DNA of 64,000 nucleotides, from contig PNMW01000065.1 of assembly GCA_013823855.1 (NCBI GenBank), positions 1 through 64,000 of the forward strand, given 5' to 3'. Under the pieces are notes generated by a model, which was given only the letters and a program-made list of their open reading frames with translations, was not told the DNA's origin and made no database searches. A program made the translations under genes and the position numbers. The stretch is from Lysobacteraceae bacterium (GTDB taxonomy: Bacteria > Pseudomonadota > Gammaproteobacteria > Nevskiales > Nevskiaceae). Shown piece after piece: positions 1 through 64,000 of this stretch; the first letter of the stretch is position 1; every line of letters begins with the position of its first letter.

Positions 1-35
1 ATTTCGTGGCCGAATCAATAATCACGAGGTTGTCC

Positions 36-1055
36 ATGTCCCGTTCCCCCGTGCTGTGCCGTCATGCCCTTGCGCTTGCTGCCACTGTCGGCTGGCTGGC
101 GACGTCGACGGGTCATGCCGCCGAGGCGGCGGCAACGCCGAGCGTTGCCGAGCAGACCGTCGACACGCTGGAAAAGCTGGCCGGCGGCCCGCATGCCGGG
201 TTTCGCGCCAACCACGCCAAGGGCGTGCTGGCCAAGGGCAGCTTTGTCGCGTCTGCCGACGCCAGGACGCTGAGCAAGGCAGCGCACTTTCAGGGCACTG
301 CGGTACCGGTGATCGTGCGCTTCTCGAACACGACCGGCGTGCCGAACTTGCCCGACGCCCATCCGAATGCCAGCCCGCACGGCATCGCGATCCGCTTCCA
401 GTTGCCGGGCGGGACCAGCACCGACATCGTCAGCATTTCCTACGACGGCTTCCCGGCCGCCACCCCGGAAGACTTCCTCGGCCTGCTCAACGCGATCGCG
501 GCCAGCGGTCCGGACGCGAAGAAGCCGACACCGGTCGAAAGCTTCCTCGGCAGCCATCCGGCCGCCAAGGCCTTCGCGACCGCACCGAAGCCGGCCCCGG
601 TCAGCTACGCGACCTTGCCGTTCTTCGGCGTCAACGCGTTCAAGTTCACCAACGCGGCCGGAGCCTCGGTCTACACCCGCTATCGCATCGTGCCGGTCGC
701 CGGTGACCAGCGCCTCAGCGATGCCGATTCCGCAAAGGCGGCGCCGAACTATCTGGCCGACGAACTCGCGGCCCGTCTTGCCAAGGGCCCGGTGTCGTAC
801 GCGATCTGGGTGCAGATCGCGAACAGCGGCGACGACGTCAACGATCCGACCAAGGTCTGGGACAACCAGCACCGCGAGGTCGCGCTCGGCACCGTGACGC
901 TGGATGCGCTGCTGCCGGATGGCGCCAAGGCCGAGAAGACGCTGTTCTTCAATCCGCTGCTGCTGGTCGACGGCATCGCGCCATCGGCCGATCCTATCCT
1001 GCTGGCGCGGCCCGGCGCCTATGGGGTCAGTGTCGGCCGGAGAGTCGGCAAGTAA
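36..1055 (+). CDS. SrpA-type catalase-like haem peroxidase, exported
   Basis: Haem peroxidase of the catalase-related (SrpA-like) family, likely removing hydrogen or organic peroxides in the periplasm. About 339 residues, the size of the small catalase-like peroxidases rather than the roughly 480-residue true catalases. Residues 1-25 form a signal peptide (arginine/histidine start, alanine-rich core, cleavage near GHAAEA). The RANHAKG segment matches the distal catalytic histidine region of catalases, VRFSN carries the conserved asparagine, and RPGAYGVSVGRR near the C-terminus fits the tyrosine haem-ligand region. The ATG at 36 is preferred over the upstream in-frame GTG at 6 because GAGG stands 6 bases before it and the signal peptide then starts cleanly. 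It is convergent with hrpA, 18 bases apart. Family assignment is firm; the substrate is unknown. Confidence 0.85.
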   Translation: MSRSPVLCRHALALAATVGWLATSTGHAAEAAATPSVAEQTVDTLEKLAGGPHAGFRANHAKGVLAKGSFVASADARTLSKAAHFQGTAVPVIVRFSNTTGVPNLPDAHPNASPHGIAIRFQLPGGTSTDIVSISYDGFPAATPEDFLGLLNAIAASGPDAKKPTPVESFLGSHPAAKAFATAPKPAPVSYATLPFFGVNAFKFTNAAGASVYTRYRIVPVAGDQRLSDADSAKAAPNYLADELAARLAKGPVSYAIWVQIANSGDDVNDPTKVWDNQHREVALGTVTLDALLPDGAKAEKTLFFNPLLLVDGIAPSADPILLARPGAYGVSVGRRVGK

Positions 1056-1073
1056 GCGCACTCACCCCAGGGT

Positions 1074-4000
1074 TCAGGCCGCCAGCGCAGCCTGAATCTT
1101 CGCTGCGCTTGGCGAACCATGGGCCTTCAGCTCCTGCGCGAACAGCGCGATCCGCCATTCCTCGATCAGCCAGCGCGCGGGGTGGAACGGACCTTTCAGA
1201 GTTTGAGCGACGGCGCGGATCTGCTTGAGCATCTCCAGATCGCGCTGCGGCTTGTGCGGCAGGCGATCGGCGCGGATCGTCGCGGCCTTCAGGTACACCG
1301 CGATGCGCGGCCAGATGTCGTCCGGAATCTCGCCGATGAAGCCGGGCGCGAACAGCGTCTGCAGCTGGTTGCGCAGGTCGGTGTTGGCGTCCGGCCAGGC
1401 CCTGGCGGTCGCATCGAGCTTCTTGCGCAGTTCCATGCCGGCGATGAGCCAGGCGCAGACGTCTTCGAGCCGCTTGACCGCTTCGCGGCCGAACTCGCCG
1501 CGCCTCGCGAGCGCGGCGTGGAACGCCGCTTCGTCGCGGATCGCCGCCGGATTCCAGTAGCTGCGGGCGGCGCGCTCGGCGACCTGCAAGGCGAGCTGCT
1601 CGGCGGACAGCCCGGTCTGCGCCAGTGAAATGCCGAGCTTGGCCCGCGCCGTCTTCGCCAGATCCTTCAGGCGATCGGCGACCCGCGCCAGCAGCAGCGC
1701 CTGGGTGCCGACCGCGTGCGCCTTCGCCGCGGCTTCGGCGGATTCGAACAGCTTCAGGCCGATCCGCTCGGAGGCCGCCACCAGCGCCGGATAGGCGCGG
1801 GCGCCAGCCACTTCGATGAACGCCGGCATCGTGCCGAAATCCCAGTCGAGCACCACGTCGCGGGTCCAGCGCTTCGCCTCCGGGCTTGCTTCGGCGCGCT
1901 TGCTGATTTCGCTGCGGGCGGCGCCGCCGAAGCGCTGCTGCAGCGCGAGCAGCGATTCGGCTTCGCCGAGCGCCTTGCCGTCGGCACCGACCAGCACCAG
2001 CCGGGGCCTCAGATGGGCTTCGAGCCTGGCCGGCGCGAAGTCGTCCGGCTTCAGCTGCACGCCGTTCATGTCGCGGAACCTGGCGCAGATCGCATCGAGG
2101 AGTTCGCCGGAATTCGGATTCGCCGCATGGGCGATCGCGTTGGCGTACTCCGCAGCCGGCGTGCACAGGCGGCGCAGCTGCATCGGCAGGCTGCGGATCA
2201 GCGCCTCGATCTTGGCCGGCAGCAGGCCCGGCACCAGCCAGTCGAAGCGCTCCGCGGGCAGCGCGAACAGCTGGGCGATCGGGATCTCGAAGCTGACGCC
2301 ATCGGCATCGGCGCCGGGGTCGTGCGAATAGCTCAAACAGATGCGCTGGCCGGCGAGATCCAGATGATCCGGAAACAGGCTGGCGACATCGGCGTTGGCG
2401 CCCGGCTTCAGCGCGTCGGCCTCGGCCATCAGCAGTTGTCGTTGCAGGGCCGGCTCGCGGCGCAGCGCGTTCTTGAGCCCCACCGTCGTACAGATATCGG
2501 CCGGCAGCAAGGTGTCGTAGAACGCGAAGAACTGGCTTTCGTCGGCGAGCAGATCGGGCCGGCGCAGCCGCGCTTCCTTGTCGCGCACTTCATCGAGCAA
2601 GGCCAGATTCTTGTCGAGGAAGGCCGGCTTGTTCGGCATGTCGCCGCGCACCAGCGCTTCGCGGATGAAGATCTCGCGCGCCTTCGCCGGCTCGTCGCGG
2701 CCGTAGTGGCGGGCGCGCTTGAGCACCTGCATGCCGAACAGCGTCACCACTTCCATCGCCGTGACTTCGCCGCGTTCGGCGTGCCAGACCGGATCCTGCA
2801 GCACGCGCTTGACCAGGTGCGGCGCGACCTCGGCCAGCCATTCCGGCTGGATCTCGGCATTGATGCGGCCGAACAGCTGGCTGGTCTGCACCAGCTGCGC
2901 GCTCATCATCCACGGCGGCGGCTTCTTCGACAGGGTCGAGCCCGGGAACACCTTGAAGCGGCGGCCACGGGGACCGTTGAAGTCCGGCTTCTCGCGGTCC
3001 TTCTGGCCGATGTGGTCGATCAGACCCGCCAGCAGGCACTTGTGGATGTCGGTGTAGAGCTTGTCGAGCGGCTGGTCGGTCTTCGGCTTGTCGGCGTCCT
3101 GCTTGCCCAACATATCCACGATCTGCCTGTGGACCGACTCCCACTCCTCCATCCGCAGATAGCTGACGAAATGCTCCTTGCACAACTTGCGCAGCTGGCG
3201 ATTGGAGCTGGCCGCACTCCACTGCTGGTAGCGCGCCCACAGGTTCAGCAAGGTGAAGAAGTCGGACTTCGGATGCCGCCACTCGGCATGCTTGAGCCGC
3301 GCGGCGTTCTGCTGGTCCGGCGGCACGTCGTGCGGGTCCTGCACCGAAAGAGCCGCCGCCAGCACCCAGACATGCTCGCGATACGCGGTGCCACGCCCGG
3401 CCTGGGCGATGCGGGCGATGCGCGGGTCGAGTGGCAGCCGGCCCAGCTCGCGACCGAGCGGGGTGATGCGCTTGTCGTCGCGCCGCGCAGCGTGCCGGTC
3501 GTTCCCTCGCGCGCCTGCGGCCGACTCGCCTTGGCGAACCGCGGCTTCGCCGCTGTCGCGTGGTTCGCGTCCGCCTTCGAGCGCACCGAGCATCTCCAGC
3601 AGACGGTAGCCATCGGCGATGTGCCGGCCTTCGGGGGCGTCCAGCCACGGGAAATCCTCGACGTCGCCCAAGCCGAGCGACGCCATCTGCAGGATCACGC
3701 CGGCCAGGTTCGAGCGCAGGATTTCCGGATCGGTGAACGGCGGCCGGGTCGCGAAGTTCTGCTCGTCGTACAGGCGCAGGGCGACACCGGGCCCGACGCG
3801 TCCGCAGCGGCCGGCACGCTGGTTGGCGGCGGCCTGCGAAACGCCTTCGATCTGCAACTGCTGCACGCCGAGGCGCGGCGAGAAGCGGTTGATGCGCGCG
3901 GTGCCGGTATCGACCACGTAGCGGATGCCGGGCACGGTCACCGAGGTTTCGGCGACATTGGTCGCCAGCACGATGCGCGGCGCGCCGCCGGACGAAAAAA

Positions 4001-5021
4001 CCTTGTCCTGCTTCTCCGCCGGCAGCCGCGAATACAGCGGCAGCACTTCGGCGCGCGGGAAGCGGCCGGGAAGTGAACGGGCGAGATCGTTGATCTCGCG
4101 CTCGCCCGGCAAAAAGACCAGCGTGTCGCCGACTCGTCCGGACTGCCACAGCGATTCGATGCCATTGGCGACCTGGCCTTCGAGATCGTCGTCCTGATCC
4201 GGCGCGCGGTAACGCATCTCGACAGGATAGGTGCGGCCTTCGACGAGCAGGATCGGCGCCGGCTCGCCGCGGCTGCTGGCGAAGTGCTGGGCCAGCTTTT
4301 CCGGATCGAGCGTGGCCGAGGTGATGATCAGCTTCAGCTCCGGCCGGCGCGGCAGCAGCCGCTTCAGCCAGCCGAGCAGGAAGTCGATGTTCAGGCTGCG
4401 CTCGTGGGCCTCGTCGATGATGATCGTGTCGTAGGCCAGCAGCTCGCGGTCGCGGCTCAGTTCGGCCAGCAGGATGCCGTCGGTCATCAGCTTGATCAGG
4501 CTGCGCTCCGACATGCGGCGATCGAAGCGGGTCTCGAAGCCGACCAGGTCGCCGACCTTGCCATCGAGTTCCGAGGCGATCCGGTTGGCCACACTGCGCG
4601 CCGCCAGCCGTCTCGGCTGGGTGTGGCCGATCAGCCCGCGCCCGCCGCGGCCGAGTTCCAGGCACAGCTTCGGCAGCTGGGTGGTCTTGCCGGACCCGGT
4701 CTCGCCGCACAGCACGACGACCTGGTGCTCGGCGATCGCCTTCAGCAACTCGTCCCTGGCCTGCACCACCGGCAGCTCGGCCGGGTAGCGGATGGTTTCG
4801 GGCAGGAGCCGCCGCCGGTTATCGGCCGCCAGCAGGGCGGCTTCGACATCCTTCTCGAAGCGCGCCGTGTCGAACTTCGGGTTGTTGCGCGCACCGGCCA
4901 CGGAGCGGCCGAGCCGCGCGGCGTCGCGCAGCAGCAGGCGATCGCGGATCAGGTCGAAACGGGCTTGCAGCGAGGGCGTGGCGGCAGTCACGGGCGGCGG
5001 GACAGCGGGAGCGGCCGCCAT
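1074..5021 (-). CDS. hrpA: ATP-dependent RNA helicase HrpA (DEAH box)
   Basis: DEAH-box RNA helicase that remodels RNA and ribonucleoprotein complexes in the cytoplasm. At 1315 residues it has the usual HrpA length. Walker A is GETGSGKT (106-113), motif II is DEAH (203-206), and motif III is SAT shortly after. The helicase C domain follows with the QRAGRCGR motif, then the HA2 and OB-fold regions and the long HrpA-specific C-terminal part. One oddity is a low-complexity Arg/Gly/Glu/Ala-rich stretch of about 35 residues, between LLEMLGALE and ITPLGRELGRLPLDPR, where the E. coli protein has a short linker. The DNA there carries nested inverted repeats (3534-3568). The gene lies downstream of the OmpA-type gene on the same strand, 35 bases away. 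Confidence 0.96.
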   Translation of the reverse strand: MAAAPAVPPPVTAATPSLQARFDLIRDRLLLRDAARLGRSVAGARNNPKFDTARFEKDVEAALLAADNRRRLLPETIRYPAELPVVQARDELLKAIAEHQVVVLCGETGSGKTTQLPKLCLELGRGGRGLIGHTQPRRLAARSVANRIASELDGKVGDLVGFETRFDRRMSERSLIKLMTDGILLAELSRDRELLAYDTIIIDEAHERSLNIDFLLGWLKRLLPRRPELKLIITSATLDPEKLAQHFASSRGEPAPILLVEGRTYPVEMRYRAPDQDDDLEGQVANGIESLWQSGRVGDTLVFLPGEREINDLARSLPGRFPRAEVLPLYSRLPAEKQDKVFSSGGAPRIVLATNVAETSVTVPGIRYVVDTGTARINRFSPRLGVQQLQIEGVSQAAANQRAGRCGRVGPGVALRLYDEQNFATRPPFTDPEILRSNLAGVILQMASLGLGDVEDFPWLDAPEGRHIADGYRLLEMLGALEGGREPRDSGEAAVRQGESAAGARGNDRHAARRDDKRITPLGRELGRLPLDPRIARIAQAGRGTAYREHVWVLAAALSVQDPHDVPPDQQNAARLKHAEWRHPKSDFFTLLNLWARYQQWSAASSNRQLRKLCKEHFVSYLRMEEWESVHRQIVDMLGKQDADKPKTDQPLDKLYTDIHKCLLAGLIDHIGQKDREKPDFNGPRGRRFKVFPGSTLSKKPPPWMMSAQLVQTSQLFGRINAEIQPEWLAEVAPHLVKRVLQDPVWHAERGEVTAMEVVTLFGMQVLKRARHYGRDEPAKAREIFIREALVRGDMPNKPAFLDKNLALLDEVRDKEARLRRPDLLADESQFFAFYDTLLPADICTTVGLKNALRREPALQRQLLMAEADALKPGANADVASLFPDHLDLAGQRICLSYSHDPGADADGVSFEIPIAQLFALPAERFDWLVPGLLPAKIEALIRSLPMQLRRLCTPAAEYANAIAHAANPNSGELLDAICARFRDMNGVQLKPDDFAPARLEAHLRPRLVLVGADGKALGEAESLLALQQRFGGAARSEISKRAEASPEAKRWTRDVVLDWDFGTMPAFIEVAGARAYPALVAASERIGLKLFESAEAAAKAHAVGTQALLLARVADRLKDLAKTARAKLGISLAQTGLSAEQLALQVAERAARSYWNPAAIRDEAAFHAALARRGEFGREAVKRLEDVCAWLIAGMELRKKLDATARAWPDANTDLRNQLQTLFAPGFIGEIPDDIWPRIAVYLKAATIRADRLPHKPQRDLEMLKQIRAVAQTLKGPFHPARWLIEEWRIALFAQELKAHGSPSAAKIQAALAA
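3534..3568. repeat. Nested inverted repeat inside hrpA
   Basis: GCGAACC at 3534-3540 pairs with GGTTCGC at 3562-3568, and inside it GCGGC (3541-3545) pairs with GCCGC (3549-3553) around a TTC loop. It lies in the low-complexity insert of HrpA and keeps the reading frame open. It could be an in-frame palindromic element, but the arms are short, so chance in GC-rich DNA is not excluded. Confidence 0.4.
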
Positions 5022-5056
5022 GATACGGCAGCCCCCGCGCCCGCCGGTGGCCGCGC

Positions 5057-6292
5057 TCAGGGCGCTGCGGCGCGCTCGACGATCTTCAGTTCGACGCGCC
5101 GGTTCAGCTCCCGGCCGTCTTCGCTGGCGTTGTCGGCGACCGGCTGCGTTTCGCCGAAGCCGGCCGCGGTCATCCGGCCGGCATCGATGCCGGCGGCGAT
5201 CAGGTAGTCGCGCACCGCCTGGGCGCGCGCTTCCGACAGGCGCAGGTTGTAGGCATCGGCACCGCGGCTGTCGGTGTGGCCTTGAACGGTCAGGCGAATG
5301 TCGTCATGACGTTTCAGCGCATGGGCAACGCCGTCGAGCAGGGCCTTGGCGCTCAAGGTCAGCGCCGCCTTGTCGAACGCGAAGTTGACGCCGCGCAGCA
5401 CGACGACATCGCCCGGCTTGCAGCCGCCGAACTCGGCGGCGTTGTCGTCATACGGCGGCTCGCAACCCGGCTCGGGTGGCGCGGGTTCGACGACCGCTTC
5501 CTCGGCCGGCGTCTCCACCAGCGGGACCACCCGCACCGGCTCGACCGGCGCCTCCACCGGCACCGGCGTCGGCGCCGGCGCACCGAAGTGATAGTGGATC
5601 GAGGCCAGTGCCGAGTGCGCGCTGTAGCGCGCACCGACCGTGGTATCGGGATTGTTGGCGAGCAGATCGAAGCGGCCGCGGTTGGCGCGCAGGTAGCGAT
5701 AGTCGAGCGACGCCGTCCAGCTCCGGCCGAGATCGAAGCGCAGGCCACCGCCGGCCTGCCAGGCGAACACGGCGTCGAAATCGCTGCGCAGCCCGGCGCC
5801 GCTGAGGAACAGGCCGGAATTGTCGACCGCAGGATCGCGCACCGCGATCCGGGCGACGCCGGCGCCACCGCCCAGATAGGGGTGCAGCCGGGCCGCCGGG
5901 AACAGGTCGAACCACAGGTTGCCGAAGGCGATGTCGGCGAACTCGCGACCGCCGACGCGAGTCGACGGCCTGCCGTTGGCCAGCACGATGCCGTCGAAGT
6001 CGTTGTCCCGGTGCGCCAGCTCGAGCTCGCTGCGCAGGCCGAAGTCGAAGGCGTAGCCGGCGACGAGGCCGGCGACGTAGCCGGGATCGAAGCTGACCGT
6101 GCTGAGTCGGGTGCCGTCGGCCACCGGGAACAGGCCGTTGTCGGCGCCGTAGAGGCGGAAGCGCTGGTCGCGGGCGATGTTGCCGCCGCCTTCAAGCCCG
6201 AGATACCAGCCCGGGTTGACGGCCGCCGACGCGCCAGGAAGCACCGCGAACAGCGACAGGCCGAGCGCCGCCGCTTTCAATCTGCAGGACAT
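5057..6292 (-). CDS. OmpA-family outer membrane protein (beta-barrel plus peptidoglycan-binding domain)
   Basis: Two-domain outer membrane protein of 411 residues. A signal peptide (MSCRLKAAALGLSLFAVLPG, cut near ASA) leads into an eight-stranded-barrel region (about 23-230; YLGLEGGGN at the start, Asp/Arg-rich strands, ending with IHYHFGAPAP). A Pro/Val/Glu-rich linker (about 235-275) follows, then an OmpA C-terminal domain (about 295-408) with LTVQGHTDSRGADAYNLRLS and the NRRVEL end that binds diaminopimelate in peptidoglycan. The open frame extends to 6514, but the upstream part lacks signal-peptide character and ATG 6292 starts the clear leader, so that start was chosen. The protein anchors the outer membrane and may form a small pore. 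It lies directly upstream of hrpA on the same strand, with no obvious functional link. Confidence 0.9.
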   Translation of the reverse strand: MSCRLKAAALGLSLFAVLPGASAAVNPGWYLGLEGGGNIARDQRFRLYGADNGLFPVADGTRLSTVSFDPGYVAGLVAGYAFDFGLRSELELAHRDNDFDGIVLANGRPSTRVGGREFADIAFGNLWFDLFPAARLHPYLGGGAGVARIAVRDPAVDNSGLFLSGAGLRSDFDAVFAWQAGGGLRFDLGRSWTASLDYRYLRANRGRFDLLANNPDTTVGARYSAHSALASIHYHFGAPAPTPVPVEAPVEPVRVVPLVETPAEEAVVEPAPPEPGCEPPYDDNAAEFGGCKPGDVVVLRGVNFAFDKAALTLSAKALLDGVAHALKRHDDIRLTVQGHTDSRGADAYNLRLSEARAQAVRDYLIAAGIDAGRMTAAGFGETQPVADNASEDGRELNRRVELKIVERAAAP

Positions 6293-6529
6293 GATCACCA
6301 ACACTCCGTTGTATTCCGTGTGAATCCGGCCCGGGATGCTGGGTCCCGATCCGGACATGGCAGGATGTCTCGCCGGGTCGAGGCGGCGGCATCTGCACGC
6401 GTGGGGTGGCTGCGGCAACGTTGCCGTCCACCCGGGAGGCCCGGCACGCAACAATCCGGCCAGCCCGGGCCGCGCCCTGCTCTTGTACCCGCTGGCGAAT
6501 GAATGCCTTGTCAAACCCGACCTTCATCG

Positions 6530-7546
6530 ATGGCCACGAACGTTCTTGTCACCGGTAGCGCAGGCCACCTCGGCGAAGCGCTGATGCGCACGCTGCGCGC
6601 ACAGGGCCGTCCGGCCATCGGCATCGACATCAAGCCGTCGCCGTACACCGATCGTGTCGGCTCGATCTGCGACGCGGCCTTCGTCGGCGCCTGCCTGGCC
6701 GGCGTCGATGCCGTGCTGCACACGGCGACCCTGCACAAGCCGCATGTCGAGACCCACAGCCGCCAGCAGTTCGTCGATACCAATGTCAGCGGCACGCTGA
6801 CCCTGCTCGAAGCGGCGGCGCGGGCCGGCGTCGGCGCGTTCATCTACACCAGCACCACCAGCGCCTTCGGCGCCGCGCTGAGCCCACCGGCCGATGCACC
6901 AGCGGCCTGGATCACCGAGGACGTGGTGCCGGTGTCGAAAAACATCTACGGCGCCACCAAGCTGGCCGCCGAGGACCTGTGCCAGCTGTTCCACCGGCTG
7001 CAGCGCCTGCCCTGCCTGGTGCTGCGCACCTCGCGCTTCTTTCCGGAAGACGATGACGCCGCCGATGCCCGCGCGGCCTATGTCGATGCCAATCTCAAGC
7101 TCAACGAGTTCCTGCATCGCCGGGTCGAGATCGAAGACGTGGTCGGCGCCCATCTGCTGGCAATCGAGCGGGCGCCGGCGATCGGCTTCGGCCGCTACAT
7201 CATCAGCGCCACCACGCCGTTTCTGCCAAGCGATGCCGCCGCGCTGCGCCGCGATCCCGGCGCTGTGCTGCGCGAACGGGTGCCGCAGTACGAAGCCGAG
7301 TACGCGCGCCGCGGCTGGCGGATGACCGACAGCCTCGATCGCGTCTACGACAATCGCCGCGCCCGGCACGAACTCGGCTGGCAGCCGCGCTGGGATTTCG
7401 CCGCGCTGATCGCCCGTCTTGCCCGCGACGAAGACCCTCGCAGCGCCATGGCGCGGGCGATCGGCCGCAAGCCCTACCACGATCGCGCGCCGGCCGGGCC
7501 GGGGCCGTATCCAGTCGGCACGGCCCATGCTTCACCCCGCTCCTGA
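6530..7546 (+). CDS. NAD(P)-dependent epimerase/dehydratase (extended SDR)
   Basis: Extended short-chain dehydrogenase of 338 residues. The N-terminal nucleotide-binding motif is TGSAGHLG (TGxxGxxG). A serine/threonine-rich strand (FIYTSTTSAFG) precedes the catalytic YGATK (YxxxK). The C-terminal half is the substrate domain typical of nucleotide-sugar epimerases/dehydratases. ATG 6530 was chosen over 6503 because the Rossmann strand MATNVLVTG starts right there; no strong ribosome site is visible for either. The 237-base gap to the divergent OmpA gene holds both promoters, but no clear elements were seen. The substrate cannot be told from sequence. It is followed 23 bases later by the DUF3574 gene. 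Confidence 0.85.
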   Translation: MATNVLVTGSAGHLGEALMRTLRAQGRPAIGIDIKPSPYTDRVGSICDAAFVGACLAGVDAVLHTATLHKPHVETHSRQQFVDTNVSGTLTLLEAAARAGVGAFIYTSTTSAFGAALSPPADAPAAWITEDVVPVSKNIYGATKLAAEDLCQLFHRLQRLPCLVLRTSRFFPEDDDAADARAAYVDANLKLNEFLHRRVEIEDVVGAHLLAIERAPAIGFGRYIISATTPFLPSDAAALRRDPGAVLRERVPQYEAEYARRGWRMTDSLDRVYDNRRARHELGWQPRWDFAALIARLARDEDPRSAMARAIGRKPYHDRAPAGPGPYPVGTAHASPRS

Positions 7547-7569
7547 TCCTCTTTCCTTCCCTGCACGCC

Positions 7570-8040
7570 ATGTCGACCCTCTCTCGCGCCCGCCGTCACG
7601 GCGCCATCCTGCTGCTGGCCTGCGCCGCCGTTGCCGCCGCGCCGGCTTTTGCCAAGGAGTCGCCGAAAGCTGCGGCCACGATGCAGGGCGATGCCGCCCG
7701 GCCGGCGGCGGCGGCGAACTGGCAGCGCGCGGAGCTGTACTTCGGCCTGGGTCGCGCCGGCGGCGCCGACGCACCGGCCTATGCGCAGCGCTGGCAGCAG
7801 TTCCTCGACGACGAGGTCACGCCGCGCTTTCCGGACGGCTTTTCGGTGCTTGACGTCTACGGCCAATGGCAGCGCCGGGAAACGAAGGCCGTCGAGCGGC
7901 TGAACTCCAAGCTGCTGGTGATCCTGTTCCAGGGCGCGCAGCACCGCGCCGATCTCGATGCGCTGCGCGCGGCCTGGAAGCAGCGCACCGGCGATCAGTC
8001 GGTGCTGCTGACGATCAGCCCCGCCGAGGTGTCGTTCTGA
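7570..8040 (+). CDS. DUF3574 family exported protein
   Basis: Small exported protein of 156 residues. A signal peptide (positively charged start, then AILLLACAAVAAAPAFA) is followed by a compact domain with WQRAELYFGLGR, VTPRFPDGFSVLDVYGQW and LLVILFQG, which I recognise as the DUF3574 pattern. The function of that family is not known to me. The stop codon overlaps the start of the permease gene (TGATG), so the two are probably co-translated and may work together in uptake. Confidence 0.75.
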   Translation: MSTLSRARRHGAILLLACAAVAAAPAFAKESPKAAATMQGDAARPAAAANWQRAELYFGLGRAGGADAPAYAQRWQQFLDDEVTPRFPDGFSVLDVYGQWQRRETKAVERLNSKLLVILFQGAQHRADLDALRAAWKQRTGDQSVLLTISPAEVSF

Positions 8041-9605
8041 TGAAGGGCTTCGTGCGCGGGGATCTCGATGGCTTCGTCGGGCTGGCGCTCGACAATCTGG
8101 TGCTGCTGCTGCTGATTTCCGCACTCGGGCACTTCATCCTCGGCTTCGACGATGCGCTGCTGCTCGGCACCGTGCTGCCGGGGGCGGCGGTGTCGCTGCT
8201 GGTCGGCAACCTGTTCTATGCCTGGCAGGCGCGCAAGCTGGCGGCGCGCGAAGGCCGGGACGATGTCTGCGCGCTGCCGTTCGGGCTGAACACGATCACC
8301 GTGTTCTCGTTCGTGTTCCTGGTGATGCTGCCGGCCAAGCTGGCGGCGGTCGCGGCCGGCAGCGCCGATCCGGCGCGCGCCGCCTGGCAGGCCGGGCTGC
8401 TGGCCTGTTTCGGCACCGGCGTCATCGAGTTCGCGGGTGCCTTCGTCGCCGGCTGGGTACGCCGGCACACGCCTCGTGCGGCGCTGCTGTCGACCCTGGC
8501 CGGGCTGGCGCTGGCCTTCATCGCGCTGGGTTTCCTGATGCGCGCCTACGCCCACCCGCTGATCGGCATCGTCACCCTGGTGGTGGTGCTGATCGGCTAC
8601 TTCGGCCGCGTCAAGCTCCGGGGCGGCCTGCCGGTAGGCGTGGTCGTGGTGCTGCTCGGCATCGCCCTCGGCTGGACCCTGGGCCTGGCGCCGACCGGAG
8701 CACCGCCGCCACCGCCGCGGCTGTCGCTGCCGGTGCCGGTGCTCGGCGCGCTGTGGGAAAGCCTGCGCCTCGACCCGTTCCTGAGCTACGCGGCGGTGAT
8801 CGTGCCGATGGGCCTGATCTCGGTGGTCGGCTCGATGCAGAACCTGGAATCGGCGGAGGCGGCGGGCGACCGATACGACACCCGCTCGTCACTGGCGGTC
8901 AACGGCATCGCCACCTTGGTCGCCAGCGCCTTTGGCTCCTGCTTCCCGACGACGCTCTACATCGGCCACCCGGGCTGGAAGGCGATGGGCGCACGCGCCG
9001 GCTATTCGACCCTGTCCGGCGTGTTCATCGCGGGCTTGTGCTTCAGCGGCACCATCGCCCATGTCGCCTGGGCGGTGCCGATCGATGCCGGCATCGCGAT
9101 CCTGCTGTGGATCGGCATCGTGATGAGCGTGCAGGCCTTCGATGCGACGCCGAAGGCGCACTTCCCGGCGGTGGTCATCGGCCTGCTGCCGGGGCTGGCG
9201 ATGTGGGGCTCGCTGATGCTGAAGGCGGGGCTGCGGGCGGCCGGTGCCGGCAGCGACGGTGGACCGGGCATCAGCGACGCGCTGCTGCCGGCCTTCCATG
9301 CCGCCGACGTCTGGGCCGAAGGGGCTTTCGCGCTGGAACAGGGTGTGGTGTTCAGCGCGATGATCCTGTCGGCGGCGACGGTGGCGATCATCGAGCGCAA
9401 GTTCGTCAATGCGGCGCTCTGGATGCTGGTCGCCGCCGCGCTGTCGGCGACCGGGCTGATGCACTCGTTCCGCTACACCGGTGCCGACACCGCACTGAGC
9501 CTGCAGCCGGCCTGGACCTTCGTCAGCGCCTATATGGCGGCGGCGGCGGTGCTGATCGCGGCGCGCTGGCTGACCGTGCCGGACGACGGCCCGGCCGCGC
9601 ACTGA
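8040..9605 (+). CDS. Xanthine/uracil/vitamin C-type permease (NCS2-like)
   Basis: Polytopic inner-membrane permease of 521 residues with about 12-14 hydrophobic segments. CALPFGLNTITVFSF near the N-terminus and the NLESAEAAGDRY segment near residue 280 resemble the conserved substrate-site segments of nucleobase permeases of the NCS2/AzgA type. The start ATG overlaps the preceding stop, which settles it against the open extension to 7866. Translational coupling with the DUF3574 gene suggests a transport pair. The substrate (purine, pyrimidine or another small anion) is not determined. It is convergent with the hydroxylase gene, 4 bases apart. Confidence 0.8.
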   Translation: MKGFVRGDLDGFVGLALDNLVLLLLISALGHFILGFDDALLLGTVLPGAAVSLLVGNLFYAWQARKLAAREGRDDVCALPFGLNTITVFSFVFLVMLPAKLAAVAAGSADPARAAWQAGLLACFGTGVIEFAGAFVAGWVRRHTPRAALLSTLAGLALAFIALGFLMRAYAHPLIGIVTLVVVLIGYFGRVKLRGGLPVGVVVVLLGIALGWTLGLAPTGAPPPPPRLSLPVPVLGALWESLRLDPFLSYAAVIVPMGLISVVGSMQNLESAEAAGDRYDTRSSLAVNGIATLVASAFGSCFPTTLYIGHPGWKAMGARAGYSTLSGVFIAGLCFSGTIAHVAWAVPIDAGIAILLWIGIVMSVQAFDATPKAHFPAVVIGLLPGLAMWGSLMLKAGLRAAGAGSDGGPGISDALLPAFHAADVWAEGAFALEQGVVFSAMILSAATVAIIERKFVNAALWMLVAAALSATGLMHSFRYTGADTALSLQPAWTFVSAYMAAAAVLIAARWLTVPDDGPAAH

Positions 9606-9609
9606 GGCT

Positions 9610-10503
9610 TCAGTCCGGGCGCGCGGCCGGCCGCAGCCACTCCGGCGGCATCAGCAGCACCTTGATCCTGTCGATCAGGCGCCCGGGCCGCAGCACGTCG
9701 CGCCACATGTCGGCGAACTCGTGGAAGTTCAGGGTGATCGCGTTGTAGCTGGTCGGCTGGCGCACGGCGACGCCGTACTGCACCCGCTCGACCTCCGGCT
9801 CGAACGTGCCGAACCAGCGATCGAACAGGATCAGCACGCCGCCGTAGTTCTTGTCGATGTACTGCGCATTGCGGCCGTGATGCACGCGGTGGTGGGACGG
9901 CGTGTTGAACAGGTACTCGATCCACGGGTGCAGCTTGTCGACCACTTCGGTGTGCACGAAGTACTGATAGGCGAGGTTGACGCCGTACAGGAAGAACACC
10001 ACCGACGGGTGCACGCCGAGCAGCACCATCGGCATCCAGAACAGCCACCAGCCGGTGATCGAATACAGCAGGCTCTGGCGCATCGCCGTGGTCATGTTCA
10101 TCACGGTGCCGGTGTGATGGACGACGTGGGCGCTCCAGAACCAGCGGATCCGGTGGCTGCAGCGGTGAAACCAGTAGTAGCAGAACTCGACGGCGAAAAA
10201 GATCGGCAGGATGGTGAGTCCGTTGACCGGCAGTTCTTCGACCAGCCGGTGCTGCCAGAACCAGGCGACGGCGGCCGCGGTGATCAGCGCATGGGCGATC
10301 ACCTCGAAGATCTGGTACGCGCCGCCGAGCATCAGGTTGGCGACGATCTCCCTGATCTGGAACGGTTCGCGCCGGCCGCGGCCGCGCATCACCTGCCACT
10401 CGATCGCGAAGCCGATCAGGAACAGCGGCGTCATCGCGGTCAGCACCACCTGCTTCCAGTCGATGTGCGGGCCGAACATCGTGTCGATCAGTTCCATCAC
10501 CAC
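9610..10503 (-). CDS. Sterol desaturase / fatty acid hydroxylase family membrane protein
   Basis: Integral-membrane non-haem di-iron oxygenase of about 297 residues. Histidine boxes are visible: YYWFHRCSH (HxxxH), WSAHVVHHTG (HxxHH) and SHHRVHHGRN (HHxxHH). At least four hydrophobic segments surround them. Such enzymes hydroxylate or desaturate sterols or fatty chains using oxygen. GTG 10503 is chosen because AGGAG lies 7 bases upstream of it; ATG 10497 and ATG 10524 are in-frame alternatives. The open frame to 11244 is a shadow of the divergent AraC gene. That AraC gene starts about 115 bases away and probably controls it. Confidence 0.87.
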   Translation of the reverse strand: MVMELIDTMFGPHIDWKQVVLTAMTPLFLIGFAIEWQVMRGRGRREPFQIREIVANLMLGGAYQIFEVIAHALITAAAVAWFWQHRLVEELPVNGLTILPIFFAVEFCYYWFHRCSHRIRWFWSAHVVHHTGTVMNMTTAMRQSLLYSITGWWLFWMPMVLLGVHPSVVFFLYGVNLAYQYFVHTEVVDKLHPWIEYLFNTPSHHRVHHGRNAQYIDKNYGGVLILFDRWFGTFEPEVERVQYGVAVRQPTSYNAITLNFHEFADMWRDVLRPGRLIDRIKVLLMPPEWLRPAARPD

Positions 10504-10617
10504 GGCGCTTCTCCTCGTCGTCATGGCGAGGATTCTCGACTGATTCCGCTTGCGCGACTTGATCGCTCGCCGCCATTCTTTTGATCTTTCACGCCAATCT
10601 CGGATGCCCACGCGGTC

Positions 10618-11613
10618 ATGCAGGGACAGGTTTCCGCCACCTATGTCCGGCTGCTTCACGAGTACCTGGCCTTGCGCGGCCTCGACGCCGCGGCCGTGCT
10701 CGGCGAAGCCGCGCCCGGCGACGACGGCAGCGGGCTGGCCCGGGTGCCGGTGGCGCACTGGGCGACGCTGCTGGCGCGCGCCGATGCCGTGCTGCAGGAA
10801 CCGGCACTGGGCCTGAGCGTCGGCGCCCGCATCCAGCCCTCGCACTTCGGGCTGCTCGGCTACCTGACCCTGTGCTGCACCACGCTCGCCGAAGCGCTGG
10901 CGCGGCTCGCCGACTACGAGCGGCTGGTCTACGACGTCAATCGGGTGCAGGTGACGATGGGCACCGACGGCGTGCAGCTCGAATGGGGCGACGAGCGGGG
11001 ACGGCCCGGACAGCGCGTCGATGCCTGCGCGATCGCGGCACTGATCGCCTACGCCCGCAACATCACCGCGCAGCCGGACGCCGCACCCGCCGAAGTGCGC
11101 TTCATCAACGCCGCGCCCGACGATGTCGCGGTCTATCGCGCCTTCTTCCGCTGTCCGGTCGGCTTCGATGCGCCGACGACTGTCGTGCGGCTGCCGCTGG
11201 CGCTGATCGCCGCACCGCTGCGCCAGCCCGATCCGGCGCTGCACGCCCTGCTCGACGCCCAGGCGCGCGCCCAGCTGGCGCGGCTGTCGCCGGCCGACGA
11301 CTTCGAACGGCGATTGAGGGAAACCATCGCGGCTGGCCTGCGCGGCGGTGACGCGACGCTGGCCAGCTGCGCGGCCCGGCTGAACTGCTCGTCGCGTACC
11401 TTGCAGCGGCGGCTCGATGCGGCCGGATCAAGCTTCCAGCAGGCCCTCGACGACACCCGCCGCCGGCTGGCCGAGTCCTGGCTCGGCGATCCGCGCCTGA
11501 AGCTGGCCGAGGTGGCCCAGCTGCTCGGCTATACCGACCAGGCGGCGTTCACGCGCGCCTTCCAGCGCTGGACCGGGAGCGCGCCGGGGCAATGGCGCAA
11601 GCGGCAGCGCTGA
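10618..11613 (+). CDS. AraC-family transcriptional regulator (OruR/ArgR-like effector domain)
   Basis: DNA-binding regulator of 331 residues. Residues about 20-200 resemble the effector domain shared by OruR-type AraC proteins (LGLSVGARIQPSHFGLLGYLTLCCTTLAEAL). The C-terminal 100 residues contain two helix-turn-helix motifs (LASCAARLNCSSRTLQRRL and LAEVAQLLGYTDQAAFTRAF). The divergent arrangement with the sterol-desaturase-like hydroxylase gene suggests it controls that gene in response to a lipid or steroid-like ligand. That is context inference; the ligand is unknown. Confidence 0.88.
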   Translation: MQGQVSATYVRLLHEYLALRGLDAAAVLGEAAPGDDGSGLARVPVAHWATLLARADAVLQEPALGLSVGARIQPSHFGLLGYLTLCCTTLAEALARLADYERLVYDVNRVQVTMGTDGVQLEWGDERGRPGQRVDACAIAALIAYARNITAQPDAAPAEVRFINAAPDDVAVYRAFFRCPVGFDAPTTVVRLPLALIAAPLRQPDPALHALLDAQARAQLARLSPADDFERRLRETIAAGLRGGDATLASCAARLNCSSRTLQRRLDAAGSSFQQALDDTRRRLAESWLGDPRLKLAEVAQLLGYTDQAAFTRAFQRWTGSAPGQWRKRQR

Positions 11614-11670
11614 CGGCATGCGCCATGCAGCGTTGAATCCCCGAAGCGCAGGCCGTAAAATCTTTTATGA

Positions 11671-11680
11671 ATAACGTTAT
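11671..11680. promoter_or_regulatory. Palindrome in AT-rich promoter of the persulfide dioxygenase gene
   Basis: The perfect palindrome ATAACGTTAT lies 40 bases before the dioxygenase start, in a short AT-rich island (about 11656-11698) that stands out from the GC-rich surroundings. Position and symmetry fit an operator for a small winged-helix repressor of the ArsR/BigR type, which often control sulfide/persulfide genes. The regulator identity is a guess. Confidence 0.45.
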
Positions 11681-11719
11681 GAATTTTAGTTATAAATCTC
11701 TCCACGCCCGGCGACACCC

Positions 11720-12415
11720 ATGATCTTCCGCCAGTTCTTTGATCCGGTTTCAAGCACTTACACCTATCTGATGGCATCCGGCCGAGGCCGCGAAGCGGTG
11801 ATCATCGACCCGGTGAAGGAGCAGGCACATCACTACCTGGCCGCGATCAACGATCTCGACCTGAAACTGGTCCGCGCCATCGACACCCATACCCACGCCG
11901 ACCACATCACCGCGCTCGGCGACCTGCGCACGGCGACCGGCTGCGTGACCATCATGGGCGAGTTCACCAAGGCCAGCTGCGTGTCCGAAGCGATCCGCGA
12001 AGGCGAGACGGTAACCGTCGATGGCATCGTGCTGCAGGCGATCTACACGCCCGGCCACACCGATGAATCATTCAGCTTCGTGCTCGGCCCGGCGCAGCCG
12101 CTGGCAGTGTTCACCGGCGACGTGCTGCTGATCCGCGGCAGCGGTCGCACCGATTTCCAGGGTGGCGACGCGCGCAAGAGCTGGGATTCGATCGTCAACA
12201 AGCTGTTCCGGCTGCCCGACGAGGTGACCGTCTATCCCGGCCACGACTACAAGGGCTGGAGCGCTTCGTCGATCGGCGAGGAACGGCGCCACAACCCGCG
12301 GCTGGCCGGCAGGACCGAAGCCGAGTACGTGGCGATCATGAACGGCCTGAATCTGCCGAACCCCAAGCTGATGGACATCGCGGTCCCCGCCAACCTGGCC
12401 TGCGGGAACGTCTGA
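11720..12415 (+). CDS. Persulfide dioxygenase (ETHE1-like metallo-beta-lactamase fold)
   Basis: Mononuclear iron persulfide dioxygenase, converting glutathione persulfide to sulfite and glutathione in sulfide detoxification. It has 231 residues, the usual ETHE1 length. The metal motif THTHADH (H57, H59, D61, H62) and the later YTPGHTDESFSF histidine are present. FTGDVLLIRGSGRTDFQGG is the characteristic stretch that separates ETHE1 proteins from glyoxalase II. It is followed 4 bases later by a SulP transporter gene, probably the same operon, which could remove the sulfite/sulfate formed. Confidence 0.9.
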   Translation: MIFRQFFDPVSSTYTYLMASGRGREAVIIDPVKEQAHHYLAAINDLDLKLVRAIDTHTHADHITALGDLRTATGCVTIMGEFTKASCVSEAIREGETVTVDGIVLQAIYTPGHTDESFSFVLGPAQPLAVFTGDVLLIRGSGRTDFQGGDARKSWDSIVNKLFRLPDEVTVYPGHDYKGWSASSIGEERRHNPRLAGRTEAEYVAIMNGLNLPNPKLMDIAVPANLACGNV

Positions 12416-12419
12416 GGCC

Positions 12420-14165
12420 GTGATCGACCCGACGGCCGGACCCGGCTGGCTGAAGCACTTCCCGCTGCTCGCCGACCTGCATCGCAGTTCCGGCAGGGCG
12501 CTGGCACAGGACGGCATCGCCGGCACCATCACCGCGATCCTGCTGATTCCGCAGGCGCTGGCCTATGCCCTGCTGGCCGGCCTGCCACCGGAAATCGGCC
12601 TGTACGCCAGCGTGCTGCCGGTGATCGTCTACGCGCTGCTCGGATCGAGCCGGGTGCTGGCGGTCGGCCCGGTGGCGGTGGCGGCGGTGATGGTCTCGGC
12701 GGCACTGGTTCCCTATGCCGGCGACGATCCGGCGCGCTACCTGAGCGGCGCCCTGATCCTGTCGGGCTTAAGCGGCGCGATCCTGCTGGCGATGGCGGCG
12801 CTGAAGCTCGGCTGGCTGACCCACTTCATCAGCCATCCGGTGCTGTCCGGCTTCACGACGGGTGCGGCGTTGTACATCGTCGGCACCCAGCTGTCGGGGC
12901 TGACCGGCATTCCGGTGCCGCGCGAGGCCGGGGCTGCCGGCATCGTCGCGGCCCTGTTCGCCGGTCGCGGTCGGCTCGATCCCGAAACCCTGGCCTTCGG
13001 CCTGGGCGCCATGCTGCTGCTGTTCGCCGCGCGCACGCCGCTGGTCGCCCTGCTGATGCGGCTCGGCCTGAAGCGCGAGACCGCCGGCAGCCTCGGCCGT
13101 ACCGCGCCACTGCTGCTGGTGATCGTCGCCACGGTGCTATCGGCCAGCCTCGACGCCCAGGCCCGTTGGGGCGTGGCGGTGGTCGGCGCGATCCCGCAGG
13201 GGCTGCCGCGCCTGTCGCTGCGCTTTCTCGCCGAAGACGGCTGGCTGCAATTGCTGGCGCCGGCGGCGATGATCGCGATCATCGGCTATGTCGAAAGCAT
13301 TTCAGTGGCCAAGGCGCTGGCCTTCCGGCGCCAGGAGAGGATCGATCCCGATCGCGAACTGCTGGCGCTCGGCTGCACCAATGTCATCGCGGCCGTGGCC
13401 GGAGCAATGCCGGTCGCCGGCGGCTTCGCCCGCTCGATGGTCAATTACGAGGCCGGCGCCCGCAGCCAGCTGGCGGCGGTGATCACCGCGCTGTGGGTGG
13501 CGCTCGCGGCGCTGCTGTTCACCGGCCTGCTGGCGCCGCTGCCGAAGGCGGTGCTGGCGGCGATCATCGTCGTCGCGGTCTGGCAGCTGGTCGATTTCGC
13601 CAGCCTGCGCCACAGCTGGCGCTATGACCGCGGCGACGGCGCCGCCCAGGCGGCGACCATCGCCGGCGTGCTGGCCCAGGGCGTGGAGGCCGGCCTGATG
13701 ATCGGCGCCGGTCTGTCGCTGCTGCTGTTCCTGTATCGCACCAGCCGGCCGCATATCGCCGTGGTCGGCCAGGTTGGCGACAGCGAGCATTTCCGCAATG
13801 TGCTGCGCCACGAGGTGCGCACCTGGCCAGACCTGCTGTTGCTGCGCATCGACGAGACGCTGTACTTCGCCAATGCGCCGAGGGTCGAATCCGAGTTGCA
13901 GGCCTACATCGTCGAAGCGAAGCAGCCGAAGGACGTGGTGCTGGTGATGTCGGGTGTGGCCTACATCGATACCAGCGGGCTCGACGTGCTCGAAGCACTG
14001 GCCACCGCGCTGGCCGGCAACGGCAGCCGCCTGCATCTGGCCGAGGTCAAGGGACCGGTGATGGACCGTCTGGCCGGCACCGACCTGCTCGCGGCCCTCG
14101 GCGCCAGCCGCGTGCACCTGTCGGCGCACGGCGCCATCTCGGCGATCCAAAGCCTCACGCGCTGA
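12420..14165 (+). CDS. SulP-family anion transporter with STAS domain
   Basis: Inner-membrane anion transporter of 581 residues. The transmembrane part (about 25-420) contains AILLIPQALAYALLAGLPPE near the start, the classical SulP substrate-region signature. A cytoplasmic STAS domain (about 440-560) follows, with VLVMSGVAYIDTSGLDVLEAL carrying the conserved DTSG loop. It begins with GTG 4 bases after the persulfide dioxygenase stop. Candidate substrates are sulfate/sulfite, from the dioxygenase context, or bicarbonate, from the carbonic anhydrase gene 49 bases downstream. The sequence alone does not decide. Confidence 0.9.
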   Translation: MIDPTAGPGWLKHFPLLADLHRSSGRALAQDGIAGTITAILLIPQALAYALLAGLPPEIGLYASVLPVIVYALLGSSRVLAVGPVAVAAVMVSAALVPYAGDDPARYLSGALILSGLSGAILLAMAALKLGWLTHFISHPVLSGFTTGAALYIVGTQLSGLTGIPVPREAGAAGIVAALFAGRGRLDPETLAFGLGAMLLLFAARTPLVALLMRLGLKRETAGSLGRTAPLLLVIVATVLSASLDAQARWGVAVVGAIPQGLPRLSLRFLAEDGWLQLLAPAAMIAIIGYVESISVAKALAFRRQERIDPDRELLALGCTNVIAAVAGAMPVAGGFARSMVNYEAGARSQLAAVITALWVALAALLFTGLLAPLPKAVLAAIIVVAVWQLVDFASLRHSWRYDRGDGAAQAATIAGVLAQGVEAGLMIGAGLSLLLFLYRTSRPHIAVVGQVGDSEHFRNVLRHEVRTWPDLLLLRIDETLYFANAPRVESELQAYIVEAKQPKDVVLVMSGVAYIDTSGLDVLEALATALAGNGSRLHLAEVKGPVMDRLAGTDLLAALGASRVHLSAHGAISAIQSLTR

Positions 14166-14214
14166 TTTAATGACATAATTTTCACAACTTCCACTCCTGT
14201 TCCGGAGCGTTGTG

Positions 14215-14988
14215 ATGAAACTGCGACTGGCCTCTGCCTTCCTTGGCGTTCTGCTTGGCGGCTCGGCGCTCGCCGACCCGGCGGCAGGCCACATCGACTG
14301 GAACTACGACGGCGATCACGGCCCGAAGCACTGGGCGGAACTGACGCCGGACTTCGGCGAATGCGCGCGCGGCAAGGCGCAGTCGCCGATCGACATCAGC
14401 CATGCGACGCCGCGAGCCGACCTGCCGGACCTCGACGTCCACTATCACACGGCGCCGCTGCGGATCCTCAACAACGGCCACACCGTGCAGGTCAATGCGC
14501 CGGATGACGACACGCTGAGCATCGGCGCTCACCGTTACCACCTCGCCCAGTTCCACTTCCACACGCCGTCGGAGGAACACCTCGACGGCAAGACCTATGC
14601 GATGGAACTGCACATGGTCCACCGCGACGATGAAGGCCACCTGGCGGTGCTCGGCGTGCTGATCAGGCACGGCCGCAGGAACGCCGCACTCGACCACGTG
14701 CTGAGCCATCTCCCGGAAGATCACGACGGCGAGCACGAAGCGGTCGACGACGTCGATCCGGCCTCACTGCTGCCGAAGGACCTGAGCTATTTCTATTACG
14801 AGGGCTCGCTGACCACGCCGCCATGCGCCGAGCACGTCGCCTGGTACGTGCTGGAACATCCGATCGAAGCCTCGAAGCAGCAGATCGCCAGCTTCAAGAA
14901 GCTCTACGCGCACAACGCGCGACCGGTCCAGCCGCTGAACGCCCGCAGGGTCTACGCCCACCGCGCGCACGCCCCGGCGCATCCCTGA
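14215..14988 (+). CDS. Alpha-type carbonic anhydrase, periplasmic
   Basis: Zinc enzyme interconverting carbon dioxide and bicarbonate in the periplasm. It has 257 residues with a signal peptide (MKLRLASAFLGVLLGGSALA). Zinc ligands are H114 and H116 in QFHFHTPSEEH and H133 in ELHMVH; the SLTTPPC segment holds the active-site threonine. Cys50 and the cysteine of TTPPC can form the usual disulfide. ATG 14215 has GGAG 7 bases upstream and is preferred over the adjacent GTG 14212. The enzyme is unusually rich in His/Asp/Glu around residues 140-185. Its place downstream of a SulP transporter hints at coupled bicarbonate handling. Confidence 0.94.
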   Translation: MKLRLASAFLGVLLGGSALADPAAGHIDWNYDGDHGPKHWAELTPDFGECARGKAQSPIDISHATPRADLPDLDVHYHTAPLRILNNGHTVQVNAPDDDTLSIGAHRYHLAQFHFHTPSEEHLDGKTYAMELHMVHRDDEGHLAVLGVLIRHGRRNAALDHVLSHLPEDHDGEHEAVDDVDPASLLPKDLSYFYYEGSLTTPPCAEHVAWYVLEHPIEASKQQIASFKKLYAHNARPVQPLNARRVYAHRAHAPAHP

Positions 14989-14993
14989 GTCGG

Positions 14994-15938
14994 TCAGCGC
15001 CGGCGGCGTCGCTTGCCGGTGCTTGCGGGGTCGACGCTGGCCTGGCCCAGTGCCCGCGCGACCTCGACGAAGGCGCGCGGAATCGCAGCCTCCTCATGGC
15101 GGCGGTGGATGATGCACAGCGCCACCGTCGCCCGGTCGGCACTCGCCAGCGGCACGTGGACGATGCCGGGAATGCTCAGGTTGCGTCCCGATTCGGTGAC
15201 CAGGCTGAGGCCCATGTTCGAGGCCACCAGCGCCGTGGCGGTCAGCACATCGTCGACCTCCTGCACGCGCTGCGGCGTCAGGCCGCGCTGGTGGAACAGG
15301 CGCATCAGGTGATCGATGAAGCCCGGCCGCGGCGCGCGCGGATAGAGAATCAGCGGCTCGCTCGACAGCTCGGCGAGCGACAGGCTGGCGCGTGGCGCCA
15401 GCGGATGGCTTTCCGGCACCACCACCGACATCCGCTCGGTCTGGATCACTTCCCAGACCAGGTCCGGTTCTTCGGTGAAGAAGCGATTGAAGCCGACATC
15501 GATGCGCCGCTCACGCAGCGCCTTCAGCTGCGCGGCACGGTCGAGACTGTGCAGCACCACTTCGACATTGGGCAGCCGTTCACGGAATTCGCGGACGATC
15601 TTCGGAATCGCGCCGAGCACCGCCGAGCCGAATACGCCGACGTCGAGCCGGCCGATCCTGCCCTGACCGGCCAGCTTGACGCGCTCGCCAGCCTGCTGCG
15701 CCAGCGCCAGCAGGTTGCGGGCTTCCTCGAAGAACAGCTGGCCGGCGGCCGTCGGCTCGACCCCTGCGGCGCTGCGCACCAGCAGCTGCACGCCGAGCGC
15801 TTCCTCGAGCATCTGTACGTGGCGGGTCAGCGGCGGCTGTGAGATGTGCAGCTTCAGCGCGGCGGCGCGGAAGCTCTTCTGCTCGACCACGGCGACGAAG
15901 CAGCTCAGCCGGCGGAAATCCATGAAGCTAGACGCCAT
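14994..15938 (-). CDS. LysR-family transcriptional regulator
   Basis: LysR-type activator of about 314 residues. The N-terminal winged helix contains FRAAALKLHISQPPLTRHVQ; the effector domain (about 95-300) has the usual two-lobed pattern. The SQPPLTRHVQ signature resembles regulators of aromatic catabolism (CatR/BenM-like). ATG 15938 was chosen because the open extension to 15986 lacks LysR character; ATG 15923 is an alternative. It is divergent from the tautomerase/Rieske operon and is the obvious candidate regulator for it. Confidence 0.9.
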   Translation of the reverse strand: MASSFMDFRRLSCFVAVVEQKSFRAAALKLHISQPPLTRHVQMLEEALGVQLLVRSAAGVEPTAAGQLFFEEARNLLALAQQAGERVKLAGQGRIGRLDVGVFGSAVLGAIPKIVREFRERLPNVEVVLHSLDRAAQLKALRERRIDVGFNRFFTEEPDLVWEVIQTERMSVVVPESHPLAPRASLSLAELSSEPLILYPRAPRPGFIDHLMRLFHQRGLTPQRVQEVDDVLTATALVASNMGLSLVTESGRNLSIPGIVHVPLASADRATVALCIIHRRHEEAAIPRAFVEVARALGQASVDPASTGKRRRRR

Positions 15939-15987
15939 GTCGGTTTCGCTCGAATCCAGCGGTGGGCGATGCCGATCTTGTATCACC

Positions 15988-16024
15988 CGGGCCGGGCAAA
16001 GGTATTAGACGGAAACCCGGCCCG
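15988..16024. promoter_or_regulatory. Inverted repeat in the LysR/Rieske-operon divergent promoter
   Basis: CGGGCCGGG (15988-15996) pairs perfectly with CCCGGCCCG (16016-16024) across 19 bases. It sits 50 bases before the LysR start and 68 before the tautomerase start, so it could be the LysR binding site or a structure in the leader. No better T-N11-A motif stood out. Confidence 0.4.
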
Positions 16025-16091
16025 CCACTAGTTTCGTCGTCGCCATGCACAGCGCAGCATTTCGCAGCCTGTCCCGCGGAGCGCGACACCG

Positions 16092-16343
16092 ATGCCGATC
16101 ATCCAGGTCAACATGCTCGAAGGCCGCACCGTCGCCCAGAAGCGCGCGCTGCATGCCGCGCTCAGCGAAGCCGCCGTCACCGCACTTGGCGTGCCCGGAG
16201 ATTCGGTGCGCGTGCTGATCCACGAACTCGGCCCGGAGCACTTCGCGCTGGCCGGCATCACGGCAGGCGAACTGCCGCTGTCGCAGCGCCGCCGCGAAGC
16301 CGTGCGCATCGCGAACCCGGAGAGGACGGCTGTTTCGAAGTAG
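16092..16343 (+). CDS. 4-oxalocrotonate tautomerase family protein
   Basis: Small tautomerase of 83 residues. The sequence begins MPIIQVNMLEGRT, giving the N-terminal catalytic proline after methionine removal, followed by the typical TVAQKRALHAALSEAAV helix. The C-terminus is longer than the roughly 62-residue 4-OT core. It would isomerise an enol/keto ring-cleavage product. As first gene of the operon with a Rieske oxygenase it suggests breakdown of an aromatic or cyclic compound. Confidence 0.85.
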   Translation: MPIIQVNMLEGRTVAQKRALHAALSEAAVTALGVPGDSVRVLIHELGPEHFALAGITAGELPLSQRRREAVRIANPERTAVSK

Positions 16344-16420
16344 CAGCGCGGCGTCGCCCGATCCGCCACCAGAAGCGGACGGGCCCATGGGCAACAACCG
16401 TGCGACGAGGAGAAGACCGC

Positions 16421-16780
16421 ATGACCGCAGCAAGCCTGAGCCTGCCGCCCGGTTACGAGGAACTTGAAGCCTTCGTGCCGTATTGGGCGCTGGACAGCAA
16501 CGACCAGCGCCGGGCCGCCCGTTCCACCGCCACGATGGCGGACATCCAGCGCTTCTACGATGCCATCGTCGCCCGCGCCGAACAGGCGATCGTCCATTGC
16601 GAGCAGTTCACGCTCGGCCAGATGCCGCCGGCCAGCGAGCGCCTGTTCAAGCTGCTGCTGGCGATGAACCACGCCGCAATCGCCGTCGAGATGCACGGCG
16701 AGCCGCGCGCCCACGAATCGACCTGGCCCAGCGCCGTCCGGATCACCCAGGGTCCGTGGCCGCACGGCGGCCGCATCTGA
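16421..16780 (+). CDS. Small protein of unknown function in Rieske operon
   Basis: A 119-residue soluble protein with no recognised family. It is acidic/aromatic at the start (PPGYEELEAFVPYWALDSN), mostly helical by appearance, and ends WPSAVRITQGPWPHGGRI. GAGGAG lies about 11 bases before ATG 16421, which marks the true start within a longer open frame. It sits 14 bases before the Rieske gene, so a role as assembly factor or small subunit of the oxygenase is conceivable; nothing in the sequence proves it. Confidence 0.7.
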   Translation: MTAASLSLPPGYEELEAFVPYWALDSNDQRRAARSTATMADIQRFYDAIVARAEQAIVHCEQFTLGQMPPASERLFKLLLAMNHAAIAVEMHGEPRAHESTWPSAVRITQGPWPHGGRI

Positions 16781-16794
16781 ACCGGAGCGAACCC

Positions 16795-18072
16795 ATGAGT
16801 GCAGTGATCGAACAGCCGGCATCGACGAAACACGTCATCGACGAGCGCAGCTTCACCCATGCCGCCGGTCTCGCGACCGGCCCGGTATCGGTGGAGCCGT
16901 ATCGCTCGCCGGAATTCTTCGAACTGGAACGCGAGCGCGTGTTCAAGCGCGCCTGGCTGTGCGTCGGCCGGGTCGAGCAGTTGCCGCAGGTCAACGGCTA
17001 CTTCACCAAGGACATCGAGATCTGGAAGGCCTCGGTGCTGGTGACGCGCGACAAGCATGACAGGGTCCGCGCCTTCCACAACGTCTGCAGCCATCGCGGC
17101 AATCTGGTGGTCAACCAGAGCTGCGGTGTGGCCGAACGGCTGGTCTGCCGCTACCACAACTGGCAGTACCGCAATGACGGCGAGCTGATCGGCGTGCCCG
17201 ACCAGAAGCACTTCTTCGATCTCGACAAGAAGACCTGCGGGCTGACGCCGATCAGCTGCGAAGTCTGGGAAGGCTTCATCTTTCTCAATCACCAGCGCCA
17301 GCCGGAAGTGTCGCTGGCCGAGTTCCTCGGCCCGTTCGGCAGCCGCTACGCCGGCATCCCGTATTTCAATCTCGACGAGACCATCGTCATCCAGGCCGAT
17401 TTCAAGGCCAACTGGAAGCTGATCGCCGACGCCTTCGCCGAGCCCTACCATGTGCCGAGCCTGCATCCGGCGACCCTGGCACCGGGCTTCGCCCATCCCG
17501 AGGAGAACCGCTACGCACGGCCCTTGAGCGCCATGGCGCATGGCATCCATCGGCACTTCTCCGCCTACGGCAACCCGCACTACGTGCCGGCGCCGACCTC
17601 GAAGGTCGAGGCGCTGGTCTACGTGCAGGACACCGGCGGCGTGCTCGGTGGCGACGACAGCAGCAATGCCGCAGCCCTCACCGCCCATCCGGCGATCAAC
17701 CCGACCAAGGATCCGTGCTGGTCGGCCGACGTCACCTGGATCTTCCCGAACTTCAACATCGACTACTCCACCGGCGGCTTCTGGACCCATGAGTTCTGGC
17801 CGGTCGCCCACGACCGCACGCACTGGACGCTGAAGATCTACATCCCGAAGACGATGTCGATCCGCCATCGCCTGCAGCTGGAGCACTACGCCTGCCGCTG
17901 GGCCGAAGTGGTGCTGGAAGACGTCACCAATTGCGAGCGCATCCAGCGCGGGCTGGAGAGCGGCGCCAAGGACACGATGATCCTGCAGGACGCGGAAATG
18001 CTGATCCGCCACTCGCTGCATGTGCTGGACAAGTGGGTCAAGGCCGATCGCGTCGCCGACGCGTTGCGCTGA
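16795..18072 (+). CDS. Rieske non-haem iron oxygenase, catalytic (alpha) subunit
   Basis: Ring-hydroxylating-type oxygenase of 425 residues. The Rieske [2Fe-2S] ligands are C98-S-H100 and C118-RY-H121. The mononuclear iron site shows H219 and H224 in EPYHVPSLH, with D212 upstream and an acidic residue expected near the C-terminus. No beta subunit, ferredoxin or reductase gene is adjacent, so electrons must come from elsewhere or from the cytochrome/flavoprotein encoded next. GGAG precedes ATG 16795 at good distance. It is probably an oxygenase acting on an aromatic, terpenoid or steroid-like ring; the substrate is unknown. Confidence 0.9.
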   Translation: MSAVIEQPASTKHVIDERSFTHAAGLATGPVSVEPYRSPEFFELERERVFKRAWLCVGRVEQLPQVNGYFTKDIEIWKASVLVTRDKHDRVRAFHNVCSHRGNLVVNQSCGVAERLVCRYHNWQYRNDGELIGVPDQKHFFDLDKKTCGLTPISCEVWEGFIFLNHQRQPEVSLAEFLGPFGSRYAGIPYFNLDETIVIQADFKANWKLIADAFAEPYHVPSLHPATLAPGFAHPEENRYARPLSAMAHGIHRHFSAYGNPHYVPAPTSKVEALVYVQDTGGVLGGDDSSNAAALTAHPAINPTKDPCWSADVTWIFPNFNIDYSTGGFWTHEFWPVAHDRTHWTLKIYIPKTMSIRHRLQLEHYACRWAEVVLEDVTNCERIQRGLESGAKDTMILQDAEMLIRHSLHVLDKWVKADRVADALR

Positions 18073-18129
18073 AGCCGATCACGACAACGACTGCGGCCGG
18101 ACCTCGGCTGCGGCAACGAGGAGAGCCGG

Positions 18130-19926
18130 ATGAGCCCGTATGAAAGCCGCGATGCGGCCGCAGGTCCCGTGACGGCCGATGATGCCGTGCGTTCGCGCCG
18201 CGCCGTTCTGAAAGGCATTGCCGCAGGCTCGTTTGCAGCCTCGACTTCGCTGCTGCCGGCTCGGGCCGAGGCCGCCGGCGCGGCGAACTGGGTCGCCGAA
18301 GCAGACGTGCTGATCGTCGGCAGCGGCGTCGCCGGTACCGCTGCGGCACTGGCGGCGACCAGCCGCGGCGCCAGCGTGATCATGCTGGAGAAGCTGCCGT
18401 TCAAGGGCGGCACCACGGCCAAGTCCGGCGGCGTGTTCTGGATTCCGGACAACGCCTGGCTGAAGCGCCAGGGTGTCGCCGACACCCGCATCGACGCGCT
18501 GCGCTACATGGTGCGGCTGGCGCATCCGCAGCGCTACGCGGCGAACGATCCGCTGCTCGGCATCTCGCAGGCGGAGTTCGATCTGATCGCCGCGTTCTAC
18601 GACAACGGCAGCAAGGTGCTCGACACGCTGGTCGCGACCACCGGTCTGAAACTGGTGCCGTGGACGACCTGGGAAGGCAAGGCCTATCCCGACTACTACT
18701 CGGACCTCCCCGAGAACACCGTGCGTCGCGGCCGTTCGCTGGTGCCGGATGTCAGCGGCCACCCCGAGCGGGTAATCTGGCCGAACAACGGCGGCGCCGG
18801 AGAATCGCTGCTCTGGGCCTTGCAGCAGGGCTTCGACAAGCTGCCGATCCAGCTGCTGCTCGATCATGCAGTGCTCGATGTCACCCGCGATGCCAGCGGC
18901 GTGATCAACGGCCTGATGGTCGATCGCGGCGATGCCGCACCGGTCGCCTTCAAGGCGAAGCGCGCCGTGGTCTTCGCCAGCGGCGGCTTCACCCACCACC
19001 CGGAACTGGCACGCAGCCATCTGAAAGGCCATATCTGGGGCGGTTGCGCGGCACCCGGCAGCACGGGGGATTTCGTTGCCATCGCCCAGCGCGCCGGCGC
19101 CGTGCTCGGCAACATGAGCAACGCCTGGTGGGGGCAGGTGCCGGTCGAAGTGGCGTTGAAGACGCGCAGCGTGCCAGTCGATGTCTGGTCGACCCCGGGC
19201 GACAGCATGATCCAGGTCAACCGCCACGGCCGCCGCTTCGTCAACGAAAAGATCCAGTACAACGAGCGCACCCAGGCCCATTTCACCTGGGACCCGGTGA
19301 AGGGCGAGTATCCGAACCTGCTCGGCTTCATGTTGTGGGACGCGCGCACCGCCAAGCACTACGCCGGCTACGACCCGATCCCGGCCGCCAGCGCCAAGCT
19401 CGAACAGATCATCGAGGGTGCAACGCTCGAACAGCTGGCCGCGAACATCGACGCACGACTGGCGAAGATTGCCACGCACACCGGCGGACTCAAGCTCGAC
19501 AAGGATTTCGTCAAGACCCTGCGCGGCACGATCAAGCGCTACAACGCGGCGGCGAAGAAAGGGGTCGACGAGGATTACTCGCGGGGTCAGGCGACGATCG
19601 AGGTTGCCTTCCAGTTCATGAATGCCGCCAAGGCGCCGAATCCGTACCCGAACATCACGATGCACCCGATCGCCGATGCCGGGCCGTACTACGCGGTGAT
19701 CCTCGGCGCCGGCACGCTCGACACCAAGGGCGGCCCGGTGATCAATCCGAACGGGCAGGTGCTCGACACTAGGTCGCAGCCGATTCCGCGGCTGTATGCA
19801 GCCGGCAACTGCATCGCCAGTCCGGCCGGCGCCGCCTACTGGGCCGGCGGCGGCACCATCGGGCCGGCGATGACCTTCGGCTATCTGGCCGGTGCCGCTG
19901 CGGCGGGCGAGGCCGTTCGGACATGA
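18130..19926 (+). CDS. Tat-exported FAD-dependent oxidoreductase (KstD/fumarate-reductase-like)
   Basis: Flavoprotein of 598 residues. A twin-arginine signal is present: SRRAVLK (22-28), a hydrophobic stretch, and ARAEA near residue 48. The dinucleotide motif is ADVLIVGSGVAGTAAAL (G64, G66, G69), then EKLPFKGGTTAKSGG, as in 3-ketosteroid-delta1-dehydrogenases and flavocytochrome fumarate reductases. The C-terminal GGGTIGPAMTFGYLAG closes the FAD domain. ATG 18130 has AGGAG 8 bases upstream. The next gene, overlapping by 4 bases, encodes a c-type cytochrome, a natural periplasmic electron acceptor. It probably dehydrogenates or reduces a cyclic substrate outside the cytoplasm. Confidence 0.87.
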   Translation: MSPYESRDAAAGPVTADDAVRSRRAVLKGIAAGSFAASTSLLPARAEAAGAANWVAEADVLIVGSGVAGTAAALAATSRGASVIMLEKLPFKGGTTAKSGGVFWIPDNAWLKRQGVADTRIDALRYMVRLAHPQRYAANDPLLGISQAEFDLIAAFYDNGSKVLDTLVATTGLKLVPWTTWEGKAYPDYYSDLPENTVRRGRSLVPDVSGHPERVIWPNNGGAGESLLWALQQGFDKLPIQLLLDHAVLDVTRDASGVINGLMVDRGDAAPVAFKAKRAVVFASGGFTHHPELARSHLKGHIWGGCAAPGSTGDFVAIAQRAGAVLGNMSNAWWGQVPVEVALKTRSVPVDVWSTPGDSMIQVNRHGRRFVNEKIQYNERTQAHFTWDPVKGEYPNLLGFMLWDARTAKHYAGYDPIPAASAKLEQIIEGATLEQLAANIDARLAKIATHTGGLKLDKDFVKTLRGTIKRYNAAAKKGVDEDYSRGQATIEVAFQFMNAAKAPNPYPNITMHPIADAGPYYAVILGAGTLDTKGGPVINPNGQVLDTRSQPIPRLYAAGNCIASPAGAAYWAGGGTIGPAMTFGYLAGAAAAGEAVRT

Positions 19927-20312
19927 GGCGGCGACTTGCGGCTGCCCTGATGGCTGCATCGGCGGCAACGATGGCTGATGAGGCTGCGGTCAGCTTCAAG
20001 ACCCAGATCCAGCCGATCCTCGACGCGCAGTGCGTGTTCTGCCATGTCACGGGTGCGGAGAACGGCGGCCTGAATCTGGGGCGCCGAGTCGCTCGGGCGT
20101 CGCTGCTGGCGGTCAGCACCGAAACGCCGATGCCGAGAGTCACGCCGGGCGCGCCCGAGCAGAGCTACCTGATCCACAAGCTGCGCGGCACTCAGCTGGC
20201 GGCCGGCGGCAGCGGCAACCGGATGCCGATGAACGATCCGCCGCGGCCGCTCGACGACGGCCAGCTCGATCTGATCCTGCGCTGGATCAACGCTGGCGCG
20301 CCGGACAACTGA
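19923..20312 (+). CDS. Exported monohaem c-type cytochrome
   Basis: A 129-residue protein with a short signal peptide (MRRRLAAALMAASAATMA) and one haem motif C37-VF-C40-H41. KTQIQPILDAQCVFCH followed by GLNLG, then ILRWINAGAPDN at the end, is the pattern of the small planctomycete-type cytochromes. The methionine in GNRMPMNDPPRPL is a likely distal haem ligand. Its start overlaps the flavoprotein stop (ATGA), so the pair is translationally coupled and likely exchanges electrons. Confidence 0.88.
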   Translation: MRRRLAAALMAASAATMADEAAVSFKTQIQPILDAQCVFCHVTGAENGGLNLGRRVARASLLAVSTETPMPRVTPGAPEQSYLIHKLRGTQLAAGGSGNRMPMNDPPRPLDDGQLDLILRWINAGAPDN

Positions 20313-21176
20313 GTGCGGCATCGAAAGCCGAGCACTGTCTTGAGCCCCCGATCACCCGAGGGCCGCCCGCCATTCCGACCAGCGAAGCCTGCCTCGCTCG
20401 GCCAGTTGTTCATGCAGCGCCGCTGCCGATCGTCTGGCGGATCAGCCGTCGGACTCAGCGAGCGGCGCGGCCGGCCGCGATCAGCGGCTTGATCCGGTTG
20501 GGCAACCATTGATGGCCCCTCGCGAGCCGACGACTGCGCGTTCGCCCGATCATTGAATCGCCGGTACCGAGAACGGACGGAGGTCAGCGCCATGGGCGGC
20601 ACCTGCGCTTTTGTCCGACCTCCGTGCCATGTCGAAGGTCTTGACTGCACTTCTGCCGCAGGTCCACCGCGTAATGCCGGCTTGCGGCCTTGGCGTCCCC
20701 AGGCACTCCGGTGTGGCGGATCAGTCACCGCCGATTCCGAGACCGCATGTGCCTCGCATGTCAGCTGATGCGAGCAAGCGTGCGCTTCGTCACAGTAGCG
20801 CGCCGTCACGATCATCTACGATGCGCCGAGGGTGCGAGACAGGCGTCACATGTGCATATCCGGGTCGCCTCGTTGCCAGATAAGGCGCGACTCGCTTCGC
20901 TTGCTTGCCACCGTCGGGTACGAAGTCACCGGCCTCGTGATCTTCCGCTTTGGGACGCGGTCTGGAGCAGCCGCAGTCGCAACAGGCCGCTTTGTTGTCT
21001 TCTTGCATCGAGCAGAGACGATCGGCAACGGAGCAGTTGAACAATCCGGACCCGCATCGCGCAGACCATTTCACAGCGCATGACTTATCCGACGTTCTCC
21101 GCTCTCGTCTTGCCGGCTTCACCTGATTTCTGAATCAGCACCGATTTCTTTACCTGCTTGATCATCGAGTACGGCC
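20313..21176. other. Gene-poor stretch of 864 bases, no convincing gene
   Basis: Open frames on both strands (for example minus 20790-21122, with a short Cys-rich CCDCGC patch, and plus 20553-20883) lack codon bias, ribosome sites and family resemblance. Base composition is more mixed than in neighbouring genes. It may be a decayed gene or transferred DNA; I saw no clear repeats, terminator or tRNA. Confidence 0.5.
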
Positions 21177-23564
21177 ATGACATCGATCGCGTCGTCCATG
21201 TACCCACGCGCACTTCTGGTCTGCATCAGTGCGATGATCGCTTTGCCGGCCATTGGCGCCGGCTCGGACCCGGATCCGTTCAGCATCGCTCCTAAGCGGG
21301 GCGCTCCGCCCGGCACCGATCAGGTCAGCGATCCTTTCACGATCTACGGCCTCGACCTTGAATCGCCGATCAGCGTTTCGGTCGGGGCATTCAGCATCAA
21401 CGGCGCAGCGTTCACGTCCGGCATCGGCACCGTCCGGAATGGCGACAGCGTGCGCTTGAAGCTGACGGCACCTGCCGAGTACGGCAGCAACACGCTATCG
21501 GTCGTTGCGGTAGGCAGCGTCAGCAGTCCGTTCGTGGTGAGCAGTGCTGCTCGCCAAGCGACACCAGACATCGTCCGGTTCTGCCCCGTCATCGCTGGCT
21601 TTCCCGACACCGAGTACGTCAGCGAAGCAGTCACGGTGTCCGGCGTGAATGCAGCGGTTCCGGTATCCATCGCGGGTGGCCGCTACAGCGTCAACAATGG
21701 CGACTGGAGTTCGTCAGACGGGCAGGTTGTCAGCGGTGACACGATCAGGGTTGCGGTCGTCGCAGCGTCAGTCCGAGGCGGAACAGCGAGCGCAACGCTC
21801 GCGGTCGGCGGTCGGAGCGCGCAGTTCACCGTTGTCAACGAGGGCGCCGACACCGTTCCTGATCCATTCCGGTTTGCGGGCCCGATCCGTGGCCTGCCGG
21901 CACTCGGACAGATCAGTTCGGCGATTACCGTGAAGGGAATTGCCGCGCCGACCTCCATCGTCAGCCCGGACGGCACGCCATTCCAGATCAATGGAGGGGT
22001 CTTTTCCGCGTTGCCCGGCGTTGTCAATCCGGGAGACAAGGTGTCGCTGTATGTCGTGGCAGGTCCGATGTTGAACGATTTCCGAAGCGGATCGATCACG
22101 ATCGGAGGCGTCAGCGCTTCCGTCGATGTGCAGAGCGACGCGGCCATCGATCAAGTGCCCGATGCCTTTGCCTTCAGGGCATCGACCGTCCCGCCAGGCA
22201 CAGAGGCCGTCAGCTCGCCGGTAATGGTGAGGAACATCAACACCTTGACTGATATCAAGGTCAACGGCGCCGAGTACAACGTGAATGGCGGCGCGTATAC
22301 GTCGAGCGATGGTCAGGTGAAAGCGGGCGACATCGTCACGATGAAGATGCTGTCGACTCCAGGTTCCGGCCAGGCCAAGTCAGCCACGCTGACCATCGGC
22401 AGCGGCTTTACCAGATCGCGACAGGCGACGTGGCAAGTCACCGCCAAGACGCCGACGGCCCCGGCGTCGTTCAAACTCGCCAACGCCAGTCTGTATCCGG
22501 GCGCGAAAGTGCCGCCCGGCAGCATCGTGACCACCAGCCCGGTCATCGTCCGCGATGCCGTCAAGCCGGTTTCGGTAAAGGTGACCGGCGGCTTCTACAG
22601 CATCAACGGCGGGCGATATGTATCGACGCCCGGCACGGCCGTGAATGGCGACTCGGTCACCGCGCAGATGAAGGCACCGGCGGGCTTCGCCGAATCGTCG
22701 TCGTTGAAGCTCAGTCTCGGATCGCAATCGTCGACGCTTTCGGTAACCACTTCCACGGATCCGGCATCGGCAACGAAGGCGATGTTCGACGGCGTCACGG
22801 CCTACATCTACCGGGAACAGTCGCCTGTCCCCCTCCGCGTGTTCGTGGCTTATCCAAAGGACTGGCAGGCTCAGGATCGCCGGGCTGCCCGGGTGCAGTT
22901 CTTTGGCGGCGGCTACAACCACGGCGACCCCGAGTCTGCCGTGGGCGCGGCGATGTCATGGGCAAAAAGGGCTGGTTATGTCGGTTTTGCGCCTGACTAT
23001 CGGGTCAATGATCGTTTTGGCAGCTCGCCCGTATCGATCGCCGACGATAATCGGCTCGTCGTCAAGTGGATCATGGACAACGCGGCGATGCTGGGCGTCG
23101 ATCCCGCGCGCGTTGTCGTGGCCGGCGGATCGTCCGCAGGTGGAAGCGCCTTCTTCGCCGGGCTGCCCGATCCGCCGGCGACGACCGCTCCGGACAGCTC
23201 GCCGCCGTTTCCCGTTGCCGCCATTTCCATTCGCAGCGGCGCGATCGACGTGGCCGAGGGTGATGGAACCTATGCGTCGCCAAGTACGAACTACTTCTTT
23301 CCCGTATCCAACGAGATCTCGCCATCACGCAACCTGAGACCCGGCATGCCACCGGTCATCATGATCCACGGGAATGCGGATGAGCAGGTCCCTCAGTCCA
23401 GCGCCATCGCGGCCTGCAATCAGATTCGTCGGTTCGGCACACGCTGCCAGATCAAGAGCGTGTCAGGCGGGCGTCATCGGCTCTCCTCTAGCGCTACCGA
23501 GCAAGCGGATCGCGATGAAGAAGCCTTTATGACGTCGATAGGCGTACTGCCGTCGCTTCGTTGA
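21177..23564 (+). CDS. Exported esterase with five tandem Ig-like repeats
   Basis: A 795-residue exported protein with an unusual architecture. A signal peptide (about 1-24) leads into five repeats of about 95-100 residues (roughly 25-125, 125-220, 220-325, 325-425, 425-525). Each has a core like ITVxGI..P..V.GG.YSINGG.Y.S..G.V..GD.V and ends in a Ser/Thr-rich strand. The C-terminus (about 540-795) is an alpha/beta hydrolase of the HSL/acetyl-esterase type: FFGGGYNHGD oxyanion hole, G651-S-S653-A-G nucleophile elbow, likely D735 in GNADEQVP, and H767 in GGRHRLS. It probably acts at the cell surface or outside on an ester. Codon use looks less GC-biased than its neighbours, which suggests transfer. 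Confidence 0.8.
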   Translation: MTSIASSMYPRALLVCISAMIALPAIGAGSDPDPFSIAPKRGAPPGTDQVSDPFTIYGLDLESPISVSVGAFSINGAAFTSGIGTVRNGDSVRLKLTAPAEYGSNTLSVVAVGSVSSPFVVSSAARQATPDIVRFCPVIAGFPDTEYVSEAVTVSGVNAAVPVSIAGGRYSVNNGDWSSSDGQVVSGDTIRVAVVAASVRGGTASATLAVGGRSAQFTVVNEGADTVPDPFRFAGPIRGLPALGQISSAITVKGIAAPTSIVSPDGTPFQINGGVFSALPGVVNPGDKVSLYVVAGPMLNDFRSGSITIGGVSASVDVQSDAAIDQVPDAFAFRASTVPPGTEAVSSPVMVRNINTLTDIKVNGAEYNVNGGAYTSSDGQVKAGDIVTMKMLSTPGSGQAKSATLTIGSGFTRSRQATWQVTAKTPTAPASFKLANASLYPGAKVPPGSIVTTSPVIVRDAVKPVSVKVTGGFYSINGGRYVSTPGTAVNGDSVTAQMKAPAGFAESSSLKLSLGSQSSTLSVTTSTDPASATKAMFDGVTAYIYREQSPVPLRVFVAYPKDWQAQDRRAARVQFFGGGYNHGDPESAVGAAMSWAKRAGYVGFAPDYRVNDRFGSSPVSIADDNRLVVKWIMDNAAMLGVDPARVVVAGGSSAGGSAFFAGLPDPPATTAPDSSPPFPVAAISIRSGAIDVAEGDGTYASPSTNYFFPVSNEISPSRNLRPGMPPVIMIHGNADEQVPQSSAIAACNQIRRFGTRCQIKSVSGGRHRLSSSATEQADRDEEAFMTSIGVLPSLR

Positions 23565-23657
23565 GCATCGCCACGCGGCGCGAAGGTTATCGCATGTGAG
23601 GATTGCACTGAGGGATCAACGGGACCAGCGGCTCCCCGGCCCGTCGGTGCCTGCGCG

Positions 23658-23697
23658 CGCCGCGCCGCCGGATTGGAACCGGGGGCGCGGCGTTTTC
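23658..23697 (+). terminator. Terminator after the Ig-repeat esterase
   Basis: CGCCGCGCC (23658-23666) pairs with GGCGCGGCG (23684-23692), with CCGG/CCGG pairing possible inside the loop, followed by TTTTCC. It lies about 95 bases after the esterase stop. Confidence 0.6.
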
Positions 23698-23834
23698 CTT
23701 CGAGGGTGCCCCCCGTCGTCAGCCGGTGCTTGAACCCGGCCAATCGCCGCGATCGCGCGCAGGGAATCGCACGCGTCGTCCCGTTTGATGCGTGGCTTGC
23801 GCCCGGCGCCCGAGGAATCGCGTTTCGCCGATCG

Positions 23835-24173
23835 TCAGCCGTACTTCGCGAGCAACCGCGTTTTCTCGGCCAGCCGCTTGGCAAGCTGCGTGGTATCGCT
23901 GCTGCGGACAATCTCCTGCTCGAAATCACAGGCCATCATCTCGTAGAACGCACGGTCCAGTGCCTTGCGCGCAGCGGCGAGCTGTTGGGCCACGGCGTCG
24001 CAGGAGGCTTCGGAATCGATCATCGCCAGCACGCCGCGGATCTGCCCCTCGACGCGCTTGAGCCGCATCACCACGGCATGTCGATGGTCGTGCCCGGCAG
24101 CGGCTGGGTCGGCATCGACAGCGGGCGCCACCTGCTTCGACGCCGTCTTGCGCCCGCCTGTCATATACCCCAT
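23835..24173 (-). CDS. CsoR/CstR-family (DUF156) transcriptional repressor
   Basis: All-helical repressor of 112 residues with the family core RLKRVEGQIRGVLAMIDSEASCDAVAQQLAAARKAL. Copper-type CsoR proteins place a His 25 and a Cys 29 residues after the first Cys. Here those positions are Asp83 and Glu87, and the second Cys is C82, 24 after C58. The only cysteines are therefore C58 and C82 and the metal histidine is missing, which argues for thiol/persulfide sensing rather than copper, nickel or formaldehyde. It is divergent from YeeE/YedE sulfur-transport genes, which supports this. ATG 24173 has GGAG 8 bases upstream. Confidence 0.85.
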   Translation of the reverse strand: MGYMTGGRKTASKQVAPAVDADPAAAGHDHRHAVVMRLKRVEGQIRGVLAMIDSEASCDAVAQQLAAARKALDRAFYEMMACDFEQEIVRSSDTTQLAKRLAEKTRLLAKYG

Positions 24174-24211
24174 ACCGTATACTCCATGTCTGTTGTACCG
24201 TCACTGTACCG
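24161..24211. promoter_or_regulatory. Divergent promoter/operator region of the CsoR-like gene and YeeE/YedE pair
   Basis: TATACCCCATACCGTATA (24165-24182) overlaps the repressor start and resembles the G/C-tract plus ATAC/GTAT layout of CsoR-family operators. A direct repeat TGTACCG follows at 24194-24200 and 24205-24211, one helical turn apart. Both are placed to regulate the divergent genes. The assignment is by pattern only. Confidence 0.5.
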
Positions 24212-24261
24212 GGCGACAGCACCGCTGTCAGCCCGCCAATCACCGCAGGAGACTTGTTGCC

Positions 24262-24708
24262 ATGAACGTGCTGATTGATCCCGATAGCTGGCTGCGCGCC
24301 GCCGGGGGCGGCTTGCTGATCGGCCTTGCCGCCGCATTGATGATCATCTTCAACGGCCGCATCGCCGGCGTCAGCGGCGTCCTGGGCGGGTTGATCGTCG
24401 ATCGAAGCAGCGGCGATCGGCGCTGGCGCTCGATGTTCCTCGGCGGCATGGTGCTGGGCGCAGCATTGCTGACCGCGCTGGTCACCACGCTGCCACCGGT
24501 CCGGCTGCAGACCGGCTGGATCGGCATGGCGGCCGCGGGGCTGATCGTCGGCTACGGCACCCGAATGGGCTCGGGCTGCACCTCCGGCCACGGCGTCTGC
24601 GGCATTGCCCGGCTGTCGACGCGCTCGATCGTCGCGACGATCACGTTCATGACGTTCGGCGCCATCACGGTTTTCGTGATCCGCCACCTGCTCGGGGTGT
24701 CGTCATGA
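24262..24708 (+). CDS. YeeE/YedE family protein, first half (sulfur-compound transport)
   Basis: Inner-membrane protein of 148 residues with about four transmembrane segments. It carries the family signature GSGCTSGHGVCG, whose cysteines relay thiosulfate-type sulfur in YeeE. AGGAG precedes ATG 24262. In many proteobacteria YeeE/YedE is split into two short proteins like this and the next one; together they would make one channel. Divergent from the CsoR-like repressor, its likely regulator. Confidence 0.9.
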   Translation: MNVLIDPDSWLRAAGGGLLIGLAAALMIIFNGRIAGVSGVLGGLIVDRSSGDRRWRSMFLGGMVLGAALLTALVTTLPPVRLQTGWIGMAAAGLIVGYGTRMGSGCTSGHGVCGIARLSTRSIVATITFMTFGAITVFVIRHLLGVSS

Positions 24709-25124
24709 ACACGGCGCTGATATCGCTGCTGGCCGGGCTGCTGTTCGGTGCCGGCCTGGCCTTGGGCGGCATGACCGACCCCGGCAAGGTGGTCGCATTT
24801 CTCGATGTTGGCGGTCAGTGGGATCCGTCGCTGGCCTTCGTGATGGGTTCGGCGCTGCTGGTGACCTTTCCGGTGTTTGCCTGGGTCCGGCGCAGCGACC
24901 GGCCACTGTTCGCCGATCGCTTCCAGTTGCCGAGCAAACGCGATCTCGACCCACAGTTGCTGGCCGGTGCGGTGCTGTTCGGCATCGGATGGGGCATCGC
25001 CGGCCTTTGTCCCGGCCCGGCGATCGCCAACCTGACCGCGGGCTCGCCGGAAATCCTGCTGTTCGTCGTCGCGATGGTGGCCGGCATGTGGCTGCGCGAT
25101 CGCACCGCGTCGATCACCGGCTAG
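24705..25124 (+). CDS. YeeE/YedE family protein, second half (DUF6691-type)
   Basis: Inner-membrane protein of 139 residues with four transmembrane segments and the signature GIAGLCPGPAIANL, the second cysteine motif of the YeeE/YedE fold. It overlaps the preceding gene by 4 bases (ATGA), so the two halves are co-translated. The predicted role is uptake of thiosulfate or another reduced sulfur species. Confidence 0.9.
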   Translation: MNTALISLLAGLLFGAGLALGGMTDPGKVVAFLDVGGQWDPSLAFVMGSALLVTFPVFAWVRRSDRPLFADRFQLPSKRDLDPQLLAGAVLFGIGWGIAGLCPGPAIANLTAGSPEILLFVVAMVAGMWLRDRTASITG

Positions 25125-25136
25125 CGGCCACGAGAA

Positions 25137-25170
25137 AGGCGGCGCGGCGCTGCAGTGCGCTGCGCCGCCT
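25137..25170. terminator. Hairpin between convergent genes
   Basis: AGGCGGCGC (25137-25145) pairs with GCGCCGCCT (25162-25170), extended inward by GCGC/GCGC across a TGCAGT loop to about 14 pairs. There is no T-tract, but the position between two convergent stop codons fits a shared transcription end. Confidence 0.55.
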
Positions 25171-25190
25171 GGGCTGTTCCGTAACCCGCT

Positions 25191-25958
25191 TCAGCTGGCG
25201 CTGGGAATCTTGAACCGGCCGTCGTAGCAGAACTCGTGGATGCGCACGGCGTTGCCGACGTTGACCGCCAGCAGGCCCGGCACCAGCGAAATGGTCAGCT
25301 TGTCGTACGGCCGCGTGGCCTTGAAGCCGACCCAGGCCGAGGGCACGGTGCTGCCGTTGATGCCGAGCAGCGAGATCGCCGACTGGTCGAGCGTCGCCAC
25401 TTCCTGCGGCAGATCGAGCAGCGAGGTGCGCACGGTGATCGAGTTGAACAGCGACAGATTGGCGATGCCGCCCGGGAAGCTGAGTCCGGCCACGGCGTAG
25501 TAGCCCGAAGGGACCGTACCGCCTTCGCGAACGACGGCGGTGAGATCGACCGAGCTCAGCGTGCCGCCAAGCAGACCGGCGGTCAGCGTGACGCCGGCTG
25601 CGGTGTCGAGGTTGCCGTCGGCAGCAGCTTCCGGCGTGGCCACGCTGTTCAACAGGTTGGTCACGACATCGAGGCCAAGCGAACCCAGCAGGTCGGTCAG
25701 CAGGCCGCCGACCAGGCCGTTGGTGCCGATGACCAGATCCGGATTGGTGGCCGAGACGCTGTGCGAGCAGATGAAGTTGCCCGGAACCGGATTGCCGCTG
25801 TCGGTGATCGCCGTGGCAGCGCTGCCATCGTTGACCAGCCCGGTGGCCGACTCCGGCTCGCCGCCGACCACATCGCCATTGAGGTTATCGCAGCCGCTCA
25901 AGGCCAGGGCGACGGCGCCGGCGCTGATTGCGGAGGTCGTGATCTTGAAAATTCGCAT
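25191..25958 (-). CDS. Putative lipoprotein of unknown function
   Basis: A 255-residue protein with a lipoprotein signal: MRIFKITTSAISAGAVALALSGC, the lipobox LSGC giving an acylated Cys23. The mature part is rich in Leu/Gly/Thr/Val with few charges (LVGGLLTDLLGSLGLDVVTNLLNS), with two more cysteines near ICSH and EFCYDG. I recognise no family. AGGAG lies 10 bases before ATG 25958, better than ATG 25979. Residue D24 after the cysteine could mean inner-membrane retention by the E. coli rule. It is convergent with the YeeE/YedE pair. Confidence 0.75.
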   Translation of the reverse strand: MRIFKITTSAISAGAVALALSGCDNLNGDVVGGEPESATGLVNDGSAATAITDSGNPVPGNFICSHSVSATNPDLVIGTNGLVGGLLTDLLGSLGLDVVTNLLNSVATPEAAADGNLDTAAGVTLTAGLLGGTLSSVDLTAVVREGGTVPSGYYAVAGLSFPGGIANLSLFNSITVRTSLLDLPQEVATLDQSAISLLGINGSTVPSAWVGFKATRPYDKLTISLVPGLLAVNVGNAVRIHEFCYDGRFKIPSAS

Positions 25959-26289
25959 CGTTGTGAAGCTCCTGATCATGGGGGGCGTTTCATCTGCCCT
26001 GATAGCACTCTGGCAGGGCCGGAAAGGCGGCCTTTCGCTTGGTTGTGTCCCTGTGCTCGTTCCGGCCAGTCCCGGCCGCGTCTGTGCCACGATGCCGACT
26101 CGAAACCATTGTTTACTGAATGGATTGTCGGCTTTTGATGCCGATGATCATGGCGCGTCATGCCGCCGGCCCGACTATTTTCCGGGAATTTTTCATGAAT
26201 CGCCCGTCAGAATGGAAATCGTCCATCCCGGTCCCATTCAACCAAGTTTTCCTGCGGCGCCAGGAGCGTTCGGCACGCATGCGCGGCGC
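25959..26289. other. Intergenic region upstream of the lipoprotein gene
   Basis: About 330 bases without a gene. It should hold the minus-strand promoter of the lipoprotein; the AT-richer part around 26105-26200 is the likely place. No clear -35/-10 pair or repeat was identified. Confidence 0.4.
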
Positions 26290-26314
26290 AAAAAAAAACG
26301 GCCCGAAGGCCGTT
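26290..26314 (-). terminator. Rho-independent terminator of ahpC-ahpF
   Basis: On the minus strand AACGGCC, loop TTCG, GGCCGTT is followed by a run of nine T (A-run at 26290-26298 on the plus strand). It lies about 85 bases after the ahpF stop. Confidence 0.9.
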
Positions 26315-26399
26315 GTGAAGTTCAGCAGGGCATCCGGAATTACGAAACCGCTCGCAATCCGGACGCAGCCGCTGCACCTGGTCTGGGTTGCTGCACCGG

Positions 26400-27977
26400 T
26401 CAGGCCGCCTTGCGCACCGCTTGCGGCACCGCCATCCGGATCAGGTGATCGAAGGCGCTGAGGGCCGCCTTCGAGCCTTCGCCCATCGCGATGATGATCT
26501 GCTTGTACGGCGTGGTGGTGACGTCGCCCGCGGCGAACACGCCGGGCATCGAGGTCGCCCCCCGGGCATCGACAATCACTTCACCCCGCGGACTCAAGTC
26601 GACCGCCCCCTTCAGGAAGTCGCTGTTCGGCAGCAGGCCGATCTGGACGAAGATGCCTTCCAGTTCGATCGTGTGCAGCTCGCCTGAACCGCGCTCCTTG
26701 TAGATCAGGCCGTTGACCTTGGCGCCGTCGCCGGTCACTTCGGTGGTCTGCGCCGAGGTGATCACCCGGACGTTCGGCAGGCTGTTGAGCTTGCGCTGCA
26801 GCACCGCATCGGCGCGCAGTTGGCTGTCGAACTCGATCAGGGTCACCTGCGACACGATGCCCGCGAGGTCGATCGCCGCCTCGACACCGGAGTTGCCGCC
26901 GCCGATCACCGCTACCCGCTTGCCCTTGAACAGCGGGCCGTCGCAGTGCGGGCAGTAGGCCACGCCCTTGTTGCGGTAGGTGTCTTCGCCCGGGACATTC
27001 ATCTGCCGCCAGCGCGCGCCGGTGGCGACGATCACGGTCTTCGACTTCAAGGTCGCACCGCTGGCCAGCGCGACGCTGACCAGTTCGCCATCGGTGGAAA
27101 TCGCGTCGGCACGCTGCAGCTTCATCACGTCGACGTCGTAGTGGCCGACGTGGTTCTCCATCGCCGCGACCAGCTTCGGGCCTTCGGTTTCCGGGATCGA
27201 GATCAGGTTTTCGATGCCCATGGTGTCCATCACCTGGCCGCCGAAGCGCTCGGCGACGACACCGGTGCGAATGCCTTTGCGGGCCGCGTAGATCGCTGCG
27301 GCAGCACCCGCCGGGCCACCGCCGACGATCAGCACGTCGTACGCGGCCTTGCCCTTGAGTTTCTCGGCTTCGCGGGCCGCCGCACCGGTATCGAGCTTGG
27401 CGAGGATTTCGTCGACGCCCATGCGGCCGGCGGCGAACGGCTCGCCATTGAGGTAGATGCTCGGCACCGACATCACATGGCGTGCTTCGACCTCGGCCTG
27501 GAAGGCGCTGCCTTCGATCGCCGTGTGCTCGACGTTCGGATTCAGCACCGCCATCAGGTTCAGCGCCTGCACCACGTCCGGGCAGTTCTGGCAGGACAGC
27601 GAGAAGTAGCTTTCGAACTTCAGCGGGCCGGGCAAAGCCTTGATCGCGGCGATCACGTCGTCGCCGACCTTCGGCGGATAGCCGCCGGCCTGCAGCAGGG
27701 CCAGCACCAGCGACGTGAACTCGTGGCCGAGCGGGATGCCGGCGAAACGGAGCTTGATCTCGTGACCGGGGCTGCCGATCGCGAACGACGGCGCGCGCAG
27801 GGCAGCGTCCGAGGTTTCACGCACGGTGATCTGGCTGCACACGTCGGTGATATCGGCGAGCAATGCCAGCATCTCCTTCGAGGCGTCCGAGCCATCGGTG
27901 TTGGCGACGATTTCGAGCGGGCGGGTCAGGCGCTCGAGGTAGCCCTTCAATGTTTCCTTCAGGTCCTGGTCAAGCAT
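26400..27977 (-). CDS. ahpF: Alkyl hydroperoxide reductase subunit F
   Basis: NADH-dependent flavoprotein of 525 residues (usual about 520) that re-reduces AhpC. The N-terminal tandem thioredoxin-like domain contains the SCQNCPD disulfide; the thioredoxin-reductase-like part has the FAD motif [15 protein letters not shown] and the redox CPHCDG. The NADH motif [17 protein letters not shown] follows. ATG 27977 has GGAG 6 bases upstream; the open extension to 28163 runs into the intergenic hairpin and is not coding. It is downstream of ahpC in one operon. Confidence 0.97.
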
Positions 27978-28021
27978 GGGAATCTCCGTTCGAAATCGGG
28001 ACTGGAATTCTGGATGCAAAA

Positions 28022-28054
28022 CGCCCTGCCGCCACGAGTGGCAGCGGCAGGGCG
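28022..28054 (-). promoter_or_regulatory. Intercistronic hairpin between ahpC and ahpF
   Basis: CGCCCTGCCGC (28022-28032) pairs perfectly with GCGGCAGGGCG (28044-28054), an 11-pair stem with a 11-base loop, and no T-run follows. It probably acts as a processing site or 3'-end stabiliser that keeps ahpC mRNA more abundant than ahpF. Confidence 0.6.
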
Positions 28055-28105
28055 CGGGTGCTGCACGGTCGCGTCGGCGGTGAAGCCGACCCGAACCAGG
28101 ATCGT

Positions 28106-28669
28106 TTAGATCTTGCCGACCAGGTCGAGCGACGGCTTCAGCGTCTTCTCGCCTTCCTTCCACTTGGCCGGGCAGACCTGGCCCGGGTTGGCGGCGGTGA
28201 ACTGCGCGGCCTTCAGCTTGCGCAGGGTTTCCGACACGTCGCGAGCGATCTCGTTCGAGTGGATTTCCAGCGTCTTGATCACGCCTTCCGGGTTGATGAT
28301 GAAGGTGCCGCGCAGCGCCAGACCTTCTTCCTCGATGTGCACGCCGAAGGCGCGGGTCAGCTGGTGGGTCGGGTCGCCGACCAGCGGGAACTTGGCCTTG
28401 CCGACCGCCGGCGAGGTCTCGTGCCAGACCTTGTGCGAGAACTGGGTGTCGGTGGTGACGATGTAGACCTCGGCATTCGCCTTCTGGAATTCGGCGTAGC
28501 TGTTGGCGGCGTCTTCGACTTCGGTCGGGCAGTTAAACGTGAACGCGGCCGGCATGAAGATCAGTACCGACCACTTGCCCTTGAGGCTGGCGTCGGAGAC
28601 TTCAATGAACTGGCCGTTGTGGAAAGCCTGCGCCTTGAACGGCTTGATGGCGGTGTTGATCAACGACAT
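28106..28669 (-). CDS. ahpC: Alkyl hydroperoxide reductase subunit C (peroxiredoxin)
   Basis: Typical 2-Cys peroxiredoxin of 187 residues reducing hydrogen and organic peroxides. The peroxidatic Cys47 is in FTFNCPTE and the resolving Cys166 in GQVCPAKW, the exact E. coli-type positions. First gene of the ahpC-ahpF operon. AGGA precedes the ATG. An OxyR-like half-site lies upstream. Confidence 0.98.
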
Positions 28670-29060
28670 GGATGCGTCCTGTGTGTTGGGTGGGATGAAT
28701 TGATAGCGAGATACTACTTATACAGCCCCAGAGATTGAAATCATTTATCGAAATCCGGGCCATTGATGAAACCTATGGTGGCGCCTGCGGCAGCGTGCGA
28801 CCCCACCAAAGGCTGCATGGCGGCGCCGGTCAGCAATTTCAATCGCCCCAAACTGGAATCGGCGCGCCCGATGGCCTCCAGGCGGCTGCCATCACGGCCG
28901 AATCATCGCCGAATTCCGGTGCGCGCTGCGGGAACAGTTCCCGTGCCGCCGGGCGGCCATGGCCGGGCAGCCACCTTTGTTTAGCGTCGGCCTGACGGCG
29001 ATCCCGGCGAATGCCGGTCATCACGACGCCGTCGTCCACCCCTTGCAGGAGGCACGCGAC
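28670..29060. promoter_or_regulatory. ahpC promoter region with possible OxyR half-site
   Basis: About 390 bases without a gene. At 28702-28716 ATAG-N7-CTAC matches the OxyR half motif ATAG-N7-CTAT at 7 of 8 positions, about 35-45 bases before ahpC; the second half is not obvious. The rest (28740-29040) is non-coding by codon bias and ends with the ribosome site of the EF-hand gene. Confidence 0.4.
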
Positions 29061-29243
29061 ATGAAAACCTTCGTTGCTGGAACGCTGGCGCTGTTACTGA
29101 TTGTGGGCTGGCCGAGCGCGGTGATGGCAGAGGAGAAGGACGTCGGCCGGGACTGGTCGAAGATCGACACCAACAAGGATGGCTTCATCTCTCCGGAAGA
29201 GATGGAAAAGTGGCTGAAGGCCAATCCGGGACCGCAGAAGTAG
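29061..29243 (+). CDS. Small exported EF-hand protein
   Basis: A 60-residue protein. The signal peptide (MKTFVAGTLALLLIVGWPSAVMA) leaves a mature peptide of about 37 residues with one canonical EF-hand loop, DTNKDGFISPEE (calcium ligands at loop positions 1, 3, 5, 7, 9 and 12). AGGAGG stands before ATG 29061. A single hand probably needs to dimerise or is part of a complex; likely periplasmic calcium binding. Confidence 0.85.
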   Translation: MKTFVAGTLALLLIVGWPSAVMAEEKDVGRDWSKIDTNKDGFISPEEMEKWLKANPGPQK

Positions 29244-29311
29244 CCGAAGCCGGTGCAGCGCGGAAACGACAACGACCGCAGAAGCGGCCGTTGTCGTCAC
29301 CGGAAGCGAGT

Positions 29312-30286
29312 TCAGGCGGCGCTGCGCGCAGCCATCAACGCCGCCGCTGCCGCCGGCGAGCCTTCGAGATACGCCAGTGCTTCCTCGGTCGAGCCCTCCT
29401 TCGCCGGGTCGTACCAGGGACTGAAGAACGGCAACTGCCGCAGCAGCAGCGCCGGCAGCGACGGCAGCATCCCGGTCTTCGACTGGCGCTGCCATTCCAG
29501 CCAGACCCACGGCCGGAACACGCTCGGACGGTGGTCGGCGAATCTCGGATCCTGCTTCATCAGGTGCGCCGCGCCGTGCGCCCACAGGCCGAAGATCACC
29601 GGCATCGCGATCAGGCTCAGGTAGTAGCGTGATGGATAGGTGCCGCCGAGGTGGCGGTACAGGTCGAAGGCGACGCATCGATGCTCGACTTCTTCCGCGC
29701 CGTGCCAGCGCAGCAGGTCGAGCAGCACCGGATCGGCCCCCACGTCGTCCCACTTGCGGTTTTTCAGCGCGTACTGGCCGAGCACGCAGGTCATGTGCTC
29801 GACGGCGGCGATGATGCCGAGGCGGAACACCAGCCACTGCTTCTTCGCCCATTCGTTCTTCAGTTCGCGGCCGGCGAACTTGTCGCCGAGCAGGTTCTCG
29901 AACAGCCAGTCTTCTTGGCGGGTGTTGGTGTCGGTCTCGATGCCGCGCTGGTTCAGATACTCGGCAACTGCCCCGCCGTGGGCGCGGGCGTGCATCGCTT
30001 CCTGGCGGACGAACATCTGCACGTCGTCGCGCAGTTTGTCGTCGGTGACCATCGGCAGCGCCTGGTTGTACAGACGACAGAACCAGAACTCGCCGGCCGG
30101 CAGCAGCAGGTTGATTTCGTTGATGAAGTGGCTGGCGAACGGGTGGCCGGGAATCCAGTCGACCGGCGTGTCCGACCAGTCGAACTTGACCTTGCGAGGA
30201 ATCAGGCGGCCTTTGGTGTTGGACGCCCGGGTCGGCTTGCCAGAAGCGACCTTGCCGAACAGTGCGGTGATGGGGGTGACGGCCAT
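29312..30286 (-). CDS. PF10118-type metal-dependent hydrolase-like protein (ferritin-like helices)
   Basis: A 324-residue helical protein of the family annotated as predicted metal-dependent hydrolase (PF10118). Ferritin-like carboxylate/histidine motifs are seen: RQEAMHARAHGG (about 93-105) and WHGAEEVEHRCVAFD (about 193-207), which could bind a di-metal centre. The oxidase/oxygenase-like metal layout makes hydrolase doubtful. Last gene of an operon with an EphD-like fusion and an M24 peptidase homologue, so a role in hydrophobic-compound catabolism is likely. Confidence 0.82.
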   Translation of the reverse strand: MAVTPITALFGKVASGKPTRASNTKGRLIPRKVKFDWSDTPVDWIPGHPFASHFINEINLLLPAGEFWFCRLYNQALPMVTDDKLRDDVQMFVRQEAMHARAHGGAVAEYLNQRGIETDTNTRQEDWLFENLLGDKFAGRELKNEWAKKQWLVFRLGIIAAVEHMTCVLGQYALKNRKWDDVGADPVLLDLLRWHGAEEVEHRCVAFDLYRHLGGTYPSRYYLSLIAMPVIFGLWAHGAAHLMKQDPRFADHRPSVFRPWVWLEWQRQSKTGMLPSLPALLLRQLPFFSPWYDPAKEGSTEEALAYLEGSPAAAAALMAARSAA

Positions 30287-30317
30287 GGGACGGCTCCGTG
30301 GGCGGAAAGAGAGGGAA

Positions 30318-32087
30318 TCAGGGCAGCAGATCGAGCCGCGCCAGGCCGCGCGACAGCGTCGGGAACAAGCGCGAAATCAGCCGCGAGCCCTGCGCCTCGG
30401 CACCGACCGGCACCTCGTCGCGCCGGTGCTCGACGGCATCGAGGATGGCCTTGGCGATCTTGTCAGGCGTCAGATTGCGGCGCTGGTAGAGCTTGGTCGC
30501 ACGCGCCTGCTTCTCGGCCTGCTGCTCAGGACTCAGGCCGACGAAACGCGTGCTCTGGGTGATGTTGGTGATCGACAGGCCCGGGCAGATGGTCGCGACG
30601 TGGATGCCCTTGTCGGCCAGTTCCGCGCGCAGGCAGTCGCTGAGCATCAGCACCGCCGCCTTGCTGGTGTTGTAGGCCGACATGAACTTCGACGGCGTGA
30701 AGCCGCCCATCGATGACACATTGACGATGTGCCCCTTGCGACCGGCCTTGATCATCTGCCGGCCGAACAGCTTGGCGCCGTGGATCACGCCCCACAGGTT
30801 GACCCGCAGCACCTTGTCCCAGTCGGCGTCGGAGGTGTCGAAGAACGAGCCGGCAACGCCGATCCCGGCGTTGTTGACGACGATGTCGGGGGCGCCGAAA
30901 TCGGCTTCGACCCAGTCGGCGAGCGCGGTCATCTGCTCGACATTGCCGACATCGACCTTGCGCGCCCAGGCCTGCGCGCCGAGCAGGCGCACCAGTTCCA
31001 CGGTGCGCTCGGCAGCTTCGAGGTTGATGTCGACGCAAACGATGTCGGCGCCGTGCTCGGCGAACAGCAGGGCGGTCTCGCGGCCGAAGCCGGAACCGGC
31101 ACCGGTGACCACCACCAGCCGGCCGCGCTGACGATCCGACACCCGGCCGCTGCGCGATTCGCGGGCGTGAACGCGGGCGCGGACCAGCGCCGGCGTTTCT
31201 TCAGCCCCCTCGATGTGATCGATGAACTCGGATGTCCAGTCGATCACCAGTTGCGGATGGCTGGCCTGGATCCAGTGGCCGGCATCGGCTTCGCGCCGCC
31301 ACAGGTTCGGCACCCACTGCGGCAGGTCGTCCCAGATCTCGGCGACCATGAACTTGTCCTGGCGCGGCACGATCAGCTGCACCGGAATCTCGGTGCGCCG
31401 CTCGCCGGGCTTCAGCAGGCGCTTGGCGAAATTGGCGCGATACAGGTTGACGCCGTTCGCGCCGTCCTTGCGCTGGCTGTCGCTGGCATCGACCCGCACA
31501 CCGTCGAGCTTTTCGAGCAGACCCGGCCACAGCTTGTCGAGACCGGCCTTCCACAGGGTCGGGGCCACCGCCGGCAGGTGGAACATGCCGACATACCAGG
31601 AATGGGCGATCTGCCGCGCCACCTGCGCGACCTGGTCCGGCGAGCCGCTTTTCAGCCGCTGGATGATCCAGTACGCCGCATGATCGAGGCTCGGCCCGGA
31701 AATCGTCGTGTAGGAAGCAATTCGCCCGGCCATGCGCTCGGTGGTCACCGCCTCCCAGCTCTGGATCGAGCCCCAGTCATGGCAGATCAGGTGCACCGGC
31801 TGATCCGGACTCATGGCATCGACCACGGTCGCGAGATCGGCAACCAGGTGTTCGAGATCGTAGGCCTGGGTGTGATCGGGCACCGAGGACAGGCCGGCAC
31901 CGCGCACGTCGTAGGCAATGACGTGATAGCGCTCGGCCAGGCCCTCGGCGACCGTAGCCCAGACGCTGGCGGCGTCCGGATAGCCGTGGACCAGCACCAC
32001 GGTCGGCTTGGCGCCTGTGGTACCCCACTCATAGACCGCGAGTTCGACGTCGCCGGACTTGACCACCTGCACCGGTTCCAGTGCCAT
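30318..32087 (-). CDS. EphD-like fusion: epoxide-hydrolase-type alpha/beta hydrolase plus SDR
   Basis: A 589-residue two-domain enzyme. Residues 1 to about 285 form an alpha/beta hydrolase with HGYPDA and a nucleophile elbow CHDWGS in which D104 replaces serine, as in epoxide hydrolases. Residues about 320-560 form a short-chain dehydrogenase with TGAGSGFGR, NNAGIG, SSMGG and the catalytic YNTSK. The same arrangement is known from mycobacterial EphD. The two activities could open an epoxide and oxidise the resulting alcohol. It lies 3 bases after the M24 gene stop on the same strand. Confidence 0.9.
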   Translation of the reverse strand: MALEPVQVVKSGDVELAVYEWGTTGAKPTVVLVHGYPDAASVWATVAEGLAERYHVIAYDVRGAGLSSVPDHTQAYDLEHLVADLATVVDAMSPDQPVHLICHDWGSIQSWEAVTTERMAGRIASYTTISGPSLDHAAYWIIQRLKSGSPDQVAQVARQIAHSWYVGMFHLPAVAPTLWKAGLDKLWPGLLEKLDGVRVDASDSQRKDGANGVNLYRANFAKRLLKPGERRTEIPVQLIVPRQDKFMVAEIWDDLPQWVPNLWRREADAGHWIQASHPQLVIDWTSEFIDHIEGAEETPALVRARVHARESRSGRVSDRQRGRLVVVTGAGSGFGRETALLFAEHGADIVCVDINLEAAERTVELVRLLGAQAWARKVDVGNVEQMTALADWVEADFGAPDIVVNNAGIGVAGSFFDTSDADWDKVLRVNLWGVIHGAKLFGRQMIKAGRKGHIVNVSSMGGFTPSKFMSAYNTSKAAVLMLSDCLRAELADKGIHVATICPGLSITNITQSTRFVGLSPEQQAEKQARATKLYQRRNLTPDKIAKAILDAVEHRRDEVPVGAEAQGSRLISRLFPTLSRGLARLDLLP

Positions 32088-32090
32088 GGC

Positions 32091-32975
32091 TCAGGCTGCC
32101 CGTTTCACGGGATTGAGCAGGCCCCGCGCGCGCCAGCGGCGGACATGCGGCACGTCGTCATCGAGCCAGAAGGCGTCGTCCTCGGTGACCACCAGCAGTT
32201 CTTCCCACTTGGCGCCGACATCACGGAAGCCCAGATGCGGCTCGACCGCCCAAAGGCCCGGCGTCGGCGGATGATCGGATTTGGCATGGCTCGACCACAG
32301 CGGCGAGTGGCCTTCCTTGCGCCCGGCAGCAACGCCCTTGAGCAGTTCGCCGATATTGCGGACGCCGAAATTGAACAGGCTCAGATGTGACTTCTCGCCG
32401 TCGTTGTCGAGCTTTTCGACCCGATGGGCGAGTACTTCGAACGGATAAGCCTTGTGGCGCGGATCGTAGCCGTGGCGCTGGCACAGGCGATCGACGGCCT
32501 GGCTGACTTCCGACAGATGCTTGCGCTGCTTGACCAGGCTGACGATCAGCTCCCGGTATTCGAGCAGGTCGTCCATCAGGCGATCGAGGATGCGGTTCTC
32601 GCCGATCACGCCGCAGTAGCCGATGTCGGCGGTGTAGCCGTTCATCGACGGCGCGCAGTCGAGGATGTAGGGCATGCCTTCCTCCAGTCGACGCAGGCCT
32701 GGATAGAACGCCGGATTGAAGCCGCCGAGCTGCTTGAAGCCGACCGCGCCACGGAACGCCGTGCGATCGCCGAACCAGGCGAACGGCTGATGGAACCAGT
32801 CGTCGACGCCCTGATCGAGCAGCCAGGTCTTCATCAGCGCTGCTGCCTGCCGTTCGGTCATGCCTGGCTTCAGCTGCGCCGAAACGGTTTCGGCACAGCG
32901 ATAGGCCAGTTGCTGGATGGCCCGGAAGCCATCGAGATCCTGCGGGCTGGGGGCAGCGTGTCGTGTCGTGTTCAT
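32091..32975 (-). CDS. M24-family metallopeptidase homologue
   Basis: Pita-bread-fold protein of 294 residues related to methionine/Xaa-Pro aminopeptidases. Metal ligands appear as LDCAPSMNGYTAD (Asp-x10-Asp), PFEVLAHRV (His), WAVEPHLG (Glu) and VTEDDAFWL (Glu), so it is probably active, though the family also includes creatinase-like enzymes. ATG 32975 has GGAG 6 bases upstream and is preferred over 33005. It opens the operon with the EphD-like and PF10118 genes; the substrate is not known. Confidence 0.8.
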   Translation of the reverse strand: MNTTRHAAPSPQDLDGFRAIQQLAYRCAETVSAQLKPGMTERQAAALMKTWLLDQGVDDWFHQPFAWFGDRTAFRGAVGFKQLGGFNPAFYPGLRRLEEGMPYILDCAPSMNGYTADIGYCGVIGENRILDRLMDDLLEYRELIVSLVKQRKHLSEVSQAVDRLCQRHGYDPRHKAYPFEVLAHRVEKLDNDGEKSHLSLFNFGVRNIGELLKGVAAGRKEGHSPLWSSHAKSDHPPTPGLWAVEPHLGFRDVGAKWEELLVVTEDDAFWLDDDVPHVRRWRARGLLNPVKRAA

Positions 32976-33005
32976 GGCGCTCTCCATGGCCAACATTGCC
33001 ATCAT

Positions 33006-33026
33006 TCAATGGTACTGTGCCATTGA
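33006..33026. promoter_or_regulatory. Palindromic operator upstream of the M24/EphD-like operon
   Basis: TCAATGG (33006-33012) and CCATTGA (33020-33026) form a perfect 7-bp inverted repeat with 7-base centre, 31 bases before the M24 start. The ATGGT...GCCAT core resembles the operator shared by the acyl-CoA island, but the arms and spacing differ. Likely a TetR-type site. Confidence 0.5.
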
Positions 33027-33376
33027 CCGATCGCGCCAGCGCCGCCAATCAGGTCGCCGCGTTGTCGGCTGACGCTGTTGATTGCGATCAGCGTTGCCAT
33101 CTGCGTGCTGCGACGCACGACGATCGCGCTCCTGAAGTCCGGACAAGATGCTGATCGTGCCGTGACATCGCCACGCGCGGTTGCGCGATTCGCCTCGATT
33201 CGGGCGTCAACGAGCGCCGCCGGCGGCTTTTCCCGACGACTGCCGACAACACTTTCTGACAATCCATTCGGATAAGACCAAAAGCCAAGGTCGATACCGG
33301 CCGAGAGGCTTGTAACAACAAGTTGATTCCTGCAGACTCCGTCCACGTCGAAACAACAAACAAAAAGTCGACGCCC
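33027..33376. other. Intergenic region between the M24 operon and the small RNA
   Basis: About 350 bases of mixed composition. Open frames on either strand have no ribosome site or codon bias. It should contain the promoter of the minus-strand M24 operon; no confident elements seen. Confidence 0.4.
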
Positions 33377-33490
33377 AAAAAAAACCCCCTGTTGCAGGGG
33401 GCAAGGTGCGAGAAAGGCCGAAGCCTTTCTGGAGGAGACATCCACAACGCGTTCGAATTTTTGTTCGCGTTGTGGTGGATGACTGTTGTT
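33377..33490 (-). ncRNA. Candidate small regulatory RNA with three hairpins and anti-Shine-Dalgarno linkers
   Basis: Minus-strand transcript of about 114 nt, defined by a strong promoter upstream and a strong terminator. Hairpin 1 (33442-33475) has the perfect 10-bp stem CCACAACGCG/CGCGTTGTGG with a 14-nt loop. Hairpin 2 (33411-33430) has stem AGAAAGGC/GCCTTTCT closed by a UUCG tetraloop. Hairpin 3 (33385-33401) has stem CCCCCTG/CAGGGGG followed by eight U, a rho-independent terminator. The linker between hairpins 1 and 2 reads UCUCCUCC and that between 2 and 3 reads CACCUUG. Both could pair with Shine-Dalgarno sequences. No reading frame with a ribosome site is present. I know no named family for it. 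Confidence 0.75.
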
Positions 33491-33497
33491 GCGGTGC

Positions 33498-33526
33498 AGT
33501 ATAAGTGCGTCATTATCGTCCGTCAA
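33498..33526 (-). promoter_or_regulatory. Sigma-70 promoter of the small RNA
   Basis: On the minus strand TTGACG (33526-33521), a 17-base spacer, then TATACT (33503-33498): near-consensus -35 and -10 boxes at ideal spacing. The predicted start is near 33490. Confidence 0.8.
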
Positions 33527-33585
33527 GAATTCAGTGATTTATGATTTTCAAGTAAATCAATGGTTTGTCGCAGACGCACAAAATA

Positions 33586-33603
33586 TTTGACGTCAGCGTC
33601 AAA
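33586..33603. promoter_or_regulatory. Inverted repeat TTTGACG-TCAG-CGTCAAA
   Basis: A perfect 7-bp inverted repeat with a 4-base centre in an AT-rich stretch, about 60 bases upstream of the small-RNA -35 box. It could be a regulator site for the RNA. It also supplies a TTGACG box that could serve a weak plus-strand promoter. Confidence 0.4.
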
Positions 33604-33700
33604 AACACTATGACGAACGGCGTGGTGTAAGGGTGCCAAAGGCGCGACGCGGCGTGGATACGCGGCAGATCGCGAAACCGCAGCCAGGCCCGACATTGAA

Positions 33701-33734
33701 AAAACCCCGGATCGGCGACCGATACCGGGGTTTT
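33701..33734. terminator. Bidirectional terminator downstream of icmF
   Basis: AAAACCCCGG (33701-33710) pairs with CCGGGGTTTT (33725-33734), and inside it ATCGG/CCGAT around CGA. This gives a long stem with one bulged A and T-runs on both strands. It lies 77 bases after the icmF stop. Confidence 0.9.
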
Positions 33735-33810
33735 CCTTTTCCGGCAGCGCGCTTCGCGCGCAATCCGCAAGTCCCGCGCGACCAGCCCGCCGCTCGGGAC
33801 ACACGATTGC

Positions 33811-36800
33811 CTACATGTTGCGGCGGTACTCGCCGCCGACGTCATACAACGCGTGGCTGATCTGGCCGAGCGAGTTGTACTTCACGGCTTCCAGCAGGGC
33901 TTCGAAGATGTTGCGGCGATCGCGCGCAGTCTGCTGCAAGACCTTCAGGCTGTCCGCCTTCAGATCGTTGCGGTTGACGCGGAACGACGCGACGTTGTCG
34001 ATCTGCTGACCCTTCTCCTCTTCGGTCGAGCGGATCAGCTCGATGGTGGTCGCGATCTCGCCACCGTGGTCCTTGGGCAGGAAGGTGTTGACGCCGATCA
34101 GCGGCAGCGAGCCGTCGTACTTCTTGTGCTCGTAGTACAGGCTCTCTTCCTGGATCTTGCCGCGCTGGTACATGGTGTCCATCGCCCCGAGCACGCCGCC
34201 ACGCTCGGAGATCGACTCGAATTCCTTGTACACGGCGTCCTCGACGAGGTCGGTCAGCTGGTCGATGACGAAGCTGCCCTGCCAGGGGTTCTCGCAGTAG
34301 TTCAGGCCCAGTTCGCGATTGATGATCAGCTGGATCGCCACCGCGCGGCGCACCGATTCCTCGGTTGGCGTGGTGATCGCTTCGTCGTAGGCGTTGGTGT
34401 GCAGCGAGTTGCAGTTGTCGAACAGGGCATACAGCGCCTGCAGGGTGGTGCGGATGTCGTTGAACTGGATTTCCTGCGCGTGCAGCGAACGGCCCGAGGT
34501 CTGGATGTGGTACTTCAGCATCTGGCTGCGTTCGTTGGCGCTGTAACGCTCGCGCATCGCGCGCGCCCAGATGCGGCGGGCCACACGGCCGATCACCGAG
34601 TACTCCGGGTCCATGCCATTACTGAAGAAGAACGACAGGTTCGGCGCGAAGTCATCGATCTTCATGCCACGCGCGAGGTAGTACTCGACGAAGGTGAAGC
34701 CATTGGCCAAGGTGAAGGCCAGCTGGCTGATCGGGTTCGCGCCGGCTTCGGCGATGTGATAGCCCGAGATCGACACCGAGTAGAAATTGCGCACGCCACG
34801 TTCGACGAACGACTGCTGGATGTCGCCCATCATCCGCAGCGCGAATTCGGTCGAGAAGATGCAGGTGTTCTGCGCCTGGTCTTCCTTGAGGATGTCCGCC
34901 TGCACCGTGCCGCGGACGATCGCCATCGTCTCGCGCTTGATCTTGTCGTAGGTCTCGGCATCGACCAGCTGATCGCCGGTGACGCCGAGCAGCGCCAGGC
35001 CCAGACCGTTGTTGTTCGACGGCAGTTCGCCGGAGTAGCTGGGACGGGTCTTGCCCTTGAACAGCTCGGCGATGGTCTTTTCGGCAGCGGCCCAGCGGGC
35101 CGGGTCCGCCTTCAGATACTTCTCGACCTGCTGGTCGATCGCGCAGTTCATGAACATCGCCAGGATCATCGGCGCCGGACCGTTGATGGTCATCGACACC
35201 GAGGTGCTCGGCAGGCAGAGGTCGAAGCCCGAATAGAGCTTCTTCATGTCGTCGAGCGTGGCGATGTTGACGCCGGAATTGCCGATCTTGCCGTAGATGT
35301 CCGGACGCACTTCCGGATCTTCGCCGTACAGGGTCACCGAATCGAAGGCGGTCGACAGGCGCGTCGGCGCGCCCGGCTGGCTCAGGTAATGGAAGCGGCG
35401 GTTGGTGCGTTCCGGCGTGCCTTCGCCGGCGAACATGCGGATCGGATCTTCACCGACGCGACGGTACGGATACAGCCCGGCGGTATACGGATAGCCGCCC
35501 GGCAGATTCTCTTTCAGCAGGAAGCGCAGCAGCTCGCCCCAGGACTCGTACTTCGGCGCAGCGACCTTCGGAATCTTCGAGTGCGAGAGCGATTCGCTGT
35601 AGTTGTCGCCCGACACCGGCTTGCCGCGCACGTAGTAGGTGTACTGGTCGTCGGTCACGCCCTTCAGGCGCGCCGGCCACTCGCGCAGCAGGTTGATCGA
35701 CTCCGACTTCAGGCCCTTGATCGCTTCGTTGTAGCGGCTGCGCAGGGTCAGGAGGCTGCGGTCGCCGCCGTCGGTGAGGTCTTCTCCGGCGTAGACGTCG
35801 AGCGGCTTCGGCAGCTTGGGATCGTCGAGTTCCTTGAGCGCTTCCCACAACGACTGGGCGCGGTCGGCGATGTCGTGCTGCTGTTCGACATCACGGTTGA
35901 TGCCGCGACCGTTCTCGGCGATCTCGGCGAGGTAGCGGGTGCGGTTGCCCGGGATCAGCACCGTCGCGCGCGGTTCCTTCAGCGTGGTGTCGAGACTCGG
36001 CGTCCACTTGTCCGCCGGCAACCCGAGCTTGGTCCGCAGCAGGCGGCACAGGTTGGTGAACATCCAGGTGACACCCGGATCGTTGAACTGGCTGGCGATC
36101 GTCGGGTAGACCGGGACGTCTTCGTCCTTCAGGTCGAAGCGCACGCGGTTGCGCTTCCACTGCTTGCGGACATCGCGCAGCGCGTCTTCGGCACCACGGC
36201 GGTCGAACTTGTTGAGCACCACCAGCTCGGCGTAATCGATCATGTCGATCTTTTCCAACTGGCTGGCGGCGCCGTAGTCGGAGGTCATGACATAGATCGG
36301 GAAGTCGACAAGATCGACGATTTCCGAATCGCTCTGGCCGATGCCGGCGGTTTCGACGATCACCAGGTCGTAGGTCAGGCTCTTCAGGAAGGCGATGCAG
36401 TCCTTGAGCACCGTGTTGGTCGACGCGTGCTGGCGACGGGTCGCCATCGAACGCATGAAGGCGCGCGGATTGCGCAAGCTGTTCATGCGGATGCGGTCGC
36501 CGAGCAGGGCGCCACCGGAGCGGCGGCGGGTCGGATCGACCGCCAGCACGGCGATGCGCATGGTCGGGAATGCCTGCAGGAAGCGCAGCAGCAGTTCATC
36601 GACCGCCGATGACTTGCCGGCGCCGCCGGTGCCGGTAAAACCGATCACCGGCGTTTTGGCTCCTGCGGACTTCCACTGGGCGCGCAACTGCGCCAGTTCG
36701 GCCTCGCTGAACAGGTCATCTTCCAGCGCCGACAGCCAGCGGCCGACGGTGATCTCGTCATCGATCGACGCCGGGCCCGGCTTGGAGCTGCCCTTGCGAT

Positions 36801-37260
36801 GCGTCTCGGCCCGCTTGATCAGATCCTCGATCATGCCGACCAGGCCGAGCTTGCTGCCGTCGTTCGGATGGTAGATGCGCTCGACGCCCTGCTCGTGCAG
36901 CGCCGCGATCTCTTCCGGCGTGATGGTGCCGCCGCCGCCGCCGAACACGCGGATATGGCTGGCCCCCCTTTGGCTAAGCATGTCGACCATGTACTTGAAG
37001 AACTCGTTGTGGCCGCCCTGGTAGCTCGACAGCGCGATGCCGTCGGCGTCTTCCTGCAACGCGGCGCGCACCACGTCCTCGACCGAACGGTTGTGGCCGA
37101 GGTGCACCACTTCCGCACCCTGCGCCTGGATCAGCCGCCGCATCACGTTGATTGCGGCGTCGTGCCCATCGAACAGGCTCGCCGCGGTCACAAAACGCAG
37201 CGGATTGCGGGTCTGGGAAACTTCGGAGTCCTGCGGGTTCAGCGACGGGGAATCAGCCAT
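33811..37260 (-). CDS. icmF: Fused isobutyryl-CoA mutase IcmF
   Basis: Adenosylcobalamin-dependent mutase fusion of 1149 residues. The N-terminal B12-binding domain has D31-G-H33 (the lower-ligand histidine) and [10 protein letters not shown] MeaB-like G-protein chaperone domain follows (about 165-420), with the P-loop GTGGAGKSS and the guanine motif NKFD. The C-terminal TIM-barrel mutase domain makes up the rest. IcmF interconverts isobutyryl- and butyryl-CoA, and in some bacteria pivalyl- and isovaleryl-CoA. The domain order separates it from methylmalonyl-CoA mutase. It would feed branched C4/C5 products of the neighbouring acyl-CoA genes into beta-oxidation. Confidence 0.94.
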
Positions 37261-37416
37261 GGCGACGGTCTTCGGTGAGCGAAACGGTAACGGACGAACC
37301 GCCAGCCCCAGTTTTCAAGGCCAGCGGTGGAACATCATGCAACAGGCCCGGAACTCGGGCCGACCAGTGAATCTACTGGGCGCGAAATGCCCGCGCGCCA
37401 CCCGATCGGGCAGAAA

Positions 37417-38982
37417 TCAGGATTTTCCGGCGGCCGCCTTGGCCAGTTCATCGCGAACCACGCGCTTCAGGACCTTGCCGGTGGCGGTCATCGGGAAGGC
37501 ATCGACCAGACGCACTTCCTTCGGCACCTTGTAACCGGCGATGTGCAGCCGGCAGTGGGCAACAATCTCTTCCTGCGTCGGCTTGTGACCATCGCTCGGC
37601 ATGATCAGCGCGACGACTTTCTCGCCCCACTTTTCATCCGGCAGGCCGATGACGGCGCACATGCGCACACCCGGATGCTTGGCGAGCACCTGCTCGACTT
37701 CCGCCGAGTACACGTTCTCGCCGCCGGTGACGATCATGTCCTTGACCCGATCGACCAGATACAGCAGGCCTTCGGCGTCGCGGCGGCCAGCATCGCCGGT
37801 CTTGTACCAGCCGTTGTTGAGCACGGCGGCGGTGGTATCCGGCTGCTTCCAGTAGCCGCCGAAGAGTGAAGGCGAACGCACCATCAATTCGCCGATTTCG
37901 CCTTCGGCCACTTCGTCGCCATTGGCGTCGACGAACTTGACGTCGATCAGCGGCAGCGGTGTGCCGCAGGACTTGAGCTTGTTCTCATCCTCGATGACGT
38001 GCTGTTCCGGACGCAGCAGCGAGATCGCGCCCGAGCTTTCCGTGGCGCCGTAGAACTGCATGAACTTGCACTTCATCTCGCGCAGCGCGCGCGCCAGCAA
38101 GTGCGAGCTGATCGGCGAGCCGGCATACATCACCAGACGCAGACTGGAGAAATCGGCGGTCTTGGCATCCGGGTGGTCGAGCACCATCTGGATCGCCGTC
38201 GGCACCAGCGCGACGATCGACGGGCGGTCGCGCTGGATGACCTTGATCAGCTGGCCGGCGTCGAGCTGCGGCAGCACCGACAGCGTGCCGCCGTTGTACA
38301 GCGACTGGATGGTCAGGCCGCTGCCGACCAGATGGAAGTTCGGCATCACCATCATCATCACGTCGCTGTCCTGCCACTGCAGCGCCGGTTCCAGATGCTC
38401 GCAAAGCCGCATGAAGTTGAAGCCGCGATGGGTCAGCTCGACACCCTTGGGCTTGCCGGTGGTGCCCGAGGTGTAGATCAGCAGCGCGGCCTGCTCGGGA
38501 TCGAGCGGCGCATGCGGATCGACGTTCGATGCCGCGGCCAGCGCCTGGTCGAGTTCGCTGTCGCGCTGGAACGGGTCGATGGTGATCACCTTGAACGCGC
38601 TCAGACCCAAGGCCTGCACGGCATGGATCAGCGGCAGGAATTCACGATCGACAAACATCAACGGCGCTTCGGCGTCGGCGATCACCGCTGCCAGTTCCGG
38701 CGCGGCCAGCCGCCAGTTCATCGGCGACATCGTGCTGCCGGCCTTGTTGATGCCGAACAGCAGCTGGAAATACAGCGCCGAGTTCTTGCCGAGGAAGCCG
38801 ATGTTCGACTTGAGCGCAATGCCGTGGTCGGCAATCAGATTGGCGATGCGGTTCGAGCGGTCATCCAGTTCGGCGAAGCTGATTTCGCCGCTGCCATCGA
38901 CCAGCGCGACCTTGTCCGGCCGGGTTTGCGCATACAGGCGGGGGATGTCGGCGAGTGTCTTGATGTCGGCATACAACCACAT
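37417..38982 (-). CDS. AMP-dependent acyl-CoA synthetase/ligase
   Basis: Adenylate-forming ligase of 521 residues activating a carboxylic acid to its CoA thioester. Signature motifs: YTSGTTGKPKGVE (P-loop-like A3), QFYGATESSG (A5), WYKTGDAGRRDAEG (A7), and VKDMIVTGGENVYSAEVE (hinge/A8). The C-terminal KVLKRVVRD carries the catalytic lysine. It is upstream of icmF and downstream of an enoyl-CoA hydratase on the same strand, fitting an acid-activation step for the island. The chain-length preference cannot be read from the sequence. Confidence 0.92.
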   Translation of the reverse strand: MWLYADIKTLADIPRLYAQTRPDKVALVDGSGEISFAELDDRSNRIANLIADHGIALKSNIGFLGKNSALYFQLLFGINKAGSTMSPMNWRLAAPELAAVIADAEAPLMFVDREFLPLIHAVQALGLSAFKVITIDPFQRDSELDQALAAASNVDPHAPLDPEQAALLIYTSGTTGKPKGVELTHRGFNFMRLCEHLEPALQWQDSDVMMMVMPNFHLVGSGLTIQSLYNGGTLSVLPQLDAGQLIKVIQRDRPSIVALVPTAIQMVLDHPDAKTADFSSLRLVMYAGSPISSHLLARALREMKCKFMQFYGATESSGAISLLRPEQHVIEDENKLKSCGTPLPLIDVKFVDANGDEVAEGEIGELMVRSPSLFGGYWKQPDTTAAVLNNGWYKTGDAGRRDAEGLLYLVDRVKDMIVTGGENVYSAEVEQVLAKHPGVRMCAVIGLPDEKWGEKVVALIMPSDGHKPTQEEIVAHCRLHIAGYKVPKEVRLVDAFPMTATGKVLKRVVRDELAKAAAGKS

Positions 38983-39044
38983 GGTCTCGTCCTCTCTTGG
39001 CTATCGCGGTGGGCGCTGGTTTCTCGGATCAGCAGCGATCCGGC

Positions 39045-39836
39045 TCAGCGTCCCTTGAAGTTTGGAGCGCGCTTCTCGACGAACGCGGTGATGCCCTCGC
39101 GGGCATCAAAGCTGCCGGCACAGCCGGACAGGGCCTGCGCCTCGTCCTCGAGCTGGGTTTCCATCGGCGTGCGCAGGGCCTTGTCGACCAGACGGCGGAT
39201 TTCGCCGAAAGCCCGGGTCGGCCCCATCGCCAGCTGCCTGGCCACCTGCTCGGCGGTATTGGCGAGCAACGCGTCGTCGACGACGTAGTCTGCAAGACCG
39301 GCCGTCAATGCCTGGTCAGCGGTGAGCATTTCGTTGAACAGCAGGAAGCGGCGGGCGCGGGCGATGCCCATGCGCGAAGCCAGTGCGAACGAGGCGCCGG
39401 CATCGCAGGAGTAGCCGATCTGCGGATAGGCCGCGCCGAAGCGCGCACTCTTGCCGGCATAGACCACGTCGCAGGCACCGACCAGCGCCACGCCGCCGCC
39501 CATGCAGATGCCGTGCACGCTGGCGATCAGCGGCGCGTTCATGCGCTTCAGACGCGCGAGACCCATGTGCAGCGTCGACGTCCATTGCAGGATCTCCGTC
39601 GGCAGGGTCTCGAGCTGCTTGGCGAACATGTTGATGTCGCCGCCGACGGTGAAGAACTTGCCGTTGGCAGTCAGCAGCACGGCGCGGACATCGCCACGCG
39701 CCAGCAGCGTGCTGCAGGCGTGATTCATGTCGGCGCACATCTGCGCGTTGAACGGATTGCCGAGCGCCGGCTGGTTCAGCACCAGGCGCGCCAGCCCGCT
39801 TTCATCGACATTGAGTTCCAGCGTTTCGTACGTCAT
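39045..39836 (-). CDS. Enoyl-CoA hydratase/isomerase family protein
   Basis: Crotonase-fold enzyme of 263 residues. The oxyanion-hole segments are GKFFTVGGDINMFA and HGICMGGGVALVGACD. Where classical hydratases have two catalytic glutamates, this region reads YPQIGYSCDAGASF, so it could be an isomerase or a hydratase variant. ATG 39836 has GGAG about 7 bases upstream; the extension to 39947 crosses a terminator-like hairpin and is rejected. Part of the acyl-CoA island. Confidence 0.85.
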   Translation of the reverse strand: MTYETLELNVDESGLARLVLNQPALGNPFNAQMCADMNHACSTLLARGDVRAVLLTANGKFFTVGGDINMFAKQLETLPTEILQWTSTLHMGLARLKRMNAPLIASVHGICMGGGVALVGACDVVYAGKSARFGAAYPQIGYSCDAGASFALASRMGIARARRFLLFNEMLTADQALTAGLADYVVDDALLANTAEQVARQLAMGPTRAFGEIRRLVDKALRTPMETQLEDEAQALSGCAGSFDAREGITAFVEKRAPNFKGR

Positions 39837-39899
39837 TCCCGACTCCCCTGAACTGGTGTAGACAATCTCGCCCGCTCGGATGGCGCGCTGGTCGCATTC

Positions 39900-39934
39900 A
39901 AACAAAAGCCCGCCCCCAGTGATGGTCGGCGGGC
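39900..39934 (-). terminator. Terminator after acyl-CoA dehydrogenase 1
   Basis: On the minus strand GCCCGCC/GGCGGGC (arms at 39928-39934 and 39908-39914) is followed by TTTTGTTT. It sits just after the stop at 39957 and before the enoyl-CoA hydratase gene, so these two genes are probably separate transcripts. Confidence 0.75.
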
Positions 39935-39956
39935 TCGTGAGCCGCAAGCAGACGGA

Positions 39957-41165
39957 TCAGCTTGCGAGGCGTTTCTGCTCGGATCCCGAATCGATCGACT
40001 TGACCTTTTCCTGACCCTGCACGCGACCGAACAGCGAGCGGCCGATGATCAGCTTCATCACCTCGATCGAGCCACCGGCGATCTTGACAATTCGGCAGTC
40101 GGCGAAGGCGCGCGAGATCGGGTATTCCCACATGTAGCCCCAGCCGCCGAACAGCTGCAGGCATTCGTCGGCGCATTTGCAGTGCAGGTTCGACAGCCAC
40201 ATCTTCGCCATCGCGGCATCGACTTCATCGAGTTCGCCAGCCATGAACTTGGCGATGCAGTGATCGGTGAAGATGCGGCCGATGGTCGCTTCGGTGTGCA
40301 GCTCGGCGAGCTTGAACTGGGTGTTCTGGAACGCGCCGATGGTGGTGCCGAAAGCCTTGCGGCTGGCGGTGTAGTCGACCGTCATCTCGATCAGCGTCTC
40401 GGCGACCGTGGCCGAACGGATCGCCTGGGCCAGGCGTTCCTGGGCCAGCTTGGTCATCATCAGCTTGAAACCTTCGCCTTCCTTGCCGAGCATCGCCGAC
40501 GCCGGCACGCGCATGTCTTCGAAGAAAAGCTCCGACGTGTCCTGGGCCTTCATGCCCAGCTTTTCGAGGTTCTTGCCGCGCTTGAAGCCCGGGTTGTTGG
40601 TGTCGACCAGGAACAGGGTGACGCCCTTGGAGCCGGCGTCGCTGTCGGTCTTGGTCGCCAGCACCAGCACATCGCAGAGCTGGCCATTGGAGATGAACAC
40701 CTTCTGGCCATTGATGATGTAGTCATCACCGTCACGCACGGCACGGGTGCGGATCGCCTTCAGGTCCGAACCGGCGTGTGGTTCGGTCATGCCGAGGCTG
40801 CCGATGGCTTCACCCGACACCATCTTCGGCAACCAGTGCTTTTTCTGCTCTTCGGTGCCGAAGGACTTGACGTAGGTCGAGACCAGATCGCAATGAATCA
40901 GGAAGCCCGGGCCGGTGAAGCCGCTGCGGGCCATTTCCTCGAACACCACGACATCGAACAGATAGTCGAGGCCGAGACCGCCGTATTCTTCCGGCACGGT
41001 GCAGCAGAGCATGCCCGCCTCGCCGGCCTTGATCCACAGATCACGCGGCACGATGCCGTCGTGCTCCCACTGGGCGTGATACGGCGCGATCTCGCGCTCG
41101 ATGAACTTGCGGACCGTATCGCGGAACAGTTCGTGCTCGTGAGTGAACAGCGTGCGCTTGAACAT
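39957..41165 (-). CDS. Acyl-CoA dehydrogenase 1 (long-chain/IVD-like active site)
   Basis: FAD enzyme of 402 residues introducing the alpha,beta double bond into an acyl-CoA. FAD/substrate motifs: LGMTEPHAGSDL, INGQKVFISNGQ and LQLFGGWGYMWEYPISRAF. At the usual MCAD base position the sequence reads IAGGSIEVMK (no Glu). A glutamate in LIEMTVDY aligns with the alternative base of long-chain and isovaleryl enzymes. ATG 41165 with GAGAAG 5 bases upstream is preferred over GTG 41171. A palindromic operator copy lies 30 bases upstream of the start. Confidence 0.92.
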   Translation of the reverse strand: MFKRTLFTHEHELFRDTVRKFIEREIAPYHAQWEHDGIVPRDLWIKAGEAGMLCCTVPEEYGGLGLDYLFDVVVFEEMARSGFTGPGFLIHCDLVSTYVKSFGTEEQKKHWLPKMVSGEAIGSLGMTEPHAGSDLKAIRTRAVRDGDDYIINGQKVFISNGQLCDVLVLATKTDSDAGSKGVTLFLVDTNNPGFKRGKNLEKLGMKAQDTSELFFEDMRVPASAMLGKEGEGFKLMMTKLAQERLAQAIRSATVAETLIEMTVDYTASRKAFGTTIGAFQNTQFKLAELHTEATIGRIFTDHCIAKFMAGELDEVDAAMAKMWLSNLHCKCADECLQLFGGWGYMWEYPISRAFADCRIVKIAGGSIEVMKLIIGRSLFGRVQGQEKVKSIDSGSEQKRLAS

Positions 41166-41194
41166 GGACACTTCTCGAAAAGATTTTAGCTTGA

Positions 41195-41212
41195 TCGTAG
41201 GGTACCGTACGA
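41195..41212. promoter_or_regulatory. Divergent copy of the TAGTATGG-type palindromic operator
   Basis: TCGTAGGGTACCGTACGA is a near-perfect palindrome (arms TCGTAGGG/CCGTACGA) and matches the 18-bp island operator at 13 of 18 positions. It is 30 bases upstream of acyl-CoA dehydrogenase 1. Confidence 0.5.
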
Positions 41213-41273
41213 CCGATGTAAAGCCGATTTCCCCCGCCGCGAGCGCTGATCGCCGCCGGCAGGGGACGCCGCG

Positions 41274-42440
41274 TCAGTAGGACTTCGGCTGGTCCAGCAC
41301 CTTTTCGGCGATGAACGACAGGATCAGCTGTTCGGTGATCGGGGCGATGCGGGTGACGGTGACTTCGCGCAGCAGCCGTTCGACGTGGTACTCCTTCGCG
41401 TAGCCCATGCCGCCGAAGGTCAGCACCGCCTGCAGGCAGGCGTCGAAGCCGGCGCGGGCACCGAGGAACTTGCCGGCGTTCGCTTCGGCACCGCAGGGCA
41501 GATGGTTGTCGTAGAGCCAAGCGGCCTTTTCGACCATCCGCTGGGCGGCTTCCAGATACATCCACTTTTCCGCCAGCGGATGCTGGATGCCCTGGTTCTG
41601 GCCGATCGGACGACCGAACACCACGCGCTCGCGGCCGTACTTGGCGGCGCGGCGCAGCGCGTCCTGGCCGATGCCGATCGCTTCGATGCCGATCAGCACG
41701 CGCTCCGGATTGAGGCTGTGCAGGATGTAGCCGAAGCCCTTGCCTTCCTCGCCGATGCGATCGGAATCGGGAATGAACAGGTCGTCGATGAAGATCGAGT
41801 TCGAATCGACCGCCTTGCGGCCCATCTTCGGGATCTTGGTGACCGCGATCTTCGAGCGGTCGAGGTCGGTGTAGAAGATGGTGATGCCGTCGGTCGGACG
41901 CTTGGCGTCTTCGAGCTTGGTGGTGCGGGTCAGCAGCATGATCTTGTTGGCAACCTGGGCGGTCGAGGTCCAGACCTTCTGGCCGCGCACGATGTAGCCG
42001 CCGTCGACCTTGGTCGCGAAGGTCTTGATCGCCGTGGTGTTGAGGCCGGCGTCCGGCTCGGTGAAGCCGAAGCAGCACTGGTCCTGGCCCGAGATCAGGC
42101 GCGGCACCCAGCGGGACTTCTGCTCGTGCGTGCCGTAGACCACGATCGGATGCGGCCCGAACAGGTTGATGTGCACCGACGAGGTCGCCGCCATGCCACC
42201 GCCGTGGCTGGCGATCTCATGCATCATGATCATCGCTTCGGTGACGCCAAGCCCCGAGCCGCCGTACTCCTCCGGCATGGTCAGGCCCAGCCAGCCACCG
42301 TCGGCCATCGCCTTGTGGAACTCGCGCGGAAACGCACCATCCTCGTCGCGGGCCAGCCAGTATTCGTCACCGAACGAACGGACTACGGCGCCAACGCCGT
42401 CGCGGATCGCCTGATGATCAGGATTGATCGAGAAATCCAT
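41274..42440 (-). CDS. Acyl-CoA dehydrogenase 2
   Basis: Acyl-CoA dehydrogenase of 388 residues. Motifs: FGFTEPDAGLNTTAIKT, VRGQKVWTSTAQ, FGRPIGQNQGIQHPLAEKWM and FGGMGYAKEYHVERLLREV. At the C-terminal base position it has RIAPITEQLI instead of EGT, seen in a subgroup acting on unusual or CoA-ligated cyclic acids. It lies between dehydrogenase 1 and the MaoC gene, all minus strand. The 108-base gap downstream carries the operator of dehydrogenase 1. Confidence 0.9.
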   Translation of the reverse strand: MDFSINPDHQAIRDGVGAVVRSFGDEYWLARDEDGAFPREFHKAMADGGWLGLTMPEEYGGSGLGVTEAMIMMHEIASHGGGMAATSSVHINLFGPHPIVVYGTHEQKSRWVPRLISGQDQCCFGFTEPDAGLNTTAIKTFATKVDGGYIVRGQKVWTSTAQVANKIMLLTRTTKLEDAKRPTDGITIFYTDLDRSKIAVTKIPKMGRKAVDSNSIFIDDLFIPDSDRIGEEGKGFGYILHSLNPERVLIGIEAIGIGQDALRRAAKYGRERVVFGRPIGQNQGIQHPLAEKWMYLEAAQRMVEKAAWLYDNHLPCGAEANAGKFLGARAGFDACLQAVLTFGGMGYAKEYHVERLLREVTVTRIAPITEQLILSFIAEKVLDQPKSY

Positions 42441-42496
42441 CGGGAAGCTCCAGATTTTTTGAGGAAATTCGGCGTCGGACGGCGGCGCGGACGCGC

Positions 42497-42952
42497 TCAG
42501 GCCGTCGGCTTGCGCAGCATCAGCGCCTGGCGCTGGGTGGTGCAGATCAGCTCGCCGCGCTGGTTCAGGCCTTCGTGCAGGAAGGTGACGATGCCGGCGT
42601 TCGGGCGCGACTTCGATTCGCGAACCTCGAGGACGGTGGTGCGCGAGCGGATCGTGTCGCCGGCGAACACCGGCTTCGGGAACCGGGTGTCGGTCATGCC
42701 GAGATTGGCGACCGTGGTGCCGAGCGTGGTGTCCTGGATCGACAGGCCGATCACCAGTCCCAGCGTGAAGATCGAGTTGACCAGCGGCTGGCCGAATTCG
42801 GTGGTCTTGCAGTACTCGGCGTCGATATGGATCTGCGCCGGGTTGTAGGTCGCGCCGCAGAACCAGACGTTGTCCGATTCGGTGACCGTGCGGCGGATCT
42901 CGTGCTCGATGACCCGCCCCACCGTGAACTGCTCGAAGTAAAGACCCGCCAT
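42497..42952 (-). CDS. MaoC-family acyl-CoA dehydratase/hydratase
   Basis: Hotdog-fold hydratase of 151 residues. The catalytic dyad segment is ATYNPAQIHIDAEYC (Asn/Asp/His pattern of R-specific enoyl-CoA hydratases). FAGDTIRSRTTVLEVRESKSRP is the typical second half. It would hydrate an enoyl-CoA made by the adjacent dehydrogenases. Its promoter region contains a perfect copy of the 18-bp operator. Confidence 0.88.
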   Translation of the reverse strand: MAGLYFEQFTVGRVIEHEIRRTVTESDNVWFCGATYNPAQIHIDAEYCKTTEFGQPLVNSIFTLGLVIGLSIQDTTLGTTVANLGMTDTRFPKPVFAGDTIRSRTTVLEVRESKSRPNAGIVTFLHEGLNQRGELICTTQRQALMLRKPTA

Positions 42953-42989
42953 TGCCGACTCCCGGATAGCCGGCGCGGGGCCGGCGTTT

Positions 42990-43007
42990 TAGTATGGTGC
43001 CATACTA
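42990..43007. promoter_or_regulatory. 18-bp palindromic operator, perfect copy A
   Basis: TAGTATGGTGCCATACTA, arms of 8 bp with a TG centre, 38 bases upstream of the MaoC gene start. The identical 18 bases recur at 63409-63426, 20 kb away. The layout fits a TetR-family repressor site overlapping the promoter. Confidence 0.85.
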
Positions 43008-43047
43008 TCATGCTTGAACTGCAGGACAACAGGGCAGGCGGCCTGGC

Positions 43048-44193
43048 TCACAGCGACCGCGAAATCAGCTCGCGCATGATTTCCGAGGTGCCGCCATAGA
43101 TGCGTTGCACGCGAGCGTCAGCGTACAGCTTGCAGATCTCGTACTCGCGCATGAACCCGTAGCCGCCGAAGAACTGCAGGCAGGTATCGACCAGACGTCC
43201 GTGCATCTCGGTGCACCACAGCTTGGCGATCGATGCGTCGGCCTGGTTGAGCGCATGGCGGTCGTGCTTTTCCAGGCACTGGTCGACGAACGCCCAGCCC
43301 ACCGCCAGCTCGGCCTTCAGGTCGGCCAGCTTGTAGCGGGTATTCTGGAAATCCATGATCGTCTTGCCGAAGGCCTTGCGGTTGTTGACGTAGTCGCGGG
43401 TGATGTCGAAAGCCTTCTGGGCGGCTGCCATCGAAGACACGGCGATGGTCAGACGCTCCTGCGGCAGCTCGCTCATCAGGCTAGCGAAACCGGTGCCTTC
43501 GGCGCCGAGCAGGTTCGTCACCGGCACGGTCACATCGTCGAAGAACAGCTCGGAAGTATCGGACGACAGATGGCCGAGCTTGTCGAGATTGCGGCCGCGG
43601 CGGAAGCCGGGGCGGTCCGCCTCGACGACGATCAGGCTCATGCCCTTCGCGCCCGGCGCATCGGAGGTGCGGGCCACGACGATGACGATGTCCGAATGCT
43701 GGCCGTTGGAGATGAAGGTTTTCGATCCGCTGATCCGGAACTGCTCGCCCTCGCGCACCGCGCGGGTCTTGATGCCCTGCAGGTCGCTGCCGGTGCCCGG
43801 CTCGGTCATTGCGATCGCGCAGACGGTCTTGCCGCTGACCATGCCGGTCAGCCACTTCTGCTTCTGGGCTTCGCTGGCGAGGCTGATCAGGTAGCCGGCG
43901 CAGACGTCGTTGTGCACCGAGATGTCGGTCTGCGGCCCGGCCATGCCGGCATAGGCCAGTTCCTCGACGACGATGGCGTTGTGCCGGAAGCTGCCGCCTA
44001 CACCGCCATAGGCTTCGCCGGCTTGCGGGCACAGCAGCCCGGCTTCGCCGGCCTTGTCCCACATCGTGCGATCGACGATGCCCTGCTCCTCCCAGCGTGC
44101 GAAATGCGGCAGCAGTTCGGTCTTGATGAAGCCGCGAACGGCATCGCGGAACATGCCGTGCTCGGATGAATAGACGGCGCGATTGGCTAGCAC
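43048..44193 (-). CDS. Acyl-CoA dehydrogenase 3 (long-chain-type)
   Basis: Acyl-CoA dehydrogenase of 381 residues starting at GTG 44193, which has GGAG 6 bases upstream; the frame upstream to 44298 is non-coding. Motifs: IAMTEPGTGSDLQGI, ISGSKTFISNGQHSD, RKAFGKTIMDFQNTRYKLADLK, FFGGYGFMREYEICKLYADARVQRIYGGTSEIMRE. The C-terminal IYGGTSE points to the long-chain/IVD-type active site. The alternative base position reads FDITRDY, so Asp may replace the usual Glu. Divergent from the AlkB-type hydroxylase gene. Confidence 0.9.
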   Translation of the reverse strand: MLANRAVYSSEHGMFRDAVRGFIKTELLPHFARWEEQGIVDRTMWDKAGEAGLLCPQAGEAYGGVGGSFRHNAIVVEELAYAGMAGPQTDISVHNDVCAGYLISLASEAQKQKWLTGMVSGKTVCAIAMTEPGTGSDLQGIKTRAVREGEQFRISGSKTFISNGQHSDIVIVVARTSDAPGAKGMSLIVVEADRPGFRRGRNLDKLGHLSSDTSELFFDDVTVPVTNLLGAEGTGFASLMSELPQERLTIAVSSMAAAQKAFDITRDYVNNRKAFGKTIMDFQNTRYKLADLKAELAVGWAFVDQCLEKHDRHALNQADASIAKLWCTEMHGRLVDTCLQFFGGYGFMREYEICKLYADARVQRIYGGTSEIMRELISRSL

Positions 44194-44357
44194 AGGAATC
44201 TCCGGAAAAGCGTGTGAATGATGGACACGGGCAGGCCGCAGGCGCGCGATCTTCAAAGAGCGCTTCCAGACGCGGGCCGCGTAATGGCGGATGACCACGG
44301 TAGAAGTATGGGACGCCGCTTAAAAGTGCGGCCCCGTCACTAAAGACGGGCTGCCGT

Positions 44358-44411
44358 TCGTCAGGTTCCATACCATCTACATTGACATCGGGCTTTGCGG
44401 CTCGGCATCAT
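44358..44411 (+). promoter_or_regulatory. alkB-type gene promoter with operator-like site
   Basis: TCGTCAGGTTCCATACCA (44358-44375) matches the island operator at 13 of 18 positions, best in the right half. Directly after it come TTGACA (44382-44387) and, 18 bases on, CATCAT (44406-44411), a plausible plus-strand promoter for the hydroxylase gene. The AT-rich stretch 44428-44455 follows. The rest of the 350-base gap (44194-44543) holds only a half-site AGTATGGG at 44305-44312. Confidence 0.5.
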
Positions 44412-44543
44412 CCGTTCTGAACACGGTGTTCAATTTTATTGATCATCTAGTTCCAAGCCTGCTTCACGACGCTGGCCGCGAGCCAGGCTTTGCGGGCACG
44501 ATCTACGGCAAACAAACAGCAACAGCCTGAGGAGGCGATCACG

Positions 44544-45662
44544 ATGGACTACTTGAAATACTGGATCCCGGTGGGCGTCGTCGCCGCCGCGTTCTACGGC
44601 TTTGTCGTCGGCGGCGATGCGGTGTGGATCGGCATCCTGTCGTTCCCGGTGCTGGCGGTGCTCGACACGCTGGCCGGCCGCGACTACAGCGTCCGCAAGA
44701 TGAGCAATGCCACGCTCGCCAATATTCCGATCTGGCTGTGCGCGATCGGTCCGGTCAGCCTGTACTTCGCGATGGCCTGGCGCGTCGCCCAGGGTGATCT
44801 CACCACCGTGCAGCTGGTCGGTTCGGTGCTGAGCCTGGCCTGGATGGGCGTGATTCCGCTGGTGCCGGCCGCCCACGAGCTCTACCACATGCGGGGCGCG
44901 CTGCCGCGCACTGTTGGCCGCTACTCGCACCTGTGCATCCTCGACTGCACCCGCGACATCGGCCACGTCGTCGGTCATCACATCGACGTCGCCACCCCGG
45001 ATGACGGCGACACCGCCGCCCGCGGCACCAATCTCTACTCGTTCACCTGGAATGCCTTCCTCGAGAGCACCGCGTACGCCATGAAGATGGAAGGCAACGC
45101 GCTGAAGAAGAAAGGCAAGTCACCGTTCCACATCAGCCACCGTGTCTACCGGGCGCTGCTGGCGCTGGCCGTCTTCCACGCGCTGATCTTCGCGATCGGC
45201 GGCCCGCTGGCCAACCTCGTCGCCCTTGGCGGCCAGGTGATCGCCCGCTTCTGGGTCGAATCGTTCAACTACTTCCAGCACTACGGCGTGGTCCGCCTGC
45301 CGGGCGCGCCGATCGGCCGCCGCCACCTCTGGAACCATCTGGGCTGGTTCTCGCGGACCATGGCATTCGAGATCACCAACCATGCCGACCACCACCTGAA
45401 CTCGTATCAGGTGTATTACAAGCTGGTGCCGCACAAGGAAGCGATCACCATGCCGAGTGTGTTCGTCTGCTTCCTGTCGGCGCTGATCCCGCCGCTGTGG
45501 CACAACGTGATCATCAAGCCGGCGCTGAAGCGCTGGGATCTGGAATTCGCCACCCGCGAGGAACGCGCACTGGCCGCCGAACAGAATCGCAAGGCCGGCT
45601 GGCCGGACTGGCAGAACGAGCAGGGCGCGATCGTCGGCAAGGCAGCCACCGTCGGCGTCTGA
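44544..45662 (+). CDS. AlkB/XylM-type membrane hydroxylase
   Basis: Integral-membrane di-iron hydroxylase of 372 residues, the length of XylM/CymA-type rather than classical AlkB (about 400). Histidine boxes: HELYH (111-115), HVVGHH (141-146), the AlkB signature NYFQHYG (242-248), and HADHH (280-284). Six hydrophobic segments flank them. It would hydroxylate a terminal methyl group of an alkane, aryl-methyl or terpene. No rubredoxin or reductase gene is adjacent. GGAGG lies 9 bases before ATG 44544. A strong terminator follows, so the gene is probably transcribed alone. Confidence 0.9.
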   Translation: MDYLKYWIPVGVVAAAFYGFVVGGDAVWIGILSFPVLAVLDTLAGRDYSVRKMSNATLANIPIWLCAIGPVSLYFAMAWRVAQGDLTTVQLVGSVLSLAWMGVIPLVPAAHELYHMRGALPRTVGRYSHLCILDCTRDIGHVVGHHIDVATPDDGDTAARGTNLYSFTWNAFLESTAYAMKMEGNALKKKGKSPFHISHRVYRALLALAVFHALIFAIGGPLANLVALGGQVIARFWVESFNYFQHYGVVRLPGAPIGRRHLWNHLGWFSRTMAFEITNHADHHLNSYQVYYKLVPHKEAITMPSVFVCFLSALIPPLWHNVIIKPALKRWDLEFATREERALAAEQNRKAGWPDWQNEQGAIVGKAATVGV

Positions 45663-45680
45663 CCGCTGGCGGCATGAAGA

Positions 45681-45712
45681 GCGGCGTCCCACGGGGCGCC
45701 GCTTTTTTTTGG
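45681..45712 (+). terminator. Terminator of the AlkB/XylM-type gene
   Basis: AGCGGCG (45681-45687) pairs with CGCCGCT (45698-45704), followed by nine T, 18 bases after the stop. Confidence 0.93.
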
Positions 45713-45748
45713 CCGTCGTACCAGCTACGGGCTTCTCTTATTGGCACT

Positions 45749-45768
45749 CTAGCATGCTAGTATGATGC
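45749..45768. promoter_or_regulatory. Overlapping palindrome and operator half-site before the FAD oxidoreductase
   Basis: CTAGCATGCTAG (45749-45760) is a perfect 12-bp palindrome and runs into TAGTATGATGC (45758-45768), which matches the left 11 bases of the island operator at 10 positions. It lies 40 bases before the oxidoreductase start. Confidence 0.55.
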
Positions 45769-45808
45769 TTCCTGAAACCCAAGGCCGCCGTGCGGCCGGA
45801 GACTCGCC

Positions 45809-47236
45809 ATGTCCCATCATTACGACGCGATCATCATCGGCAGCGGCATCGGCGGCGGCGGGGTCGGCACCCTGCTGGCGCATGCCGGCTGGAAGGTGCT
45901 GGTGCTGGAGAAGAACAAGCTGATCGGCGGCCGCTGCATTTCCTACGACCGCTCCGGCTGCGTGATGGACCTCGGCTGGCATTTCTACTGCCTGGGCAAG
46001 GTCGGCCCGCTGCAGGAAATCCTCAACCGCGTCGGCCTGCCGGACAGCATTCCGTGGAATGACCTGAACGGCACCTCGTACATCCAGATCGGCAAGGTCG
46101 CCAAGAAGTACTCGAAGCAGTCGATGTACGAAGCAGCGGCCGAAGACGAGCAGGACAACTTCAAGGCCCTGTTCCGCGCCGTGTTCACGATCACCGACGA
46201 AGAACTGGACAAGCTCTGGTACGTGCCGGTGCGCGACTGGGTGCAGACCTTCACCACCGACAAGATGGCCAACACGCTGATCGAAAGCTTCGTCTCGCAA
46301 TACTTCTGTGTGCCGTCCGACGAAGCCAGCGCCACCGAATTCATCCGCGCCTTCCGCGACGTGATGGCCAACCGCGCCACCTCGTATCCGTCCGGCGGCA
46401 ATTACTCGGTGCCGACGGCCTACATCGAGGCGATCAGGCAGTTCGGCGGCGTGGTCAAGACCGATACCGCCGTCGAGAAGATCCTGGTCGAGAACGGTGT
46501 CGCCGTCGGCGTCCGCACCGAGGCGGGCGAGGAATTCCGCGCGCCGGTGGTCATCAGCAATGCCGATCTCAAGCTCAGTGTGCTGAAGCTGGCCGGCGAG
46601 GAACACTTCCCGAAGGATTACATCGAGAAGGTCAAGGGCCTGACCTACTCCTGCCACGGCGTGATGCTGCGCGTGCTGCTGTCGGAGAAGGTCACCAGCA
46701 AGCAGGTGGTGATTTACATCCCGGACGACCAGTCGCCGCCGTGCAAGGTCACCGAGGAGATGAAGGCCGGCAAGGTGCCGGCACTGATCGGCGGCTGCTT
46801 CGGCTCGCCGACCGAGTTCGATCCCAGGCTGGCGCCGGAAGGCAAGCAGATGATCACTTCGCTGCATGCCTGTCCGGAAGACATCCGCGAGCACATCGAC
46901 GAATGGCGCGAATCGCTGATGCGCTCGTTCTACGAGGTCTATCCGGAAGCGCACGGCAAGGTCGAGAAGGTCTGGGTCGATCCGCCTTCGCTGATCAGGG
47001 GCATGGCGGGTGAAACCGGCGCGATCATCGGTATCGGCCAGACCATCCACCAGGTGCACGAGAAGCGTCCGTCGGTGGTCAGCCCGCTGAAGGGCCTGTA
47101 CTTCGCGTCCAGCGAAGCGGGTGGTCATGGCATCGGTACTGAACTCGCGGCGACCAGCGCGCTGGAACTCTTTGCCAGGCTTCAGCCGATGACCGCCGAC
47201 GTGCTCGCCCGCCGCCAGGAATCCGCCATCGCCTGA
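45809..47236 (+). CDS. Phytoene-desaturase-like FAD-dependent oxidoreductase
   Basis: FAD oxidoreductase of 475 residues of the carotenoid desaturase/retinol saturase superfamily. The N-terminal motif is YDAIIIGSGIGGGGVGTLLAHAG, then EKNKLIGGRC; the C-terminal FAD motif is LKGLYFASSEAGGHGIGTELA. No carotenoid genes are near; instead it sits between the AlkB/XylM-type hydroxylase and a GntR regulator. It more likely oxidises or reduces a terpenoid or alkyl intermediate. The substrate is inference. Confidence 0.82.
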   Translation: MSHHYDAIIIGSGIGGGGVGTLLAHAGWKVLVLEKNKLIGGRCISYDRSGCVMDLGWHFYCLGKVGPLQEILNRVGLPDSIPWNDLNGTSYIQIGKVAKKYSKQSMYEAAAEDEQDNFKALFRAVFTITDEELDKLWYVPVRDWVQTFTTDKMANTLIESFVSQYFCVPSDEASATEFIRAFRDVMANRATSYPSGGNYSVPTAYIEAIRQFGGVVKTDTAVEKILVENGVAVGVRTEAGEEFRAPVVISNADLKLSVLKLAGEEHFPKDYIEKVKGLTYSCHGVMLRVLLSEKVTSKQVVIYIPDDQSPPCKVTEEMKAGKVPALIGGCFGSPTEFDPRLAPEGKQMITSLHACPEDIREHIDEWRESLMRSFYEVYPEAHGKVEKVWVDPPSLIRGMAGETGAIIGIGQTIHQVHEKRPSVVSPLKGLYFASSEAGGHGIGTELAATSALELFARLQPMTADVLARRQESAIA

Positions 47237-47299
47237 GGGGAGCCGCATGCCGCAGCGCGACGGGTTCCTCGCCGCGCTGCAGTGCGCGACACTCCGGCC

Positions 47300-48049
47300 A
47301 TGAACACTTCCGTGAAGACGCCGCTTGCCGGCACCGAAAGCCCCCGGGACGCGCGCTCCGGCTGGGCCCGCAGCATGGTTCGCGGCATCCGCCCCCACGA
47401 CCTGGCCGGCAAGGCGGGCGAGATTGCGGCCGAGCTCGAGGATCGGCTGATTCGCGGCGGCTACCGCTTCGGCGAAACCCTGTCGATCTACGCGCTGGCC
47501 ACCCAGTTCAACGCCAGTCGCCAGCCGGTGGCCGCCGCCGTGCTGTACCTGAAAAGCGTCGGCTATCTCGACGTGATCCCGCAGGTCGGCTGCCGCGTGG
47601 TGTCACCGTCGGCGCAGGAGGTGCACGACTTCTTCGTGATGTTCTCGCGCACCGAAGCGGTGATCGCCCGCTTCGCGTCCGAACGTCACACGGCGCAGGA
47701 AGCGGCCGAACTGCTGGCACTGGCCCAGGAGATGGCCGCCAATCCGTTCCAGAGCCGCTACGACCGGCGCGCGATGGCCGATGGCATCTCCCACTTCCAC
47801 GACCAGATCAGCGCCATGGCTCGCTCGCAGCTGCTGGTCGACCGGATCAGCAACCTGCGACGGATCTTCCGCTTCTATCTGAGCCAGCAACGCCCGGCGG
47901 ACAGCGATCCCGGCGGCACACCCGCGTCGATGAACCAGCTGCGGCTGGCGCTGGCGCGGGCCATCGCCAGCCGCGACGGCGCGCTGGCCGAGCAGGCCAC
48001 CAGCGACTACATCCTCAACGACCTGGACGACTGGGCGCGGGTCGTCTGA
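47300..48049 (+). CDS. GntR-family transcriptional regulator (FadR/FCD-like)
   Basis: Regulator of 249 residues. The winged helix is at about 40-100 (LEDRLIRGGYRFGETLSIYALATQF, SRQPVAAAVLYLKSVGYLDVIPQVGCRVV), followed by an all-helical effector domain (about 105-245) of the FCD type with HFHDQISAMARS carrying a likely metal-ligand histidine. ATG 47300 is used; no strong ribosome site is visible. It follows the FAD oxidoreductase by 63 bases on the same strand and may regulate the island in response to an acyl-CoA. Confidence 0.82.
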   Translation: MNTSVKTPLAGTESPRDARSGWARSMVRGIRPHDLAGKAGEIAAELEDRLIRGGYRFGETLSIYALATQFNASRQPVAAAVLYLKSVGYLDVIPQVGCRVVSPSAQEVHDFFVMFSRTEAVIARFASERHTAQEAAELLALAQEMAANPFQSRYDRRAMADGISHFHDQISAMARSQLLVDRISNLRRIFRFYLSQQRPADSDPGGTPASMNQLRLALARAIASRDGALAEQATSDYILNDLDDWARVV

Positions 48050-48070
48050 CCCGACGCCCTGCCCGCCGCC

Positions 48071-48721
48071 TCAGGATTTCTCGTCGGCAAAGATCGCGCT
48101 GGCGCAGATCTCGGCCACCGCCTTGATCAGCCGGTCCAGTTCCTCGCCATCGCGGAGCGGGCTGAAGCGGCCGAGGTAGGTCACCACGAACCAGGACAGC
48201 GCATCGGCGATGTCGTCGCCGGTGCCCGGTCGGCAGCCGCCGCTGCGGTTGACGGCCGCGATCGCGGCCCGGCAGCGGCCGCAGATGGTGTCCATCATCT
48301 TCTGGAACTGCAGGCCGAGGGCGTCGTCCTGGCGCGCGCTGTCAGCGAACGCCGACAGGATCGCCCGATGCTTCCGGAACGTGCGGCTGACGCCGACCAT
48401 CGTGGTCTGCATCTCTTCGCGACGCGGCCGCTGGCCGCCGGGATCCGGGCCCAGCCAGCTGCCGGCGCTGTCGACGATCTCGTCGGTGATCAGGGCCATC
48501 AGCCGCGCGATCAGCTCGTTCTTGTCACGGAAATGCGAGTAGAAAGTGCCGCGCGACATGCCGGCTTCCGCCGCCAGTTCCTCGACCGACAGCTGCACGT
48601 AGCGCTGGCCCTGCTCCAGCATCCGCTCCATCGCCGCCAGCAGGCGTTCCTCGATGGTCAGCTTCTTGCCGCCGTGCTTGACACGGGTGCGGCGGGTCGG
48701 GCGAGGCGCAATCGGCAGCAT
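48071..48721 (-). CDS. TetR-family regulator 1
   Basis: TetR repressor of 216 residues. Helix-turn-helix: VEELAAEAGMSRGTFYSHFRDKNEL (about 46-70). The ligand domain has several cysteines (ICGRCRAA and GGCRPG) in its centre. It is convergent with the GntR gene, separated by 21 bases. It is one of two TetR proteins that could bind the shared palindromic operator. Confidence 0.88.
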   Translation of the reverse strand: MLPIAPRPTRRTRVKHGGKKLTIEERLLAAMERMLEQGQRYVQLSVEELAAEAGMSRGTFYSHFRDKNELIARLMALITDEIVDSAGSWLGPDPGGQRPRREEMQTTMVGVSRTFRKHRAILSAFADSARQDDALGLQFQKMMDTICGRCRAAIAAVNRSGGCRPGTGDDIADALSWFVVTYLGRFSPLRDGEELDRLIKAVAEICASAIFADEKS

Positions 48722-48779
48722 TCGGGTTCCGTCGATGAGGCAAACGTGTGTGACCCGAGTTTACCGTTCGCAGGCCGCT

Positions 48780-49463
48780 TCAGGCCTGTTTGCGCCAGGC
48801 CCGCGTGAACAGCGTGACCAGCGATTCGACCCAGCGCCGGCGGCTGGCCGGATGGCGACCCGGCGTCAGCAGCACGTAGCGGCCGGCGCCGCTGGCCAGC
48901 CCGGAGATCTGCAGCGCCGCGTCGTAAGGCGAATCGATGTCGATCTGACCGGCATCCTTCAGCGCCTGCAGGTAATCGACCAGCGGTGCGGAAATGTGGG
49001 CGGAGTCGTCGAGCATCGCCCGCCCCAGCTTCGGAAAGCGCCCGGCCTCGGCGATCACCATGCGCATCACCGCGAGGTAGTCCGGATGCGTGTAGCCGTC
49101 GTAGAGCTTGGTGATGATCCGGCGCAGCGCCGCGTCCAGCGGGATGCCGGCGTCGGCGACCGTGCCCAGCCTCTCGCGCACGCCGAGCTGCGCGCGCCGC
49201 GCGACCTCGACGAACAGCTGGTCCTTGGTCTCGTAGTGTCGATACAGGGTGATCTTGGCGACCTTCGCCGCCCGGGCGATGCCTTCCATGCTGGCCGCCT
49301 CGAAGCCGCGAGCGATGAACACCGCCAGCGCGGCATCGAGGATGCCTTCGCGCAGTGCCTCGCCTTCCTCGCGGGTCGGCCGGCCGCGGGCGCGACGCGG
49401 CGACTTGGCGACGGCGTTGGCGGCGATGGGCGGAGACGCGTCAGACATGGCGGCCGTGATCAT
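48780..49463 (-). CDS. TetR-family regulator 2, candidate master of the island operator
   Basis: TetR repressor of 227 residues. Helix-turn-helix: MEGIARAAKVAKITLYRHYETKDQLF (about 58-83). The N-terminal tail is Arg-rich (RRARGRPTREEGE). The ligand domain has LYDGYTHPDYLAVMRMV as in many fatty-acid/xenobiotic-sensing members. ATG 49463 and 49448 are both possible. It is divergent from a dienoyl-CoA-reductase-like gene; the shared 113-base gap contains a copy of the island operator, which makes this protein the best candidate to bind it. Confidence 0.88.
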   Translation of the reverse strand: MITAAMSDASPPIAANAVAKSPRRARGRPTREEGEALREGILDAALAVFIARGFEAASMEGIARAAKVAKITLYRHYETKDQLFVEVARRAQLGVRERLGTVADAGIPLDAALRRIITKLYDGYTHPDYLAVMRMVIAEAGRFPKLGRAMLDDSAHISAPLVDYLQALKDAGQIDIDSPYDAALQISGLASGAGRYVLLTPGRHPASRRRWVESLVTLFTRAWRKQA

Positions 49464-49532
49464 GCGTCATCGCTGCGCCGCACGGGGTGCGGCCTGCGCG
49501 GACGGTGCGCGATTGAAGCATCGCCGCAAATA

Positions 49533-49550
49533 TCGTATGGTCCCATATTA
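49533..49550. promoter_or_regulatory. Island operator, copy C (TetR2/SDR intergenic)
   Basis: TCGTATGGTCCCATATTA matches TAGTATGGTGCCATACTA at 15 of 18 positions and keeps the TATGG/CCATA symmetry. It is 27 bases before the SDR start and 70 bases before TetR regulator 2, so it could control both. Confidence 0.7.
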
Positions 49551-49576
49551 CTTTCCCACCCCGCAGGAACCTGAAC

Positions 49577-50470
49577 ATGGCGCTTTATTCGTCGGACGCA
49601 CTGGCTGGCAAACGCATCCTCGTCACCGGCGGCGGCACCGGTCTCGGCAAGGGCATGGCGAAGCATTTCGCGGCACTCGGCGCCCACGTCCACCTCTGGG
49701 GCCGTCGCATCGACGTGCTCGAGGCCGCCGCCGCCGAGATCAATGCCGATCACGCCAGCCCGCGCGCCTTCGTGCAGACGGTGGACATCCGCAAGGCCGA
49801 TCTGGTCGATGCCGCCGTCGGCGAGATCTTCGACAAGTTCGGCCCGCTGACCGGTCTGGTCAACAACGCCGCCGCCAACTTCATCGCGCCGACCAAGGAT
49901 CTCTCCCCGCGCGGCTTCGAGGCGATCACTTCGACGGTGATGAACGGCGGCTTCTTCACCACCCACGCGGTCGCCAAGCGCTGGATCGCCCTCGGCCTGC
50001 CGGGCTCGGTGGTGTCGACCCTGGTGACCTGGATCTGGACCGGCTCGGCTTACGTCGTGCCTTCGGCGATGGCCAAGGCCGCGATCAACGCGATGACCAT
50101 GTCTCTGGCCGTCGAATGGGCGAAGTACGGCATCCGCCTGAACGCCGTCGCACCCGGCCCGTTCCCGACCGAGTACGCCTGGCAGATGCTCAGCCCGACC
50201 GGCGAAGCGGCCGTCGGCGCCACCCAGGCCGATGAAGTGCCGGCCGGCCGCTACGGCAAAATCGAAGAACTTGGCAATCTGATGACCCTGCTGATGAGCG
50301 ACGGCGCCGACTACATCACCGGCGAAACGATCTGCATCGATGGCGGCCATCATCTGGCGGCGCCATCGACCTTCGCCGGTCTCAACAAGCTCGACGACGC
50401 GGCCTGGACCAAGATCAAGGAAGCGGCGCAGGCTGCGACCCAGGCCAGCAAGGCGCAGCGTTCGGTCTGA
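49577..50470 (+). CDS. SDR resembling 2,4-dienoyl-CoA reductase
   Basis: Short-chain dehydrogenase of 297 residues. Cofactor motif TGGGTGLGKGMA, NNAAANF, then GSAYVVPSAMAKAAINAM. The last segment matches the spaced active site of dienoyl-CoA reductases, in which the Tyr and Lys are not in a standard YxxxK. APGPFPTEY follows. It would reduce dienoyl-CoA in degradation of unsaturated chains. Controlled by the operator at 49533; a terminator follows. Confidence 0.88.
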   Translation: MALYSSDALAGKRILVTGGGTGLGKGMAKHFAALGAHVHLWGRRIDVLEAAAAEINADHASPRAFVQTVDIRKADLVDAAVGEIFDKFGPLTGLVNNAAANFIAPTKDLSPRGFEAITSTVMNGGFFTTHAVAKRWIALGLPGSVVSTLVTWIWTGSAYVVPSAMAKAAINAMTMSLAVEWAKYGIRLNAVAPGPFPTEYAWQMLSPTGEAAVGATQADEVPAGRYGKIEELGNLMTLLMSDGADYITGETICIDGGHHLAAPSTFAGLNKLDDAAWTKIKEAAQAATQASKAQRSV

Positions 50471-50494
50471 GCCCCCCGAGGCCCGCAGGAGCCG

Positions 50495-50529
50495 AAGCCG
50501 CCTTGCCCTCAGGTGCCAGGCGGCTTTTT
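50495..50529 (+). terminator. Terminator of the SDR gene
   Basis: AGCCGCCT (50496-50503) pairs with AGGCGGCT (50518-50525), followed by five T. Confidence 0.88.
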
Positions 50530-50627
50530 CACTTGTAGAGTCCTGATTGCGATAACGGACGCGAATCGCCACGACCCGAGGCAGCGCAGGCCATGAGGGG
50601 CGGGCGCCATCACCGAGGAGCGAGCGC

Positions 50628-52838
50628 ATGAACCTGCAGCACGACCACGCGGCAGCCGCGACGATCGAACGGAAGACCTTCTGCGGCATCTGCGAGGCCG
50701 CCTGCGGTGTGGTGGTCAGCGTCCGGGGCGACGAGGTCGTGAAGATCCGCGGCGACGTCGATCACCCGAATTCCCGAGGCTTCCTGTGCCCGAAGGGTGC
50801 GGCCTTCGGCGCGGTGCGCGACGATCCCGACCGGGTGCTGCGGCCGCTGCAACGACAGCCCGATGGCCACTTCGAGCCAGTCGGCTGGGACATCGCGCTC
50901 GATGACATCGGCACACGCCTGCGCAGTCTGATCCGGCGGCACGGCCGGGAGTCGATCGGCGTCCACCTCGGCAACCCGAACGGCTGGAACTATGGCGCCT
51001 TCATGTGGCTGCTGGGCATGGCTGCGGCACTGAAAACCAAGCACCTGTACACGGCCTCGTCGGTCGACATCAACAACTACTGGGTGGTTGGCGAGCTGCT
51101 GTACGGCCACAACCTGGTGACGCCGTTCCCGGATATCGCCCACACGCAGTTCCTGATCGTGCTCGGTGCCAATCCGGTGGTCACCCACGGCAGCATGATG
51201 ACCGCCGGCCGGGTCAAGGAGCAGATGGCGGCGATCGTCGAGCGCGGCGGGCGCGTCGTGGTGATCGACCCGCGCCGCTCGGAGACCGCCGCCCAGTTCG
51301 AGTGGCAGCCGATGCGCCCCGACGGCGATCCCTGGCTGCTGGCCGGGATGCTCAAGACCATCCTCGACGAGCAGCTGGCCGACCGCGATGCGCTGCGCCG
51401 GCAGACGCGTGGTTCGGAGGCCTTGCCAGCCCTGCTGACGGCGGTGAGCGGCGAGCGGGTGGCGGTGGAAACCGGCATTGCCTGGCACGACGTGCAGGCC
51501 CTGGCACGCGCCTTCGCGCAGTCACCGGCGGCAGCGCTCTATGGCCGCTGCGGCGCGTCGCTGGGGCCGTTCTCGACCTTGACCAACTACCTGATCAACG
51601 TCCTCAACATCGTCACCGGCAACCTCGACAAGCGCGGCGGCATGGTGTTCGGCCAGCCGATGCTCGACACCGAAGGCTTCACGCGGCTGTTCAAGGTCAA
51701 CGGCTACGATCGCTGGCGCACCCGGGTCGACGGCATTCCCGAAGTGATGGGCACCTCGCCGCTGGCGACCCTGCCGCGCGAGATCCGCACACCGGGCAAG
51801 GGCCAGCTGCGGGCGCTGCTGATCGCCTCCGGCAACATCGCCACCACGTCCTGCGCGTCCGCCGATGTCGGCGCCGCGCTGGACGAGCTGGAACTGCTGA
51901 TCTCGCTCGATCCATACATCACCGAGACCAGCCGCCACGCCCACTACATCCTGCCGCCGACGCTGTGGCTGGAGCGCGACGGCATGCCGATCTTCAGCCA
52001 GATGCACGCCGGCGTGCCGTACGCGCAGTGGACGCCAGCCAGCGTTGCCGCGCGCGGCGAGGCGCACGACGACTGGTGGATCATCGACGAGATCTGCAAG
52101 CGGATCGGCATCGTGCCGTCCGCCTCGAAGGCGGCGCAGTTCCTCGGCCGCTTCGGCATCCGCCTGACCCCGGCCACCGCCGTCGACCTGTTCATGCGCA
52201 TCGGCCCGGCCGGCGACTGGTTCGGCCTGCGGCCCGGAATCAGCCGGCGCAAGCTGTTCGCGCAGGGCAGCGGCGTGGCGCTGGCGGCCGAGCCGGCGGT
52301 CGGCGTCAGCCGCCAGCGCGTGCATCTGAAGGACGGCCTGATCCCGCTGGCGCAGCCGCTGATGGAACGCGAGATGGCCCGGCTGATCACGAGGCCGTCA
52401 GCCGACGATCCGGCCCACTCGATACTCTGGCCGCTGCGGCTGATCTCGATGCGCGAGTTGCGCTCGCAGAACAGCTGGCTGCACAACGTGCCGAAGCTGA
52501 CCACCGGCGACCGCCGGCCGCATCTGCGCATCCATCCCGACGACGCCCGGCCGCTGGCGCTGCGCGACGGCGACGATGCCGCGATCACCTCGCCCTGGGG
52601 CGAGATCACGGTGCCGGTGCTGGTCAGCGACGAAGTGATGCCCGGCACGGTGGCGCTGCCGCACAACTGGGGGCACGGCGGTGGCTGGCGCCGGGCGGTG
52701 TCGATCGGCGGCGGCCGCTACAACGATCTGACCGCCAATGCCGCGACCGAGATCGACATCCCGTCCGGCAATGCCGTGCTCAACGGCCTGCGGGTACGGG
52801 TGAGCCGGCGCAGCGTCGCGCTGGCGGCGGCCAGCTGA
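50628..52838 (+). CDS. Molybdopterin-dependent oxidoreductase, cytoplasmic
   Basis: Molybdenum/tungsten bis-MGD enzyme of 736 residues in the DMSO-reductase superfamily. An N-terminal [4Fe-4S] cluster is bound by C19, C22, C26 and C54. There is no Tat signal, so it acts in the cytoplasm, like formate dehydrogenase alpha subunits or acetylene hydratase. Near the metal site it reads TASSVDINN, where a Ser rather than Cys/Sec may ligate Mo; this is uncertain. The C-terminal MGD-binding domain contains PHNWGHGGGWRRAV. No partner subunit lies beside it. The reaction is not determined. Confidence 0.87.
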   Translation: MNLQHDHAAAATIERKTFCGICEAACGVVVSVRGDEVVKIRGDVDHPNSRGFLCPKGAAFGAVRDDPDRVLRPLQRQPDGHFEPVGWDIALDDIGTRLRSLIRRHGRESIGVHLGNPNGWNYGAFMWLLGMAAALKTKHLYTASSVDINNYWVVGELLYGHNLVTPFPDIAHTQFLIVLGANPVVTHGSMMTAGRVKEQMAAIVERGGRVVVIDPRRSETAAQFEWQPMRPDGDPWLLAGMLKTILDEQLADRDALRRQTRGSEALPALLTAVSGERVAVETGIAWHDVQALARAFAQSPAAALYGRCGASLGPFSTLTNYLINVLNIVTGNLDKRGGMVFGQPMLDTEGFTRLFKVNGYDRWRTRVDGIPEVMGTSPLATLPREIRTPGKGQLRALLIASGNIATTSCASADVGAALDELELLISLDPYITETSRHAHYILPPTLWLERDGMPIFSQMHAGVPYAQWTPASVAARGEAHDDWWIIDEICKRIGIVPSASKAAQFLGRFGIRLTPATAVDLFMRIGPAGDWFGLRPGISRRKLFAQGSGVALAAEPAVGVSRQRVHLKDGLIPLAQPLMEREMARLITRPSADDPAHSILWPLRLISMRELRSQNSWLHNVPKLTTGDRRPHLRIHPDDARPLALRDGDDAAITSPWGEITVPVLVSDEVMPGTVALPHNWGHGGGWRRAVSIGGGRYNDLTANAATEIDIPSGNAVLNGLRVRVSRRSVALAAAS

Positions 52839-52847
52839 GGCTGGCGC

Positions 52848-53123
52848 TCAGGCGCTGGCGACTGGCGGCGTCGACAGGTAGATGCCGACGATCGCCGCCG
52901 TCGCCAGCAGCACCCAGGCCTCGAAGATCAGCCGCCACGGCAGCGGTGCGGTCCTGAGCTCCATGAAGTACAGCAGCACCAGCCGCACCTTGAAGGCGGC
53001 GATCGCGAAGATCGCCACGGTGCCGACGCGCGGCGAGAAGCCGTCCTTCGACAGCCACCAGGTGGTGGCGATCGTGGCGAGCATCAGGAACAGCCAGACC
53101 AGGGTGGTGACATGACGGATCAT
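52848..53123 (-). CDS. Cytochrome c oxidase subunit IV-like small membrane protein
   Basis: A 91-residue protein with three transmembrane helices (TLVWLFLMLATIATTWWL, VAIFAIAAFKVRLVLLYFMEL, LIFEAWVLLATAAIVGIYL). The central FKVRLVLLYFMELR is the hallmark of prokaryotic COX4/NorF-type subunits. ATG 53123 is taken inside a longer open frame that belongs to no other protein. It is downstream of the subunit III-like gene, 8 bases apart, with no subunit I or II gene near. Confidence 0.82.
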   Translation of the reverse strand: MIRHVTTLVWLFLMLATIATTWWLSKDGFSPRVGTVAIFAIAAFKVRLVLLYFMELRTAPLPWRLIFEAWVLLATAAIVGIYLSTPPVASA

Positions 53124-53131
53124 GGCAGCGC

Positions 53132-53716
53132 TCAGCGCAGCAGGTAGAGCAGCGGGAACAGCACGATCCACAGCAGATCGACCATGTGCCAGTAGGTCGC
53201 GCCGCATTCCAGCACCACGCAGCGGTCGGCACTGAACTGTCGCGCCCGCGCCTTGTTCCACAGCACGATCAGCAGGATGTTGCCGGCGAACACGTGCAGC
53301 AGGTGGATGCCGGTCAGCGTGAAGTAATACATGTAGAAGTCGTTGCTCAGCATCGAGATGCCGGCCTTGATCTTGCCGCCGTACTCCAGCGCCTTCGACA
53401 CCATGAAGGCGACGCCCAGCAGGAAGGCGCCGGCGATGAGGCGCGGCACCTGGTCCAGCGCATTGCGCTTGACCGCTTCCACCGCCAGCACCACGCACCA
53501 CGAACTGGTCAGCAGGATCAGCGTGTTGATGCCACCGAAGTTGACGTCCAGCGTCTGGCGGGATGCCTCGAACACCGCGGTCGCCTCCTGCCGTCCGAGC
53601 ATGAACGACACGAACAGCAGCGCGAAGAAGACCATGTCGGCGGCGACGAACACCCAGACGCCTTCCACACCGGGAAGGCGCCGGGTCTCGCCGCTGCCGC
53701 TGCGGACGGCGACCAC
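53132..53716 (-). CDS. Cytochrome c oxidase subunit III-like (NorE-type) protein
   Basis: A 194-residue membrane protein with five transmembrane helices. GVWVFVAADMVFFALLFVSF, LLTSSWCVVLAVEAVKR, FYFT-type and TGIHLLHVFAGNILLI, YWHMVDLLWIVLFPLLYLL are the conserved helices of haem-copper oxidase subunit III (NorE-like short version). It belongs to the three-gene group with the unknown polytopic protein and the subunit IV-like gene. Without catalytic subunits nearby its partner is unclear. Confidence 0.85.
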   Translation of the reverse strand: MVAVRSGSGETRRLPGVEGVWVFVAADMVFFALLFVSFMLGRQEATAVFEASRQTLDVNFGGINTLILLTSSWCVVLAVEAVKRNALDQVPRLIAGAFLLGVAFMVSKALEYGGKIKAGISMLSNDFYMYYFTLTGIHLLHVFAGNILLIVLWNKARARQFSADRCVVLECGATYWHMVDLLWIVLFPLLYLLR

Positions 53717-53734
53717 CGTCAGACGCGCCGCGAC

Positions 53735-54508
53735 TCAGCGCGTCGCCAGCGGCGCGCCGCCACGAACGGGGACTTCCTTCGGCTGGGCTGCACCATCTTC
53801 GATCTCGATCCGGCTGACCGCCTTGATGATGAAGATCGACATCGAAACAATCCAGACGTACCAGGTCGGGAACGCGATCCAGAAGTTGAACATCCCGTGG
53901 AACGCGAACGGGCCGGTCTTGAAGAACGGGATCAGGCTGACCGGAAAGAACGACGCCACGGTGACGAAACCCCACCAGCTGACCCAGGCCGGCACCAGCT
54001 TCTTTTCGCGCTTGTCGCGCAGGAACACGACCGCCGCCGCGATGATCTGCCAGCTGGTCACCATGTAGGCGAGGTCGATGATCATCCAGGCGAGGTAGTA
54101 CATCGTCTGCACCATGTCCGGTGACAGCCGGTCGATCTGCAACGCGCAGGTCAGCCAGATGCCGCAGGCGACGACGATCGGGCAATAGGTGATCGTCGCG
54201 CCCATCATCTCGACGTTGGCGAGCATGCCTTCCGGACCTTCGATACGGCGCATCACCCGCGATACCGCCGCACCAAAGGTCATGTAGCAGGAACCGAGCA
54301 CCATGCACACCGACATGCCGACCATGATCTCGGTCTGCAGATCCTTGTAGTGCTGCCACATGTCCTGCGCAGTGGTCGACGCGGCCATCGGCGGGAAGTT
54401 GTCGGCCAAGAGGCCCCACATGACAAAGAATCCAATGAAGAACACCGGGCCTGTCCAGGCCAGCAGTTTCCAGGTGCTGTAATCCGTTTTCGGGGTACTT
54501 GTGGACAT
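53735..54508 (-). CDS. Polytopic membrane protein of unknown function
   Basis: A 257-residue protein with about six transmembrane helices (for example LLAWTGPVFFIGFFVMWGLL, IMVGMSVCMVLGSCYMTFG, ITYCPIVVACGIWLTCAL, TWYVWIVSMSIFIIKAV). Only two histidines (WQHYKD and AFHGMF), so it is no haem-copper catalytic subunit. I do not recognise a named family. GGAGG lies 9 bases before ATG 54508. First gene of a group with subunit III- and IV-like genes, divergent from an AraC regulator. It could be the membrane core that these small subunits accompany. Confidence 0.8.
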   Translation of the reverse strand: MSTSTPKTDYSTWKLLAWTGPVFFIGFFVMWGLLADNFPPMAASTTAQDMWQHYKDLQTEIMVGMSVCMVLGSCYMTFGAAVSRVMRRIEGPEGMLANVEMMGATITYCPIVVACGIWLTCALQIDRLSPDMVQTMYYLAWMIIDLAYMVTSWQIIAAAVVFLRDKREKKLVPAWVSWWGFVTVASFFPVSLIPFFKTGPFAFHGMFNFWIAFPTWYVWIVSMSIFIIKAVSRIEIEDGAAQPKEVPVRGGAPLATR

Positions 54509-54664
54509 TGTGTAAATCCTCCAAAGTCTTTGGCAGTGAGCCTGTGGTTTGTACTCGGGATTGTTCCACTTGCTGCGTTCCGGTCTACCAATTTCGGCTT
54601 TCATTCAGTATCAGAATCGGCTCGCGCTGGCCGAAGAAACTGCTAGGGAAGGGAGATCGGCGGG

Positions 54665-55588
54665 ATGGAGAAATATCAATCGCGGTCTGCGGCGGCGCTC
54701 TCGTCGGCATTTCAGGTGCGTCCCGAAGTGGTCGAAGAGGCCGCACCGCCATCGGCCAGCAGCTGCGACGGCGGCAACGTCGGGATCTACGGCTGGAAGA
54801 CACCGCAGATGGAAGGCTTCGAGTTGCCGGCGTCGGACGATCTCATCGTTGCGCTGCATCTGGGCGGCTCGCGCCGCGTGCGCGCCATCACCAATGGCGG
54901 CCTCAGCCGCTGCCGTTCGGCACCCGGCCTGCTGACCATCCTGCCGCCGGGTCGCAGTGCCGCGTTCCGCACCGAGGGCAGCATCAGCCTGATGTCGCTG
55001 CACGTGCCCGGCACGCTTGTCTCCGAGTTCCCGCAGCCGCCGGGCAACAACCGCGATGGCTCCTGGCTGCCGCGTTTCGCGTTCCGCGATCCTTACGTCA
55101 GCGCCAGTCTCGAAGCACTGCTGAGCACCGCCCGCTCGGGTCAGGCCGTGCGGCCGGATTACGTGGTCAAGATGGTCGACGCGATGCTCAGCCATCTGGC
55201 GCAGGCGCGGCAGTCGCAGGACGCGGTCGACGTCGTGGAGCTGCCGCCCGAGCTCGGTGGCCAGCGAGTGGGCCGGATCACGCTGCGCGACCTGTTCGCG
55301 CTGATCGACGCCCAGCTCGGCCGCAATATCGGGCTCGACGAGCTGGCTCGCTGCACCGGCCTGAGCCGCGCCGCGTTCACCCGCTGCTTCCGCCAGGTCA
55401 CCGGCATCTCGGCGCATCAGGCGCTGAATCAGAGGCGCATCGAAGTGGCCAAACGCCTGCTCGCCCAGACTGGCCTCGACCTCGCCTACGTCGCCCAGGA
55501 AACCGGCTGGTCCAGCCAGTCGCACTTCACGGCCAGCTTCCGCAAGGCCGTGGGCTGCACGCCGGCGCGCTACCGCGCCTTGTGCTGA
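54665..55588 (+). CDS. AraC-family regulator
   Basis: Regulator of 307 residues. The N-terminal effector domain (about 30-170) has a cupin-like pattern (GLLTILPPGRSAAFRTEG). The C-terminal AraC DNA-binding domain has two helix-turn-helix motifs (LDELARCTGLSRAAFTRCFR and LAYVAQETGWSSQSHFTASFR). GGGAG precedes the start. Divergent from the unknown membrane protein/oxidase-subunit group, 156 bases apart, so it probably activates that group. Confidence 0.9.
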   Translation: MEKYQSRSAAALSSAFQVRPEVVEEAAPPSASSCDGGNVGIYGWKTPQMEGFELPASDDLIVALHLGGSRRVRAITNGGLSRCRSAPGLLTILPPGRSAAFRTEGSISLMSLHVPGTLVSEFPQPPGNNRDGSWLPRFAFRDPYVSASLEALLSTARSGQAVRPDYVVKMVDAMLSHLAQARQSQDAVDVVELPPELGGQRVGRITLRDLFALIDAQLGRNIGLDELARCTGLSRAAFTRCFRQVTGISAHQALNQRRIEVAKRLLAQTGLDLAYVAQETGWSSQSHFTASFRKAVGCTPARYRALC

Positions 55589-55636
55589 TCCACGCGCGCC
55601 GCCAGCTGTCGTCCTGCTGACGGCGCCCGGGCCGGC

Positions 55637-56479
55637 TCAGGCCGCCAGACGCGGCTGCAGCCAGTCGGTCAGATCCTTGAACACCCGGGCGCGATCGGCC
55701 GGCAGCTCGTTGAAGATCTCGTGATACAGGCCGTCGTAGACCTTCAATGTCTTGTCGGTCGAGGAGATCCGCTCGTGGACCATGCGGCTGCCGGAGACGC
55801 CGGCCAGCTTGTCGTCGCTGCCATGCAGCAGCAGCGTCGGCACGCTGATCGCCGACAGCAGCGCCGGCACGATCTCGACGAAGCGGACGATCTCGGCGAG
55901 GGTGCGCACCGGGATCTTGCCGTGGGCGTTGAGCGGATCGTTGGCGTACTTGGCGACCTCGTCGGGATCGCGACTGACCAGGCTCGGATCGACCTGGAAC
56001 ATGCCGAGCTTCGGCACGATCGAGGCCAGCAGCTTGGCCACCGGTCCCAGGTACGGCGGCGCGCCATCGAGCACCACCGCCGGGCCGGACAGGATCAGGC
56101 CGCTGAGCTTCTTGCCATGCTTGATCGCATAGCTCAGCGAAAGAGCGCCACCCATGCTGTGGCCGAGCAGGAACAGCGGCCGTGCCGGCTGCAGACGCTT
56201 GGCGCGATCGACCAGGGTGTCGAGATCGGCGACGGCGTTGGCGAACTTGTCGACCAGGGCGCGCACGCCGTCGGACTTGCCGTGGCCACGGTGATCGATC
56301 GCGTGGACCACGCAGCCGATGCCGGCCAGCTGCTCCGCCACTTCACGATAGCGGCCACCATGCTCGCCCAGGCCGTGGGCGATCACCACGGACGCCTTCG
56401 GCGCGCCAGCCGGCGCCCAGGTCTGGAAGTGGATGCGGGTCTTGTTGACGCCTTCGAAACTGCCTTCGCTGTGTTTCAT
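55637..56479 (-). CDS. Monoacylglycerol lipase-like alpha/beta hydrolase
   Basis: Serine hydrolase of 280 residues of the monoglyceride lipase type. HGLGEHGGRY is the oxyanion-hole segment, LLGHSMGGAL the nucleophile elbow, HGSDDKLA the Asp and GLYHEIFNE the His. It would release fatty acid from monoacylglycerol or lysophospholipid. Last gene of the lipid operon, 21 bases after the WS/DGAT gene, so storage-lipid synthesis and turnover appear co-expressed. Confidence 0.92.
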   Translation of the reverse strand: MKHSEGSFEGVNKTRIHFQTWAPAGAPKASVVIAHGLGEHGGRYREVAEQLAGIGCVVHAIDHRGHGKSDGVRALVDKFANAVADLDTLVDRAKRLQPARPLFLLGHSMGGALSLSYAIKHGKKLSGLILSGPAVVLDGAPPYLGPVAKLLASIVPKLGMFQVDPSLVSRDPDEVAKYANDPLNAHGKIPVRTLAEIVRFVEIVPALLSAISVPTLLLHGSDDKLAGVSGSRMVHERISSTDKTLKVYDGLYHEIFNELPADRARVFKDLTDWLQPRLAA

Positions 56480-56500
56480 CGGAACTCGGCTCTTGTCTGC

Positions 56501-57997
56501 TCAGTGCGGGTCTTTGACGCGGGCGGGGGTGCTGCGGGCCGATGATGATGCCTGGGTTGCCGCCGGCGTCCGGCCCAGCGCCAGCACTTCATCGAGTCCC
56601 TCGCGGAAGCATTCCAGCAGCAATTCTGGCTCGGTGACAGCGGCACGATCGCTGTTGATGCCGATGCAGCAGCGGCCGTTGTGCGACAGCATCGCGATCA
56701 TCATTCCGCAGCCGGGCACCGGCGCATACGGCCAGTACTGGCGCACTTCGGCGCCAGCGAAATAGACCGGATACGGAATGCCCGGCACGTTGCTGATCTG
56801 CGCGTCCTGGGCGGTGGTGAAATCGGCGGTGAGCTTGGTGACCACGCCGATCGGTAGCCGGGTGACCACCGGCATCATCCGGATCATCACGTCCAGCGCC
56901 GGTTCGGCGCGAGTATCGCGAACGAAATGCTGGATGTGGCGGATGCGGGTGATCGGATCGCGCTCGGCGACCGGGGCCGCGTACTGCGAGCCGGCGAACT
57001 TGTTGCCGCCCATCGCATCGGCCTCGGTCCGCAGGCTGATCGGGAAGCCGATCGGCATCTGCTTGATCGCCACACCCAGCCGCTCGTGATAGAGCCGGAA
57101 GCCGCCGATCAGTCCGGCCAGGAACAGGTCGTTGATCGAGCCGTTGGCCGCCTTCGACGCCGCCTTGAAATCGGCCAGCGGCAGTTCGATGCCGTCGAGC
57201 CGCCACGACAGGCTGCGGCGCTTGAACAGGCCGGAGCCGGGCACCGGCTTGATGCCGAGCATGCGCTTCGCGGACGCGAGGTAATCCAGCAGCTGCTGGA
57301 CGTCTTCCGGGTACTTGAGCAGCGCCGAGGCCTTGCGGCCGAGCGCACCGGCGGTGCCGCGCGCCGTGGCCGGCAGCGACGCCAGCCGGCCGCGCAGCGC
57401 CTTCAGGCCGAGGCTGCGGGCGGTCGCGGCCCGGCGGCTGCGCGGGATCGCCGGCACCGGACGCGGCTGCGCATCGCGATCGCGGTGGAAGATCCGCTGC
57501 AGCAGCTGGACGATGCCGAGGCCATCGGTCGCCGCGTGGTGCATCTTCAGCACCAGTGCGGCACGGCCGCCTTCGAGGCCTTCGAGCAGCGTCGCTTCCC
57601 AGGGCGGACGCGCCCGGTCGAACGGCTGCATCGCGATGATGCCGGCGGCGTCGAACATCTGCCGCTCGCTGCCCGGCGCCGGCAGCTGCTGGCGGCGCAC
57701 GTGGTAGTCGAAATCGAAGTCCGGATCCTCGACCCAGGTCGGCGGGCCGACCGTGGTCGGCACCACCACCTTCTGCCGGAAACGGCGCACCGCCGCGACC
57801 AGCCAGCGGAATTCCGCCTGCAGGCGTTCCCATTCCGGCGCGGTGTCGAAGACCATGATCGAGACGATCGTCGAGCGCAGCCGGGGGTCGACCTCGGCAA
57901 GCCACATCACCGATTCGAAGGCGCTCATCGCGTCCGGGCCGCCCCAGTCGCGCAGCTCGTCCAGCAGCGGGTCGGTTTGCCTCGTTGCCTTGCTCAT
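56501..57997 (-). CDS. Wax ester synthase/diacylglycerol acyltransferase (WS/DGAT)
   Basis: Bifunctional acyltransferase of 498 residues making wax esters or triacylglycerol from acyl-CoA. The active-site motif HHAATDG (H153, H154, D158, G159) is intact. The PLWE-type segment appears as RPPWEATLLEG, and ISNVPGIPYPVYFAGAEV is the conserved C-terminal part. This strongly suggests storage-lipid formation. Same operon as gpsA, HAD-PlsC and plsB, giving a full path from glycerol-3-phosphate. Confidence 0.95.
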   Translation of the reverse strand: MSKATRQTDPLLDELRDWGGPDAMSAFESVMWLAEVDPRLRSTIVSIMVFDTAPEWERLQAEFRWLVAAVRRFRQKVVVPTTVGPPTWVEDPDFDFDYHVRRQQLPAPGSERQMFDAAGIIAMQPFDRARPPWEATLLEGLEGGRAALVLKMHHAATDGLGIVQLLQRIFHRDRDAQPRPVPAIPRSRRAATARSLGLKALRGRLASLPATARGTAGALGRKASALLKYPEDVQQLLDYLASAKRMLGIKPVPGSGLFKRRSLSWRLDGIELPLADFKAASKAANGSINDLFLAGLIGGFRLYHERLGVAIKQMPIGFPISLRTEADAMGGNKFAGSQYAAPVAERDPITRIRHIQHFVRDTRAEPALDVMIRMMPVVTRLPIGVVTKLTADFTTAQDAQISNVPGIPYPVYFAGAEVRQYWPYAPVPGCGMMIAMLSHNGRCCIGINSDRAAVTEPELLLECFREGLDEVLALGRTPAATQASSSARSTPARVKDPH

Positions 57998-58034
57998 CGT
58001 GTTCCGCTCGTGTTTGCCATCGTGGATTGCAGAT

Positions 58035-59042
58035 TCAGCCGGCGCTGTCTTCGGCGCCCGCCGCCAGCTTGCGCAGGCCGCGGAACGCCTGCACCGCGCC
58101 GTGCTCGCCCTTGACCACGGCGGCGACTTCAGCGGCGATCGGCATCACCACGCCGTGCATCGCCGCCAGTTCCATCACCACGCTGGAGGTCTTGATGCCC
58201 TCGGCGACCATGTTCATCGAGGCGACGATTTCCGCCGTGGTCTTGCCGGCCGCGAACTGCACGCCGACCTGCCGGTTGCGCGACAGCGGGCTCATGCAGG
58301 TGGTCAGCAGATCGCCGAGGCCGGTCAGGCCGGAGAAGGTTTCGGCGCAGCCGCCGAGCGCCACCCCGAGCCGGGTGATTTCCGACAGGCCGCGGGTGAT
58401 GACCATCGCCCGTGTGTTCTCGCCGACCGACAGCCCTTCGGCCATGCCGGCGGAAATGGCGATCACGTTCTTCAGCGGTCCGCCCAGCTCGCAGCCGATC
58501 ACGTCGCGGTTGGTGTAGACCCGGAACACGGCGCTGGTGAACAGCGGCTGCAAGGCCTTGGCGACGTGGTCGTCGGTCATCGCCAGCACGGCGGCGGCGG
58601 CCATGCCCTGCAGCACTTCGCGGGCGATGTTCGGCCCGGCCAGAAGGCCGGCCGGATGCCCGGGCAATTCCTGATGGATGATCTCGGTCATCCGCGAATG
58701 CGTGCCCTGTTCGAGCCCCTTGGCCAAGCTGATGACCGGCACCCACGGCCGCAGCAGCGGCGCGACGATGCGCAAGGTGTCGCGGAAGCTGTGCGATGGC
58801 ACGCCGACCACCAGCACGTCGCAGTCGCGTACCGCTTCGTCGAGCGAGGACGTGGCCAGCAGCCGCGAACACAGCGGCAGGCCCTTCAGGTAGCGCGAGT
58901 TGCGATGTTCGCGATTGATCTCGTCGGCCGTGGCCGAATCGCGCGCCCAGATCGTGGTCTGGGTGTTGCGCGACGCCAGCGAGGCGACGGTGGTGCCCCA
59001 GGAACCGGCACCGAGCACGGCAACACGGATCTTGCGACTCAT
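58035..59042 (-). CDS. gpsA: Glycerol-3-phosphate dehydrogenase [NAD(P)+]
   Basis: Cytosolic enzyme of 335 residues making sn-glycerol-3-phosphate from dihydroxyacetone phosphate. The cofactor motif [14 protein letters not shown] is at residues 6-19, SLAKGLEQG and [10 protein letters not shown] in the middle, and the catalytic-lysine region [24 protein letters not shown] lies 9 bases before ATG 59042; the extension to 59111 overlaps the previous gene. Placed in the lipid operon it supplies the backbone for PlsB. Confidence 0.95.
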
Positions 59043-59046
59043 GTTC

Positions 59047-60489
59047 TCAAGCCTCCGGCCAGTGGTTGAGCGTATCGACATACATCTGCCGGACTTCAGC
59101 AATGTGGGCATCGAGCCTGTCGAGCTTCCATTTCGTCACATCGATGCCGGGAAGCACCGCGACCTGCACGGTGCCGGCGCGCATCGTCTGATCGTTGCGG
59201 CCCATGATCTCGCCGGCATTGCGGATCACCACCGGCACGATCGGCACGCCGGCCTGCATCGCCATGTGGAACGCGCCCTTCTTGAACTTGCCGACCTTCG
59301 GCGTCCACGAACGCGTGCCTTCCGGGGCGATGCACATGCTCAGGCCGGACTTGATGCGCTCGACCGCCGGCTTCAGCGCGTCGATCGATTTCTGCGAATC
59401 GGCGCGGTCGAGAAACGCCACGCCGGCCATCTTCATGTAGCGGCCGAAGCCCGGCACCCGCGCGGCCTCGGCCTTGGCCACGCCGCTGAAGCTGGAACGG
59501 ACGATGTTCATCATCACGAACATGTCGAACTTCGACTGGTGATTGATGATGAACACGCAGGGCCGGTGGGCGTGCAGGTGTTCCTCGCCGGTCACCTCGA
59601 TCTTCACGCCAAGCACCGCCATCGCGGCATCGCTGGCGGCAGTGGTGATGAAATCGGCGGCGCGCCGGCTGTCGCCGGTCAGCCGCTCCAGGCCGAGGCC
59701 GGCGACGAAGCTGGCGCCCATCGCCGCGTAGGCGCCGACGGTGCGCGCCATCGCGCCGCTCGGCCCGCGTGAACGGCGCGGAAAGCGCAGGATCGGCCAG
59801 CCGAGTTCCTGCGCCACCTTTTCCAGCGCAGGCTTGGGCTGGATCGGCGTTGGCTTGCCGACGGTCTTCAGGAACGCGATGTCCTCGTTGCCGTTGGCGT
59901 AGCCGTAGCTCGCTTTCAGGTTGACGCCGTGCGCCTTGGCGAACGCCTTGACGCCGGCGGCCTTGCCGTCGCCCCAGGCCGGCAGGCCGTCGAGGCCGCC
60001 GGTGAGCTTGCCGTTGCGGACCATCGCCCGGGTGCAGACGATGTGCTCGATGCCGTATTCCTGCGCCAGCGGCTCGATCTGGTAGAGCGTGGCCGACGAG
60101 GCGATGGCGACCGTGTGACCTTTCTTCTGATGCGCGTCGATCAGCTTCCAGGATTCCGGAAACAGCGTGGTCGCGGTCTTTTCCAGCCACAGGCGTCGCC
60201 ATAGCGCCCGCATGTCGGCCTCGGTCTCGCCGGCCCAGTCGAGGATGCCCTTGGCGATCACCTCGAAGAATTCCTCGTCGGCCAGATCGGCCTTGCGGCT
60301 GAGCTTCAGCGTGTCGAGGATCTCCTTGGTGCCCAGCTCGCCGCGCTTGATGCGGTCGAAGAAGTAGGCGGCGGCGGAATAGCCGTCGATCAGGGTGCCG
60401 TCGTAGTCGAAGAAAGCGCCGATCTTCGGCCCGGAGGGGCCGTCGGCGATGCGCTGGAGCTGCCGCTCCAGAATGGGATTGGCGGTCAT
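59047..60489 (-). CDS. HAD phosphatase fused to 1-acylglycerol-3-phosphate acyltransferase (PlsC-type)
   Basis: Two-domain protein of 480 residues. The HAD-IB domain (about 20-225) has D28-Y-D30-GT, IASSA and GNEDIAFL, as in SerB-like hydrolases. The acyltransferase domain (about 280-475) has NHQSKFD (HxxxxD motif), [13 protein letters not shown] and APEGTRS. Such fusions are widespread near WS/DGAT genes in lipid-storing bacteria. The second domain makes phosphatidic acid; the HAD part might dephosphorylate it or a related lipid. Its start overlaps the plsB stop (TGATG). Confidence 0.92.
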
Positions 60490-62390
60490 CAGCTTCCGGT
60501 TTCCGGGGTAACGGCGTGAGCGGCGGCGTGACGCGCCTGATCCAGCTTTTCGATCGCGGCCAGTCGTTCGACGACCGAGGCCAGTTCATCGGCGAAGGCA
60601 CGGCGGCGCCCGGCGAGATCGGGCACGCCGGGTTGGTCGGGGTCCCCGCGAAGTCGTTTTTCACTTCGCGGGGTGGCGTTCAGCAGATCACGATTGGCGG
60701 CCAGCGACAGCGCATTGCCGAACACTTCACGCGACACGCATTCCGGGCTGCTCAGACGCTTCTGCAGCACGTACTGGCGACCGACCTTGACGCATTCCTC
60801 GGTCAGCTTCTTCTTGTCGATCTTGGCATCGGCCGCTTGTGCGGCCAGGCGGTCGGCGACGATGTAGTACGCCTCGATGAACGGCGTCAGCACCCGGTGG
60901 GCGATCAGGAACGGCGCGCCGAGCAGCAGAGCCTTGCGGCCTTCGACGGTGACTGCCCGCTGCCGGAACTTGGCGTCGAACAGTCGCGATTCGGCCTTCT
61001 GTTCCTCGCGATAGGCGGCCTTGTCGCTGAAGAAGAAATCGAACTTCAGCAGGTCGCGCAGCGCGAATGCCGACTGCCAGGCGCGCTCCAGCGGACCGGT
61101 CAGGTCTTCCATCGAGGTATCGAGCAGTGCCACCTCGAAGATCGCGCGGTTGATGAACCAGTGCACGGCACTATTGCGATAGAACGCCGCCACCGAGTGC
61201 TGGCCAGGTTCGATGGCGTAGACCACTTCGATGCCGGCGTCGTAGCGGCTGATGACGCCGCCATCGACCAGGCTGCCGAGCGTCGCTTCCACGCCTTCGC
61301 GGGTCTGCAGGTCTTCCAGATGGGTGCTGGGCAGGCCGCGGGCTTCGGCGTAGTCGAGCAGCGGCAGCACCAGTTCGAGCACTTCATCCAGGGTCAGCGC
61401 ACGATCACGGACGCCGAGCAGCGCCAGGGTGACCAGCGCGTTGGCGGTGACCGGTGTCACGCGGTTGATCCGCTGGAACACCTCGAACGCGATCTTGGCG
61501 ACCGTCCATTTGCCCGGGCCGTCGGCATCGGCGCGGGCCAGCGCCTCCTTCAGGCTCAGCGGCTCGCCGAAGCGGACATAGGCATTGCCGATCAGCTTCT
61601 GCTGGGTGCGCGCATAGCCGGCCAGCCACAGCAGGTTTTCCTTGGCCTTGGCAGCACCCGCTTCCTCGGCCGCCATCACGCCGATCTCGTGCATCTGGTC
61701 GTAGGTGGTCGACACCGGCACCAGCAGCATGTCGTCGGCGCCACCGCTTTCGATCGCCGACACCAGATAGCTCAGCAGGCCGTACTTCGGCGGGCGGAGC
61801 TTGCCGGTACGGCTGCGGCCGCCTTCCATGTACCACTCGAGGTTCTTGCGCTGCGAGGCCAGCCAGGCCAGATACTCGCGGACCACCAGCTTGTAGATCT
61901 CGTCGTCCTGGAAGCTGCGCCGGATCAGGATGCCGCCGGCGCGGCGGATGATCGTGCCGAGCGGCCAGAAGCCGAGGTTGTTGCCGCCGAGGATATGGTT
62001 GCGTGCCAGGCCGTTGTCGCGCAGCAGGCGTGACAGGATGAAGGCATCGGCGTAGGAACGATGCGTCGGCAGATAGACCAGCGCATTGGTTTCGTTGAGC
62101 TTTTTCAGGTTCGCGAGGGCGTCGAGATCGGCATCGACGGTCCAGGCCCGGGTGTGCAGCGGCCCGAGGCCGTAATCGAACATCGCCGCGAACGCCGGGC
62201 TCTGCACGGTGACGATCTCTTCCAGCCCCTTCAGCGCTTCGGCCGCAACCTTGTCCACCGGCAGCTTCAGCTGCTTCGCCAGCTTTTCGATCTGCCCGAC
62301 GAAGCGCGGCGACTTCGACACCTGCCGGGCCACATGGCGGCGCTGGATCAGGGTCGCGGCGACGACCGGGTTCAGGTTCATGGGGTTCAT
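60489..62390 (-). CDS. plsB: Glycerol-3-phosphate acyltransferase (PlsB family)
   Basis: Membrane-associated acyltransferase of 633 residues starting phospholipid/triacylglycerol synthesis; shorter than E. coli PlsB (about 807). Acyltransferase motifs: LPTHRSYADAF (HxxxxD), GGILIRRSF and YMEGGRSRTGK, then LLVPVSTTY. ATG 62390 has GGAG 7 bases upstream and overlaps the preceding stop (ATGA), so the longer open frame is rejected. Oddity: near residue 592 about 22 residues (TPRSEKRLRGDPDQPGVPDL) interrupt the C-terminal helix. The DNA there is a perfect 11-bp palindrome (60644-60673), apparently an in-frame inserted repeat. Confidence 0.92.
   Translation of the reverse strand: MNPMNLNPVVAATLIQRRHVARQVSKSPRFVGQIEKLAKQLKLPVDKVAAEALKGLEEIVTVQSPAFAAMFDYGLGPLHTRAWTVDADLDALANLKKLNETNALVYLPTHRSYADAFILSRLLRDNGLARNHILGGNNLGFWPLGTIIRRAGGILIRRSFQDDEIYKLVVREYLAWLASQRKNLEWYMEGGRSRTGKLRPPKYGLLSYLVSAIESGGADDMLLVPVSTTYDQMHEIGVMAAEEAGAAKAKENLLWLAGYARTQQKLIGNAYVRFGEPLSLKEALARADADGPGKWTVAKIAFEVFQRINRVTPVTANALVTLALLGVRDRALTLDEVLELVLPLLDYAEARGLPSTHLEDLQTREGVEATLGSLVDGGVISRYDAGIEVVYAIEPGQHSVAAFYRNSAVHWFINRAIFEVALLDTSMEDLTGPLERAWQSAFALRDLLKFDFFFSDKAAYREEQKAESRLFDAKFRQRAVTVEGRKALLLGAPFLIAHRVLTPFIEAYYIVADRLAAQAADAKIDKKKLTEECVKVGRQYVLQKRLSSPECVSREVFGNALSLAANRDLLNATPRSEKRLRGDPDQPGVPDLAGRRRAFADELASVVERLAAIEKLDQARHAAAHAVTPETGS
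60644..60673. repeat. Palindromic element inserted in frame in plsB
   Basis: CCCCGCGAAGT (60644-60654) and ACTTCGCGGGG (60663-60673) form a perfect 11-bp inverted repeat with loop CGTTTTTC. The surrounding protein segment is of a different character (Arg/Pro/Asp-rich). It resembles a REP/RPE-type mobile palindrome landed in a coding region without a frameshift. Confidence 0.65.
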
Positions 62391-63247
62391 GAGACGACTC
62401 CGCTGACCGCGCTCACCACGCCGTCGGCACGCGTCGTGGTGGCGACGATCACGGCGCTCACCTGTTCGGGATCGTCGTACATCGGCACGTGGCCGCAGCC
62501 GGTGACGGTCAGCGCTTCGGCACCCTGGACAACCGAGGTCAGCGCCGCGCCGTAGCGGCGATACGGAATCACCTTGTCGTGTTCGCACCAGGCAATCCGC
62601 ACCAGCGGCGGATTGGCCTTGAACGGCTTGATGCCACCGACCTTGCCCATGTTGTCGAGCAGCGACGGCAGCATCGTGGTGTCGCGCATCGACCGCATCG
62701 CCCGGCGGCTTTCATCGGGCGGCACGCGGTCGCCGCGCTCCATGCCCTGCTTGTTCAGCGCCCGGCGCATGAAGCCGAAGTACAGCAGCAGCGAGAACAG
62801 GAAGATCAGCAGCGGCAGCAGCGCGAAGACGATCCGGAACGACTTGGCGATCGCCTGGTAATCCTCCTGCGTCTGCCAGCCGCCGGCCGGCGACAGCGCG
62901 GTGACCGATTGCGCGAAGCCGCGTCGCGCCAGTTCCAGCGACAGCCAGCCGCCCAGCGAATTACCGGCGACATGGGCGCGCTCGATACCGCGCGCTTTCA
63001 GATCGGCGATCAGCAGGTCAGCGAGGACATCGACCGTCGGCGACACGCCGTCCGGAATCGGCGGGCCGCCCGGATGTCCGGGCAGGGTCGGGGCGATCAC
63101 CCGATGCCGCTTCTCGAGCAGTGGCAACACCGGCTTCCAGATGTGCCAGGTCCCGCCGAGCCCGTGCAGCAGCACCAATGTCGAGCCGCTGCCGCCTTCG
63201 TATGCCTCTCCCACTGCATGGCTGCCGTCCACCTGTCCCCCCCGCAC
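62387..63247 (-). CDS. Alpha/beta hydrolase of the lipid operon
   Basis: Hydrolase of about 286 residues. LLHGLGG is the oxyanion segment, VAGNSLGGWLS the nucleophile elbow, CEHDKVIP the Asp and GCGHVPMYDDPEQV the His. A hydrophobic helix near residues 140-160 (FALLPLLIFLFSLLLYFGF) suggests membrane association. The start is uncertain: GTG 63247 or GTG 63232. First gene of the six-gene lipid operon, overlapping plsB by 4 bases; a lipase, esterase or acyltransferase role in lipid turnover is likely. Confidence 0.85.
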   Translation of the reverse strand: MRGGQVDGSHAVGEAYEGGSGSTLVLLHGLGGTWHIWKPVLPLLEKRHRVIAPTLPGHPGGPPIPDGVSPTVDVLADLLIADLKARGIERAHVAGNSLGGWLSLELARRGFAQSVTALSPAGGWQTQEDYQAIAKSFRIVFALLPLLIFLFSLLLYFGFMRRALNKQGMERGDRVPPDESRRAMRSMRDTTMLPSLLDNMGKVGGIKPFKANPPLVRIAWCEHDKVIPYRRYGAALTSVVQGAEALTVTGCGHVPMYDDPEQVSAVIVATTTRADGVVSAVSGVVS

Positions 63248-63408
63248 CGTCGATGTCGTTGCCTGGCGCGTGTCATGACCTGCACGGCCCGGATTCAGGA
63301 TGCTCGATTCTGCTTGCAGCGAAATACGGATTGCCCGTACTTCGGTCTTGTATCAGATGCGATACCGACCGGGCAGCAGCTTGTTGCGACCTGAATTGTT
63401 CGACTTAG

Positions 63409-63426
63409 TAGTATGGTGCCATACTA
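63409..63426. promoter_or_regulatory. 18-bp palindromic operator, perfect copy B
   Basis: TAGTATGGTGCCATACTA, identical to 42990-43007. It overlaps a possible -10 (CATACT, 63420-63425) whose -35 (TTGTTC, 63396-63401) lies 18 bases upstream, so a bound repressor would block the SDR promoter. The remaining 287-base gap (63248-63534) also serves the divergent lipid operon. Confidence 0.85.
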
Positions 63427-63534
63427 TGTTGTGCGGGCCGGCTGGACAAGCTTTGCCGGTGTACAGATGTGAACCCGAAAAGGTCACGCGCCGCCCCCGA
63501 TCAACGAGCGACACCCCACATCCGGAGAAGAATC

Positions 63535-64000
63535 TTGCGTGGACTGAAAGACAAGGTGGCCCTGGTCACCGGCGCGGCAAGCGGCATCGGCCTGGCGATC
63601 GCCAAGCGGCTCGCCGAGGAAGGCATGGTCGTCGGCGTGCTCGACATGAACGCGGAAGCGGCGGCCAAGGCCGTGGCCGAGATCGAGGCGGCGGGCGGCC
63701 GCGCCGCGGCCGGCATCTGCGACATCACCGACTACGAGGCGGTCAAGAAGACCGTGGCCGACGTCGAAGCCAAGATCGGCCCGACCTGGGCGCTGGTCAA
63801 CAACGCCGGCTGGGACAAGCCGATCCCGTTCCTGAAGACCACCCCGGACTTCTGGAAGAAGGTCGTCGACATCAACTACATGGGCCCGCTGCACATGACC
63901 CATGCCGTGGTGCAGGGCATGGTCGCCCGCGGCGGCGGCCGGGTGATCTTCATCGCCTCCGATGCCGGCCGCGTCGGCTCGTCCGGCGAAGTCGTCTACT
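63535..64000 (+). CDS. Short-chain dehydrogenase, partial (runs off the right edge)
   Basis: The first 155 residues of an SDR. TTG 63535 is the start: GGAG stands 7 bases upstream and the protein then begins MRGLKDKVALVTGAASGIG, with the cofactor motif TGAASGIG, DIT and NNAG. The visible part ends VFIASDAGRVGSSGEVVY, with the catalytic Tyr at the very edge. The start resembles BadH-type 2-hydroxycyclohexane-carboxyl-CoA and 3-hydroxyacyl-CoA dehydrogenases, so a role in cyclic or fatty acyl-CoA oxidation is likely. It carries perfect operator copy B upstream. Confidence 0.88.
   Translation, partial: MRGLKDKVALVTGAASGIGLAIAKRLAEEGMVVGVLDMNAEAAAKAVAEIEAAGGRAAAGICDITDYEAVKKTVADVEAKIGPTWALVNNAGWDKPIPFLKTTPDFWKKVVDINYMGPLHMTHAVVQGMVARGGGRVIFIASDAGRVGSSGEVVY

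Follow-up and report, generated by a model that had tools for sequence, protein, structure and literature searches.

An 18-bp palindrome recurs in the promoters of acyl-CoA and lipid genes across the window analysed here, a 64,000-nucleotide stretch of a genome of the family Nevskiaceae (assembly GCA_013823855.1, contig PNMW01000065.1, positions 1 to 64,000), and is conserved in the corresponding promoters of related genomes. The palindrome is probably bound by a TetR-family repressor that would control the gene set jointly; the likeliest one in this genome is the TetR2 protein encoded in the same cluster.

The motif is an 8-bp inverted repeat with an asymmetric 2-bp centre (TG or CA); its consensus is TAGTATGG-NN-CCATACTA, with A/T-rich flanks. 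The sequence TAGTATGGTGCCATACTA is identical at 42990-43007 and 63409-63426 (18/18 in both), and the copy at 49533-49550 matches it at 15 of 18 positions. The scan of the whole assembly with up to three mismatches to the 18-mer yielded five places, compared with none for the reversed control: 42990, 63409, 49533, C11:38934 before an aldehyde dehydrogenase gene, and C10:36650. No match at the same tolerance was found in 100 dinucleotide shuffles. C10:36650 is intergenic, as is a further candidate site at C18:32534. The palindromes considered in the window are the following.

42990 to 43007: TAGTATGGTGCCATACTA, exact copy, predicted operator before MaoC and acyl-CoA dehydrogenase 2; in Nevskia orthologues its start lies 49-60 bp ahead of the ATG
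63409 to 63426: TAGTATGGTGCCATACTA, exact copy, predicted operator in the divergent gap between the hydrolase/GPAT operon (minus) and the terminal SDR (plus)
49533 to 49550: TCGTATGGTCCCATATTA, 15/18, predicted operator in the divergent gap between TetR2 (minus) and the dienoyl-CoA-reductase-like SDR (plus)
41195 to 41212: TCGTAGGGTACCGTACGA, 12/16, predicted operator before ACAD1-ECH-acyl-CoA ligase-IcmF, in a promoter with conserved sites
44358 to 44375: TCGTCAGGTTCCATACCA, 12/16, doubtful candidate between ACAD3 and alkB
45749 to 45760: CTAGCATGCTAG, a different palindrome before the FAD oxidoreductase, not part of the 18-bp regulon

The original prediction listed six sequences as copies of one motif, and all six are present at their positions with the match counts it gave. 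Four of them (42990, 63409, 49533 and 41195) are supported as putative operators by the conservation of sites in related promoters. The copy at 44358 is doubtful, as among 17 AlkB promoters it is the single site that reaches 12/16, two relatives having 10/16 nearby. The half-site at 45758 proved to overlap the perfect palindrome CTAGCATGCTAG and does not belong to the 18-bp motif.

The predicted targets and the regulatory genes of the cluster are listed below.

33811 up to ACAD1, minus: ECH, acyl-CoA ligase and IcmF behind ACAD1 on the same strand, gaps of 62-156 bp, putative operon
39957 to 41165, minus: acyl-CoA dehydrogenase 1 (ACAD1), predicted target
41274 to 42440, minus: acyl-CoA dehydrogenase 2 (ACAD2), 56 bp after MaoC, predicted target in a putative operon
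42497 to 42952, minus: MaoC-type hydratase (Pfam), predicted target
47300 to 48049, plus: GntR/FCD regulator (Pfam), downstream of the FAD oxidoreductase
48071 to 48721, minus: TetR1, behind TetR2 after a 58-bp gap, probably co-transcribed; absent from some motif genomes
48780 to 49463, minus: TetR2, TetR_N plus an AefR-like C-terminal domain (PF14246), predicted repressor of the 18-bp operator from Pfam and co-occurrence
49577 to 50470, plus: 2,4-dienoyl-CoA-reductase-like SDR (SDR-DECR), predicted target
55637 to 63232, minus: operon of alpha/beta hydrolase, GPAT, HAD/acyltransferase, GPDH, WS/DGAT and alpha/beta hydrolase (Pfam)
63535 to 64000, plus: terminal SDR (SDR-end), predicted target that extends past the window (Pfam of a 97% relative in G005)

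The hydrolase/GPAT operon, a predicted target for neutral-lipid synthesis, has gaps of -4 to 37 bp between its genes. In TetR2, the TetR_N helix-turn-helix (PF00440, 9.2e-16) and PF14246 (4.8e-17) are separate domains.

The position of the sites relative to core promoter elements suggests repression. Hexamers similar to the -35 box (at least 4/6) have one maximum at -23/-22 (21 and 14 of 178) and another at -10/-9 (20 and 17 of 178), in both cases against a background of 4.6; one or the other block holds such a hexamer in 89/178 cases, compared with 48 in two control blocks. The first maximum is consistent with arms that often stand at the -10 position behind a -35-like hexamer, and the second with a palindrome lying within the spacer, a reading that was framed after the maximum was seen. 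Predicted operators overlap predicted core promoters at MaoC, the GPAT operon, SDR-end and ACAD1, with the following elements.

43002 to 43007, minus: TAGTAT, likely -10 box of the MaoC promoter, formed by the first arm of the operator
43024 to 43029, minus: TTGTCC, -35-like box for MaoC, separated from TAGTAT by 16 bp
63444 to 63449, minus: TTGTCC, -35-like box for the hydrolase/GPAT operon, separated from TAGTAT by 17 bp
63400 to 63405, plus: TCGACT, -35-like box for the terminal SDR, separated by 16 bp from TACTAT (63422-63427)
41194 to 41222, minus: candidate ACAD1 promoter, TTTACA (41217-41222), N17, TACGAT (41194-41199)

TTGACC occurs at the same 16-bp spacing in the MaoC promoters of G002, G013, G015 and G016. 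The -35 search for the TetR2 and SDR-DECR promoters gave nothing better than 3/6.

The pattern was counted with up to two mismatches in 117 genomes, 58 from the family and 59 from elsewhere, with the reversed pattern as a control. It was found 102 times within the family (control, 4) and 6 times outside it (control, 13), and 21 of the 58 family genomes bear the motif. The loci fetched from these genomes (1.58 Mb, 89% coding, genes called with a simple in-house caller) overlap in part and were mostly chosen for holding sites, and orthologous sites in them are not independent; after removal of duplicates and of sites close to locus ends, 126 distinct sites scoring 13/16 or better remain in them. 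For 118 of these a called start lies no more than 400 bp away, and 118 touch no called gene; three fall wholly and five partly inside genes, some of whose starts may be called too early, and under a looser rule (a site is genic when its centre is 30 bp or more within a gene) the count is one of 126. Rather than being scattered at random and inside genes, the outcome that the original prediction had set against its own, the sites concentrate between genes in largely coding DNA.

Among MaoC orthologues of the genus Nevskia with at least 77% identity, which were found by gene search and not by site, the site is present in 13/13. The MaoC homologues of G038 and G055 (84%) and 15 more distant ones, that of G007 included, are without it. 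In fetched loci, most of them obtained for their sites, a site of at least 12/16 precedes ACAD1 in 17/17, ABhyd2 in 8/8, ECHb in 5/5, SDR-end in 14/15, ALDH in 13/14, HpcH in 6/7 and SDR-DECR in 11/15 promoters. G021 has sites at ACAD1, the hydrolase/GPAT operon, ALDH and the orthologue of the terminal SDR. The ETF-quinone oxidoreductase (ETF-QO) gene has a site 120 bp upstream in this genome (contig C6, 13/16) and in G005 (14/16), while the G035 homologue has a 15/16 site at the gene end and none upstream. The aldehyde dehydrogenase and ETF-QO genes, located on other contigs, are probable further targets. The claim of a catabolic regulon linked through its promoters is strongly supported by this conservation, and the predicted regulon is wider than first described.

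It is extremely improbable that the palindrome acts as an RNA hairpin or terminator or represents a dispersed repeat. Its perfect 8-bp inverted repeat would suit a hairpin, and the copy at 42990 also lies downstream of ACAD3, but a 2-nt centre makes a poor hairpin loop. The proximity of sites to gene starts and the fixed spacing of the -35-like boxes argue against these readings as well. Outside the 18 bp, the two exact copies have unrelated flanks (identity at 13/40 and at 9/40 positions); hence the motif is not a dispersed repeat.

TetR2 was proposed as the best candidate binder on account of the copy in its divergent promoter. All 13 TetR2 orthologues (at least 61% identity) are in motif-bearing genomes, and 12 of them, the exception being that of G002, have a promoter of their own with a site scoring 12/16 or more. 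Panacagrimonas perspica DSM 26377 has an orthologue with 71% identity. In other genomes the site also stands in the promoter of a distinct regulator, TetR3, which was not found in this assembly. In the 58 family genomes, 17 have the motif together with TetR2 or TetR3, none has either regulator without the motif, four have the motif alone and 37 have neither (Fisher p 3e-11, the genomes being related and not independent). TetR2 itself is present in 13/21 motif genomes and either regulator in 17/21. Since TetR2 is encoded inside the cluster, its co-occurrence partly reflects cluster presence. As a negative control, TetR3 paralogues with 34-42% identity had sites of at least 11/16 in 0/21 loci. 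The proposal therefore stands for this genome at the level of co-occurrence and own-promoter sites, but it cannot extend to all relatives, some motif genomes being without TetR2; TetR3 carries the site too.

The sites are kept in four family genomes without TetR2 and TetR3 (G011, G015, G030 and G041); as one of them, G030, is a single contig of 98% completeness, another factor is probably at work in it. One could suppose that the sites are everywhere bound by a regulator from another part of the genome and that TetR2, or TetR3 in other genomes, is a mere target, as a regulator need not have a site in its own promoter. This is unlikely: all 17 carriers of TetR2 or TetR3 are motif-bearing, and neither occurs in the 37 motif-free genomes. 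In a search for a third TetR, TetR_N matched 37, 19 and 26 times in this genome, G030 and G031, giving 33, 17 and 25 distinct TetR proteins, and sites of at least 11/16 were sought near the starts of 85 called TetR genes, duplicates counted. In this genome such sites precede TetR2 (14/16) and one TetR gene on contig C18 (12/16), TetR2 being the only one of the 33 with a promoter site of at least 13/16; near the called starts of TetR genes in G030 and G031 there were none. Five TetRs, shared by the three genomes as reciprocal best hits, remain as candidates for a universal binder, with nothing else linking them to the motif, but one of the five belongs to a TetR3-like group that also occurs in motif-free genomes. 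A MerR gene beside the G030 cluster was rejected as a source of the binder, its relatives recurring in G032 alone among the fetched loci.

The neighbours of TetR2 are weaker candidates. Binding by TetR1, or by a heteromeric or layered TetR1/TetR2 pair, would fit the TetR2-TetR1 tandem seen here and in G002, G005, G010, G013, G014 and G016. It is nevertheless very unlikely: no TetR1 match was found in G006 or G008, both of which carry TetR2 and the motif, G007 has a match of only 30%, and where TetR1 paralogues lie apart from TetR2, 0/14 loci have a site reaching 12/16. TetR1 was rejected as binder, being absent from several motif genomes. Control of the 18-bp sites by the GntR protein (47300-48049) is more improbable still. 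The gene is part of the cluster and persists in G030, where TetR2 and TetR3 are lacking, but close orthologues (at least 68%) occur in 3/61 genomes, this one included, the others being G002 and G030, with four more at 32-46%, against a motif present in 21/58 family genomes. Moreover, the perfect palindrome CTAGCATGCTAG precedes the FAD oxidoreductase in 3/3 genomes where the FAD oxidoreductase-GntR pair was found, and is perhaps the GntR operator itself.

With TetR2 as the repressor, the following mechanism can be proposed. A TetR2 dimer would bind the two 8-bp arms. In many promoters an arm stands at the expected place of the -10 box, either as TAGTAT, preceded at 16-17 bp by a -35-like box, or as TACTAT with the palindrome in the spacer, and a bound repressor would be expected to keep RNA polymerase out. 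Through the common divergent gap TetR2 would repress itself, together with TetR1 behind it. The repressor may be released when an intermediate of the pathway, possibly an acyl-CoA or related lipophilic metabolite, binds the C-terminal domain, which would allow joint expression of the acyl-CoA dehydrogenases, MaoC, the acyl-CoA ligase, IcmF, the SDRs and the GPAT-WS/DGAT storage-lipid operon, and probably, in trans, of the aldehyde dehydrogenase and ETF-QO.

The predicted regulon is newly described and belongs to a familiar class. In the large actinobacterial steroid-catabolism island, KstR and KstR2, both TetR repressors that control their own expression, act on many palindromic operators. TetR2 would share autoregulation and palindromic operators across a large catabolic island with them, but it scores 28.6 bits against the KstR model cut-off of 280. 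Steroid catabolism was rejected as the pathway: no steroid pathway genes were identified among the annotated genes, the CoA-transferase pair matches 3-oxoacid CoA-transferase models, and the reductase matches BenC-like models below cut-off. TetR2 shares the C-terminal PF14246 domain with AefR-like TetRs and its profile matches the solved AefR structure 3cdl (1.4e-16); the likeness is at domain level only, and among solved structures a different regulator, 8wrf, matches best (2.1e-25). The TetR regulators PsrA and FadP control fatty-acid degradation, with means of 11.1 and 17.9 target genes according to PMC5343134. Like them, the predicted repressor is a TetR-family protein of Proteobacteria that would control several fatty-acid degradation operons. 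In the present case the predicted operator is TAGTATGGNNCCATACTA, the predicted targets add neutral-lipid synthesis and probably ETF-QO, and among 117 genomes the motif exceeds the control only in one family. TetR2 scores 19 bits with an NCBIfam PsrA model whose cut-off is 300, so it is not that PsrA. The TetR of PMC9736018 has a different 13-bp motif. Neither the open-access literature nor a search with the motif letters gave, among the matches listed, a report of such a regulon or a relevant title.

The clusters of relatives encode DUF1302, YCF48-like and MMPL proteins (G005) and a DUF1329 protein (G030), the four kinds that make up AmeABCD, a monoterpene RND system of Castellaniella defragrans described in PMC6394551. 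These AmeA-D-like proteins lie outside this window and provide a lead for an apolar substrate only.

Five genomes have both TetR2 and TetR3. It is quite possible, though we put it forward tentatively, that the operator has outlived its repressor, the site and the regulon being kept across the family while the TetR was exchanged (TetR2, TetR3, or another factor in G030). If so, regulators would have been replaced while the operator was conserved, and in some species two repressors with different C-terminal domains would be wired to the same sites; if TetR2 and TetR3 share the site, the family would form a natural series for regulator swapping under a fixed operator. For Nevskia, Panacagrimonas and their relatives, the analysis offers a concrete operator and a candidate regulator for a large catabolic island, in which one switch would join acyl-CoA oxidation, probably electron disposal through ETF-QO, and storage-lipid synthesis.

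An 18-bp palindrome with 8-bp arms and an asymmetric TG/CA centre, a predicted operator, had been reported in the window as two exact copies and one 15/18 copy; all three are present, and the shuffled sequences contain none. Scored by arm matches, five sites of at least 12/16 were found in the window, all intergenic and all within the span of the original prediction. First-order Markov simulation of the window gives 0.1 expected occurrences at 12/16 and none higher in 60 runs. The own assembly (3.87 Mb, 87 contigs, 88% complete; the window is contig C17) has the motif in five places at up to three mismatches, and the control has none. With two mismatches allowed, 26 of 117 genomes contain a match. 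Summed over genomes, the 58 genomes of the family yield 102 forward hits versus 4 of the reversed pattern, and the other 59 genomes yield 6 versus 13; at least two matches occur in 14 of 18 genomes of the genus (none in the other four) and in 7 of 40 family genomes outside it. Therefore, the motif belongs to a part of the family and is no chance word of GC-rich genomes.

The fetched loci (1.58 Mb, partly overlapping, 89% of bases coding) were chosen mostly for having sites and never for the intergenic position of these sites. From them, 126 distinct sites of at least 13/16 were kept, 118 of which have a called start within 400 bp. By the strict count, 118 sites are clear of called genes; of the other eight, 5 reach across a gene end and 3 are inside a called gene. 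A looser rule makes 125 of 126 intergenic. These data contradict random scatter or location inside genes, the outcome named by the original prediction as speaking against it.

The fairest test of conservation is MaoC, whose orthologues were found via gene search. In Nevskia, all 13 orthologues of at least 77% identity have the site; it begins 49-60 bp ahead of the ATG, and its flanks vary. No site was found before the 84% orthologues in two genomes of another genus (G038 and G055) or before the other 15 MaoC homologues shown. The predicted operator regulon appears real and conserved.

Promoters with a site, counted in loci other than the MaoC search
ACAD1, 17/17
ABhyd2, 8/8
SDR-end, 14/15
ALDH, 13/14
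SDR-DECR, 11/15
HpcH, 6/7
ECHb, 5/5
461-aa protein, 5/6
AlkB2, 4/8
ECHc, 6/11
ADHzn, 4/7
ACAD3, 4/17
FADox, 1/3
AlkB, 1/17
MoOx, 0/7
CoAtransA, 0/7
YCF48, 0/3

Each of 178 palindromes was oriented by the gene that follows it. Hexamers resembling a -35 box (at least 4/6) then peak at 22-23 bp ahead of the palindrome (14 and 21 cases) and again at 9-10 bp (17 and 20), over a background of 4.6; more peaks, inside and at the edge of the palindrome, are due to its own letters. With the first spacing, TAGTAT in the near arm would be the -10 box, and with the second, TACTAT in the far arm. A hexamer occurs in either block in 89 of 178 cases versus 48 in two control blocks, and therefore the pattern is true of only part of the promoters; those of TetR2 and SDR-DECR have no -35 hexamer above 3/6.

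Predicted promoters in the window
MaoC, TTGTCC-N16-TAGTAT
hydrolase/GPAT operon, TTGTCC-N17-TAGTAT
terminal SDR, TCGACT-N16-TACTAT
ACAD1, TTTACA-N17-TACGAT

From the position of the operator on the -10 box we infer repression, as its occupation would exclude polymerase.

Orthologues of TetR2 (48780-49463, minus strand) at 61% or more were found in 13 genomes out of the 61 searched, counting its own; the best match in 21 further family genomes (G038, 2.5e-43) is far from them. Twelve named loci encode a TetR2 relative. Six are labelled as Nevskia MAGs and two as Panacagrimonas, P. perspica DSM 26377 among them; a single locus is labelled Sinobacteraceae, two are unclassified Gammaproteobacteria, and the last is a distant 24% match. 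The motif is present in all 13 orthologue genomes, and 12 of 13 orthologues have a site of at least 12/16 within 400 bp upstream; in G002, TetR2 stands further away and the SDR still has a 12/16 site. The choice of TetR2 in the original prediction is upheld by these counts, and it is the best predicted binder in its own genome.

Some relatives encode a distinct regulator, TetR3, aligning with TetR2 over 47-74 residues only (36-45%). Its nine orthologues among 117 genomes (at least 68%, query included) all occur with the motif; their own promoters have a 14-15/16 site in six cases, 11/16 in one and none in two, and 21 loci of distant TetR3 paralogues have none. At L115:7155-12738, TetR3 adjoins a 2-hydroxyacyl-CoA-dehydratase-like pair, a BcrA-type ATPase and a second AlkB-like protein; the pair and ATPase next to an oxygenase are unexpected.

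Among the 58 family genomes, 17 have TetR2 or TetR3 together with at least two sites, none has a regulator only, 4 have the motif only and 37 have neither (p 3e-11, uncorrected for kinship and for TetR2's own place in the cluster). The motif-only genomes are three drafts (G011, G015, G041) and G030, a one-contig genome (98% complete) whose cluster has six sites of 13-15/16. A MerR regulator adjoins the G030 cluster (L228:3924-4610) and has a 72% homologue in G032; it is a candidate binder in G030.

On other contigs of the own assembly, a site precedes an aldehyde dehydrogenase (C11:38934), whose promoters in relatives also have it, and a 13/16 site lies 120 bp upstream of ETF-quinone oxidoreductase (L328:2035, equal to G000:C6:86734). 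In G005, a 14/16 site lies at the same 120 bp (L331:8426); the G035 homologue has no upstream site, its site being at the gene's end. Since this enzyme accepts electrons of acyl-CoA dehydrogenases, its membership, with two genomes behind it, would make sense. The recounted intergenic figure and the G035 counter-example affect single targets and not the main reading. Two sites 182 bp apart precede an acyl-CoA ligase in G017 (L335:341, L335:523), possibly as paired operators. An intergenic candidate palindrome, TGGTATGCAACCATACCA, was seen at L172:10532 (G000:C18:32532), and a TetR gene 5 kb off has a 12/16 site.

The half-site proposed at 45758 does not stand as such: it overlaps another, perfect 12-bp palindrome, CTAGCATGCTAG (45749-45760). 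This precedes the FAD oxidoreductase in all three genomes found to have the FADox-GntR pair (own, G002, G030), FADox having been sought in fetched loci; within the window its sequence alone is not beyond chance at two mismatches. Its conservation supports a possible role as a predicted operator of GntR (47300-48049, plus strand).

The predicted targets in the window are acyl-CoA dehydrogenases, MaoC and SDRs, together with a ligase, IcmF and a neutral-lipid operon that runs from GPAT to WS/DGAT. In relatives, a 2-hydroxyacyl-CoA-dehydratase-like pair, alcohol dehydrogenases, enoyl-CoA hydratases, a lyase and a condensing enzyme also have the motif in front of them. Conserved sites before acyl-CoA dehydrogenases, MaoC, SDRs and others across relatives bear out the proposed catabolic regulon. 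The relatives' clusters also encode DUF1302, DUF1329, YCF48-like and MMPL proteins, the four protein kinds of the AmeABCD monoterpene system as outlined in PMC6394551. This kind of system is already known; the regulon itself appears undescribed, on a limited literature search. Our guess is that its substrate is apolar, perhaps branched or terpenoid.
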